IMG/VR virus record: IMGVR_UViG_3300032288_001908
Location: 1-37,197 of that record
DNA: 37,197 nucleotides
Reading direction: 5' to 3' (one strand)
Origin: a virus
Shown: positions 1 through 37,197 of the stretch, in pieces
Position numbering within the stretch: position 1 is the first letter of the stretch
Layout of the letters: every line of letters begins with the position of its first letter
Made by a program: the position numbers and the translations under genes
Notes under the pieces: generated by a model
Database searches by the model: none
What the model saw: the letters and a program-made list of their open reading frames with translations, nothing else
What the model was told of the DNA's origin: nothing

Positions 1-123
1 CTGCGTCTGGCTTCGCGGCAACGGGAGCTTTGTGCAGGTCCGGTTTCCGTCGGCGCTTTGCACAAAGTATGACATTACGTCGCAGGACGGCGCGGAAATC
101 GCGATTGCGATCGAAATCGAGGC
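1..123. repeat. Terminal direct repeat (left copy), circular-assembly overlap
   Basis: Bases 1-123 are identical to 37075-37197. The reading frame of the tail tube gene runs through the join without a break, so the two copies are one genomic segment sequenced once and written twice. The most likely reading is a circular or circularly permuted genome of 37,074 bp. A real short terminal repeat is possible, but it would lie inside a structural gene. Confidence 0.95.
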
Positions 124-199
124 TCGGCTGGATATGACGGTCTCGGGCGCACAGATTGGCGATAGCCCGTACCGGATTGAGTACATCGCGGCGGTTTGA
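1..199 (+). CDS. Major tail tube protein, C-terminal part
   Basis: This is the end of the gene that starts at 36710. The frame runs from base 2 to the TGA at 197-199. Joined across the circle the protein is 187 residues. It precedes the G/GT-type chaperone pair and the tape measure, which is the usual place for the tube protein of long-tailed phages. The C-terminal part seen here (about 65 residues) contains a run of alternating Ile/Ala/Glu residues typical of a beta strand and no cysteine-rich or catalytic motif. The role as tube subunit is inferred mainly from gene order and size. Confidence 0.75.
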   Translation, partial: CVWLRGNGSFVQVRFPSALCTKYDITSQDGAEIAIAIEIEARLDMTVSGAQIGDSPYRIEYIAAV

Positions 200-228
200 G
201 TTTTCACCCTGTCACCGGACCTGATCCC

Positions 229-555
229 ATGACATTGATTGACCTGGATGCGTTGGTTTCGCCCGATCGGTTGCCGAAGGTGCGGCTCTTTGGGCGGGAG
301 TTTGTGGTGCGACCGATGACAGGCGCGGCGGCGCATCGAATTGCGGCGGTGCAGACGGACGATGCGAGCGGCGCGGGGATGTTTACGGTGCTGCTCGAAA
401 CGGTCGGGCGCTCGATTCCGGAGCTGTCAAAGAAGGAGCTGGACGCGTTGACGGTGGAGCAGGTCATGGCCCTGGTGCAGTTGACGCGGGGCCAGATTGC
501 GGACGTCGAGTCGATGCTGGCCGCGCAAAATGAGGCACCAGCGGCGGGAAAGTAA
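229..555 (+). CDS. Tail assembly chaperone, G-type short product
   Basis: This 108-residue acidic protein lies between the tail tube and the tape measure, the position of lambda gpG. I chose the ATG at 229; a TTG at 196 would add 11 residues and overlap the tube stop codon. The last sense codons read GCG GGA AAG before TAA, and the bases 546-552 form GGGAAAG, the same slippery heptamer that lambda uses in G-T. A -1 slip there continues into the frame that ends at 938. The protein is expected to coat the tape measure during tail assembly and be absent from the virion. Function rests on synteny plus the frameshift signal, since this family diverges fast. Confidence 0.85.
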   Translation: MTLIDLDALVSPDRLPKVRLFGREFVVRPMTGAAAHRIAAVQTDDASGAGMFTVLLETVGRSIPELSKKELDALTVEQVMALVQLTRGQIADVESMLAAQNEAPAAGK

Positions 556-593
556 CAGGCGCGGCGTCCGGAGTGTCGGTGTCCTGGACGGCC
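546..593 (+). promoter_or_regulatory. Programmed -1 ribosomal frameshift site
   Basis: The heptamer G GGA AAG at 546-552 is in the X XXY YYZ register relative to the upstream frame, one codon before its TAA stop at 553-555. After a -1 slip the frame reads GTA ACA GGC and stays open to 938. About 10 nt downstream GGCGTCC (563-569) can pair with GGACG/GCC (586-593), a possible stimulatory hairpin. The heptamer and frames are seen directly; slippage is inferred from the lambda G/GT precedent. Confidence 0.9.
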
Positions 594-938
594 GTGCAGT
601 ACGTGACGCGGGTGATTGTTGAGGTGGCGCAGGAGACGGGGCAGTCGGTGCGGACGGTGGCGGGGGAATCGTTCGCGTTGACGTTGTGGACGTGGGGCGA
701 GTTGGCGCGGATACGGAAGGAGGCGCAAGTAGATCGGATGGGGGAACGCACGGACCTCGCGGGATTAGTCGCGGTGGCGTTCCATAAGCCGGAAGATTTG
801 CAGAAGGCTGAGTTCCGGTATTTGGCGGCGGCTGGCACGTTGTCGCAGATGATGGACGCGACGCGGGATCGGATGCGGGACCAGATGGCAGCAGTACAAC
901 GGGCGATTGCGGCGCGGGATTCTACGGCGACGGGGTGA
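573..938 (+). CDS. Tail assembly chaperone, T-domain (made as G-T frameshift fusion)
   Basis: The open frame upstream of this GTG extends back through 552, so this segment is best read as the C-terminal half of a 236-residue G-T fusion (229 to about 552, then 552-938) made by -1 frameshifting at 546-552. A GTG at 573 could in principle start it alone, but I see no convincing ribosome site there. The T-like part has a Trp-rich centre (LWTWGEL) and a basic helical C terminus. In lambda the T part recruits the tube protein to the chaperone-coated tape measure. The stop at 936-938 is followed at once by GAGGG and the tape measure ATG at 942. Confidence 0.85.
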   Translation: MSVSWTAVQYVTRVIVEVAQETGQSVRTVAGESFALTLWTWGELARIRKEAQVDRMGERTDLAGLVAVAFHKPEDLQKAEFRYLAAAGTLSQMMDATRDRMRDQMAAVQRAIAARDSTATG

Positions 939-941
939 GGG

Positions 942-2693
942 ATGGACGTCTTTGCATTAACGATGCGGCTGAAGGAGGAAGGGGCCGCGCAGGTCAAAGC
1001 GTCCGTTGATAAGCTTAAGACAAGCCTCGATCAAACAACGGCCAGCGCACAAAAGCTAGATACTGGTGCGACGACGTTACGCGAAGCGCAGCGCAAATGG
1101 GCCAGCGAGACGCGAGGTCTTGCATCGTCAATGGCGTCTGGCAATATGTCGTTGTCGGACGCATCGAAGCGATATGATGATATGATTGCAACGATGGCGG
1201 TTGCAAATCAAAAAGGTATCGAACAAAAAGCGGTTGTTGAGAAAGCAACCGGTGCTATGGCAGGTCAAAATTCTCAGGTGCGGAGTCTTAGAGATACGCT
1301 TGTCACGTTAGCAAGCGAAACATTGGGCGCGAATGCAGCCGGTGTCAGATTGACCAGCACGTTAGGAAGTATGGTTGCTGGACAAGCTTTGATTGTTGGT
1401 GTTCTTGCTGGCGTTGCTGCGATTTCTGCTGCATATGATGCATTAACTGCGGATACGCGCAAATTGACAGAAGAACAGGATAAAGCTGTAGAGGCGCTTA
1501 ATCGCGTAGCTCGTGCTCAACAATTTGGTGTTGGTGGAGAACTAGTATCACAAATTGACATCGCCAACAAAAAACTTAAAACGCTAAAAGACGAATTAAA
1601 GGCTGCTCAAAAACAATCAATTACACCTATTGTTGGTGGCGATATTGGTACGTTACCAAATCAAAATGCTGCGGAAGTTGCTGCGGCAAAAGAACGTGTT
1701 CGTGTTCTAAAAGAACAAATAGCAGCCGGTGAACGCGAACTGTTAAACGAAGTCAATGACGCCAACGCACGGTATTCGATGGAGCGATCGGAGCAATTGC
1801 GGTCGTTAGTCGAGGCCAATCGTGCGACGTTGGCCGAACAAGAAGAATATGCGCGTCGCCGCGTCAATATTGAGCAGCAACTTGCGGATAAAACGTTATC
1901 GGCAGCTAAGCGGTTGCAGATGATTGAACAGTTGCGGACACTGACGCCGAAAGAAAAAAAGCCAAAAGCCGAAAAAAAACCGCTCAAGTTGGCCGAGGTA
2001 TCAGATATTGGATCGGCATTTGCTCAATTGCGGGGCCGTATTCCGTTGCAGGAAATCACGATTCCGGTGATGCCAAAGATTGAACTGCCGCCAGAAATGG
2101 AAGGCGGGAAGGCGGGAGTCTTTGCCAAAGTGGGCGCGGATTTTGTGAACGGCTGGGCCGAAATGATGGATTCGGTCGGCGATCAACTCAGTAATATCCT
2201 GGTGGATAGCGTGGCGTCGGCGTTTGAAAACCTAGCCGCGACGGGCGGGTCGTTGAAGTCGGCGTTTAAGGTGTTGACGTCGGGTCTGTTGTCTGGTCTT
2301 GGCGGTATGTTGATTGAGTTCGGACGGTATGTCATCGTGGCGGGAAATTTGATGGCACGGGTAAAGGAATCACTTGCAAGCATGAACCCGGTCGCTGGCA
2401 TTGCCGCAGGTCTGGCAATGATTGCAATCGGTGGCATGTTGCGCGGCGCGGCGTCTCGATCGTTTAGCACGCCGAGCGGCGGCGGCGGTGGGGGCGGGGG
2501 ATATTCCGCAGGGATGCCAACGGGGAGCATGGCCTTTGCCACGCAGTATTACGGGCCAACCGCGGCTGGATCGGCCAATACGATCGAGCGGATCAATCCG
2601 GTCTCGGTCACGATTATCGGGCCGAATGATCCCGCGGCACAGCGGCAGATGCAGGAGTTGATCCGGAACGCGAACCGGCGAGGGAGCGTCTAA
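942..2693 (+). CDS. Tail tape measure protein
   Basis: The protein has 583 residues, short for a tape measure; by the lambda ratio of roughly 0.15 nm per residue it implies a tail somewhat under 100 nm. The N-terminal third and residues about 200-340 are charged and predicted to be coiled coil. Hydrophobic stretches lie near residues 140-165 and 440-500, followed by a glycine run and a Tyr/Gly/Ala-rich tail. It follows the G/GT chaperones directly, with a GAGGG ribosome site. Bases about 1020-1760 are clearly richer in A/T (runs of AAA, CAA, GTT and GCT codons) than the GCG/ACG/TCG-rich remainder, so the gene looks mosaic. No muralytic domain is visible. Confidence 0.88.
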   Translation: MDVFALTMRLKEEGAAQVKASVDKLKTSLDQTTASAQKLDTGATTLREAQRKWASETRGLASSMASGNMSLSDASKRYDDMIATMAVANQKGIEQKAVVEKATGAMAGQNSQVRSLRDTLVTLASETLGANAAGVRLTSTLGSMVAGQALIVGVLAGVAAISAAYDALTADTRKLTEEQDKAVEALNRVARAQQFGVGGELVSQIDIANKKLKTLKDELKAAQKQSITPIVGGDIGTLPNQNAAEVAAAKERVRVLKEQIAAGERELLNEVNDANARYSMERSEQLRSLVEANRATLAEQEEYARRRVNIEQQLADKTLSAAKRLQMIEQLRTLTPKEKKPKAEKKPLKLAEVSDIGSAFAQLRGRIPLQEITIPVMPKIELPPEMEGGKAGVFAKVGADFVNGWAEMMDSVGDQLSNILVDSVASAFENLAATGGSLKSAFKVLTSGLLSGLGGMLIEFGRYVIVAGNLMARVKESLASMNPVAGIAAGLAMIAIGGMLRGAASRSFSTPSGGGGGGGGYSAGMPTGSMAFATQYYGPTAAGSANTIERINPVSVTIIGPNDPAAQRQMQELIRNANRRGSV

Positions 2694-3127
2694 TGGCGTC
2701 GATCACGTTTAACGATGGGGCGTCGGCAACGCTCGATAATGGGTTGACCAGCACGGCGTCGGGGGTCGGGTCACGGTTTGCGTCCTGGACGCCGTTTACG
2801 CGGCGGGTAGGCGAACGGGCGACAACCCTGGCGACAGGAGCCAGCTTTGCGTTCACGTTCCGGATCGACTACGGCGCGACGTTTCAGATGCGGGAGTTGC
2901 CGAATACTACGCAGTCGGTGGCGATGCGGTTGATCCGGCACCTGCAAGGTGGCGGGACGTGTACGGTGACGACGGGCGACGCGGCGGCGCGGGTCTATAG
3001 CAACTGTTCGATTGATCCCGAGGGCGACGTCACGCTGGAGTTTCAGGACGCGACGTACCTGACGTATACCATGAACCTGGCGCTGATTAACCTATCAGCT
3101 GCCGATATGCTCTGTCTTTACGATTAA
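2693..3127 (+). CDS. Minor tail protein (possible distal tail or hub adaptor)
   Basis: This 144-residue protein starts with an ATG that overlaps the tape measure stop by one base (TAATG). It is rich in Thr, Ser and aromatic residues with alternating beta-like segments, and has two cysteines in its middle (a CTVTTGD segment and a YSNCSID segment). It sits between the tape measure and the giant tail-tip protein, where siphophages carry distal tail or tip proteins (the lambda M/L region). I do not recognise the family. Membership of the tail tip is inferred from position and translational coupling. Confidence 0.6.
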   Translation: MASITFNDGASATLDNGLTSTASGVGSRFASWTPFTRRVGERATTLATGASFAFTFRIDYGATFQMRELPNTTQSVAMRLIRHLQGGGTCTVTTGDAAARVYSNCSIDPEGDVTLEFQDATYLTYTMNLALINLSAADMLCLYD

Positions 3128-3142
3128 CCGGTAACGTACCAG

Positions 3143-6100
3143 ATGCCGCAGACCGTTGAATATCGCCTGACGATCCGCAACGCCTCGACGGTCACTGATC
3201 CGAACGGGACCGCGGACGAGTTGGTGGTTACCAGTATCCGACTCGGGACCAATCCGTATATTGCCGCCGCGCCGTCGGGTGACGGAACGGAGATCGATCC
3301 GTTGACGGGGGCGACCCGTACCGGGGCGTACGTGGTCGAGGTAGTCGATGCGAATACGGGAACGGATGCGACAGGGACGATTCGGGTCGTTACCAACAAG
3401 CTAGAGGACGCGACGTACCGGCAGCAGTTGCTCTCGCGTCGGGCGTACGTGGACGTGATCCGCGATAGCGGGGCGTCGTCCCGTCTGATTGCGGGATATA
3501 TTAGCAACATCCGGCTGATTTCGCCGATGCGTTATGCCATCACGGTCGGCGATACGCGACGGGTGGAGCGGACGCAGACGATTTTTCAGGGCGCGGCGTT
3601 GGGCAGTTATACGACCCGCGGGTGTTTCCTGGGGGGACCGGTCACGCAGGATTTTGGCACGATCAAGTCCCGCGGCGGGTGGGAATATACGCTGACAAAT
3701 ATTGGGACGTCGATGTGGGAAGCGACGTTTGTTCGCGGGTACGGGCCAAAGGGGACGACGCCAAACGAGAAGGATTGGCGCAAACTGATTAATCCTCGGG
3801 CGCAACAAGTCCTGACCAGCTACACCCAACCGAACCCGTTTTCGAGTGGCGGCGCACCGAATACGTACGATTTCTGCTTTGCGTCAACCGATACGCAGGG
3901 AAATATCACGGACGGGGTGGTCGCGTTTATTGGCAGTAGCGCGACCAACGCGGTGGCGACAAACGCGGTCATTGTGGATAGCTCGGAGATCGCGGAGGAT
4001 AATCCGCTGTCGTCGGGTAAGTTGGTATTCTATTGGCCGTCGTGCCCGTACAGTTCGGGAAGCAAAGTCTATATCTCGCTGACGACGGCGAACGTGACGG
4101 AATCGTGCCCGTTGTATCTCGACGCGCATCCAGTGGATCTGGTGACGGCGATCTGGACGGCGGCGCGGGTGAACTACAACGCCTCGGGCGCGTGGATTAC
4201 GACCGTCCGCAACCTGATCGGGGCCAACGTGCGATTGGCGTGCCGGTTTGCGGACGCGCCAAAGATGGACGAGTTCCTGACCTCAGCGATCTATGGCCCG
4301 TTTGGCGTGGCCGAGCGGACGGATAGCGAGGGACGGCAAGAGTTGGTTCCGGCGCGGATAAAGGTCGATACTTTGCCGACGTTGCAGTTGACAGCGGCGG
4401 CGATGCGCGGGTATGAGGAGGTCGTCTTTGATCTGGATGAGCAGACGGCGGTCTCGGGTATTCGACTGACGCAGCAACTTCTGGCACCGGCCGAGTTCTA
4501 TTCCAACCCGATCAATGCGGGTGGCGCGGATCAATCGACGACGGATGACGGGCCGCTGGATGGCGTGACGGCGACGGAGTTTACGCAAACGGCCGAATAC
4601 CAAGATCCAAATTTGGCGGTTTTTGCTGGCAAGGTGATTGAGTACAAGGTGCCGGGGATGATTCATACCGCGGCTGATTTTGTGCCGAATACAGGAAGCC
4701 AACTGGCGGCAATCGCGGTCGGGACGTTTGATCGGTTCGGGCGCGGCTGTCAGGCGGCAGAGGTTGCGGTGCTGCAAACGGCGGCGGTGGCGGCGGCGCA
4801 GGTTGGTGATGAAATCTATTTTGAAGCGCCACATTTCCCGAATAAGGGATATCGGATTGGCGAGTCGAATGTCGGGGCGCGGATTATGCAGGTCGTGCGG
4901 CGTACAGAAACGCCGGAGGGGCCGGTATTTCGCCTCCTGGATTCCGGGTTAGCGGCGCAGCCGGTCGCGCCAGCGGCCACGATTACCGCAACGCAGAATC
5001 CGAACGCGCCGAGCACGGTGGCGCGGTTTACGATTACCAACGCCGCGGCGATCAATGCGACGGGCGTGCTGCAAGTGCGGATCGAGTGGGCGACGGGCGC
5101 AAGTGCGCCGACCGGCAACGGGGCCGATTTCGCGTTGTATACGGCGGGTCAGGTGCCAACAGGTGCGGTCGATCTCCCGCCAGTAACGACGGCGGGGACA
5201 ACGGTCTATGTCAGGGCGCGGACGGAACAAGCGGGGCGTCGGCCGTCGGCATGGACGGCATGGGCGTCGGTGGCCTTGGTCAATATTCCGACGCCTTCGG
5301 GCGCGGCGGTGTCGAATATTCGTCAGACGGCGGCGACGTTGACGTGGACCAACACGTCGAACACGTTGGCGCTGGCGGTCTTTGCCTCGCCGGGGATTGG
5401 GGCTCCCGCGTCCTGGACGCCGTATCGGGTAGGGACCCTTCCGGCGCGGTCCACATCGACGATTATTCGGAGCCTGACGGGACCGTCGGTCGCGTGGACG
5501 TTGGGCGTGGCGTACGAAACGGCGCAAGCGGTCGGGCCGGTGGCGTCGGTGGCGATGACGACCAACAGTACCCTCGATACGCCGACTCGTCCCGCGGGAT
5601 TGGCGGTCATTCCTGGCGTCGATGACGCGACGTTGACGCAGGGGATTGCGTTGGCGCTCTGGGCGTCCGATCAAACGCTGGATTTGGTCATTCAGCGCAG
5701 CACGACCAGCGGATCGGGCTTTGCGACGATTGCGACGGTGGCAGGGTCGACGTCGGTGTACGTCGATCAATTGCCGCGGAACGGGACCACCTATTATTAC
5801 CGGATCGCGCATACATTGGGCGGGTATGCGACCTCAACCTATACGGCCGAGGTATCGGCGACGCCTCGCGGCGTACCGCCGAACGTGGCCCGTCCTGGCG
5901 CGGTCGCGCCGGTCGTGCAGGTTGCGACGACGGAAGTCGGGACAACGGCGACAGTCACGTTGACGATTACCGATCCGCAGAATCGCGTGACGTTGGTGCG
6001 GTTCCGGGATCGGACGAACGGCGGCGCGTGGTCGGCGTGGACGAACGATAGCACGGTGCCGTACACGTACTCGGCCACAATTCCGTCTAGCGGATACGTG

Positions 6101-8185
6101 CAGATCGAGTATGAGGTGCAGGGATTTGACGCAGCGGGGACGTCGGAACAAGTCCTCGCGGGTGGCGTCGAATCGTTTGACCTTGGGACCGGCGCCAACA
6201 TGGTGTCGGTGGTCGGGACGTTTACGTCAGCGTCGGCGATGAATTTGGCGATCAGCGCCGATTCAGATACGGCGTCGATTCGCTTCGCGACCAGCACGGT
6301 CAGCCAGCCGACGTTGGCGACCGTCCAAGCGCAGACGGCGATCAATCAGCGGAATTATTCGACCCTGCTTCCTGGGCCGTATAGCAGCGGGACGACGGTC
6401 TACGTATCCGTCCTCGGATACACGGCGATTAACGGCGGCGGGACGGAATCGGCGCTGTTTCAATACCAGTTTACCCGAGACGCGGGTGGATTGACGTATT
6501 CGCAGTGTATTGCGACGATGGCGGCGAGTTCGGCGACGCAAATCGTGGTGACGGTTACGGGGACGGCGGCGACGGGATCGCCGACGGTGCAGTTGGTGGC
6601 GGTCACGGGCTCGGCGACGTTGGCCAGCGGTGCGGCGATTGGCACACCGGTCGCGTCCGGATCGCAATGGACGTTTAACCGCGGCGCGGCGTTGGGTCAG
6701 CCTGGCGGGGCGCAGTTTCGGGCGGTACTCGCGGGGACGCAGAGCGACGATGATTTTATCGAGATCCCGGAACAGGGACGGGATACCACCTATCTTGCAA
6801 GCCGTGCGCGGGTGATTGCCACAACCGATACGACAGTCACGGCGCGATATGCGGTCGCCGATCCGTATCCGCAGGGCGCAAATACCGTCACGGTCGCCTA
6901 TCAAAACCTTGGGTCGCCTGGGGTAACGCCAGCGAGCGGTGGGACGTTGACGCCTCAGGCAACGCTGACGGAGGCGGCGGGAACGTATATCGACTATACG
7001 ATTACGCGACCGCCGTTTGGATCGGGGACGGCGCGGGTGACGTATACGGCGACCGCGGCCAATCGGGTGTCGGATTCGGACGCGGTAGACGTTCCCGCGG
7101 TTGAGCGGGATACGATCAGTCTGTCGGCGCGAGCGCGGGTCACGTCCACCACGGCGACGACGCAGGTCGTTCGCGTAGCGGTGGCCGATCCGCAACCGAC
7201 CGTACCAATCACCTCAATCACGGGCGCGACCGTTACGACGAGCGGTCCGCATAATCAGACGGGGACGTTTACGGTCGTCATTTCTGGCAATAGCAACGCG
7301 GCGTATAACGGGACGTGGACGGCGACGGTATTGACGTCGATCACGTTCAACCTCAGCACGTCGTCGACGTCTGGCACGGGTGGGACGGCGGCGCCACAGA
7401 ATTATTGCACGATCGCGTATAGCGTCACGGGCTTGGCGACGCCGACGCAAGTGGGTGGAGCGGCCCTTCCTGGCACGATCACAGTCACGCCGCAGACGGC
7501 GTTGAACGAAGCGGCGGGGACGTATTACGATTTCCAGATTACCAGACCGGCGTCGGCGCAGCCACCGGGACGAATCAACTTTACGGTAACGGCGGGTGGG
7601 CGAGCGCCAGCGGCTCCCGCGGCGTCAGTGGTGGCGCAGGATATTGTTGGGCCAAGCCTCAAAGTGGTGACCACGCCAGCGGCGTCGTTGTATTCGATGC
7701 TCATCACGTACGACGGAACAATCAGCTATTCGTTGGACGGGGTGGCGCAATCAACGGCGGGGTGGACGTCACCGTATGGGTTGGTAGTGGCGCGGAATGA
7801 GTATCTTGGGGCCACGCAGGTGGTGGCCCTATCCGTGGCGCGGGACGGGTCGACGGTTTCCGAAACGGTCAACGTGCCACCAAAGGATAACGCCAACGCC
7901 TCGATCACGATCGGTACGCAGACTGCGGATAACGTAAGCAATACGTACACGTTTACGTGGTCCACGTCGGGTATGCCGACGGGAACAACGTACGATCTGA
8001 CGTACACGACGACGACGACCAGCGGCGTGGTCGAGCAGGGCACGCTGAATAGTCAAACGTCGCCGGTCAATGTGGTCTCGGCCTTTTCTATTGGCCTAAA
8101 TCCAAAGTATCAAATGACGGTGACGGCGATCAAATCAGGGACGTTGGTGCTGGTCAAGAGTCGATCGGGGACATTCCTGGTCTAG
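3143..8185 (+). CDS. Tail tip/central fibre protein with fibronectin-like repeats
   Basis: At 1680 residues this is the largest protein of the genome and occupies the place of lambda gpJ. Residues about 1-620 form a unique N-terminal part with alternating beta segments, probably the hub that docks on the tail tip. From about residue 620 onward the protein is a chain of Thr/Ser/Ala/Gly-rich beta domains. Several look like fibronectin type III, for example around 800-905 with a TYYYRI core. Residues about 1210-1500 hold two tandem related units that share ARARV, AVADP and EAAGTY segments; the second unit has an extra ~60-residue module inserted (residues ~1355-1417). The C-terminal end is likely exposed and may contact the host surface. 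Hub and receptor roles are inferred. Confidence 0.78.
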   Translation: MPQTVEYRLTIRNASTVTDPNGTADELVVTSIRLGTNPYIAAAPSGDGTEIDPLTGATRTGAYVVEVVDANTGTDATGTIRVVTNKLEDATYRQQLLSRRAYVDVIRDSGASSRLIAGYISNIRLISPMRYAITVGDTRRVERTQTIFQGAALGSYTTRGCFLGGPVTQDFGTIKSRGGWEYTLTNIGTSMWEATFVRGYGPKGTTPNEKDWRKLINPRAQQVLTSYTQPNPFSSGGAPNTYDFCFASTDTQGNITDGVVAFIGSSATNAVATNAVIVDSSEIAEDNPLSSGKLVFYWPSCPYSSGSKVYISLTTANVTESCPLYLDAHPVDLVTAIWTAARVNYNASGAWITTVRNLIGANVRLACRFADAPKMDEFLTSAIYGPFGVAERTDSEGRQELVPARIKVDTLPTLQLTAAAMRGYEEVVFDLDEQTAVSGIRLTQQLLAPAEFYSNPINAGGADQSTTDDGPLDGVTATEFTQTAEYQDPNLAVFAGKVIEYKVPGMIHTAADFVPNTGSQLAAIAVGTFDRFGRGCQAAEVAVLQTAAVAAAQVGDEIYFEAPHFPNKGYRIGESNVGARIMQVVRRTETPEGPVFRLLDSGLAAQPVAPAATITATQNPNAPSTVARFTITNAAAINATGVLQVRIEWATGASAPTGNGADFALYTAGQVPTGAVDLPPVTTAGTTVYVRARTEQAGRRPSAWTAWASVALVNIPTPSGAAVSNIRQTAATLTWTNTSNTLALAVFASPGIGAPASWTPYRVGTLPARSTSTIIRSLTGPSVAWTLGVAYETAQAVGPVASVAMTTNSTLDTPTRPAGLAVIPGVDDATLTQGIALALWASDQTLDLVIQRSTTSGSGFATIATVAGSTSVYVDQLPRNGTTYYYRIAHTLGGYATSTYTAEVSATPRGVPPNVARPGAVAPVVQVATTEVGTTATVTLTITDPQNRVTLVRFRDRTNGGAWSAWTNDSTVPYTYSATIPSSGYVQIEYEVQGFDAAGTSEQVLAGGVESFDLGTGANMVSVVGTFTSASAMNLAISADSDTASIRFATSTVSQPTLATVQAQTAINQRNYSTLLPGPYSSGTTVYVSVLGYTAINGGGTESALFQYQFTRDAGGLTYSQCIATMAASSATQIVVTVTGTAATGSPTVQLVAVTGSATLASGAAIGTPVASGSQWTFNRGAALGQPGGAQFRAVLAGTQSDDDFIEIPEQGRDTTYLASRARVIATTDTTVTARYAVADPYPQGANTVTVAYQNLGSPGVTPASGGTLTPQATLTEAAGTYIDYTITRPPFGSGTARVTYTATAANRVSDSDAVDVPAVERDTISLSARARVTSTTATTQVVRVAVADPQPTVPITSITGATVTTSGPHNQTGTFTVVISGNSNAAYNGTWTATVLTSITFNLSTSSTSGTGGTAAPQNYCTIAYSVTGLATPTQVGGAALPGTITVTPQTALNEAAGTYYDFQITRPASAQPPGRINFTVTAGGRAPAAPAASVVAQDIVGPSLKVVTTPAASLYSMLITYDGTISYSLDGVAQSTAGWTSPYGLVVARNEYLGATQVVALSVARDGSTVSETVNVPPKDNANASITIGTQTADNVSNTYTFTWSTSGMPTGTTYDLTYTTTTTSGVVEQGTLNSQTSPVNVVSAFSIGLNPKYQMTVTAIKSGTLVLVKSRSGTFLV

Positions 8186-8186
8186 C

Positions 8187-8199
8187 AGGTTTTACCTTT
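8187..8199. repeat. 13-mer AGGTTTTACCTTT, copy 1 (candidate operator)
   Basis: The sequence AGGTTTTACCTTT lies directly after the tail-tip stop codon and 21 bases before the glycosyltransferase start. The same 13-mer is at 17082-17094, directly upstream of the XRE regulator gene. It contains the inverted repeat AGGT-TTT-ACCT. A regulator-binding site is an inference from the shared position upstream of genes. Confidence 0.4.
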
Positions 8200-8219
8200 A
8201 CCGCAGGAGGGCGCACCGG

Positions 8220-9326
8220 ATGCGTCTACACTTGCTCGGGATTCCGCACACGGTCACGCATTCGGCGTGGTCGCATTGTGCGTTTACGCAAAAGGTGCGG
8301 CGGTTTGCGCCAATGGTTCAACCGTACGGATGGGAGGTCATCCATTACGGCGTCGCGGGGTCGGAATCCGGGGCGACGGAGGATGTCGTCCTGATGGACC
8401 AAGACGAGCATCAGGACCTGCTCGGGCATCCCTATAGCCATGACCAGCTCTACGGCGCGGACGCGGTAGACGGGTCCGCGGTCTATCGACAGTGGAACCT
8501 GTATGCGCGGAACGAGCTCGACGATCGCGTGGTCCCTGGGGATCTGATCCTGCTACCGTTCGGTCACGCGCACGCGGCGGCGATCCGGTCCCTTCGGGTA
8601 TTGACGCAAGGCGCGGGGGCGATCGAGTCCGGGATTGGGTATTACGATACCCTGCTGCCCTGGCGCATTTGGGAATCGTACGCGGCGCGGCACGCGGCGA
8701 TGGGGCGCGAGGGGCGGCATGGGGTGTCGATCGACTCGACGCGGTTGGAGTTTGTGGTGCCCAATTATTACGATGTCGCGGAGTGGCCGTTTGCTGGCGG
8801 CGATCGGTCGGACGCGCCGGTGGTGTTTATGGGGCGATTGGTTGAGGCGAAGGGATTGCCGATCGTCCTGGCGGTGGCGCGAGCGCGGCCGGACGTGCGG
8901 TTTCAGATTGTTGGGCAGGGCGATATTGCGGCGTTTGATCTGCCCAAGAATGTGGAATATTTGGGCGTCCTCGGCGCGGAACGGGCGGCGGTCCTGGGGG
9001 CGGCGCGAGCGATTATTGCGCCGAGTCGATACGTGGAGCCGTTTTGCGGGTCGGTGGTCGAGGCGCAACTTTGCGGGACGCCAGCAATCACGTCGGATTT
9101 TGGGGCGTTTGCGGAAACGGTGCAGCACGGGATTACGGGGTTCCGGTGCCAGACGGAGGGCGAGTTTATTCGGGCGGTCGATCGCGTCCTAAACTTGAAT
9201 CGCGGGACAATCCGAAAACGCGCAGAACGGTTGTGGGCTGCGCCGCGGGTCGGTCGGTTGTACCATGAAGCGTTTGAGGTGGTGCGCGAGCGGTTGGCGT
9301 CGGGCGGGTTTCCGTTGGGGTGGTGA
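8220..9326 (+). CDS. GT-B family glycosyltransferase (GT4-like)
   Basis: The protein has 368 residues. The C-terminal half carries the retaining GT-B signature: VFMGRLVEAKG at about residue 200, then an EX7E motif with Glu273 and Glu281 (EPFCGSVVE) followed by GTPAI and an FxExV turn. These bind the nucleotide sugar in GT4 enzymes. The N-terminal half is more divergent and should hold the acceptor site. A good AGGAGG ribosome site at about 8205-8210 precedes the ATG. The gene lies between tail and lysis genes, so it is probably expressed late and may decorate a virion protein (the Ser/Thr-rich tail and repeat proteins are candidates) or alter the host envelope. Enzyme class is well supported; donor and acceptor are unknown. 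Confidence 0.87.
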   Translation: MRLHLLGIPHTVTHSAWSHCAFTQKVRRFAPMVQPYGWEVIHYGVAGSESGATEDVVLMDQDEHQDLLGHPYSHDQLYGADAVDGSAVYRQWNLYARNELDDRVVPGDLILLPFGHAHAAAIRSLRVLTQGAGAIESGIGYYDTLLPWRIWESYAARHAAMGREGRHGVSIDSTRLEFVVPNYYDVAEWPFAGGDRSDAPVVFMGRLVEAKGLPIVLAVARARPDVRFQIVGQGDIAAFDLPKNVEYLGVLGAERAAVLGAARAIIAPSRYVEPFCGSVVEAQLCGTPAITSDFGAFAETVQHGITGFRCQTEGEFIRAVDRVLNLNRGTIRKRAERLWAAPRVGRLYHEAFEVVRERLASGGFPLGW

Positions 9327-9350
9327 CGGATCGAGTGTCAAGCGGGTCTT

Positions 9351-9413
9351 AGGTGGTGCGTTGCGTCACGATGGCGGGTTTTGCACATTACGCGAGAGTT
9401 ATTCCCACCACCT
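9351..9413 (+). promoter_or_regulatory. Long inverted repeat between glycosyltransferase and lysis genes
   Basis: AGGTGGTG at 9351-9358 is perfectly complementary to CACCACCT at 9406-9413. The 47-nt loop contains further short complementarity (GCGT/ACGC). The second arm is followed by only three Ts, so this is a weak terminator at best. It may separate or stabilise the tail and lysis transcripts. Confidence 0.35.
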
Positions 9414-9424
9414 TTACGGATCGT

Positions 9425-9706
9425 ATGGCGATGACGCTCGATCATTCGGTATCTGCTACGGTTGCAGTGGTCTCGGGGGTCGGGTCGATGGCGATTCAGT
9501 CGGTCGCCGCGCCGAATTTGGTGCCGATCCTAGCGTTGACGGTCACTGTTTTGTCGGTCATCGTGGGCGGCGCGATTGCCTGGGGGATGATGCGGAAAAC
9601 GACGTCAATGCTAGAAAAGGATTTGCGGCATCTGTCGGGTCAGATGGTCGAATTGATTAGCCGGATCGCCACAATTGAAGGCGAGTTGAAGGCGCGGAAC
9701 CATTAA
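9425..9706 (+). CDS. Small membrane protein of the lysis cassette, holin candidate
   Basis: From the ATG at 9425 the protein has 93 residues. Residues about 10-50 are strongly hydrophobic (LVPILALTVTVLSVIVGGAIAWGM), giving one or two membrane segments. The C-terminal 40 residues are charged, with heptad-like Met/Leu/Ile spacing that suggests a short coiled coil. Longer starts at 9353 (GTG) and 9371 (ATG) stay in frame but fall within a long inverted repeat and lack a ribosome site. It sits immediately upstream of the endolysin, so a holin or holin-partner role is likely. I do not recognise the exact family; a second holin-like protein follows the endolysin. Confidence 0.65.
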   Translation: MAMTLDHSVSATVAVVSGVGSMAIQSVAAPNLVPILALTVTVLSVIVGGAIAWGMMRKTTSMLEKDLRHLSGQMVELISRIATIEGELKARNH

Positions 9707-9716
9707 CGGGACGCCA

Positions 9717-10301
9717 ATGCCTGACCCTACGTTGCCAACAAAATTGGACCCGAAGCCGGACCCGAATAAATTTCGGCCAAAACCCAATTTGCCAAAGCCA
9801 CCTGGACGGGAAGTCCCGTTGATTCGGGATCTGTCGGTGCTTGCGCCGCGGTTTCGATCGGCGCTAGAGCGGACGTTGGCGACGTTGACAGGTCTTGGGT
9901 TTGATCCGTTGGTCATTGAAACGATCCGGACGCCGGAACGCCAAGCGTGGCTCTGGGGATTTGGTCGGACGTATGACGACGGCCGCGGCGTGGTGACGGG
10001 CGCTCAGACCCATTTGCAGACGTGGCACGGGTACGGGCTGGCCGCCGATGTCATTTCCGCGTCAAAGAAATGGAACGCGCCGCTGGCATTTTGGGAGGCG
10101 TTGGGCCGGGAATGTGAGCGGCAGGGGCTAGCGTGGGGCGGCGATTGGGACGGCGATGGGGATTGGAAGGATGAACGGTTTCGGGATTTTCCCCATGTGC
10201 AATTCGGGAAGCCGATGCGTCAAAGCCCTGGACCAAAGGCGAAGGAATTGTTGACGAGCGGCGGTCCTCCCGCGGTCTGGCGTGAGGTCGGGGCGTTGTA
10301 A
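9717..10301 (+). CDS. Endolysin, M15-family peptidase (VanY-like)
   Basis: The protein has 194 residues. Residues 1-35 are rich in Pro, Lys and Asp, probably a flexible linker. The rest is an M15 zinc peptidase: the H-x6-D ligand motif is His104 to Asp111 (HGYGLAAD), the catalytic-loop segment GLAWGGDW follows at about 137-144, and the third zinc ligand is His160 in DFPHVQF. Members cut peptide stems of peptidoglycan, commonly as L-Ala-D-Glu or D-Ala-D-Ala peptidases. There is no signal peptide, so export through a holin is expected, which fits the membrane proteins on both sides. The ATG at 9717 follows an AACGGGA stretch. Confidence 0.9.
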   Translation: MPDPTLPTKLDPKPDPNKFRPKPNLPKPPGREVPLIRDLSVLAPRFRSALERTLATLTGLGFDPLVIETIRTPERQAWLWGFGRTYDDGRGVVTGAQTHLQTWHGYGLAADVISASKKWNAPLAFWEALGRECERQGLAWGGDWDGDGDWKDERFRDFPHVQFGKPMRQSPGPKAKELLTSGGPPAVWREVGAL

Positions 10302-10325
10302 GGTCGGGCAAACCTATACCTGGGG

Positions 10326-10646
10326 GTGATCGTGGATTGGGTCAAAGTGAAGGCGATCGAATACGTATGGGCGTTGATCGTTGGGCCGTTGGCCGCGGTC
10401 ATTGTGCAGGGCCTGAAGGCGTACGTGATTTGGGTCGAAAGTCTCAGCGCATGGCGCAAACGGGCGTTTGTGGTCGTCACGGTCACGGTCCTGACGCTCC
10501 TGGGAGGCGTCACCGGGGTCGACTTTGGGTTGAAGGGCGACGACCTATCCGTCCTGGCGAACATCGACGCGGAGGCGATCAAGATCGTCCTCGGGTCCGT
10601 CTTTGCGATGGGGTTGCACGCGGTCAAAAAGCAACTCGGGAAGTAG
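10326..10646 (+). CDS. Holin-like membrane protein
   Basis: This 106-residue protein has three likely membrane segments, at about residues 10-33, 46-63 and 82-100, and a basic C-terminal end (HAVKKQLGK). That is the usual layout of class I holins. It starts at the GTG at 10326 (an in-frame GTG at 10332 is also possible) just after GGGGG, a plausible ribosome site. It is the last gene before a long intergenic region and a terminator at 10823-10849, so it closes the late transcription unit. Which of the two membrane proteins beside the endolysin makes the lethal hole cannot be told from sequence. Confidence 0.72.
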   Translation: MIVDWVKVKAIEYVWALIVGPLAAVIVQGLKAYVIWVESLSAWRKRAFVVVTVTVLTLLGGVTGVDFGLKGDDLSVLANIDAEAIKIVLGSVFAMGLHAVKKQLGK

Positions 10647-10687
10647 CGCGAGGTCGCACGGCGTACTGCGAAGTATCGCTCTAGACA

Positions 10688-10716
10688 TTGACTTGTACCG
10701 GCGAACGTAGCATATT
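10688..10716 (+). promoter_or_regulatory. Candidate sigma70 promoter upstream of terminator-bounded RNA
   Basis: TTGACT (10688-10693) and CATATT (10711-10716) are separated by exactly 17 bp. Transcription would start near 10723 and run into the terminator at 10823-10849 without meeting a gene, giving an RNA of about 130 nt. Match to consensus is 5/6 and 4/6. Confidence 0.45.
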
Positions 10717-10722
10717 CCGGCC

Positions 10723-10853
10723 CTCGGGTCGCACACGGCGTTTGCGCGGACACCGCCTCCCGTGCCGAGGAAAACCGTCTTAGGACCAGTGACGCCGACT
10801 CCAAAACGGCGGTTCATGCGCTAAAGCCTCGGGTGTGTTCCGGGGCTTTGTCG
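10723..10853 (+). ncRNA. Candidate small RNA between promoter and terminator
   Basis: This stretch has no credible coding frame. It is bounded by a candidate promoter (10688-10716) and ends with the terminator hairpin at 10823-10849. Inside, a CCTCGG near the 5' end can pair with CCGAGG about 40 nt later, GCGG-ACA-CCGC forms a tight hairpin, CGTC can pair with GACG, and CGCCG with CGGCG around an ACTCCAAAA loop. The loop resembles a tRNA-Trp anticodon loop, but no full cloverleaf forms. I do not recognise a known RNA family; existence as a transcript is inference. Confidence 0.35.
10823..10849 (+). terminator. Intrinsic terminator after the late genes
   Basis: AAAGCCTCGG (10823-10832) pairs with CCGGGGCTTT (10840-10849) over 10 bp with one G-U pair, around a 7-nt loop, and is followed by GTCGTTT. 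It lies downstream of the last lysis gene and before the early promoter. Confidence 0.7.
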
Positions 10854-10873
10854 TTTCCTGGCGTGGTCATCCA

Positions 10874-10900
10874 TTGATTTACAGCGGCCTCGGGTATAAG
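10874..10900 (+). promoter_or_regulatory. Candidate promoter ahead of the hairpin tract
   Basis: TTGATT (10874-10879) and TATAAG (10895-10900) are separated by 15 bp, shorter than the optimum. A start near 10906 would place the first hairpin of the tract at the very 5' end of the RNA. The -10 matches consensus 5/6; the -35 is weak. Confidence 0.35.
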
Positions 10901-10902
10901 AT

Positions 10903-11260
10903 GGGGCGTTCGCCTTTGCGACAAGGGGAACGCTCGGGCCTTCTTTGGGTCTCCCGAGCCGCTATGAACACACCATAGTGGATCAATCCTGACCCTCCCG
11001 CATCGACTTGAAGGGCAAAATTCCGGGCTCTGCCAACCTGCAACCCGGACAGGTAGAACGGTCGAAGGCGCGTTCCACGGTCGAATAGCATGACCGGTAG
11101 CCAACTCCCAAAGGCGAATCAGCAACAGGCGGGGCTGATCGAGCAGGGACCGCGATGCTAGCCGTGTGTCTTAACTGCGTGATCCTTCGGGGTCCGACCT
11201 ACCAAGGCGAAAGGAGGGCGCTACGCGCCGGTCTCCTACCTGGGAATGGTCCCGCCATAG
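10903..11260 (+). other. Hairpin-rich noncoding tract (structured RNA or origin candidate)
   Basis: I see no convincing gene here. Hairpins read by eye lie at 10906-10933 (6+4 bp with one mismatch), 10932-10959 (7 bp), 10959-10981 (8 bp with one G-U), 11022-11049 (6 bp), 11078-11096 (5 bp), 11181-11194 (5 bp closed by a UUCG tetraloop), 11212-11237 (5+5 bp) and 11242-11253 (4 bp). ACGGTCGAA occurs twice 19 bp apart (11058, 11077). Possible roles are a structured phage RNA, an untranslated leader, a replication origin or a packaging site. GC-rich sequence yields chance hairpins, so the density needs a shuffled control. Confidence 0.4.
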
Positions 11261-11309
11261 CCTACCGGGAAAGCCAAAAAAGAAAGTTCAAGAAAGTTAG
11301 AATTAACTG

Positions 11310-11338
11310 TTGACATTAGGCTTAGTCGGGGGTATTCT
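11310..11338 (+). promoter_or_regulatory. Early promoter P1
   Basis: A perfect TTGACA (11310-11315), 17-bp spacer and TATTCT (11333-11338) form a strong sigma70-type promoter. The flanking 13-mer ACTGTTGACATTA recurs at the second early promoter (14370). It should drive the operon that begins at 11392. Confidence 0.8.
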
Positions 11339-11344
11339 AGGGTG

Positions 11345-11384
11345 TCGGCCAGCGACGCCGAGTTGGTTCACCTAAGACGGAGGG
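11345..11384 (+). promoter_or_regulatory. Conserved 5' leader with hairpin and ribosome site, copy 1
   Basis: TCGGC (11345-11349), loop CAGCGAC and GCCGA (11357-11361) form a 5-bp hairpin. It is followed by TTCACCTAAGACGGAGGGTT, exactly repeated in copy 2 (14405-14445), which ends in a GGAGG ribosome site. The loop differs between copies at two positions while the stem is unchanged. CCT upstream of the ribosome site could pair with AGG inside it, so translational control is possible. The distance from -35 to hairpin is 35 nt in both copies. Confidence 0.7.
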
Positions 11385-11391
11385 TTTGGCA

Positions 11392-11556
11392 ATGACCACG
11401 AAATACTACGCGCACGGCATTGGGCACATTCAGAAACACGACACCGGTTATTTGGTGTCCTTCTACGGACGGAGGGTGTGCCAGCAGATCGTTTCGACCA
11501 TAGCCGAGGCGCGGGTAGCGTTGGCCGCGCTGGCAAAAAATGGAGGTGCCGCATGA
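11392..11556 (+). CDS. Small early protein of unknown function (54 aa)
   Basis: This is the first gene after promoter P1, with GGAGG 8 bases before the ATG at 11392. The 54-residue product begins MTTKYYAHGIGHIQKH, is rich in Tyr, His and basic residues, has one Cys, and ends in an Ala-rich helix. The stop overlaps the next start (ATGA). It is too short for family assignment. A first-in-operon early protein of this size is often a host-takeover or antirestriction factor in phages, but nothing in the sequence shows that here. Confidence 0.75.
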   Translation: MTTKYYAHGIGHIQKHDTGYLVSFYGRRVCQQIVSTIAEARVALAALAKNGGAA

Positions 11557-11780
11557 ACGGCCAATCCAGCGAACTGGACGATATGATCGCACGGGCCACG
11601 GACGCGAAGCTGTCCCGGATGGCTGAGTTCTTCCAAAGCTGGCAGCAGGTCGATCGCGGGTCGGATCTGGTCGCGGCGGTCCTTCGGAAGATTGACCAAG
11701 AGCTCGCCAATCGCCGCGCCGAGGACGGGTACCAGCGGCCGACGTTCTCGGTCCTGACGGGAGGCGACGAGGCATGTTAA
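11553..11780 (+). CDS. Small acidic early protein, unknown (75 aa)
   Basis: The ATG at 11553 overlaps the preceding stop (ATGA) and is preceded by GGAGG at 11542-11546, which settles the start over longer in-frame versions. The 75-residue protein is largely helical with charged heptad-like spacing (ELDDMIARATDAKLSRMAEFFQ). It has no cysteine pairs, membrane segment or known motif. It is translationally coupled to both neighbours: its end overlaps the next gene by 7 bases. Confidence 0.7.
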   Translation: MNGQSSELDDMIARATDAKLSRMAEFFQSWQQVDRGSDLVAAVLRKIDQELANRRAEDGYQRPTFSVLTGGDEAC

Positions 11781-12103
11781 GCAAGACGGATCTGGCGTAT
11801 TACGGCGGTCGGGCGGCGCGGATTGAATCGCAACTCTATGCGATTGTGCCGATCCTTTCGCAGATTCACGGGCTGGTTACCCATATGGCCGATCACGCCG
11901 GGGGATTGGTCGAAGTCCTCGGCGGGATGACGGGACCGGAAGCGGCCGAGGTTCGGATGGCGATGGAGAAAACCCGTGCCGCGTTGGTCGCCGTGGATCT
12001 AGACTTTGAGTCGGCGATGAATAGCTTAGACAGCGCACGTTTCCGCGCCAATGCGACGGCGCAACTTACCACCCCGCACCTGATGACGGGAGAGACGGAA
12101 TGA
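11774..12103 (+). CDS. Early protein of unknown function (109 aa)
   Basis: This 109-residue protein overlaps the preceding gene by 7 bases and the ERF gene by 4. It is predicted to be all helical, with a methionine-, alanine- and glycine-rich middle and a second charged helix (AAEVRMAMEKTRAALVAVD). No motif is recognised. Its place immediately upstream of the ERF recombinase and tight overlap suggest a recombination or DNA-binding helper, by context only. Confidence 0.68.
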   Translation: MLSKTDLAYYGGRAARIESQLYAIVPILSQIHGLVTHMADHAGGLVEVLGGMTGPEAAEVRMAMEKTRAALVAVDLDFESAMNSLDSARFRANATAQLTTPHLMTGETE

Positions 12104-12843
12104 AAACGAGCAACAGCATTACGGCGATTGCCCCGGCCCTAGTGGCCGCGGCGGCAGAACTAGGACCGGTGGCGAAGGATGCGACCAACCCCGCGTTTCG
12201 GAACCGCTACGCGACCCTCGATGCGATTATGGAGGCGGTGCGGCCGGTCCTGGCGCGGCACGGGTTGGCGGTGATTCAGACGGGGACGACGCCGGAAACG
12301 ATCGACGGGAGGCTGACGTCGGTCGGGGTGGAGACGATGGTGCTCCATAAGTCGGGCGAATGGATCGCGGCGGCGGTCACGTTGCCGGTCGAGAAGTTGA
12401 CGGCGCAGGGCGCGGGGTCGGCGATTAGTTACGGGCGGCGGTACGGGATTTCGGCGCTCCTGGGGTTGACCGCGGAGGATGACGACGGGAACGCGGCATC
12501 GGCCCGTCCCGCAGCGGCGACGATCACGCATACGCGAGCGGTCGAGGCGTCGCCGGAACCGGGGCAGCGACTCTATCAGAACGTGCCGGATACGCCGCGA
12601 GCCAAGCCGTTTAACGGGTCGGTCGGCGAGGCGATGGCGTGGAAGATCCCGTTCAAGAAGTCGAAGCATTTCGGGAAGCCGTTGTCGGAGCTGGCGCAGG
12701 AGGATTTGGAATCCCTGCACGATTTCCTCCGGAAAGATCCGGAGAAGTTTGGGGACATTATCCAGCGGGTACAGGCGGTCCTTGAACACTATTTCGCGGA
12801 AGATTCCAATAACCCGCCGCCAGTTGAGGACCTACCGTTTTGA
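12100..12843 (+). CDS. erf: ERF-family single-strand annealing recombinase
   Basis: The protein has 247 residues. Residues 1-140 match the ERF superfamily: an N-terminal helix, the NPAFRNRYATLDAIMEAVRPVL segment at about 28-50, the HGLAVIQ strand, and the SYGRRYGISALLGL motif near 108-121 followed by an acidic patch. ERF proteins anneal complementary single strands and circularise or repair phage genomes. Residues 140-180 look disordered. Residues about 185-225 form a small helical domain, and the protein ends in an acidic tail with EDLPF, which resembles the C-terminal tip of bacterial SSB. It overlaps both neighbours by 4 bases in the early operon, next to a zinc protein and a DNA methyltransferase. 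The family call is strong; the tail analogy is inference. Confidence 0.9.
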   Translation: MKTSNSITAIAPALVAAAAELGPVAKDATNPAFRNRYATLDAIMEAVRPVLARHGLAVIQTGTTPETIDGRLTSVGVETMVLHKSGEWIAAAVTLPVEKLTAQGAGSAISYGRRYGISALLGLTAEDDDGNAASARPAAATITHTRAVEASPEPGQRLYQNVPDTPRAKPFNGSVGEAMAWKIPFKKSKHFGKPLSELAQEDLESLHDFLRKDPEKFGDIIQRVQAVLEHYFAEDSNNPPPVEDLPF

Positions 12844-13289
12844 CGATCGGCGTACGATGCGACGTCCGGATGCCTCCGGGTCGGGTATGCGCGACGCCGA
12901 TGCATGAAACGATCGACCACCTCGGGCGCGTTTCCTGGACGTGCCCGCGGTGCGCGTGGCGCAAGGCGGGGCGGTGCTGGCAATGCGGGGCGACCCGGAC
13001 AAATGACCGCAAGGCGGGGGTCTATTGCGTCCATTGCGCGACGCGAAACAGCGTGCAAAAAAAGACGCGGTATGCCAAGTCGGAAATGGGACAGCATAAG
13101 CGCCGCCTCTACGAACGGCAGCGCAGCCGACGGGCCGACGTGCGGGAACGTAAGGCGGCGCGGCTCAAGGCGTGGCGGCACGCGGACCCGAGCCGATTGG
13201 CCGTTCTGGCGGCAAAGGCACGGGAGCGGTACTGGCGACAAAAGGCCGAACGGGCCGCGGAGGTGCCAAATGCGTCGGACGTACGTTGA
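12840..13289 (+). CDS. Cysteine-rich zinc-binding protein, basic C terminus
   Basis: I take the TTG at 12840, which overlaps the ERF stop (TTGA). This start retains Cys7 and Cys17; the ATG at 12870 would remove Cys7 and lacks a ribosome site. Four CxxC-type or near elements (CPRC, CWQC, CVHC plus the early cysteines) make two probable zinc ribbons in the first 70 residues. The last 75 residues are very basic (Arg/Lys-rich helix). That combination fits a nucleic-acid-binding protein, though no exact family is recognised. The end overlaps the methyltransferase start by 20 bases. Some phage recombination-nuclease families have this look, but no catalytic motif is visible. Confidence 0.72.
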   Translation: MTIGVRCDVRMPPGRVCATPMHETIDHLGRVSWTCPRCAWRKAGRCWQCGATRTNDRKAGVYCVHCATRNSVQKKTRYAKSEMGQHKRRLYERQRSRRADVRERKAARLKAWRHADPSRLAVLAAKARERYWRQKAERAAEVPNASDVR

Positions 13290-14373
13290 ACTGTTTGCGG
13301 GGGCCGGTGGGTTGTCCCTGGGGTTAAATGATGCGGGATGGCGACCGATCGCGCACGCGGAAATTGAGCGCCATGCCCGAGCGGTTCTCCGGGATAAATG
13401 GCCGTTCCTGCCGTTGCACGGGGACGTCCGCCAGATCGATTGGACCCAATACCGTGGGGCGGTCGATTTGGTGGCGGGTGGTTCGCCGTGTCAAGATTTG
13501 TCGATCGCCGGGAAACGGTCCGGGTTGGCAGGGGAACGGTCTGGGTTGTTTTACGAATTGGTCCGGGCGTGGAATGAAACGGCCGCGCCGTACTGCTTAT
13601 GGGAGAACGTCGATGGGTGTCGATCCAGCAACAACGGGCGGGATTTTGCCGCGGTATTATCTGCCTTCTTGGGAGTCGCGGTTGCTGTTCCCGCGGACGG
13701 ATGGCGAAGCAGCGGTGTGGCAGCAGGACCGCACGCCGTCGCCTCCTGGCGGGTGCTCGATTTACAAGAGTTTGCTATCCCGCAACGCCGAACGCGGGTC
13801 TTTATGGTTGTTGCTCGAACCGGCGGCGTCGATCCCGCCGAAGTATTGGGTCTCACCTCGCCAGATGGCGAACGTCAGCCGACGGACGAGCAAGTGGAAG
13901 GGCCATTCTGGAACGGAGGAACCGTCGTTCCTGCCCTAGATATTTCCGGAATTGTGAAACAGCAGACGATGCCAGAAAAGGGGCGACTGTGGGCCGTCCG
14001 CGGCGAGCAATGGGTACCCGTCGTGTGGAGCGCCGAGGTCGACGAAGATTTAGAGGAATGTCCACAATGCGGCGGGACGTATCCGGACTGCCCGTGCCCT
14101 AGACCAACGCAGGACTACCCGTATCGCGAAACCGACGGCCAGTTGGAAGCCCTAGTTCCGTGGCTGCGACGGTTGACGCCCATCGAATGCGAACGCCTGA
14201 TGTCCTGGCCTGATCGGTGGACGGAGGTCGGACGGGACGATAACGGGACGGTCTACAAGCTCCCGGATACGGCGCGATATAAGCTTTGCGGCAACGGGGT
14301 CGGGTCAGTGGTCGCCGAATGGATTGGGCGACGGATAATAGAAAGTTTGGAAAACGCCGCAAAAGACTGTTGA
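13270..14373 (+). CDS. DNA (cytosine-5) methyltransferase, orphan
   Basis: From the ATG at 13270 the protein has 367 residues and starts directly in motif I (ELFAGAGGLSLG). Motif IV is GGSPCQ with catalytic Cys74, motif VI is WENV, motif VIII is QRRTR, and motif X is GNGVGSVVAEW near the C terminus. All catalytic motifs are in canonical order, so it should be active on an unknown target. The variable target region includes a short CPQCGG...CPCP segment that could bind zinc, which is unusual. No restriction endonuclease gene is nearby, so the usual reading is self-protection from host restriction. An in-frame extension back to 12904 is Arg-rich and overlaps the zinc protein, so I reject it. 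The TGA stop lies inside the -35 box of the next promoter. Confidence 0.92.
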   Translation: MRRTYVELFAGAGGLSLGLNDAGWRPIAHAEIERHARAVLRDKWPFLPLHGDVRQIDWTQYRGAVDLVAGGSPCQDLSIAGKRSGLAGERSGLFYELVRAWNETAAPYCLWENVDGCRSSNNGRDFAAVLSAFLGVAVAVPADGWRSSGVAAGPHAVASWRVLDLQEFAIPQRRTRVFMVVARTGGVDPAEVLGLTSPDGERQPTDEQVEGPFWNGGTVVPALDISGIVKQQTMPEKGRLWAVRGEQWVPVVWSAEVDEDLEECPQCGGTYPDCPCPRPTQDYPYRETDGQLEALVPWLRRLTPIECERLMSWPDRWTEVGRDDNGTVYKLPDTARYKLCGNGVGSVVAEWIGRRIIESLENAAKDC

Positions 14374-14395
14374 CATTACAGAAAACCGGTATACT
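14370..14395 (+). promoter_or_regulatory. Early promoter P2
   Basis: TTGACA (14370-14375) is embedded in the same 13-mer ACTGTTGACATTA as at P1. The best -10 is TATACT (14390-14395), but the spacing is only 14 bp, so the -10 assignment is tentative. The first three bases of the methyltransferase stop codon are inside the -35 box. Confidence 0.6.
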
Positions 14396-14404
14396 TTCAT
14401 CATA

Positions 14405-14445
14405 TCGGCTGGCGACGCCGAGCGGTTTTCACCTAAGACGGAGGG
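14405..14445 (+). promoter_or_regulatory. Conserved 5' leader with hairpin and ribosome site, copy 2
   Basis: TCGGC (14405-14409), loop TGGCGAC and GCCGA (14417-14421) repeat the stem of copy 1 with two loop changes. The following 20 bases ending in GGAGGGTT are identical to copy 1. The ATG of the next gene is at 14453, 48 nt from the hairpin start (47 in copy 1). Confidence 0.7.
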
Positions 14446-14452
14446 TTGCACG

Positions 14453-14665
14453 ATGACGAAGCACGAAGCCCTGGCGCAGGTTCAGCAGGACATTGCGATG
14501 GCGATGGGCCGCCTCGCGTTTTTCGCTGCCGAGACAGCGGCGGTTGCCATTGAGGATATGGAAGGGCGGGAATGGACCCGCGAATCGACGCAGGAACGGC
14601 TGCGTCAGATGCGCGAAACTGAAAAGTGGCTGTACAACGATTTGGCGCAGGAGGTGGCCGCATGA
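14453..14665 (+). CDS. Small early protein, unknown (70 aa)
   Basis: This is the first gene after promoter P2 and its leader, with GGAGG well placed before the ATG at 14453. The 70-residue protein is entirely helical by eye: an Ala/Met-rich first helix and a charged second helix (QERLRQMRETEKWLYNDLAQE). It has no membrane segment long enough to be certain and no known motif. The TGA overlaps the next ATG. It is not an obvious relative of the first P1 gene despite the shared leader. Confidence 0.72.
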   Translation: MTKHEALAQVQQDIAMAMGRLAFFAAETAAVAIEDMEGREWTRESTQERLRQMRETEKWLYNDLAQEVAA

Positions 14666-14862
14666 ACCGCCACCTCATTGATCCGGCGCTCGACCTCATC
14701 CCGCTGCGGCGGGATGGGGCGGTCAGCAAGACGCGGCGCTTTGACACGTTGTGCGGGGTGTCGGTCGGGATGCTGGGCGTGGCGCGAGGGATTACGGGTC
14801 AGACGATCTGCCCGGAATGTCTGTCGATTGCGGCGGGTCTCGGAACGGAGGTGGCCGCATGA
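14662..14862 (+). CDS. Small protein with CPEC motif, unknown (66 aa)
   Basis: The start is the ATG at 14662 that overlaps the preceding stop (ATGA) and follows GGAGG. The 66-residue protein has three cysteines: one near residue 31 and a CPEC pair near residues 50-53. That hints at a partial zinc site, but only three ligands are clear. The N terminus is Asp/Arg-rich. The stop overlaps the next gene. Function unknown. Confidence 0.65.
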   Translation: MNRHLIDPALDLIPLRRDGAVSKTRRFDTLCGVSVGMLGVARGITGQTICPECLSIAAGLGTEVAA

Positions 14863-15062
14863 CGCTCGCCGACTTTGAGATGATGCTTAAGCGTCACGAT
14901 TGGCTGTATTTCATGGCCGAAGGGAACGCCTATAGCCGGGGGAAGCGCAGCAGCGAGGCCATTGCCTTAGCCTTGCGGCAATTTCTGAATGGCCCGGATG
15001 CGGTCGAAGCGCAGCGGTTGTTTGATGCGTACGCCGAGGAGGGGAAAATCGAATGGCTCTAA
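14859..15062 (+). CDS. Small protein of unknown function (67 aa)
   Basis: The ATG at 14859 overlaps the preceding TGA and follows GGAGG. The 67-residue product begins MTLADFEMMLKRHDWLYFMAEG, is mostly helical, and has a short acidic C terminus. A related helical layout is common among small phage early proteins, but I cannot assign a family. It overlaps the next gene by 10 bases. Confidence 0.65.
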   Translation: MTLADFEMMLKRHDWLYFMAEGNAYSRGKRSSEAIALALRQFLNGPDAVEAQRLFDAYAEEGKIEWL

Positions 15063-15382
15063 TCGACCAGCAAATCGGTCTCGATCTCAAAGAGCGCGGC
15101 ATGGCGCAAGCGCGGGAGGCGCGGGACGTCCACGAATGGCGCAAACTGTTCCGCGCCGCGGTGGTCTATCTGGCCTCGATTGGCGACCCGTTTACGTCGG
15201 AGGACGTGATTGAGTTGGTCGGGTTGCCGCGGGAAGATGGGACGATGAACGCGAATAACGCGGTCGGGGCGATGATGAATGCGCTGGCCCGAGCGGACGT
15301 GATCGTAAAAACCTACGAACGGAGGCAGTCCATGCGTGCTACGTCACACGGGCGGGAGATCGCCGTCTGGATCGGCAAATGA
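15053..15382 (+). CDS. Probable winged-helix early protein (109 aa)
   Basis: This 109-residue protein has a charged N-terminal helix, then residues about 45-105 that look like a winged helix: a helix starting FTSEDVIELVGLP, a second helix NNAVGAMMNALARADVI, and a two-stranded wing ending in HGREIAVWIG. The RRQSMRATSHG segment supplies basic residues that could touch DNA. It has a clear GAGGAGGGG ribosome site. A DNA-binding role is inferred from this pattern; no family name can be given with confidence. Confidence 0.62.
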   Translation: MALIDQQIGLDLKERGMAQAREARDVHEWRKLFRAAVVYLASIGDPFTSEDVIELVGLPREDGTMNANNAVGAMMNALARADVIVKTYERRQSMRATSHGREIAVWIGK

Positions 15383-15840
15383 GCGGCGATTTGTGGCAGA
15401 TGGCGCGGAACGGGACGACGTTGCTCCCTGGCGAGGCGCGAAAACTGGCGCTGGCCTACGACAAAATGCAAAACATGCTTGCTGTTGTGGAAGCGGAACG
15501 GAATGCGTTATTGCAAGAAAAACGTGAACAAGATCAGCAATGGGAAGAAACAATGAATCGAATAATGCCAGATGATGTCGATCAAATACGCAGACAAGAA
15601 GAATGGGAAATTATTCGCTCATTTGGTTTGAACCATGACGACGGAACGTCTATCGCTGAACACGCAATGGCCCGTGAAATTCGAAACCTTCGAAACATTC
15701 TTGCTGCCCTTAGAGGACCAAGCGAGACCGTGCTCAAGGCGGCGTTACAAGCAGACGATTTCCTTGCCTATGGGGCGGCGACCCGCGGCGTGCTGGCGGC
15801 AGCTATCGCGGCGGCAGAGCAGGAGGTGGGCAATGCCTGA
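15379..15840 (+). CDS. Coiled-coil early protein, unknown (153 aa)
   Basis: This 153-residue protein starts at an ATG overlapping the preceding stop. Residues about 20-75 are a probable coiled coil rich in Gln, Glu and Arg. The C-terminal 40 residues are Ala-rich and helical. Bases about 15470-15720, the centre of the gene, have many A/T-ending codons (GAA, CAA, AAA, ATT) unlike both flanks, so the middle looks transferred. No catalytic motif is seen. Confidence 0.68.
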   Translation: MSGDLWQMARNGTTLLPGEARKLALAYDKMQNMLAVVEAERNALLQEKREQDQQWEETMNRIMPDDVDQIRRQEEWEIIRSFGLNHDDGTSIAEHAMAREIRNLRNILAALRGPSETVLKAALQADDFLAYGAATRGVLAAAIAAAEQEVGNA

Positions 15841-16006
15841 TACGACAACCTTTGCCGTGGTCGACGGGGTGGCGCGGATTACGATGGCGTCAGATGTGCT
15901 ATGGCTTGTCGGGATTTTGGTATTCTTTGGGATTTATGCGACGTTTACGACGGGGCGGGATACCGTCCTCGACATCCTTTTTCGTCTTTCGATGTGGTAC
16001 AAATGA
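15833..16006 (+). CDS. Single-span small membrane protein (57 aa)
   Basis: The ATG at 15833 follows GGAGG (15821-15825) and lies inside the end of the preceding gene. The 57-residue protein has one clear membrane segment at about residues 21-37 (VLWLVGILVFFGIYATF), with a short acidic N terminus and a basic C terminus. Its stop overlaps the next ATG. It could be an early inner-membrane protein, for example one acting in superinfection exclusion, but nothing beyond topology supports a role. Confidence 0.65.
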   Translation: MPDTTTFAVVDGVARITMASDVLWLVGILVFFGIYATFTTGRDTVLDILFRLSMWYK

Positions 16007-16359
16007 GAACGGTTGACACGATCCTTGCCGATTTCCAACTCCACGAACCGGTACCACGGGCGATCCTGGAACCGCGGCTGATGCGGATCGCGGCGTATGT
16101 CAGGGATTATGAGCGGTCGTACGAACTGCTGTCGCAGACCCTGCAAAAGCGGACTACGGCGATGCGGGAGGCCGAGGACCGGGAGGTCGTGACGGCCAAA
16201 GACAACGAGGGGCTCCGGATTCAACTGGCGGCATATACGTCGGTGGTCCTGGCGGTCCTCAACTGGCACGGGGCGCTCGGGACCAAAGACGAGGTGCAGC
16301 GGATGGCCGAGCTCCGGGAAACGGTGGCGATGTGGCAAGCGCGGTCGGCGTTGCGATGA
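16003..16359 (+). CDS. Helical early protein, unknown (118 aa)
   Basis: The ATG at 16003 overlaps the preceding TGA. The 118-residue protein is charged and helical, with a likely coiled coil at about residues 35-75 (YERSYELLSQTLQKRTTAMREAE region) and a C-terminal helix. It has no cysteine, no membrane segment and no recognised motif. It overlaps the VRR-NUC gene by 4 bases. Confidence 0.65.
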   Translation: MRTVDTILADFQLHEPVPRAILEPRLMRIAAYVRDYERSYELLSQTLQKRTTAMREAEDREVVTAKDNEGLRIQLAAYTSVVLAVLNWHGALGTKDEVQRMAELRETVAMWQARSALR

Positions 16360-16751
16360 TTCCGGGGAAAGCGCCGCGTCAAAAACCGCGGCACCTGGAA
16401 TCCATCGAGCAACGGCTCTTTGTGCAGCGGTTTCGGATTGATCCGGAAACGCGGGATTTCCCAGCGTGTGCGATCCCGAACGGGGGACGACGCGGGGCGC
16501 GGGAGGCGGCGTTGATGAAAGCGGAAGGCGTGACGGCGGGTGCGCCGGATTGGATTCTGATGGTCCCGCGGTCGCCGTTTTGCGGCTTGGCGTTGGAGTT
16601 TAAGCGACCAGACCAAGCGCCGCGGTTGACGCCAGAGCAGAAATTATTTCACGCACGGCTTGTTTCGGCAGGGTGGCGGGTGGAAATTGTCAAAAGTGCC
16701 GAAAGCGCTTGGGCCATCCTTTCGGACTATTTGCGATTGGGGGAACGATGA
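16356..16751 (+). CDS. VRR-NUC domain nuclease
   Basis: The ATG at 16356 overlaps the preceding stop. The 131-residue protein matches the stand-alone phage VRR-NUC family in length and motif order: PNGGRRG near residue 45, then EAALMKAEGVTAGAPDW with the catalytic Asp, then LALEFKRP giving the ExK part, and a C-terminal Gln/Trp-containing helix. The family belongs to the PD-(D/E)XK fold and includes Holliday-junction and flap nucleases. In this operon with ERF it probably processes recombination or replication intermediates. Family call strong, exact substrate unknown. Confidence 0.87.
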   Translation: MIPGKAPRQKPRHLESIEQRLFVQRFRIDPETRDFPACAIPNGGRRGAREAALMKAEGVTAGAPDWILMVPRSPFCGLALEFKRPDQAPRLTPEQKLFHARLVSAGWRVEIVKSAESAWAILSDYLRLGER

Positions 16752-17083
16752 GCGAGGCGGCAAAGGATTTGAGCGTCGCGGAAACCGCACGGATTGTCGG
16801 CGTCAGTCGGGCGCGGGTGTATCAGCGGATCGCGGATTACGATGGGGATAATGCGCGGTCCCTGGAAGCGGTCACGCGGGAAAGCAAACGACCGGGGACG
16901 CGGGACGGGCGGCAACTGCGTATCCCGATCGCGGTCGCGTTGTCCTGGCGAGCAGAACGCGAGGCGGCGGGTCAAATAGTTGGAGTGGTCCCTCCGGAAG
17001 TCTCGGACCAGTTATTGCCGCCGCCGCCGATCCCGCCATCCGCGGAAATCCCGGTCGGCCTTCCGGCCTTTCGGCCATTTTAG
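16748..17083 (+). CDS. HTH DNA-binding protein (excisionase/MerR-like helix-turn-helix)
   Basis: From the ATG at 16748 (overlapping the nuclease stop) the protein has 111 residues. Residues about 8-32 form a helix-turn-helix with the pattern LSVAETARIVGVSRARVYQ. A basic loop (KRPGTRDGRQLRI) follows, like the wing of MerR- or excisionase-type proteins. The C-terminal third is Pro-rich. There is no integrase in the genome, so a true excisionase is unlikely; a regulator or terminase-like DNA binder is more plausible. Three GGCC blocks near the stop (17057-17076) followed by ATTTTAGGTTTT could form a weak terminator. Confidence 0.7.
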   Translation: MSEAAKDLSVAETARIVGVSRARVYQRIADYDGDNARSLEAVTRESKRPGTRDGRQLRIPIAVALSWRAEREAAGQIVGVVPPEVSDQLLPPPPIPPSAEIPVGLPAFRPF

Positions 17084-17107
17084 GTTTTACCTTTTTGTTA
17101 AAATAAC
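17082..17107 (+). promoter_or_regulatory. Candidate operator/promoter of the XRE regulator
   Basis: The region holds the 13-mer AGGTTTTACCTTT (17082-17094, also at 8187-8199) and a second inverted repeat GTTA-AAA-TAAC (17097-17107). A TAAAAT (17099-17104) could be the -10 element, which would start the RNA within a few bases of the ATG at 17112. It is an AT-rich island in GC-rich DNA. Autoregulation by the downstream protein is an inference. Confidence 0.5.
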
Positions 17108-17111
17108 GATT

Positions 17112-17471
17112 ATGAACACGTTGGGCGCACGGATTCGGACGACGCGAAAGGCGATGAAGTTGTCACAGACCGACCTCGGCATAGCATTAGCGAATCGGTT
17201 ACAGCGGCCGAAGGCGTTTTCGGTCGGCACGGTCCTTGGATGGGAAAAGGGGGACAGCGAACCGTCCCTCGATGCGATTTTTGCGATGGGGCAGATGGCG
17301 CATGTTTCGGCGGCATGGCTGGCGTTTGGTGATGTGGCGTACCGGATCACGATGGATCATCCGCAACAGACACCGGGAGAGGATCATGCAGACGAAAACG
17401 CGGCAGGATTCGGACGACACGTATCGGCCGGTGCAGACGTTGCGAGCGATGACGCACGGACGGCGCATTGA
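17112..17471 (+). CDS. XRE-family (Cro/CI-like) transcriptional regulator
   Basis: The protein has 119 residues. Residues about 5-70 form an XRE helix-turn-helix: GARIRTTRKAMKLSQTDLGIAL, then GTVLGWEKGDSEPSLDAIFAMGQ with the typical WExG turn. There is no ribosome site before the ATG at 17112, and a possible -10 lies just upstream, so the message may be leaderless, as lambda cI is from PRM. It is on the same strand as the early genes rather than divergent, so a classic CI/Cro switch is not evident. The last 29 codons overlap the next gene in another frame. Probably it represses its own and perhaps late promoters. Confidence 0.82.
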   Translation: MNTLGARIRTTRKAMKLSQTDLGIALANRLQRPKAFSVGTVLGWEKGDSEPSLDAIFAMGQMAHVSAAWLAFGDVAYRITMDHPQQTPGEDHADENAAGFGRHVSAGADVASDDARTAH

Positions 17472-17571
17472 GTCGCGGATCTATCTGGACCACCTTACGG
17501 CGGTCATCCTGGCGCGGTTGGTCCGGGAATCGACCGAACCGATCCTTTCCGGCGTTCTGACGGCACGATGA
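17386..17571 (+). CDS. Small protein overlapping the XRE gene, unknown (61 aa)
   Basis: The ATG at 17386 follows a GGAGAGG ribosome site and lies in a different frame inside the end of the XRE gene (86-base overlap). The stop overlaps the next ATG. The product has 61 residues with a hydrophobic, Arg-containing helix (YLDHLTAVILARLVRE) and a polar N terminus. The chain of overlapping starts supports it as real. Function unknown. Confidence 0.6.
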   Translation: MQTKTRQDSDDTYRPVQTLRAMTHGRRIESRIYLDHLTAVILARLVRESTEPILSGVLTAR

Positions 17572-18785
17572 CGCAAAACCTACCAATCGCAAAGCTCAAG
17601 CCAAATCCGAGCAATCCGCGGATCATTAAGGATGAGAAATTTCGGAAATTGGTGCAAAGCATCAAGGAGTTTCCGGAAATGTTGCAACTTCGTCCGATCG
17701 TGGTCGATGCGGACCTGATGGTCCTCGGGGGCAATATGCGCCTGAAGGCTTGTCAAACGGCTGGACTTAAGGACGTGCCGGTGGTGATTGCGTCCGACCT
17801 AACGCCAGAACAACAGCGCGAGTTTGTCATTAAAGACAACGTTGGGTTCGGGGAATGGGAATGGGACGCGCTGGCAAATAAATGGGACGTGGACCAACTC
17901 ACCGCCTGGGGCCTCGACCTGCCGAGCTTTGAGTCGGAACCCGTCACTGGACAGACCGACCCGGACGAGGTACCGGAACCGCCGGCCGAGCCGGTCATTA
18001 AACCGGGCGATTTGATAGCGCTCGGCGACCACCGGCTGCTTTGCGGCGACTCAACGGACGCGATTGGCTGGGATCGGCTTATGGCCGGAAGGAGCGGACA
18101 AATGGTTTGGACCGATCCTCCATACGGCGTCAATATGGAAGAAGTCAATGCGTCATTAGCTCGCGCTGGGAAACGAAGTATGACTCGTGAAGTACATGGT
18201 CTATCTAACGATAGCCTAGACGAGCACGGTCTAGAACAACTGCTGCGTGGGTCGCTTGGCCTAGCCTTTACGCATTGCGCCGATGGCGCTGTCTGGTATG
18301 TAGCGGCTCCGCCTGGGCCGCTATATACGATCTTCGCGCTGATAATTAAAGAGTTTGGCATTTGGCGGCAGACACTCCAATGGGTAAAAGATGTTTTTGT
18401 GCTCGGACGCTCGGACTATCACTACCGGAACGAGCCGATCTTTTACGGCTGGAAACCCGGAGCCGCTCATTATTTTGTGAATGACCGGACGCAGGATACG
18501 ATCTGGGAAATTCCACGACCGAAGAAGAACCCAGATCATCCGACCATGAAGCCTATAGAACTAGTCCAACGGGCCATTCTGAATAGCTCAAAACCTGGCG
18601 ACCTAATTCTTGAACCGTTTGGTGGGTCTGGTACGACCCTGCTAGCCGCCGAAACCACGCAACGCGTGGCGGCGGTCATTGAACTCGATCCGCGGTATTG
18701 CGATGTGATCGTGCGGCGGTGGCAGCAGTTTACGGGACGGACGGCCACCTACGCCGACACCGGCCAGCCGGTCGCCTTGACATAA
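17568..18785 (+). CDS. ParB-like nuclease domain fused to DNA methyltransferase
   Basis: The protein has 405 residues. Residues about 5-100 are a ParB/Srx-like domain (IAKLKPNPSNPR, then VVDADLMVLGGNMRLKA). Residues about 145-395 are an amino-methyltransferase of the beta class, with catalytic DPPY at Asp183-Tyr186 before the AdoMet motif EPFGGSGTT. It should methylate adenine N6 or cytosine N4. This fusion is common in phages of this type and sits next to the terminase, as here. Bases about 18115-18640 have many CTA, GCT, GGT and AGC codons, unlike the flanks, so the catalytic part may have been swapped. Two methyltransferases without restriction partners suggest anti-restriction. Confidence 0.92.
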   Translation: MTQNLPIAKLKPNPSNPRIIKDEKFRKLVQSIKEFPEMLQLRPIVVDADLMVLGGNMRLKACQTAGLKDVPVVIASDLTPEQQREFVIKDNVGFGEWEWDALANKWDVDQLTAWGLDLPSFESEPVTGQTDPDEVPEPPAEPVIKPGDLIALGDHRLLCGDSTDAIGWDRLMAGRSGQMVWTDPPYGVNMEEVNASLARAGKRSMTREVHGLSNDSLDEHGLEQLLRGSLGLAFTHCADGAVWYVAAPPGPLYTIFALIIKEFGIWRQTLQWVKDVFVLGRSDYHYRNEPIFYGWKPGAAHYFVNDRTQDTIWEIPRPKKNPDHPTMKPIELVQRAILNSSKPGDLILEPFGGSGTTLLAAETTQRVAAVIELDPRYCDVIVRRWQQFTGRTATYADTGQPVALT

Positions 18786-18798
18786 CTGAGGGGGAACT

Positions 18799-19116
18799 GT
18801 GGCAACGACAAAAAACCTCCGGCCCTTTAAGCCTGGACCAGATGACCGGCGCAATTTGAAGGGCAGACCGCCAAAATTGCCAAAACTAGACGAATTGCTC
18901 GCCACGGTCATGGCCGAGGAGCGGAACGGACTGACCGCGGCCGAGGCCGTCCTACGGTCTCTTTTGGTCAAAGCGACAAAGGGGGACGTTCGAGCGGCTG
19001 AGGTGTTGCTTGATCGGGCGTTCGGGAAAGTCAAACAACCGACGGATATCACGTCAGGCGGCGAACCGATTCGGGTGGTGCCACCAATTGTCTGGTCAGA
19101 TGAGGGCGAGGGATGA
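18799..19116 (+). CDS. terS: Terminase small subunit (probable)
   Basis: The GTG at 18799 follows a strong GAGGGGGA site. The 105-residue protein starts with a basic, Gly/Pro-rich segment (FKPGPDDRRNLKGRPPKLPKL), typical of a family of small proteins found just before large terminases, followed by a helical core (ELLATVMAEER, AAEVLLDRAFGKVKQP). Its stop overlaps the large terminase start by 4 bases. By position and pattern it recognises the packaging site and regulates the large subunit. No winged-helix motif is clearly visible, so the call depends partly on context. Confidence 0.75.
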   Translation: MATTKNLRPFKPGPDDRRNLKGRPPKLPKLDELLATVMAEERNGLTAAEAVLRSLLVKATKGDVRAAEVLLDRAFGKVKQPTDITSGGEPIRVVPPIVWSDEGEG

Positions 19117-20369
19117 CAGTGGCGGTCGAACCGGTCGCGATCGAGCCGGTTCGGTTGTTGCGACACTACCGACGGCTGTTTGATCCGCAGCCGTCCTGGC
19201 GGTATGCGTTCATTACGGGTGGTCGCGGGTCGGGCAAATCCTTCCATACGGCGCTGGCCCTGCTCAACCTGACGTATGAGGCGGGGCACGTCATCCTATT
19301 CACGCGGTATACGATGGTGGCCGCAGACGTGTCGATCATTCCGGAATTTCGGGAAAAGATGGACCGCCTCGGGGTGTCGGACGATTTCGAGATCACCAAA
19401 AGGGAAATCGTCAACCGGAAAACCGGGAGCCGCATTCTGTTCCGCGGCATTCAGACGTCAAGCGGGAATCAAACGGCGCGGCTCAAGTCCATTCAGGGCG
19501 TGACGACGTGGGTGCTGGACGAGGCCGAAGAACTGGTTGATGAGCGGACGTTTGAGACCATCGACCTGTCGATCCGTCATAAGACGTTGCCGAACCGCGT
19601 GATTCTGGTGCTCAATCCGGCGTCGGAGGAGCATTTCCTGCACCGGTTGTTTGTGCGGTCGCCGCGGTCGGACACGTTGTATATCCATACGACTTGGACG
19701 GATAATCGGCAAAACCTATCGGCGTCGTTTATTGAACGGGCGCTCGAAACCGAGGCTAACGCGCCGGAACGCTACGCTCGGATCTTCCTGGGGAAGTGGG
19801 GCAGCGATACCGGGGGACTGTTGTGGACCCGTGCCGAGGTCGAACGGTCCCGGATTTCTAAAATACCGGAAGATTTGACGCGGGTGCTAGTGGCGATCGA
19901 CCCCGCGATCACGGCCAAAGAGACGTCAGACGAAACGGGTATTGTCGTTGTTGGGGTGGATCGGAACCGGCGCGGGTACGTATTGGAGGATTTGTCGGGG
20001 CGGTATTCGCCGAACGATTGGGCGTCGGTGGCGTTGACAGCGGCGCGGAAGTACAACGCCTCGATCGTGGCCGAAACCAATCAGGGCGGGGATATGGTGA
20101 CGTCGGTGTTACGGTCCCTGGGGGATCGGGCGCATGGCGTCCGGATCATTGACGTCAAGGCGAGCCGCGGGAAGCTGGCACGGGCCGAGCCGATCTATAG
20201 TCTGTATCAGGAAGGGCGGGTCTTTCACGTTGGGCATTTCCCGGCCTTGGAGGCGCAGATGCTGCAATTCAACCCGGACGCCATGACTGTCTCACCCGAT
20301 CGGGTGGACGCGCTGGTCTGGGGGTTGTCCGCGTTGATGTTGAAACCGGCCACGCCGTTCGTGATTTGA
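19113..20369 (+). CDS. terL: Terminase large subunit (PBSX-type)
   Basis: The protein has 418 residues, the normal size. The N-terminal ATPase has Walker A GGRGSGKS at about residues 36-43 and Walker B VLDEAEE at about residue 133-139, then a coupling-motif region (VILVLNPASEEHF). The C-terminal RNase H-fold nuclease begins with VAIDPAIT at about residue 258, with further acidic residues at IVAETNQGGD and near the C terminus (RVDALVWGL). It cuts concatemers and pumps DNA into the prohead. It overlaps the small subunit by 4 bases. The TGA stop falls in the -35 box of a probable promoter for the capsid genes. Confidence 0.93.
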   Translation: MTVAVEPVAIEPVRLLRHYRRLFDPQPSWRYAFITGGRGSGKSFHTALALLNLTYEAGHVILFTRYTMVAADVSIIPEFREKMDRLGVSDDFEITKREIVNRKTGSRILFRGIQTSSGNQTARLKSIQGVTTWVLDEAEELVDERTFETIDLSIRHKTLPNRVILVLNPASEEHFLHRLFVRSPRSDTLYIHTTWTDNRQNLSASFIERALETEANAPERYARIFLGKWGSDTGGLLWTRAEVERSRISKIPEDLTRVLVAIDPAITAKETSDETGIVVVGVDRNRRGYVLEDLSGRYSPNDWASVALTAARKYNASIVAETNQGGDMVTSVLRSLGDRAHGVRIIDVKASRGKLARAEPIYSLYQEGRVFHVGHFPALEAQMLQFNPDAMTVSPDRVDALVWGLSALMLKPATPFVI

Positions 20370-20393
20370 GGTGTCAAGGTCGAGGCGTATAAT
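20366..20393 (+). promoter_or_regulatory. Candidate promoter for the head genes
   Basis: TTGAGG (20366-20371), a 16-bp spacer and a perfect TATAAT (20388-20393) lie between terminase and portal. The stop codon of the terminase gene is inside the -35 element. This is the best -10 box I see in the genome. Confidence 0.65.
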
Positions 20394-20424
20394 CCGTTGA
20401 CGATGTAAAGGAAGCGCCGTAGGA

Positions 20425-23097
20425 TTGACGCAGGGCGTGGTGCGCCACGCGATTTATGGCCCGACGATTGGGGGCGAGGTGTCCGACCGGACGGCAGAAA
20501 CGATAGGCAGTCGCGTCGCTCGCGCATGGCAAGTCTTGCGCGGCGTGGAAACCGCAAACGGTGCGGCGACCCGTGCGGTGATGCCGACGACGTATCCGAA
20601 TATGCCGGGAGCCGTGGGGATGGGGTCGATGTCCCTAGTGCGGACGGCGAATCCGCAGGAATATAAGCCCGATGGCGCGACGATTCGGACGAAAGGCTTC
20701 GGGGCGCATCCGGTGGTCCATGCGTGCATCCGCGTCGTTGCGGATATTGTGGCGTCGGTGCCGTTGGTGGTGTTGACGGAAAAGGGAAACCAAGAAAGTC
20801 GCGTCGGGGACAATCACCCGCTACAGCGCCTCCTGGATTACCCCGGCCCTCGATTGACGGCGCGGATGTTTCGGGCGCGGTACGCGGTCGATTACATGGG
20901 ATACGGCAACAGTCTGCACCAAATCGAGCGCCGCGGCGGCGTTGGGTTGCCGGTCGGATTGCGGCCGATCAATGCGGAAAGTTTGCAGACGGTGTGGGTC
21001 GATGAGGAAGGCGACCCGCGGCGGTACGATTACGGGAATTGGGCGGGTGTGGTGGTGCAGGTGCCGGTTGAGGACATTCTACACTTCCGCGACCTTGATA
21101 TGCCGCGGCCATTTGTGCCAGACGTCTTTGGGTTCCCTCGCGGCGCGACGGCGATTGCGTCGATGGCTGCGGATAATGAGGCAACGAACTACGTGCGGCA
21201 GGTCGTCACAAATGACGGCACGCCGACGTTCGCGGTGATGCTGGCCGATGAGGCGACGCAGGACGACGCGCAAGCGATGCAGGATCGGTATCGGGCGCGG
21301 GTGGTCGACCGCGGAAAGCGCGGAACACCAGCGTTCTTTGGGTCCGTCAAAGACATTAAGCCGCTCGGATTTACCCTCAGCGACTTGGAGTTTCCCGACC
21401 TTCGCCGCGTGAGCCGCGAGGACATTTGCGCGGCCTATGGGGTCGATCCGCGGATGATCGGGATCGCGTCGGCGACGTCGGACGCGGGGTTGTCTGGGGC
21501 GCAATATGCCGAGGCTCGGGCGCGGTTGGTGCAGCATACGATCGAACCGATGCTGTCGTCGATTGAGGACGAGCTCAACCATTGGCTTGCGCCGGAATTT
21601 GGCAACGTCTGGATTACGTATGACCACGACGTGTTGCGGGATTTGGTCGAGAACGACGACGAGACATCGACGCGGGTACGGGCTGAGTTTGCGGCCAGCC
21701 TTCGGACGTGGGAAGAATCGCGTCGGGCGCTCAAGTTGTCGCCATTGCCAGTGCCGACGGACACGTTGCAGATGACGACCGGGACGCAGTTGGTGCCAGC
21801 AGCGGCGGCGGTGATTGATCCTCGGGCGGTTATGGACGAAGCGCCAGCGACGGATAACGAGATGCCAGCGGTCGGTCCTGGCGCAATGGAAACGAGCGCG
21901 GAAGCGGATACGATCGACGCGGAGGAAGCGGCGGCGGGTCAGGGCCAGCAGCAGGGACGCTCGATGCGGATGATGGCGCGGACGTTTGCGGAGGATGCGC
22001 TATCCGGCGATCAGATTGAAGCGTTGATGGAATTGATCGAGTCGGTGGTCGAGGGTGAATTGCCGATGGAAACGGCAAAGGCCATCGTTTTGGCGGCGTT
22101 CCCAAAGCTTAAGCCGAGCGCGGTCGATTTGATGTTCGCGGCGTTGGTCGGATTTGAGCCGGAACCCGAGGAACCGGAAGCACCGGAAGCGCCGGAAGCG
22201 CCAAAAGGCGAGGATTCGATTGCCACGATTGCCGCGCCACCGGCCGAGATGGGGCGTCCCTGGTGGGTGGAGATGGCCGAGGCGGGGACGTTGCAAGACG
22301 ATCCGCGGTATCGGATGTGGCAGCGTGCGATGGACGAATTGAATCAGCGCGAGGGGAAGTTTTATACCGAGGCGCGGGACCAGTTTGCCAAGGACGCGCA
22401 GTCGGTGGAGATGCTGTTCGCGGAAGGCGTTCGACAGGCCAGCCGTCGGGCGTTCAAGACGAACAAGGAAATCCTGGACGAGATCAACCGCCGCATCCGC
22501 GAGAACTACCGCGAGGGCGGGGAATACTATACGCAGTGGCTGGAAGGCTACCTCGACCTAATCGGTCGGACGTATATGATCGGCGCGGAACAGGCGGCGG
22601 GGATCAAGTTGTCGTTCTCGCTGCAATCGCCAGAGGTCGTGCGTGCCGTCGGCAATCGGTCGGCGCGGTTGGCCGAATTGATTGGCGAGGAAACGGCGAA
22701 GCAGGTGACGGCGGCGATCCGTGCTGCGGAAGTCGCTGGATTCAGCGTTGCGGAAACGGCGAAGCTGATACAGGCGTCGGTTTACGGCGAGAACATGACG
22801 GACGTTCGGGCGACGCGGATAGCGCGGACGGAATCCGCGGGGGCGATGTCACAAGGGTCGTGGGACCAAGCGCAGGAACTGGGGATCTTCCAGAGCAAGG
22901 AATGGTTGGCGTTTGAGGACAACCGGACCCGCGACACCCATTTGTTTTGCATGGCGCAAGGACCGATCCCGATGGACGAGATGTTCAGCAACGGGTTGCA
23001 GTATCCGTTGGACCCCGCGGGGGATGCTGGCGAGGTGATTAATTGCCGGTGCGTCCTGGCATACTACGACACGGCGGTGGAGACCAATGCCAAATAA
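20425..23097 (+). CDS. Portal protein fused to Mu gpF-like head morphogenesis domain
   Basis: The protein has 890 residues. Residues about 85-430 are an HK97-type portal: HPVVHACIRVVADIVASVPL, a YGNSLHQI strand, and GVDPRMIGI with an SGAQYAEA helix. A helical region at about 520-580 and an acidic Pro/Glu linker (PEAPEAPEAP) follow. Residues about 690-885 are a gpF-like (PF04233-type) domain with RIARTESAGAM, DNRTRDTH and a C-terminal EVINCRC. In most phages the two are separate genes. The start is uncertain: TTG at 20425 follows AAGGAAG; GTGs at 20437 and 20440 are alternatives. The portal nucleates capsid assembly and forms the DNA channel; the gpF-like part probably rides into the prohead with it. 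Confidence 0.9.
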   Translation: MTQGVVRHAIYGPTIGGEVSDRTAETIGSRVARAWQVLRGVETANGAATRAVMPTTYPNMPGAVGMGSMSLVRTANPQEYKPDGATIRTKGFGAHPVVHACIRVVADIVASVPLVVLTEKGNQESRVGDNHPLQRLLDYPGPRLTARMFRARYAVDYMGYGNSLHQIERRGGVGLPVGLRPINAESLQTVWVDEEGDPRRYDYGNWAGVVVQVPVEDILHFRDLDMPRPFVPDVFGFPRGATAIASMAADNEATNYVRQVVTNDGTPTFAVMLADEATQDDAQAMQDRYRARVVDRGKRGTPAFFGSVKDIKPLGFTLSDLEFPDLRRVSREDICAAYGVDPRMIGIASATSDAGLSGAQYAEARARLVQHTIEPMLSSIEDELNHWLAPEFGNVWITYDHDVLRDLVENDDETSTRVRAEFAASLRTWEESRRALKLSPLPVPTDTLQMTTGTQLVPAAAAVIDPRAVMDEAPATDNEMPAVGPGAMETSAEADTIDAEEAAAGQGQQQGRSMRMMARTFAEDALSGDQIEALMELIESVVEGELPMETAKAIVLAAFPKLKPSAVDLMFAALVGFEPEPEEPEAPEAPEAPKGEDSIATIAAPPAEMGRPWWVEMAEAGTLQDDPRYRMWQRAMDELNQREGKFYTEARDQFAKDAQSVEMLFAEGVRQASRRAFKTNKEILDEINRRIRENYREGGEYYTQWLEGYLDLIGRTYMIGAEQAAGIKLSFSLQSPEVVRAVGNRSARLAELIGEETAKQVTAAIRAAEVAGFSVAETAKLIQASVYGENMTDVRATRIARTESAGAMSQGSWDQAQELGIFQSKEWLAFEDNRTRDTHLFCMAQGPIPMDEMFSNGLQYPLDPAGDAGEVINCRCVLAYYDTAVETNAK

Positions 23098-23860
23098 TCG
23101 AGGCGCGACTATGCGACCGGTGCAGTATCTTATCAGCGACTGCGCGTTGCAGATCCGCGCCGATGGCGAATTGCCGCCGGGGATTGCGGGTCGGGTGTCG
23201 GGCGTGGCGTTGACGTATGACGTGGTGGATTCGTACCAGACGACGTTTGCTCGCGGATGCGCGAAGCGGTCGATTGACCTTAAGGTCAAGGCGCGTAAGG
23301 TGCCCCTCCTAATGGATCATTCGCGGACGGTCGGGGCGCATGTCGGGGTGGTCGCGTCGATGGTCGATTCCGGGGATTCGTTGGTTATGACGGCCGATCT
23401 CTTTGATACGCCAGACGGTCGGGCGGCGTTGGATTACGTCAAGACGGTTATTGCCGCGGGTGCCAGCACGGGCTTTTCGATCGGGTTTGTGCCGCGGCGG
23501 TCGGATATGGCGATGGTCGACGGAAAGCCGGTGGAGCGGTTCCTTGAAATTGAACTGCGCGAAGTGTCCTTGACGCCGATGCCAGCGGTTCCTGGCGCGG
23601 ACGTGATGGGCGCACGGAATGGGGAGGGCGACGAGCGGTCGGACGTCGAACTCCTGGAAGTGGCGGCTGTGGCGGCATTGAATGCTTTACCGGAAAGCGT
23701 TCGCGCCGCAGTCGTTGCACGCTACCAGACCCTAGCCTCAGTGGATTCGACGACCGCGACGATTCGCGCTTCCGTCACCCCTGAGACGGCCCCTGAGGTG
23801 GCGACTATGGCGGCACGGCTCAACGCGGTGCGGCAATCGTTTCTCACCCCGGCCCGTTAG
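23087..23860 (+). CDS. Prohead protease, HK97 family (S78)
   Basis: The protein has 257 residues from the ATG at 23087. An ATG at 23111, with a GAGGCG site and no overlap, is equally credible and would drop eight residues. The protease core spans about 30-180 and has the family hallmarks: LLMDHS with the catalytic His, GASTGFSIGF with the catalytic Ser, and ELREVSLTPMPA. The C-terminal 70 residues are helical and may act as a scaffold or delta-like segment. It removes the N-terminal region of the capsid protein during maturation. It lies between portal and capsid genes, the HK97 order. Confidence 0.93.
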   Translation: MPNNRGATMRPVQYLISDCALQIRADGELPPGIAGRVSGVALTYDVVDSYQTTFARGCAKRSIDLKVKARKVPLLMDHSRTVGAHVGVVASMVDSGDSLVMTADLFDTPDGRAALDYVKTVIAAGASTGFSIGFVPRRSDMAMVDGKPVERFLEIELREVSLTPMPAVPGADVMGARNGEGDERSDVELLEVAAVAALNALPESVRAAVVARYQTLASVDSTTATIRASVTPETAPEVATMAARLNAVRQSFLTPAR

Positions 23861-23883
23861 GGCGGGATTACACGGAGCATACC

Positions 23884-25245
23884 ATGAAGGCACCACTGAT
23901 TAGCAAGAACCGTCAGGCGAACGAGCTGCGCGAACAGGCGCACAAGATTCGCCACGATCTGATGGACGCCAGCGTTTCGCTGTCGGCCGAGCAGGTTGAG
24001 AAGATGACAGCGGAAATGCGGGCGCTGGAAATGCGGGCGCAGACCGCGGCCGAGTTTACGCCGGATGCTGAGATCGACCGTCAGGGCGGCGACGAAGGGC
24101 TGGTCCGTATGGACGTCGGCGCGAAGGCCGAGCGGTCGGAGTTCCGCAATATGGCCGACGCGCAGGGCGAGGTGCGGCATGTAATCGCCAAGGCGTTCCC
24201 GTCGATGGGTAGCTACATCCGTGCCGCGACCCGCGGTCCTGGCAACCCGCGTGAGGCCGAGGCGCTCAAGGCGGTCGACCAGTTTACGCGCACGATCACG
24301 GGTTCGACGAACGGCGGCGAGTACCTGCTCCCGCTGACGCAGGTTCCGGAGATTTTTTCCGTCGCGAACCAGCAGCCGGGTCTGTTTCAGTTGGCGCGGA
24401 GATATTCGGTGCCGGGGCGCTCGCTTCGCATCCCGTACCTGGTGCAGGACGAGGGCACGACGGTCCTTAACCGTCCGATGGCCGGTAAGATTGCCAACGT
24501 GACGATCGTCGGCGAAGGCTCAACCAAGCCGACCCGCGAGCCGACGTTCGGGCAGCGCCTCCTGACCATGTACAAGTACGCCGCGATCACGCAGTTTGGC
24601 GACGAACTGCTGGGTGACGACTTCACGGGCGAGCTTCCGGCCGAAGTCACGACCGCGGTCGGTGGGCAGATCATTAACAAGCTGAACGAAGATATTACGA
24701 TCGACGGCACGGGTAGCAACGAGCCGCTCGGCGCGTTCAACACGAACAACACGGCGCTCATTAAGGTGACCCGTGCAACGGCGTCGACGTTCGGCGCGGT
24801 TGATGCGTTCAAGATGTATCAGGCGCATACGCACGGCCCGAACAGCGTGTGGATGGTGACCCGTAACGCGATGGCGGCGCTGTTCGCGTTGCAGGCGACC
24901 AACAACACGATGGTCACCTGGATTGCCAACCTACGCGACAAGCCGACCATGCTGCTGCTGGGTCTCCCGGTGGTCGTGACGGACCTGCTGCCGTCGCTCG
25001 GAAGCGAAGGCGACATTGCGCTGGTGAACCCGGACTTCTACGCGATGGGCCTTCGTCAGGCGCTGACCGTCGAGTCCTCGATCCACGTCGCGTTCATTCA
25101 GGACGTGACGACGTATCGGTTCGTGGCGCGTGGCGGTGGTATCCCGCTGCCGACCTCGACGTATGCGTACAAGGTGGACGGGTCGGGCAACAAGGTGAAC
25201 CCGCATTCGCCGTTCGTCGTCCTGGACGACGCGGTGACGCCGTAA
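23884..25245 (+). CDS. Major capsid protein, HK97 fold
   Basis: The protein has 453 residues. Residues 1-60 are a charged coiled coil, the part usually cut off by the prohead protease. The HK97 core follows, with GGEYLLPL at about residue 141, an E-loop-like region, and the typical helix/strand order ending in a beta C terminus. The ATG follows ACGGAG. The gene uses CTG, CGT/CGC, GGC and AAG codons far more than its neighbours, which favour TTG and CGG; that fits very high expression. A strong hairpin lies directly downstream (25256-25293). Confidence 0.93.
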   Translation: MKAPLISKNRQANELREQAHKIRHDLMDASVSLSAEQVEKMTAEMRALEMRAQTAAEFTPDAEIDRQGGDEGLVRMDVGAKAERSEFRNMADAQGEVRHVIAKAFPSMGSYIRAATRGPGNPREAEALKAVDQFTRTITGSTNGGEYLLPLTQVPEIFSVANQQPGLFQLARRYSVPGRSLRIPYLVQDEGTTVLNRPMAGKIANVTIVGEGSTKPTREPTFGQRLLTMYKYAAITQFGDELLGDDFTGELPAEVTTAVGGQIINKLNEDITIDGTGSNEPLGAFNTNNTALIKVTRATASTFGAVDAFKMYQAHTHGPNSVWMVTRNAMAALFALQATNNTMVTWIANLRDKPTMLLLGLPVVVTDLLPSLGSEGDIALVNPDFYAMGLRQALTVESSIHVAFIQDVTTYRFVARGGGIPLPTSTYAYKVDGSGNKVNPHSPFVVLDDAVTP

Positions 25246-25255
25246 CGTAAGACCT

Positions 25256-25293
25256 GAGACGCCGGGGGGGATGTCACCCCTCCCGGTGGTCTC
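25256..25293 (+). terminator. Strong hairpin after the capsid gene
   Basis: GAGAC (25256-25260) pairs with GTCTC (25289-25293), and CCGGGGGGG (25262-25270) pairs with CCCTCCCGG (25278-25286) with one G-U pair, leaving a 7-nt loop. No T-run follows, so it is more likely a partial terminator or a 3' stabiliser of the abundant capsid message than a full stop. Confidence 0.55.
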
Positions 25294-25324
25294 GGGGTAG
25301 TGTTCACGATTACCGGAGACAAGC

Positions 25325-25885
25325 GTGGCCCTGCCGACCGTTGGTGATCTCAAATCGTATCTGCGGATCGAAACGACCGCGGAGGATACGTTGCTTTCGG
25401 CGTTGATGGGTCGGGCGAAGGCGATGTTGGAGCAGTGGATTGACGTGCCGATTACGGCCGAAACGCAGACCGCGATTGATCGAGCGGACGCGACGGCGGT
25501 GCCGGTCACGTCGTTGGTATTTCCGCGGCGTCCATGTACGGTATCGGCGGTGGTCGATACGGACGGCGTAACAGTGCCCACCACAGATTATTGGACCGAC
25601 GGCAAGTCGGGCGTCATCTACGGAAAGGATGGCGTCACGTTCCCGTTTGGTCCGTATACGATTACGGCGTCGGTCGGTTTGACGCTTCGCGCCGATTATG
25701 CGCGGCTGGAACCGTTGCTTTCGGAAGCGATCCTCGATCTCGCGGCCGATCTGTACCAGCGACGTACGCCTGGGGCGGCGACGGAGACGGCGGCGGGAAC
25801 GACGGTGCATTGGGACGCGAGCCGGGAAACGGTGGCGCGGATCATGAAAACGCTGCGGCTGTTGCGCCTTGGGGTCGCGCAATGA
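25325..25885 (+). CDS. Head-tail connector (gp6-like)
   Basis: The GTG at 25325 follows CCGGAGA. The protein has 186 residues. Residues 1-40 match gp6-like connectors: a start like ALPTVGDLKSYLRIE followed by a helix with an LLSALMGRAKAMLEQWIDVPI pattern. A middle beta region and a C-terminal helical pair (LLSEAILDLAADLYQRR) complete it. HK97 gp6-type proteins form a ring under the portal. It overlaps the next gene by 4 bases, and both sit downstream of the capsid gene where connectors are expected. Confidence 0.82.
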   Translation: MALPTVGDLKSYLRIETTAEDTLLSALMGRAKAMLEQWIDVPITAETQTAIDRADATAVPVTSLVFPRRPCTVSAVVDTDGVTVPTTDYWTDGKSGVIYGKDGVTFPFGPYTITASVGLTLRADYARLEPLLSEAILDLAADLYQRRTPGAATETAAGTTVHWDASRETVARIMKTLRLLRLGVAQ

Positions 25886-26292
25886 CGGTCGTTCCTGGCC
25901 TTTTGGATCGGCGGTTGTCGTTTTACGAACGACAGGACGGGGGCGCGGACGGATTCCAGCGGCCGGTCTACGTCAAGACGGGCGAATTTTGGGGACGGAT
26001 CGACGATACCGCGGACCAGCAAACGGTGCCGTTGTCGCCGCAGTCGCACATGGAAAGCCGCACGACGGCGGTTGCGACGGTCGCGGATTACGTCGACGTG
26101 TCAAAATTTGGCATCGTCCGGATCGGCGACGGGCCGTTGTATTATGTGCGCGGGGTCTTTGTACAACGGGCGATTCGATGCCAGCGGATTAGCCTGGAAG
26201 CGGTCGACCCGACACAATCGGCAACGTTTGCGTTGTTTGAGGACGTCGAAGTGCAGGACGGGACGCATTTGGTGACGGGGGCGGCGACGTGA
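25882..26292 (+). CDS. Head closure protein (probable)
   Basis: The ATG at 25882 overlaps the connector stop. The 136-residue protein begins VVPGLLDRRLSFYERQDGG, then GEFWGRIDDT, a pattern seen in head-tail joining proteins of the SPP1 gp16 / HK97 gp7 type, which have a small beta barrel. The rest alternates beta strands (PLYYVRGVFVQ). By position it should seal the connector and join the tail. The family call is by resemblance and order. Confidence 0.65.
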   Translation: MTVVPGLLDRRLSFYERQDGGADGFQRPVYVKTGEFWGRIDDTADQQTVPLSPQSHMESRTTAVATVADYVDVSKFGIVRIGDGPLYYVRGVFVQRAIRCQRISLEAVDPTQSATFALFEDVEVQDGTHLVTGAAT

Positions 26293-26588
26293 GATACGAT
26301 CCGTGCAACCTCCGGACGATGTGCGGCCACGATTTGCGCCGCGGCGCGTGGTCGCCGACCGATATTGCGCGAGCCGAGGGATTGGTTGCGGAGTTCGGCG
26401 GCATTATTTCGCATTATATCGGCTCCACTGGGGCCGGTCCTGGCGTGGAATGGATCGACCCGACGGGCGAGCATATTGTCGTTGAGGGGTCCGATATATC
26501 GTCCGTCCTGGCGATCCTTTCCGCGATGCTCCGCGACTGTGACGCGAAGGTCACCGGTCCGGCGATTCTTCCCACCTCCCTTGACTAG
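26289..26588 (+). CDS. Hypothetical protein in the head-tail module (99 aa)
   Basis: The GTG at 26289 overlaps the preceding TGA. The 99-residue protein has three cysteines, a charged helix (PTDIARAEGLVAEFGGII) and a strand pair (HIVVEGSDISSVLAIL). No motif is recognised. Position between the closure protein and the accessory structural genes makes a neck or minor structural role possible. Confidence 0.62.
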   Translation: MRYDPCNLRTMCGHDLRRGAWSPTDIARAEGLVAEFGGIISHYIGSTGAGPGVEWIDPTGEHIVVEGSDISSVLAILSAMLRDCDAKVTGPAILPTSLD

Positions 26589-26596
26589 GGGTATTC

Positions 26597-27022
26597 ATGG
26601 CCGCGTTTAACAAGTTCGACGCCTTCGTGGAGGCGCTCGCCGAGAAGGTGCATAATCTCGGGTCCGACACGCTCAAGGTGTATCTCACAAACGACACGCC
26701 GTCGGCATCCGCGGATGCGGTCAAAGCTGACCTCGCGGAAATTAGCGCCGGAAACGGGTATACGGCGGGTGGCAATACCGCGGCGCAGACCAGTTCGGCG
26801 CAGACGGGCGGGTTGTATAAGCTGGTCCTCGGTGATCCGGCGTCCTGGACGGCGGCGGGTGGCGCGATTGGGCCGTTCCGGTATGCGGTGCTGTATAACA
26901 GCACGACCGCGGGTGGCAACCTGATTGGCTATTGGGACTACGGGTCGTCCATTTCGCTCGCTTCGGGCGATACGTTCACGGTGGACTTCGATCCGACGAC
27001 CGGCGTTCTGACCCTACAGTAA
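26597..27022 (+). CDS. Conserved phage structural protein of unknown role (141 aa)
   Basis: This 141-residue protein starts at an ATG 8 bases after the previous stop, with a GGGG site. It has an N-terminal helix (FNKFDAFVEALAEKVHNLGSDTLKVYLTN pattern) followed by Gly/Ala/Thr-rich beta strands and ends in a FTVDFDPTTGVLTLQ-type strand. I recognise this layout from many environmental phages, where it is always near capsid or fibre genes and has no assigned function. It is probably a decoration or minor virion protein. Confidence 0.7.
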   Translation: MAAFNKFDAFVEALAEKVHNLGSDTLKVYLTNDTPSASADAVKADLAEISAGNGYTAGGNTAAQTSSAQTGGLYKLVLGDPASWTAAGGAIGPFRYAVLYNSTTAGGNLIGYWDYGSSISLASGDTFTVDFDPTTGVLTLQ

Positions 27023-27042
27023 CCCTTTGAGGTAATAGACCG

Positions 27043-29094
27043 ATGCCCTTGTTAGCCGATCGCGTTAAGGAAACGACCACCACCACGGGCACCGGAGCGG
27101 TGACGCTGGGAGGCGCACCGACGGGGTTTCAGACGTTTTCCGAGGCGTTCGGAAACGGGGTGTCGGTCTATTACGTCATTGCGGGTGATGCGGAATGGGA
27201 GATCGGGATTGGGACGACGGCCAGCGGGTCGTTGTCACGTGATACCGTATTGCAAAGCACCAATGCGGATGCGCTGGTCCCGTTCTCGGCTGGCGTGAAG
27301 GATGTATTTTGCGCGTACGTTGCGGATCGAGCGGTCACTACGGTCGATGCGGCGACGCTCACAAATAAGACGATTGATAGCTTCACCAACTTTGTTGGCG
27401 CGAACCAACTGCACCTCAAAGCCAAGGCAACGGAAAACCTGGCGAAGGGTGACGTCTGCAAGGTCACGGGATGGAACGCGGGAGAAAACGCAATCGAAGT
27501 GGCAAAGGTCGCGAGCCCGACCGACATTGCGATCGGGATGACCGACGCGGTAATCAACGTCGGCGATATTGGAACGGTCGTTAACACGGGCACTATTGAG
27601 GGGCTGGACACAAACGCCTACACGATTGGCACCATTCTGTACCCGAACGCCTCCGGTGGGTTGACGTCAAGCAAACCGGCGAGCGGCCAATATCAGGCGT
27701 GCGCGTTTGTGTTGCGCCAGCAAGCAATCAACGGGGTATTGTACGTCGAGTTCACCAATCCGCAGTATGTCGAGGTCAGCACGGCGACGGGCAATACCCT
27801 GGTACTGCGCGACGGTAGCGGGAATTTCAGCGCCGGAACGATTACCGCGGCGCTTTCCGGAAACGCCACCACGGCGACGACGGCGGCGCAAGTCGCCAAT
27901 GCGTTGACGGCGGGATCGTATTTGACGAGTGGCGGGACGTATAACGGGTCCGCAGCGCGGACGTTTGCGGTGGATGCGACCAGCGCGAATACGGCGAGCA
28001 CGGTTGTGGCGCGGGATGCGTCGGGGAATTTCAGCGCCGGGACCATCACGGCAACCCTTTCCGGAAACGCGAGCACGGCCACCAGCGCAACAAGCGCAAC
28101 GACGGCGGGAAGCGCGACGACAGCGGGGGCGTTGTCTCCTGGCGCGACGATCAACGGCACGACGTTTACCGGCGCATCCAATATTACGGTAACGGCGAAC
28201 ACGACAAATGCGTTGACGCTTGGCAGCGGGTTGACCGGCACCAGTTTTAACGGCAGCGCGGCGGTGACGGCGACCGTTGATGCCACGAATGCTTCGACTG
28301 CCAGTAAGATTGTTTCCCGAGACGCCAACGCGTCATCGTCATTTAAGAATGTAAAGCTTGATGGTACAACGTCTGGTACTGTAACTGTACAACCTGCCGC
28401 TGCCGCTGGTACATGGGCGCTGACGTTGCCGACAAGCGGCGGCACGAACGGGAACGTGTTGACGACGGATGGCACTGGCGCAACATCGTGGGCCGCAGCT
28501 ACTGGTAGCGTCACACTTGCTGCAACCAGTACGAACGCCACGTTCTACCCGTTGATCTACAACGCTTCGACCGGAACGACCTCAACGGTAAATGTCGATA
28601 CGGGATGGACGTTTAATCCATCGACGAATGCGCTAACACTTCCCGGTGCGTTGTCGCTTTCCGGACAGATTTCTACCAATGGCAACACAATTAATGTTGC
28701 CGGTGGAAATGTTCAGATGCTGTACGGAACAGTAGTAAATGCCACGATGCAAAACTACAGAGAAGCCTATGCAACGGCCACGATTTCTGTTGGAACATTA
28801 TCTCTTGATTTGGCTTCGGCTCAGACATATCGAGTGTCAAGAAATGCTAACATCACGACACTGTCATTTACAAACCTGCCGGTAACAGCATATGCGTTTA
28901 GCTTTTCACTGATTTTTGACGCGAACGGCACTAGCTACACGATCACATGGCCAGCAGCGGTGAAGTGGCCAGGTGGCACCGCGCCGACGATCACGACTAC
29001 CAGCGGGCGCAGCGACATGTTCGTGTTCTACACTAACAACGCGGGGACGACATGGTACGCCATGACGGCTGCGCAGAACTTTGTGACGACCTGA
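27043..29094 (+). CDS. Tail fibre protein with repeated beta segments
   Basis: The protein has 683 residues and a GAGGTAA ribosome site. Residues about 1-100 are a conserved N-terminal domain (LLADRVKETTTTTGTG...), probably the virion-attachment part. Residues about 240-430 hold at least two copies of a motif (RDASGNFSAGTITATLSGNA) separated by Thr/Ala/Ser-rich stretches, typical of trimeric beta-helical shafts. Residues about 560-683 form a distinct C-terminal domain. From about base 28300 the codons shift to more A/T, so the distal end looks newly acquired. A receptor-binding role is likely. Confidence 0.8.
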   Translation: MPLLADRVKETTTTTGTGAVTLGGAPTGFQTFSEAFGNGVSVYYVIAGDAEWEIGIGTTASGSLSRDTVLQSTNADALVPFSAGVKDVFCAYVADRAVTTVDAATLTNKTIDSFTNFVGANQLHLKAKATENLAKGDVCKVTGWNAGENAIEVAKVASPTDIAIGMTDAVINVGDIGTVVNTGTIEGLDTNAYTIGTILYPNASGGLTSSKPASGQYQACAFVLRQQAINGVLYVEFTNPQYVEVSTATGNTLVLRDGSGNFSAGTITAALSGNATTATTAAQVANALTAGSYLTSGGTYNGSAARTFAVDATSANTASTVVARDASGNFSAGTITATLSGNASTATSATSATTAGSATTAGALSPGATINGTTFTGASNITVTANTTNALTLGSGLTGTSFNGSAAVTATVDATNASTASKIVSRDANASSSFKNVKLDGTTSGTVTVQPAAAAGTWALTLPTSGGTNGNVLTTDGTGATSWAAATGSVTLAATSTNATFYPLIYNASTGTTSTVNVDTGWTFNPSTNALTLPGALSLSGQISTNGNTINVAGGNVQMLYGTVVNATMQNYREAYATATISVGTLSLDLASAQTYRVSRNANITTLSFTNLPVTAYAFSFSLIFDANGTSYTITWPAAVKWPGGTAPTITTTSGRSDMFVFYTNNAGTTWYAMTAAQNFVTT

Positions 29095-29097
29095 CCG

Positions 29098-30195
29098 ATG
29101 TTAGCTGATCGACTTCGCATGGCGGTAAACGCCAACTCTGTCCCACCGGCTGCACCGGGGCAACAGCTTTATAGCGTCGCTGGGACGTACAACTTTATTG
29201 TTCCAACGGGTGTAACGTCAATTTGCTTTTGCTGTGTTGGCGGCGGCGGCGCTGGAGCAAATGGGAATGTTTCAACTACTTCCACAACAAATGGAGGGTA
29301 TGGAGCTGGCGGGGGCGGTCTTTTATACACTAATAACGTCAGCGTAACTCCCGGCGCGTCATACATTGTTGTTGTTGGAGCTGGCGGAAATCCAACCACA
29401 GGCGCTGCGGGAAACGGGAACCCAGGAGGAAGCAGCTATATCCAAATCTCTCCGTACCAATACACAGCCGCTGGTGGCACTGGTGGAACATTTTCTGCTG
29501 CTGGTGGCGGCGGTACTGGCGATGGCGGAGGCGCGAGTGGTGTCACTGTGATGAGTGGCGGCAATGGCGGGATTTCACGGTATTCTACAACACAGTGGTA
29601 TGACGCTGGGTGGCAAAACTACTACTACGTAGGCGGTGGCGGTGGAGGCGGTGCTGCGGGATATTCTGCAAACGGTGGAGCTGGAGGAAATGCTGGAAGC
29701 GTAAATCTCAGCGTTGCAGCAAGCAGTGGAGCTACCAGTACCAACGGAGGAGGCGGAGGGTCTGGCGGCTGGTCTGGCGAAATTATTGATGGAGATAATG
29801 GTATATACGCTCCATATGTAACAGGCGGTGGCGGCGGTGGCGGTGTAGGAATGAAGGGGCTTGGAGTTTCAGGCGCCTTAGGTGGAAGCGGAAACGATAC
29901 GGGCGTTGGAGGGTATGCTACATACCCGGCACAAGGCGGTGGTGGCGGCAGCACCAACGGCTATGGGACAAACACTGGCACAACGGGTGGGCAAAGTGTT
30001 GCCGGTGATGTTGGAGGGTCCGGAGGGTTCCCCGGCGGAGGCGGCGGAGGCGGAGGAACACAAGTGACATATATCCCTCCAACGCCATTCCCCGATAGCG
30101 CAACGTATGCAGTTGGTGGGCAAGGAGGAGTTGGCGCTGTACGCATTATTTGGGGCACAGGTCGATCATATCCTAACAACGCATCGGACGTATGA
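29098..30195 (+). CDS. Glycine-rich adhesin (polyglycine-type tail fibre tip)
   Basis: The protein has 365 residues. Residues 1-25 repeat the fibre's LADRL-type beginning. A beta domain (YNFIVPTGVTSICFCCVGGGGAG) follows, then about 250 residues of glycine runs broken by short Ser/Thr/Asn/Tyr segments, and a C-terminal GGVGAVRIIWGTGRSYP motif common in phage glycine-rich fibre proteins. Such runs can pack as polyglycine II helices, as in the gp38-type adhesins of T4-like phages, where the loops set host range. The codons (GGA, GCT, ACA) differ from the genome backbone. It lies between the fibre gene and a fibre chaperone. Confidence 0.78.
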   Translation: MLADRLRMAVNANSVPPAAPGQQLYSVAGTYNFIVPTGVTSICFCCVGGGGAGANGNVSTTSTTNGGYGAGGGGLLYTNNVSVTPGASYIVVVGAGGNPTTGAAGNGNPGGSSYIQISPYQYTAAGGTGGTFSAAGGGGTGDGGGASGVTVMSGGNGGISRYSTTQWYDAGWQNYYYVGGGGGGGAAGYSANGGAGGNAGSVNLSVAASSGATSTNGGGGGSGGWSGEIIDGDNGIYAPYVTGGGGGGGVGMKGLGVSGALGGSGNDTGVGGYATYPAQGGGGGSTNGYGTNTGTTGGQSVAGDVGGSGGFPGGGGGGGGTQVTYIPPTPFPDSATYAVGGQGGVGAVRIIWGTGRSYPNNASDV

Positions 30196-30704
30196 ACATT
30201 CTATCTGATTCTGATCTGTTGGTAATCAAAGAGTTTAACAATCAGCCAGAAGGTTATCCGCTGACGTATAGCAACTTTCGTTTGATTAACCCGCAGGTCT
30301 CGTTCCCGGATACACCAGACAATTCATTTTTGGTCGATTTCGGATACAAGGTTTTTAAATTCACGAATCGGCCACCGGTCCCGCAGTTTGAGAATTGCGA
30401 GGACGGGCCGATTGTCTGGGATGCGGTAAAAGATGCGTATACCAATACCTACGTCTTTACGCCCTATTCGCAACAGCAGATGGATCAAGCACGACAAAAT
30501 GCGATTGGCGGTTTGACGTACACGAAAAACCAGTTTTTGTATCAGTGTGATTGGACGCAACTGCCCGATGTGACGCTGACGCCGAGCGAGGTAGCGGATT
30601 GGCGCGTGTATCGTCAGCAGCTCCGTGACTATATGGACACCGTGGTCGACCCGTTTAACCCTCCCGCGTGGCCGGTGCCACCGGCATCTACCACCTCGGC
30701 TTAA
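30192..30704 (+). CDS. Tail fibre assembly chaperone (probable)
   Basis: The ATG at 30192 overlaps the adhesin stop. The protein has 170 residues. The C-terminal part, about residues 105-155, carries the hallmark pattern of this family: RxNxFLYQCDWTQLPDVTLT, then EVADWRVYRQQLRD, followed by a short Pro-rich end. The N-terminal half is divergent. Members help fold or attach the adjacent fibre. The location immediately after the adhesin fits well. Confidence 0.8.
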   Translation: MNILSDSDLLVIKEFNNQPEGYPLTYSNFRLINPQVSFPDTPDNSFLVDFGYKVFKFTNRPPVPQFENCEDGPIVWDAVKDAYTNTYVFTPYSQQQMDQARQNAIGGLTYTKNQFLYQCDWTQLPDVTLTPSEVADWRVYRQQLRDYMDTVVDPFNPPAWPVPPASTTSA

Positions 30705-30713
30705 GGGCGTCTT

Positions 30714-31109
30714 ATGTCGGTCACACTAAATATCAATCTGAAAAACGATCTGCTGGACGGGATCGACACGGTATTTAACAACGGGACGCTAGAGATCCGG
30801 ACGGGTGCGCCTCCTGGGGCGGGGGCAACGGCCACCGGTACCGTCCTGGTGACGATTACGCTGCCAGCGGATGCGTTCAATCCAGCGAGCGGCGGTCAGA
30901 AAACCAAGTCTGGCACATGGCAGGATCTTGCGGCTGACGCGACCGGCACTGCGGGATACTTCCGGATGACGAATACGGGCGGGAGCCGCGTCCTGGAAGG
31001 GACGGTCACGGCGACGGGTGGCGGCGGGGATATGCAACTCGACAATACGTCGATTGCGGTGGGGCAGCAGGTCACGGTCACGGCGTTCACGTTGAGCAGC
31101 GGCAACTAA
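30714..31109 (+). CDS. Small beta-rich structural protein, paralogue A
   Basis: This 131-residue protein has a short N-terminal helix (LKNDLLDGIDTVFNNG) and then Gly/Thr-rich strands: GTLEIRTG, VLVTITLP, YFRMTN and LDNTSIAVGQQVTVTAFTL. The next gene encodes a protein with the same layout and the same LDNTSI...GQ.VT ending, so the two are tandem paralogues. This family is common among environmental phages beside fibre genes but has no known function. It is probably a virion surface protein. Confidence 0.7.
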   Translation: MSVTLNINLKNDLLDGIDTVFNNGTLEIRTGAPPGAGATATGTVLVTITLPADAFNPASGGQKTKSGTWQDLAADATGTAGYFRMTNTGGSRVLEGTVTATGGGGDMQLDNTSIAVGQQVTVTAFTLSSGN

Positions 31110-31122
31110 CTTAGGGGGCAAT

Positions 31123-31503
31123 ATGGCGGTCACGTATAGCACGGCCACGAAGTCGGCGCGGATGACGGCGGTAGCAAATCAGATTGACGGTGGCGCGGCG
31201 GCTGGTGTTTTGCAGATTGGGACGACCGGGATGGCGACGGTACTTGCTGAGATTACGCTCAATGATCCGTGCGGAACAGTCACGAACGGTGTCCTGACGT
31301 TTTCCGGGTTTCCGAAGTCGGACATCTCGGCTAACGCCACGGGTACGGCGGCAGCGGCACGTATCCGGGATAGCAACGCGGTCGACATCATTACGGGTCT
31401 GACGGTCGGGACGTCGGGGCAGGACATTAACCTGGACAACACCTCGATCAATACCGGCCAGACCGTCACGATTACCAGCGCGACGATCACGCACGCGCCG
31501 TAA
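31123..31503 (+). CDS. Small beta-rich structural protein, paralogue B
   Basis: This 126-residue protein starts after an AGGGGGC ribosome site. It shares with paralogue A an N-terminal helix followed by GVLQIGT, VLAEITL, ATGTAAAARIRD and LDNTSINTGQTVTITSATI segments. Identity is moderate, so the duplication is not recent. It contains one cysteine that A lacks. Same likely role: small surface-exposed virion protein. Confidence 0.7.
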   Translation: MAVTYSTATKSARMTAVANQIDGGAAAGVLQIGTTGMATVLAEITLNDPCGTVTNGVLTFSGFPKSDISANATGTAAAARIRDSNAVDIITGLTVGTSGQDINLDNTSINTGQTVTITSATITHAP

Positions 31504-31523
31504 GCCGGTAGTAGTAAACCGGT

Positions 31524-33992
31524 ATGGCGCTTGGTACACCCACCGACGGCGGCGCGGCGTATTCCGCGACAAACGGCACATCGGTCGCGCCTGTCTATCC
31601 CGCAGGTATTGCGGCCAATGATGTGGTGTTGTTGGTCGTTGGGCAAAAGCCAAGCGCGGCAAACGGTGGCACGGTCACCACGCCGACAGGATGGACGCTT
31701 CGCGAATCGCTGACGGGCGCTGGAGGATATGGCGCAACGCTCGGCGCGGATACTGGCAACACCAACCTGTTCATTTATAGTAAAGACACAGTTGCCGGAA
31801 CAGAAACAGGGACACTGACCGTCACGATCGGCGCGAATAGCGTCTCTTGGGCGCTCATTGTGCGTATTCCCACGGCGGGTGTCGGTGCCACGTTTGCGTA
31901 TGGAAGCGCGGACGGATCGCGCACGACCGCGCCGACGAGTGGTGTGGCATTTACTACAGTCCTAACGAACGGGACAACCGCGCCAGCGTTGCAGTCGGGT
32001 GATATGGCCGTGTGGGCCATGTGCATTCCGACGGACGTCAACCTAAACTGGGCCAGTTTGCCAACCCTTACTTCCACCGGCACCACGTTTGCCACAGCGG
32101 TGGAGTTGGAGGAGCCGAACAACGGCAACGGCAACGACATTGGTGGGTATGTCGCGTATGCGTTAGCGACGGCGGGGACGAGCGCGGTCGCGCCGACGGT
32201 TGGCGTGACGGGCACGGGCACGATGACGAACGTGCGTGGCCCGATTGCGTTGGTTCGCGTGCGCGAGACGTTGCCGACAATTAGCGGCAGTTTGGCGGTC
32301 ACAGAATCCGGCGCAGATACGTTTGCCGGATTGGGTGATGTCATTGTATCCGGCGCGTTTGCGGCGACGGAGACGGGCAACGATACGTTTGCGGCTACAG
32401 GAACGGTCGCATGGCCTGAGGTAACGGGCACGTTGGCGGCGACGGAATCCGGCGCGGATACGTTTGCCGCGACGGGATCGGTCACTGACCCGGCGATCAC
32501 GGGCACGTTGGCCGCGACGGAATCCGGCGCGGATACGGCGACGATCGCGGGTCAGGTCATTGTTGCGGGGACGTTTGGCGCGACAGAATCCGGTGCGGAT
32601 GTCCTGGCGGCGACGGGCACGGTTGCGTGGCCGACGATTTCCGGGGCATTGGCGGCGAGCGAAAACGGGTTCGATACGTTTGCGGCATTGGGCGCGGTTG
32701 AGATCCGCGGAATCCTAGCGGCGACGGAATCCGGCGACGATGCGTTTGCGGGGTCCGGTTCGGTTGTTGTTGCGGGGACGTTAAGCGCGACGGAATTGGG
32801 ATCGGACGTTTTTGCAGCCGCGGGGACGGTGGAGATCCGCGGGGCGTTGGATGCGACGGAAACGGGCGCGGATACGTTCCTGGCGAGTGGCGCGGTCACA
32901 ATCTCGGGCGCGTTGAGTGCGACGGAATCCGGCGCGGATGTCCTCGCGGCGGTAGGTCAGGTAGTGGTTTTCGGCGCGTTGGCGGTGACCGAATCCGGCG
33001 ATGATGCGTTTGCGGCGGCGGGGACGGTCGATGTCCTTGGGGCGTTGGCGGGAGTCGAGGTTGGGTCGGATACGTTCCTGGCGAACGGCGCGGTTGAAAT
33101 TGCGGGGACGTTGGCCGCGATTGAGACGGGAGAGGATACGTTCGCGGCGAGCGGGTCGGTCACCGATCCGGCGATTGTTGGGGATTTCGCGGCGGTTGAA
33201 GTCGGGACCGACACGACGGCAATAGATGGCCGCGTGCTGGTTGCGGGTTCTCTCGCGGCTGACGAAACGGGCGCGGATACGGCGGCGATTGCGGGGACAG
33301 TAGCAATCGCGGGGTCGGGGACGGCGGTCCTCGGACTCGATGTTTCGGCGTTTATGGAAAATACGTCGAACGTCACGGCCGTCATTTTTATCGTGCAAAC
33401 GGTCGAAGCGTCGGTCACGTCGGCGGTTGACGGGTCGGCGGTCTGTTCCCTGATCGTCAATAGCGCGGCGACGGGGGCGGTCGCGAGTGCGGCGACGGCG
33501 ACGGCGGCGTTGTTGGTAGATGCTGACGGGGCGGCGGCGGTCGATATATCGGCGGTGGGCGCGGCGTCCCTAGGGATTGAGGCGAGCGCCGCGGCGGTCA
33601 CGAATACCCGCGGCGAGGGAGCGGCGGTCCTAGCGATCGGTACAGATGCGACGGGATCGGTAGCAATCCTGGCGACGGGTCAGGCGGGGTTGGTGGTCGG
33701 CGTCGCGGCGACGGGTCAGACGGACGGCAATGTTGCGTTTGTCGTCCTGACGATTGGCGTCACAGCGACGGTCTCGATTCCGGTGCCGGTGACGGTAGTT
33801 CCCGCTAATACGCTCCGAATTGCGGCAAATAAAGCAACAACCGGGGTGCGGGTGGTCGATCGTTTGTGTACGGCTATGCCGCGCATTTCGACGACGAAAA
33901 CGGATAGCATTAATAGCGGCCCTCGGGTACGCACGACCAGCGTTGTGACGACGCGGCGGGTTCGGGCCGTGGCGTCCATTATTCCACGATAA
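31524..33992 (+). CDS. Large repeat protein, 15 units of about 22-25 residues
   Basis: The protein has 822 residues. Residues 1-250 form an N-terminal beta domain with a LVVGQK and GWTLRESLTG pattern, similar to N-terminal parts of other phage surface proteins. Residues about 253-594 are 15 tandem repeats with consensus GxLAATESGADTFAAxGxV followed by a short linker of 2-5 residues. Residues 595-822 are Ala/Val-rich strands and a basic C terminus. A repetitive beta structure on the virion surface is likely. No catalytic motif or signal peptide is seen. Binding to host or environmental glycans is possible but not shown. Confidence 0.75.
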   Translation: MALGTPTDGGAAYSATNGTSVAPVYPAGIAANDVVLLVVGQKPSAANGGTVTTPTGWTLRESLTGAGGYGATLGADTGNTNLFIYSKDTVAGTETGTLTVTIGANSVSWALIVRIPTAGVGATFAYGSADGSRTTAPTSGVAFTTVLTNGTTAPALQSGDMAVWAMCIPTDVNLNWASLPTLTSTGTTFATAVELEEPNNGNGNDIGGYVAYALATAGTSAVAPTVGVTGTGTMTNVRGPIALVRVRETLPTISGSLAVTESGADTFAGLGDVIVSGAFAATETGNDTFAATGTVAWPEVTGTLAATESGADTFAATGSVTDPAITGTLAATESGADTATIAGQVIVAGTFGATESGADVLAATGTVAWPTISGALAASENGFDTFAALGAVEIRGILAATESGDDAFAGSGSVVVAGTLSATELGSDVFAAAGTVEIRGALDATETGADTFLASGAVTISGALSATESGADVLAAVGQVVVFGALAVTESGDDAFAAAGTVDVLGALAGVEVGSDTFLANGAVEIAGTLAAIETGEDTFAASGSVTDPAIVGDFAAVEVGTDTTAIDGRVLVAGSLAADETGADTAAIAGTVAIAGSGTAVLGLDVSAFMENTSNVTAVIFIVQTVEASVTSAVDGSAVCSLIVNSAATGAVASAATATAALLVDADGAAAVDISAVGAASLGIEASAAAVTNTRGEGAAVLAIGTDATGSVAILATGQAGLVVGVAATGQTDGNVAFVVLTIGVTATVSIPVPVTVVPANTLRIAANKATTGVRVVDRLCTAMPRISTTKTDSINSGPRVRTTSVVTTRRVRAVASIIPR
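32280..33305 (+). repeat. Coding tandem repeats, about 66-75 bp, 15 units
   Basis: Each unit encodes GxLAATESGADTFAAxGxV plus a linker. Eleven units are 22 residues; four have an extra 3 residues (a WP or DP insertion). DNA copies are diverged in third positions, so the array is old or under diversifying drift, not a recent expansion. Confidence 0.85.
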
Positions 33993-34004
33993 AGCGGGGG
34001 CGGC

Positions 34005-34355
34005 ATGAACGGGATACAAGCGGTCAGCGGATTGGACGACCTGTTTTATGACGTCACGTTGACGGACGAAAGCACGGGCGCGGCGTTAAATCCCGCGGCG
34101 GTATCCGCGGTCACGGTCGGGATGTGCCGTTTGAATACGACCACGCCGCTGGGTCCAACGGCCACGCAGTTGCTACTAAGCCAAGGCAACGGGCGGTGGA
34201 CGGGATTGCATGACGACGCAAATATCTCGGCCGCGTTGACGGCGGGTGGTGTTGTGATTGGGCAGAAGTTTGACCTGATCTTGACGATTGGGACGCTTGG
34301 GGTCCGAAAGCTCGGAACGTGTCAACGGGTGGCGGTGGTCGAGGTTGGACCATAA
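34005..34355 (+). CDS. Hypothetical structural protein (116 aa)
   Basis: This 116-residue protein begins MNGIQAVSGLDDLFYDVTLTDES and reads as a small Ig-like beta domain: strands DLFYDVTLTD, VTVGMCRL, RWTGLHDD and KFDLILTIG. It has a GGGGGCGGC site before its ATG. Small proteins of this pattern often accompany phage repeat proteins. No specific family is recognised. A hairpin follows directly (34356-34373). Confidence 0.62.
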   Translation: MNGIQAVSGLDDLFYDVTLTDESTGAALNPAAVSAVTVGMCRLNTTTPLGPTATQLLLSQGNGRWTGLHDDANISAALTAGGVVIGQKFDLILTIGTLGVRKLGTCQRVAVVEVGP

Positions 34356-34373
34356 GTCAATGGGTCCGTTGAC
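34356..34373 (+). terminator. Hairpin between structural genes, weak terminator candidate
   Basis: GTCAATG (34356-34362) pairs with CGTTGAC (34367-34373) over 7 bp including one G-U, with a GGTC tetraloop. It starts at the base after the TAA stop and lacks a T-run. The remaining gap to 34429 holds a TAAGGAG ribosome site and a 12-mer TTACCGCAGGAG (34396-34407) that also occurs at 8198-8209. Confidence 0.4.
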
Positions 34374-34429
34374 GGTCGGGGGCAGACGGCCGAAATTACC
34401 GCAGGAGCCTTTCTAAGGAGCGTCCCGTT

Positions 34430-35410
34430 ATGCTCGGAACCTTTCCGCTAAGTACCCTACCGCTGTCGTCCCTCGGGACGGTGGCGCTGGCGTTGTCGGC
34501 GGCGGTCGGGACGTTCAATAGTAGCGGTCAGACGGCGGCATTCCGTCTCAATCGAGCGTCCGAGGTCGGCGCGTTTGCGTTGACGGGCCAAGCGGCAACG
34601 ACGACCCGCACGGGAATCGTCCCTGGAGCGGCGGGGTCGTTTGTCCTGGCGGGTCAGGCGGCGACGATCCAACGGACGGCGATAGTGTCTGGCGGTGCGG
34701 GATCGTTTGTCCTGACGGGTCAGGCGGCGACGGTTCAAGCGACGCGAGTTCTGGCAAGTAGCGCGGGATCGTTTGCCGCGGTGGGGTTTCCGGCGCAATT
34801 CCATACGATTCGGCAGTCCGGGGCGGCGGCGTTTGTCCTGACGGGGAAAGCGGCGACGTTTGCGACGGGGAACGGGGTGCAGGGTGGACCGGGAACCTTT
34901 GCGCTGACGGGACAGGCGGCGACGTTTGCCGCAAGTTTGAGCGTTGCGGGTGGTCCGGGGACGTTCACGGCGACGGGCCAGACGGCGGTGTTGCGCTACG
35001 GTCGCTCGATTACGGGCGGCGTCGGAGCGTTTCACGTCACGGGTCAGGCCGCGGAGTTGCTTCGCGGATACCAGTTTGGGGCAAATCCTGGCGCGTTTGC
35101 GCTATCGGGCCAAGCCGCGGGATTGTTGCGCGGTCGAGTTATTGGGGTCGATGGCGGTGCGTTTGCCTTGACGGGTCAGGCGGCGGCGTTTGCGGTCACG
35201 CTACGTATCCCGTGTGCTGTCGGGGCGTTGGCGTTGACGGGACAGGCGGCGCGGCTCGGCCGCGGTCGCGTGCTTATGGCCGATCGTGGCATATTTATCC
35301 TGACCGGAAATGCGGCTGGTTTGCAAGAAGATACGGTGGTCCGACTTCGCGGCCGGGATTTCTCCGGGTCGCAGTATCTGGTGCGGGATGAATCGGAGGG
35401 CTACTGGTAA
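34430..35410 (+). CDS. Repeat protein, 13 units of about 22 residues
   Basis: The protein has 326 residues. The N terminus (LGTFPLSTLPLSSLG) is a conserved beginning seen in phage repeat proteins of this kind. Residues about 26-300 are 13 tandem units with consensus GxFALTGQAAxxxxGRxIxxx. The last 25 residues (RDFSGSQYLVRDESEGYW) are unique and acidic. The unit length nearly equals that of the repeat protein upstream, but the consensus sequences differ. It has a TAAGGAG site and its stop overlaps the next ATG. Likely a beta-repeat virion surface protein of unknown function. Confidence 0.75.
   Translation: MLGTFPLSTLPLSSLGTVALALSAAVGTFNSSGQTAAFRLNRASEVGAFALTGQAATTTRTGIVPGAAGSFVLAGQAATIQRTAIVSGGAGSFVLTGQAATVQATRVLASSAGSFAAVGFPAQFHTIRQSGAAAFVLTGKAATFATGNGVQGGPGTFALTGQAATFAASLSVAGGPGTFTATGQTAVLRYGRSITGGVGAFHVTGQAAELLRGYQFGANPGAFALSGQAAGLLRGRVIGVDGGAFALTGQAAAFAVTLRIPCAVGALALTGQAARLGRGRVLMADRGIFILTGNAAGLQEDTVVRLRGRDFSGSQYLVRDESEGYW
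34505..35330 (+). repeat. Coding tandem repeats, about 66 bp, 13 units
   Basis: Units encode GxFALTGQAA plus a variable 12-residue part. Units 1 and 5 are shorter (20 residues). The GGTCAGGCGGCG-like DNA core is well kept, while the remainder varies. Confidence 0.85.
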
Positions 35411-35775
35411 TGGCAACGCCTGTCACATATAAGCGAATCCACACGGCCAATGCGTTCCTGGCGCGGTCGGTGATCGAGCGGTATGACGCGACGACGGATG
35501 CGTATATTCCGTATACGAACGGGTCGGCGACGACGACGGTCGGCTACTATACGGGGATGGATGGCACGGGCGCAATTGCGGGGCTCACTGGATTGCCGAT
35601 GGCCGAGGTGGCAGGAGCGCCGGGAACCTATGCGGCCACGGTGCCGTCGGCGTTGTTGACCGCGCTCACGCCGTACGACGGGCAGGTCATCTATCAGATC
35701 GTCCGAGCGGGGGCGACGAATAACCTGCAAGTCGTGACACCGTTGATGGTGACGGTGCCGCGGTGGGCGCAATGA
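35410..35775 (+). CDS. Hypothetical structural protein (121 aa)
   Basis: The ATG overlaps the preceding TAA by one base. The 121-residue protein has a Tyr/Thr-rich middle (YTGMDGTGAIAGLTG) and ends in strands (GQVIYQIVRAG, VTPLMVTVPR). No motif is recognised. Translational coupling to the repeat protein on one side and to the tail completion gene on the other suggests a virion role. Confidence 0.62.
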   Translation: MATPVTYKRIHTANAFLARSVIERYDATTDAYIPYTNGSATTTVGYYTGMDGTGAIAGLTGLPMAEVAGAPGTYAATVPSALLTALTPYDGQVIYQIVRAGATNNLQVVTPLMVTVPRWAQ

Positions 35776-36161
35776 GCGTCACGGTCGTCAATAAGAGCGG
35801 GGCGGTCCCTGGTCGATGGGATGACGCAAGCCGTTTGGGATTGGCGGCGGCGGTCAACGTCCTAAAAACGGCAGTCCTGAAAGAGTTTGGGTCGGACTAC
35901 TATAAAGGCGGAGCGTTCCGCTCGACGTTGCAGGTCAAGCAATCGGTTCGGGTATTGCAGCCGTACAAGACGCCGAGCGGATGGGAAACCATTATCGGGA
36001 CGAAGCATATTGAGGCGCTGTATTGGGAGCTTGGGCACCAGAACCGATGGACGCGGAAGTATGAACGGCGGCGTATTTGGGAACCGGCCGGGATTTCCAG
36101 CACGTCCGATATGCGGTCGGCGTACGGGCGCGTGGTGGCGCGAGTTATGGGGAAGGCGTAA
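35772..36161 (+). CDS. Tail completion/neck protein, HK97 gp10-like
   Basis: I use the ATG at 35772, which overlaps the preceding TGA; a GTG at 35763 is possible. The 129-residue protein has the gp10-family look: a long N-terminal helix (GLAAAVNVLKTAVLKEF), a central strand pair, and the motif HIEALYWELGHQNRW...RRRIWEPAG. HK97 gp10-type proteins join the tail terminator region to the head. It overlaps the next gene by one base (TAATG). Confidence 0.75.
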   Translation: MSVTVVNKSGAVPGRWDDASRLGLAAAVNVLKTAVLKEFGSDYYKGGAFRSTLQVKQSVRVLQPYKTPSGWETIIGTKHIEALYWELGHQNRWTRKYERRRIWEPAGISSTSDMRSAYGRVVARVMGKA

Positions 36162-36667
36162 TGGGCCAGCAAAAGCCGAGGTATGTCGTCCCTGGGAGCC
36201 TGAATAAGGCGCAAGCGACCAATTCAACGGTCCAGATTTACGCGACAATCCGGCAGGCGTTGTTGGATTACGTGACGCCGCAGAAGGAGATGTTGCGGGA
36301 GATCGTGGGCGACCCGCCGCGGATCTACGTCCGGTCGGCACCGGACGGGGTAATCTTTCCCTACCTGACCCTGTTGATGTCGCGCACGTCCCTGGCGGCG
36401 TATAATGGGTACCGGGAGACGGCGTTGCTAGAAGTGCAGTGCCTTGGGCGTCCGGAGTCGCAGTTGCCGATGGTGGAAACGGCGATGGATCTGGTCGATC
36501 AATGCCTGACGGCATATACCAATCCCGCGTCGGGGTTGATCGTCGGGCGATCGCGGACGCGGGACACGGTGCCGATGTTTAGCGATCCCGCGGAATCGAC
36601 GGTTGTTGGGGTAGTAGCGCGGTATGAGTTGTTTTTATGGCCCACAGTATTGACCTCTCGGGCCTAG
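36161..36667 (+). CDS. Tail terminator protein (probable)
   Basis: The ATG at 36161 overlaps the preceding stop. The 168-residue protein has a first helix (VQIYATIRQALLDYV), the pattern IYVRSAPDGVIFPYLTLLMSR, a strand ALLEVQCLG and a long helix (METAMDLVDQCLTAY). This is the general layout of lambda gpU-like terminators, which cap the tail tube. It lies between the gp10-like protein and the tube protein, the expected position. Confidence 0.75.
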   Translation: MGQQKPRYVVPGSLNKAQATNSTVQIYATIRQALLDYVTPQKEMLREIVGDPPRIYVRSAPDGVIFPYLTLLMSRTSLAAYNGYRETALLEVQCLGRPESQLPMVETAMDLVDQCLTAYTNPASGLIVGRSRTRDTVPMFSDPAESTVVGVVARYELFLWPTVLTSRA

Positions 36668-36709
36668 GGTGCAGGGCGCAGGGTTCACTTTTTCTGAGGA
36701 TATGACACG

Positions 36710-37197
36710 ATGACGGCTCCACTTTCAGGGTATACCGCGACGCTCCCGGCCGACGTCGTGCTCGATTCCGGCCAGTTGTATATCGGTGCAACAGTCATGG
36801 GCGCGTTCAACGGGGGACTCAAGTTCGACCCCGGCGTCGAATACCGCAACATTGAGTTTGACGGCAAGCGGTCGCCAATCACGGCGCTGGACCGCAAGAC
36901 GGGTTTCATGCCGAAGGTCAGCGGCACGGTCATTCAGTTGTCGACGGGGAACGTGGCGCAGATTGAACCGGGGGCGGCGTTGACGGTTGGCGGCGCGTGG
37001 ACAGGTTCGACGTCGTATATGCCGAAGGATGCGGCGGGATTTCTGGCCGCGGGGGATTACCTGACGGACGTGCGCTGCGTCTGGCTTCGCGGCAACGGGA
37101 GCTTTGTGCAGGTCCGGTTTCCGTCGGCGCTTTGCACAAAGTATGACATTACGTCGCAGGACGGCGCGGAAATCGCGATTGCGATCGAAATCGAGGC
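36710..37197 (+). CDS. Major tail tube protein, N-terminal part
   Basis: The gene starts at the ATG at 36710 after a GAGGA site and continues at base 124 of the window (equivalent to 37198), ending at 199. The full product is 187 residues. The segment here begins TAPLSGYTATLPADVVLDSGQLYIGATVMGAFNGG and continues with alternating strands, a layout like tube proteins of siphophages. It sits between the tail terminator and the frameshifted chaperone pair, the standard place for the tube subunit. A second structural copy is not seen, so this should be the only tube protein. Confidence 0.78.
   Translation, partial: MTAPLSGYTATLPADVVLDSGQLYIGATVMGAFNGGLKFDPGVEYRNIEFDGKRSPITALDRKTGFMPKVSGTVIQLSTGNVAQIEPGAALTVGGAWTGSTSYMPKDAAGFLAAGDYLTDVRCVWLRGNGSFVQVRFPSALCTKYDITSQDGAEIAIAIEIE
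37075..37197. repeat. Terminal direct repeat (right copy), circular-assembly overlap
   Basis: Identical to 1-123. See the left copy; the tail tube frame crosses the join intact. Confidence 0.95.

Follow-up and report, generated by a model that had tools for sequence, protein, structure and literature searches.

A one-way set of CCWGG sites in a viral genome that looks like an escape from a DNA-cutting enzyme requiring two opposed sites

In the 37,197-nucleotide stretch of viral DNA analysed here (the window; IMG/VR record IMGVR_UViG_3300032288_001908, positions 1 to 37,197), the hexamer TCCTGG is abundant on one strand, which raises the question of whether an oriented signal has been written into this genome and what might read it. 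The + strand contains 50 copies of TCCTGG, as had been estimated by eye in an initial annotation, and a single copy of the reversed word CCAGGA, which was correctly counted at the time but placed at 29431 instead of 29422. An occurrence in noncoding DNA had also been noticed, which is found at 10856 rather than 10854 and is accompanied by a second extragenic copy, with the remaining 48 residing in called genes (Table 1). The strand asymmetry is real, but the raw ratio of 50:1 is by itself unremarkable since all genes are located on the + strand, and it was dropped as evidence in view of the many G-rich words that are equally skewed (such as GGGCGC with 54:0 and CGCAGG with 32:0).

The over-representation of TCCTGG persists when measured against models of the coding sequence. 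Synonymous shuffling within genes predicts 12.7 ± 3.3 copies compared to the 48 observed (z = 10.6, a 3.8-fold excess), a stricter null preserving the dinucleotides at codon boundaries (N3-N1) predicts 23.2 (z = 7.8, a twofold excess) and phase-specific Markov sampling of synonymous sequences with context models predicts 6–11. Under all three nulls TCCTGG ranks first among all hexamers, while CCAGGA is found once compared to 7.7 copies expected from shuffling. The word is enriched in each of the three codon registers in which it had been noticed (9/2.9, 27/8.7 and 12/1.4 observed/expected), and its copies are evenly spaced along the window (CV 0.73 compared to 0.94 expected, P = 0.014). Among serine codons, TCC is used in 9 of 13 cases before TGG, compared to 3 of 72 before other T-codons. 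Across the window, 48 of the 137 places that could encode TCCTGG are used; none of the 10 such places is used in the two segments of atypical composition, where its scarcity had already been noted. The preference for TCCTGG is positive and frame-independent, and the registers, the context-aware nulls, the Ser-Trp comparison and the even spacing together support the early proposal of an oriented signal at the level of DNA.

The near-total and exact loss of CCAGG from the + strand is a stronger fact than the ratio of the two hexamers. The unit behind the pattern is CCWGG, a core that had been remarked upon in passing and that proved to be its key. On the whole + strand of the window, CCTGG and CCAGG are found in a ratio of 85:2, with TCCTGG accounting for 50 of the 85, and both copies of CCAGG are confined to the atypical tail-fibre segment, which appears to have been acquired recently. 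After codon correction, CCAGG amounts to 2/30 (observed/expected) and CCTGG to 75/39, words differing from CCAGG by one base are near expectation, and CCAGG is missing in every flanking context, beyond CCAGGA alone. The same polarity is observed on whole strands of the relatives G010 (83:0) and G008 (35:0), with binomial P values for the depletion of CCAGG of 8.5e-17 in the window, 2.6e-13 in G010 and 3.7e-06 in G008, and pooled over the other biased phages CCAGG amounts to 0/74. Deamination of methylated CCAGG to CTAGG was ruled out as origin of the loss, as CTAGG is not enriched (2/6, 0/5).

Table 1. Location in the window of the oriented words and of selected segments and genes.
Feature	Position	Strand	Remark
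Oriented CCWGG set	1..37197	+	85 CCTGG, 2 CCAGG
TCCTGG	582..587	+	
TCCTGG	2197..2202	+	
TCCTGG	2783..2788	+	
TCCTGG	3627..3632	+	
TCCTGG	4935..4940	+	
TCCTGG	5411..5416	+	
TCCTGG	5611..5616	+	
TCCTGG	5893..5898	+	
TCCTGG	6370..6375	+	
TCCTGG	7468..7473	+	
TCCTGG	8175..8180	+	
TCCTGG	8866..8871	+	
TCCTGG	8992..8997	+	
TCCTGG	10498..10503	+	
TCCTGG	10552..10557	+	
TCCTGG	10856..10861	+	outside called genes
TCCTGG	12248..12253	+	same word at homologous place in G010
TCCTGG	12458..12463	+	
TCCTGG	12933..12938	+	
TCCTGG	13744..13749	+	
TCCTGG	14203..14208	+	same word in G010
TCCTGG	16064..16069	+	
TCCTGG	16247..16252	+	
TCCTGG	16943..16948	+	
TCCTGG	17507..17512	+	outside called genes
TCCTGG	19194..19199	+	same word in G010
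TCCTGG	19786..19791	+	
TCCTGG	20831..20836	+	
TCCTGG	21876..21881	+	
TCCTGG	22472..22477	+	
TCCTGG	23054..23059	+	same word in G010
TCCTGG	23590..23595	+	
TCCTGG	23652..23657	+	
TCCTGG	24237..24242	+	
TCCTGG	25220..25225	+	
TCCTGG	25893..25898	+	
TCCTGG	26438..26443	+	
TCCTGG	26506..26511	+	same word in G010
TCCTGG	26843..26848	+	
TCCTGG	28137..28142	+	last before atypical segment
TCCTGG	30812..30817	+	first after atypical segment
TCCTGG	30844..30849	+	
TCCTGG	30991..30996	+	
TCCTGG	32602..32607	+	
TCCTGG	32878..32883	+	
TCCTGG	33076..33081	+	
TCCTGG	33667..33672	+	
TCCTGG	34644..34649	+	
TCCTGG	35086..35091	+	
TCCTGG	35456..35461	+	
CCAGG	28969..28973	+	first of only two, within atypical segment
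CCAGG	29422..29426	+	second, sole CCAGGA, within atypical segment
Atypical segment	942..2160	+	without TCCTGG
Atypical tail-fibre segment	28140..30810	+	without TCCTGG, contains both CCAGG
Erf-type single-strand annealing protein	12100..12843	+	
C5-cytosine DNA methyltransferase	13270..14373	+	
VRR-NUC domain nuclease	16332..16751	+	
ParB-N plus N6/N4 DNA methyltransferase	17568..18785	+	also present in CCWGG-free relatives

Among the relatives of the window, CCWGG is found in different states. Some genomes are devoid of both words, others have them at reduced or raised frequency, and a further group keeps CCTGG with CCAGG at zero. In a tree of the capsid protein, the biased state appears in three places, with complete absence of CCWGG and mixed states between them. 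When related phages were inspected for the oriented motif, as had been suggested, the purge of CCAGG was found to recur, but CCTGG is near expectation in G010 and G008, unlike in the window. The same holds for G440, an otherwise unrelated phage of 57 kb with a partial bias (CCAGG 7/40, CCTGG 71/88), where the loss of CCAGG is the only strand-specific purge. A scan of 115 contigs for strand-specific purges of 5-mers returned 52 events in 61,240 tests, with CCAGG as the most frequent word (n = 3). In G012, both orientations are depleted (0/75 and 0/46), as in Type II avoidance, and G017 (CCAGG 222, CCTGG 0) was set aside as mirror case because many words are strand-purged in that genome. In searches directed at the host, the terminase retrieved one phage-size contig from a Burkholderiales MAG (CCWGG 0:0), and the capsid protein retrieved from 399 genomes of this order only the phage-size contig used as centre. 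A search with the tail protein retrieved no contigs past G001 and G002. No tRNA gene was found in the window, and no known phage closely matched its first 25 kb at the DNA level.

The oriented CCWGG pattern looks like a means of evading a host nuclease that acts only on pairs of opposed sites. As the best if still tentative explanation, we thus consider strand-asymmetric avoidance of a candidate host restriction enzyme, inferred from the pattern, for which CCAGG (CCTGG when read from the opposite strand) would be an oriented, asymmetric site and which would cut only between head-to-head copies, like Type III, Type ISP and perhaps MmeI-type enzymes. If such a system was part of the host range, a phage with all sites facing one way would remain uncut, and each CCAGG in the minority orientation would therefore be selected against and lost. 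With CCTGG alone permitted, synonymous choice would be pushed toward this word, as is found for CCT-GG. Avoidance is favoured by the exactness of the purge, by its recurrence in several lineages and in G440, by the confinement of the two remaining CCAGG to an atypical segment and by the yardstick provided by phage T7, where a strand bias of EcoP15I sites is documented (PMC3874151). In T7, CTGCTG and CAGCAG are found 36:0 (32/22 and 0/8 in coding sequence), the kept orientation exceeding expectation only 1.45-fold. Like the window, T7 shows one-way sites of an exact, short asymmetric word, with the minority orientation at zero in its case, and a need for head-to-head sites, in T7 that of a Type III enzyme, as explanation. 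Unlike in T7, the window involves a near-palindromic word (CCAGG/CCTGG) whose kept orientation is strongly enriched in a six-base form, the bias recurs across several lineages and the enzyme is only a candidate. MmeI-type (IIL) and Type ISP enzymes offer asymmetric continuous sites and modification of one strand, with head-to-head sites being required in Type ISP and proposed for MmeI-type (PMC3874165), but a CCAGG-specific member would be hypothetical.

Avoidance of EcoRII-, PspGI- or MvaI-type enzymes concerns the same five-base word and resembles the many relatives without CCWGG on both strands; ordinary avoidance strips both orientations, whereas the window keeps and enriches one. Since the W bases are flipped out by Type II enzymes of the EcoRII type (PMC4081073), such enzymes should be blind to orientation. 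The similarity of the CCWGG-free relatives to ordinary Type II avoidance would be a coincidence under strand-asymmetric avoidance, which a survey found not to be systematic across phages (PMC6286503). Strand-asymmetric avoidance accounts for the purge but not for the excess of TCCTGG, as the kept orientation in the window is far from the near-expected level that it would predict.

An origin of TCCTGG from codon pair or context bias alone appears highly improbable. Preferences at codon borders nearly double the expectation from shuffling, and a bias against CCA, CCC and CCG before GG makes CCT the favoured choice there, but none of the three synonymous models predicts about 48 copies, and the nulls together with the Ser-Trp comparison rule out such bias as sufficient cause. 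Moreover, at protein-conserved homologous sites, TCCTGG is found in 0 of 56 cases in five unbiased relatives and in 6 of 18 in G010. Neither a sufficient codon-pair model nor equal enrichment of many hexamers, named at the outset as grounds for refutation, was encountered. A host signal for directional recombination or segregation (Chi-like or KOPS-like), accumulated in its useful orientation, is unlikely to underlie the pattern. As for Chi of RecBCD or AddAB in phages, TCCTGG is oriented, over-represented, frame-independent and distributed genome-wide, its even spacing and its absence from the atypical segments would fit, and the window encodes an Erf annealing protein, with no RecBCD inhibitor recognised among the proteins searched; host Chi sites remain enriched in phages that lack such inhibitors (PMC3784561). 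A reversed Chi is neutral and its loss not needed, whereas the window has its reversed core erased in all flanks, which would have to be a second effect or reflect harm from reversed copies, and CCTGG is near expectation in G010, G008 and G440. The Chi-like reading of the initial annotation thus fits the purge less well than an oriented restriction site.

It is also quite unlikely that the phage C5-methyltransferase shapes the pattern by marking one strand of CCTGG/CCAGG, in which case a single site orientation would place all marks on one strand and leave one daughter duplex fully protected after every round of replication. Among the window genes compared across family members, this is the only one confined to G010 (61% identity), with a partial match in G002 (39%), both of which are biased, as is G440, which was found via the enzyme (71% identity in the catalytic part). 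Against this role, the recognition region in G440 reads unlike that of the window, another carrier, L266, has lost nearly all CCWGG sites on both strands, two CCWGG-free phages contain larger C5 enzymes, C5 enzymes mostly modify both strands at near-palindromes and the association, seen in few genomes, could stem from a shared host. Selection on transcripts, with CCAGG avoided and UCCUGG favoured in mRNA via an RNA-cleaving or RNA-binding factor, strikes us as improbable. In every biased phage it is CCTGG that the sense strand retains, and in the window and G010 strand and sense are inseparable because nearly all genes lie on one strand, which leaves room for an effect on RNA. The absence of both words in relatives of the same clade instead suggests an agent acting on double-stranded DNA. 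ORFs called on the other strand of G440 show no loss of CCAGG (9/8.3), although most may be false calls, and a homology search with an opposite-strand ORF gave no match. The + ORFs of G440 are few and make this genome a weak test of DNA strand versus transcript sense.

The evenly spaced excess of TCCTGG may constitute a second oriented signal that is under positive selection. Under a broader proposal, which we regard as doubtful, CCTGG would form an oriented code, preferably written as TCCTGG, that in several phage lineages is positively selected, kept at even spacing and freed of reversed copies because a directional DNA-reading machine uses it, perhaps together with the phage C5-methyltransferase. 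Such a code would be distinct from Chi as well as from plain restriction avoidance. Strand-asymmetric avoidance has one textbook case, T7 and EcoP15I. A family where the fate of one word differs between close relatives, from absence or reduction to enrichment or polarisation, provides a natural experiment on phage escape from enzymes requiring two facing sites, and the positive pull on TCCTGG, if confirmed, would add a second oriented signal written into phage coding sequence.

About 50 copies of TCCTGG on the + strand against a single reverse copy had been claimed in the initial annotation, and exact counting confirms it with 50 and 1. The window is a virus record from IMG/VR. Its genes, in our own gene calls, all lie on the + strand, and since such a single-direction layout skews many words, with GGGCGC (54:0) and CGCAGG (32:0) being further examples of strong skew, the raw strand ratio says little. 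In coding sequence, TCCTGG is found 48 times compared to 12.7 predicted from synonymous shuffling within genes and ranks first among all hexamers, a rank it retains in a null preserving the dinucleotide across codon borders (23.2 predicted, z 7.8). Phase-specific Markov sampling of synonymous sequences predicts 6-11 copies with TCCTGG masked in training, but because masking depresses the expectation, 23.2 is the more cautious figure. The enrichment is present in all three codon registers.

The core of TCCTGG is a CCWGG site of which one orientation is lost, with a CCTGG:CCAGG ratio of 85:2 on the + strand. This loss is exact to the word. CCAGG is observed at 2/30 of its expectation (observed/expected), whereas neighbours ending differently (CCAGA 26/30, CCAGC 51/35, CCAGT 19/21) or starting differently (ACAGG 22/27, GCAGG 59/58, TCAGG 30/23) are near or above it. 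Further words are scarce in the window genes, constituting several more restriction-like avoidances: GGCGGA (7 vs 62), GCGGGC (3 vs 48) and GAAGAC (0 vs 13) are nearly missing from both strands, as are the palindromes GCGCGC, CGCGCG, GCCGGC, GGCGCC, GGATCC and CCCGGG.

Positions of features in the window
Feature	Position	Strand	Remark
CCAGG	28969	+	within atypical tail-fibre segment
CCAGG	29422	+	within atypical tail-fibre segment
Atypical segment	942-2160
Atypical segment (tail fibre)	28140-30810
C5-methyltransferase gene	13270-14373	+
Glycosyltransferase-like gene (PHROG 3408)	8220-9326		conserved across many relatives

Many relatives were obtained in terminase, portal, annealing-protein and capsid searches, and these phage genomes (G) and contigs (L) display different states of CCWGG. 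Both orientations are absent in G012 (0/75 and 0/46) and L101 (0/37 and 0/36), reduced in G014, G005 and G006 and enriched in L246 (69/27 and 43/27). L072 is likewise enriched both ways (36/20 and 45/23), both contigs being opposite to their relatives. A polarised state, with CCAGG at zero and CCTGG near expectation, is found in G010 (CCTGG:CCAGG 83:0) and G008 (35:0), and L211, L021, L019, L022, L023 and L024 are polarised as well. On the capsid tree, where several rows are short fragments and some state labels thus provisional, the polarised label occurs in three places (the group of the window, L021/L196 and the G010 group) and implies a minimum of four changes along branches with good support. 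In terminase, G010 is less similar to the window than G001. The depletion of CCWGG in G001 and G002 (L081-L083) leaves the context GCCTGGC untouched (in G001, GCCTGG 15/16 and TCCTGG 0/8). CTCGAG is almost fourfold enriched in L091, L092 and L090 (G010, G008), with 73 vs 19 in G010. G017 (L182-L184), whose oligonucleotide vocabulary is extreme, contains CCAGG and CCTGG at 222:0 and has many other strand-purged 5-mers.

A search with the C5-methyltransferase led to G440, a 57-kb phage otherwise unrelated to the window, in which CCAGG (7/40, with CCTGG at 71/88) is the sole strand-specific 5-mer purge. In a screen of 115 contigs, we found 52 such events in 61,240 tests, with CCAGG being the commonest purged 5-mer (3 events), although the contigs are a non-random phage sample and two of the three events come from the window's own family, the window included. 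DNA strand and transcript sense coincide in the window because its genes run one way, and the few opposite-strand ORFs of G440, including one repressor-like gene, are too few to separate the two. Of the window genes compared, the C5-methyltransferase gene is the one limited to G010 and, partly, G002. As carriers with hardly any CCWGG exist too, its link to the polarised state is an association only, in few genomes. The catalytic part is conserved between the enzymes of the window, L265 and L266 and the recognition region differs, which suggests that recognition regions may be exchanged as domains.

The one-sided purge resembles that of EcoP15I sites in T7 (36:0), which is explained by the fact that Type III enzymes cut solely between inversely oriented sites (PMC3874151). 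The same requirement holds for Type ISP enzymes and has been proposed for the MmeI type (PMC3874165). Enzymes of the EcoRII type flip the W bases at the centre of their site out of the helix (PMC4081073), and we infer that they should therefore not sense orientation. In T7, CTGATG is also strand-biased (34:0), as is CTGCTG. A Chi-like signal would account for the excess, orientation and spacing of TCCTGG but would not explain why CCAGG has disappeared from all flanking contexts. The kept orientation, CCTGG, acquires some copies through displacement, since each of CCA, CCC and CCG is disfavoured when GG follows.

In the window, TCC encodes Ser in 9 of 13 cases before Trp vs 3 of 72 before other T-codons, with similar values in an automatic gene set (7/11 vs 3/75, nominal P 6e-6), CCT is chosen in 12 of 17 T-Pro-Gly contexts and CTG-G has NTC in front of it 27 times against an expectation of 12.7. 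TCCTGG occupies 48 of the 137 places permitted by the protein sequence, with 0/10 inside the atypical segments, and is spaced more regularly than a random draw of such places (nominal P 0.014, among several spacing and composition tests). It is favoured in the polarised group too (Ser-Trp 5/10 vs 8/85, P 0.004; NTC ahead of CTG-G, P 5e-5). At protein-conserved aligned sites, TCCTGG is found at 6/18 in G010, one of the six being counted twice in two overlapping alignments, and at 0/56 in five relatives outside the polarised group. These data point to positive selection on TCCTGG, and the preference for this word exceeds the effect of displacement.

Follow-up and report, generated by a model that had tools for sequence, protein, structure and literature searches.

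The block that is repeated in the leaders of two early operons of this phage is proposed to be the pairing target of a trans-acting small RNA made by the same phage, which would repress several early genes; this reading is given a probability of roughly 0.7 on the basis of sequence comparisons. The stretch of DNA analysed (the window) is the IMG/VR phage record IMGVR_UViG_3300032288_001908, with a length of 37,197 bases and a 123-base terminal repeat, due to which the record is probably complete. Proteins of the early and late regions lead to a clade of uncultivated IMG/VR phages (TerL identity 67-83%), and two pattern scans for further clade members yielded one new genome, G025. The phages of INPHARED gave zero direct DNA matches to the window. 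A TerL search against GTDB genomes and named phages returned distant homologues only, with no close named phage or bacterial genome, and therefore no host is assigned.

The two leaders, P1 and P2, and the genes that they precede are composed of the following features:

11310-11338, + strand: promoter P1, TTGACA-17-TATTCT, with an A-rich stretch before it
11345-11361, + strand: leader hairpin 1, TCGGC(CAGCGAC)GCCGA, predicted to lie at the transcript's 5' end, with structural support from relatives
11367-11386, + strand: leader block 1 with Shine-Dalgarno (SD) sequence; the small RNA is predicted to pair with 11371-11380 (positions -21 to -12 relative to the start codon)
11392-11556, + strand: first gene of the P1 operon, 54 aa, of unknown function, followed by small genes, an ERF recombinase and a C5 methyltransferase
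12100-12843: ERF recombinase, P1 operon
13270-14373: C5 methyltransferase, P1 operon, its end overlapped by the -35 element of P2
14370-14397, + strand: promoter P2, TTGACA-16-TACTTT, with a weak -10 element
14405-14421, + strand: leader hairpin 2, TCGGC(TGGCGAC)GCCGA
14428-14447, + strand: leader block 2, again with an SD; predicted pairing site of the small RNA at 14432-14441 (-21 to -12)
14453-14665, + strand: first gene of the P2 operon, 70 aa, of unknown function

An earlier note on this DNA had described P1 and P2 as a duplicated promoter with a conserved hairpin leader, and its description agrees with the sequence throughout. Both copies carry ACTGTTGACATTA (at 11306 and 14366), of which the window contains no other exact copy, and in both the stem TCGGC...GCCGA (11345 and 14405) begins exactly 35 nt after the start of TTGACA (11310 and 14370). 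The stems are identical and the loops differ by two bases (CAGCGAC and TGGCGAC), while conservation is absent between P1 and P2 in the stretch from the -35 element to the hairpin. The identical 20-mer TTCACCTAAGACGGAGGGTT, which includes the SD, occupies 11367-11386 and 14428-14447; chance alone predicts 0.01 matches to its 18-mer core at up to three mismatches, and two were found, both exact. The genes that follow are unrelated, their 54 aa and 70 aa products sharing no family. The -10 element of P2 is poor, being either TACTTT at a spacing of 16 nt or an alternative TATACT that would sit at 14 nt. The viral contigs searched for the exact 18-mer core provided no match outside this phage, and among these contigs the leader block is private to it.

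In isolation the 5-bp hairpins of the two window copies fold no better than shuffled sequences (z -1.35 and -0.85), and the minimum-energy fold of the full window leader differs from the 5-bp hairpin; the support for the hairpin therefore comes from the relatives and not from the window itself. An Rfam search with the leader, which contains one hairpin only, gave no match. The relatives have a TTGACA/TATAAT-type promoter, a hairpin at a fixed distance, then the SD and the start codon, and this cassette is present in one to six copies per relative, preceding different genes. A scan of the relatives identified 32 leader candidates on the coding strand and one on the other strand, part of the 32 being promoter-like matches within other genes that show no clear hairpin. 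G002 has four leaders by scan and about six by eye, G008 and G009 have three each, and G011, G004 and the window have two each. The proposal of the earlier note that the leader itself is the conserved unit is thus upheld by the repetition of the promoter-hairpin-ribosome binding site (RBS) cassette within relatives, with different genes behind it. Conservation in the homologues also extends beyond the ribosome site, since the hairpin is kept at the same place with a different sequence. In one subfamily the loop is invariant (UAGCCG) and the stems differ among copies yet pair: 85.9% of cells are paired versus 60.2% in shuffles, changes on both sides occur in seven of nine pairs, and covariation is 0.691 versus at most 0.188 for slid versions of the hairpin. 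The covariation of these stems around an invariant loop indicates that the leader hairpin functions as RNA. A pattern scan for the loop sequence returned mostly chance matches plus three leaders that are from the clade or clade-like. One element of G002 (L244 7540-7612) consists of a hairpin and a CACCTGATCGGGAG block before a start codon, with no obvious promoter, so the hairpin and block can travel without the promoter.

Upstream of P1 and after the lysis genes, the window contains a gap of about 740 bases (10647-11391) without a convincing gene. A promoter (10688), a predicted noncoding transcript of approximately 134 nt and an intrinsic terminator lie within it, about 590 nt upstream of P1:

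10688-10716, + strand: promoter P0 of the small RNA, TTGACT-17-CATATT, identified from the sequence and a consensus scan, with CATATT or a similar element at the same place in relatives
10723-10856, + strand: putative noncoding small RNA acting in trans, of about 134 nt, with a 5' end placed from P0
10775-10784, + strand: seed CCGUCUUAGG, the exact complement of CCUAAGACGG in both leaders
10823-10856, + strand: intrinsic terminator, AAAGCCTCGGG TGTGT TCCGGGGCTTT GTCGTTT, identified by terminator search and a stable hairpin in the fold
10918-11285, + strand: a further noncoding RNA, structured and longer (about 370 nt), that lies between the small RNA and P1 and is a neighbour of the putative pairing system

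By its sequence, with a promoter, a terminator and no coding capacity, the putative small RNA has its own transcription unit. A syntenic counterpart is present in 10 further clade records, and all genomes that hold the region (11/11, including the window) show, in the same position, a promoter-like site, about 100-165 nt that are noncoding and a hairpin resembling a terminator; the terminator of G011 is atypical, with a weak T tail. The neighbouring RNA at 10918-11285 is conserved in 11 of 11 aligned genomes (the window, L002, L004, L006, L007, L008, L010, L011, L012, L015 and L357), with compensatory changes in 30 of 50 consensus pairs. No Rfam family was found for this RNA; its CAAUCCUGA(GCCAA) motif is reminiscent of element Q of group I introns.

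The seed CCGUCUUAGG occurs once in the window, and its complement CCUAAGACGG is confined to the two leaders, where it occupies positions -21 to -12 relative to each start codon. The seeds differ by lineage together with the leader block, being CCGUCUUAGG in the window, CUCCGUAAGGGU in G001, CCGAUCAGGUG in G002, UCCGCCUAG in G005 and G013, and UCUCAGUCCGCGU in G009. If complementarity is selected, the small RNA of a phage should fit its own leaders better than the leaders of other phages, and pairing was scored within the 32 nt that precede the start codon, as a helix of contiguous pairs in which no more than one bulge was allowed. For seven lineages the assignment of each small RNA to its own leaders was the best of 5040 and was still the best with any one lineage dropped; for eight lineages it was the best of 40,320, beating the 40,319 others (z 5.0). 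Own pairing scored 41.4 versus 2.3 ± 6.6 for genome segments of the same length drawn at random (0/200 reached it), and 50.5 versus 0.6 ± 6.6 for random SD-bearing starts of the same genomes (0/20,000); from the latter control, likeness between SD and anti-SD does not explain the pairing. The signal is confined to the RBS region: hairpin, farther-upstream and coding windows gave z from -0.7 to 0.0 (0.8 for -48 to -16), segments cut from the neighbouring RNA and used as the partner gave z of 1.2 or less, and the reverse complement of the small RNA gave 0.9. The pairing idea was formed by eye on the same genomes, with a small number of lineages (n=8) and G025 alone held out. This eighth lineage was reached afterwards via a different element, and its small RNA exhibits an exact 11-nt match (CUCCCGUGGCG/CGCCACGGGAG) to its first leader that 0/400 random segments attain on either strand; its second leader pairs over 9 nt. 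Cofolding with the small RNA gave gains of -16.8 and -14.6 kcal/mol. Together these comparisons indicate that the complementarity of the small RNA to the leader mRNAs is selected.

Not every leader pairs well with the small RNA of its genome. Strong pairing was observed for both window leaders, three of the six of G002, one of G001, those of G005 and G013, one of G009 and the first of G025. For both leaders of G004, one of the pair in G001 and two of the three G009 leaders it is weak or absent; it is also weak for a number of second or third leaders, and the seed of G011 is predicted to be buried (0.05 unpaired). Ranked singly against all RBS regions of their genome, leaders stand high and are not always first (the window is 5th of 100); when compared one at a time, 2-4 of 75 other starts do as well, and several leaders fall within the best few per cent. 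Ranking every RBS of a genome by its best helix was only weakly informative. Whole-length RNAduplex energies separated own from foreign pairs poorly because GC-rich RNAs always find some duplex, whereas contiguous-helix scores separated them.

Two further complementarities are present. The hexaloop UAGCCG (in leaders of L008, L010, L011, L012 and L002) complements a conserved GGCUA directly 3' of the seed in an antiparallel order that suits a second contact, and lineages without UAGCC loops are mostly without GGCUA. Loop-loop kissing between the UAGCC loop and GGCUA of the small RNA was rejected: its geometry fits some lineages, but the pairing signal of the hairpin window is z -0.19 and the P1 loop of the window does not fit. 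The leader block (CACCTAAGAC) has another 10-base complement, GTCTTAGGTG, which is located on the coding strand at 9346-9355, just upstream of a small gene at 9371, and may be due to chance.

The proposed mechanism begins with the leader as a cassette of strong promoter, 5'-terminal hairpin, target block and SD placed before several early genes. The phage would make the trans-acting small RNA (10723-10856) from its own promoter just upstream, and this RNA would form a helix of about 10 bp with positions -21 to -12, beside the SD or covering it, so that the duplex would block ribosome entry on both early mRNAs at once. The early genes would probably be turned down or timed as the outcome, and the 5' hairpin would most likely cap the mRNA end and keep the target block single-stranded. 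We infer that both RNAs are made, that the hairpin has this role and that pairing represses rather than activates, the last because an RNA duplex over the SD region generally hinders 30S binding. In eight lineages, changes in the small RNA have gone along with changes in its targets in such a way that most still pair, which suggests a virus-encoded RNA switch for early genes. Neither Phage_integrase nor Resolvase was found in the 11 records searched, which argues against temperate immunity and makes lysogenic immunity a less likely role than the timing of early genes or the exclusion of sibling phages. A bolder and doubtful extension is that the seed and all its targets form a private RNA address, giving RNA-only superinfection immunity against siblings and not against other lineages. 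If true, early genes of a sibling phage that enters an already infected cell would be shut off there, and this in phages for which no integrase was found.

A leader that needs no partner is an unlikely alternative to small-RNA pairing. A 5' stem-loop and a strong RBS would by themselves stabilise the early mRNAs, in the manner of ompA or aprE (literature on 5' stem-loops is compiled in PMC3997798), and the match to the small RNA would be a coincidence or a by-product of the SD. The hairpin does begin near the expected transcription start and its stems covary, but this explanation does not account for a block that varies between lineages in step with the small-RNA seed, for the blank SD-bearing control starts (0/20000), or for a conserved part that reaches 5' of the SD.

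The hairpin might instead be recognised by a protein, either on the DNA or on the transcript. As a DNA operator, the dyad downstream of each promoter would bind a phage repressor, and a gene for an XRE-type repressor-like protein is present at 17112-17471 (phrog_4, E 3.4e-7); the stem bases are also the same in P1 and P2. Copies within one genome carry different stems that still pair around an invariant loop, however, whereas an operator would keep its arms, and the hairpin-block element of G002 stands without an obvious promoter, which leaves the operator very improbable. Antitermination, or an RNA-protein site of the lambda nut or HK022 put type at the 5' ends of early operons, has slighter prospects still. 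The hairpin is placed at the start of two early transcripts, and the invariant hexaloop UAGCCG on variable stems in one subfamily resembles a recognised loop, but in G002 up to six copies precede short units within a few kb, a terminator is absent at the leader, the loops differ in the window and in G002, and the genome-specific signal is in the RBS block and not in the hairpin. The earlier note had suggested a phage or host RNA-binding or antitermination factor as the partner of the leader; a trans-acting factor is indeed probable, but antitermination or a protein in that part is unsupported and a small RNA fits best.

Pairing between a phage small RNA and a phage mRNA that lowers expression, as predicted here, is featured in P22 sar, lambda OOP and P22 sas, antisense RNAs that block translation of phage mRNA (PMC12197685). 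These have mainly one target, whereas the RNA described here apparently has two to six unlinked leaders and is encoded elsewhere rather than opposite its target. The CI RNA of P4 (seqA/seqC) likewise pairs with two repeated complementary sites in the early operon of its own phage (PMC4825925). It acts by premature termination within one operon and is processed from that operon, whereas the putative small RNA has a separate promoter and terminator and its sites are at the ribosome sites of different operons. What sets the present system apart from both is one RNA gene with several unlinked leaders that change in step with the seed. The leaders of ompA, papA and aprE also have a hairpin at the very 5' end (here predicted) followed by a strong RBS; these are single host leaders, and no partner RNA is known to pair with them at a repeated RBS block.

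The layout of the leader is similar to the SAS/ESAS of cluster K mycobacteriophages, in which some of the early genes carry a repeated block at their RBS and about half of the copies have an upstream inverted repeat and promoter (PMC3203893, PMC11373665). The SAS partner is given as "RNA or protein", unknown, and the ESAS repeats do not covary as RNA according to the authors (PMC3203893), but the stems covary here, and the blocks and sequences are unrelated. The 13-bp SAS GGGATAGGAGCCC was not found at start codons, where the window has TTCACCTAAGACGGAGGGTT and the relatives differ from each other. K1-type mycobacteriophages (Anaya, L359 29871, record 59870; also L360, L367 and L368) contain a single reverse-orientation SAS, CCUCCUAUCCC on the coding strand, within a conserved noncoding gap of 380 nt. 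An anti-SAS RNA is one possible reading of it, though no more than a hint, since all six other cluster K phages examined (Marshawn, Scarlett, Keshu, MacnCheese, Cain and Shadow1) have no reverse-orientation SAS at that place.

The literature searched contains few descriptions of phage small RNAs that target several mRNAs of phage origin. If the proposed pairing is true, a whole clade would have one RNA that controls an early-gene regulon via a repeated leader cassette, and RNA-RNA coevolution would be traceable across lineages. Start-site repeats of other phages, among them the SAS of cluster K mycobacteriophages, which so far lacks an explanation, would also gain a concrete model open to testing.

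Elsewhere in the window, two DNA methyltransferases are encoded, the C5 enzyme of the early operon (13270-14373) and a ParB-N6/N4 fusion (17568-18785) before the terminase. Two genes of the virion region, at 32295-33200 and 34555-35250, consist of degenerate repeats with spacings of 66 and 75 bases, equal to 22 and 25 codons.
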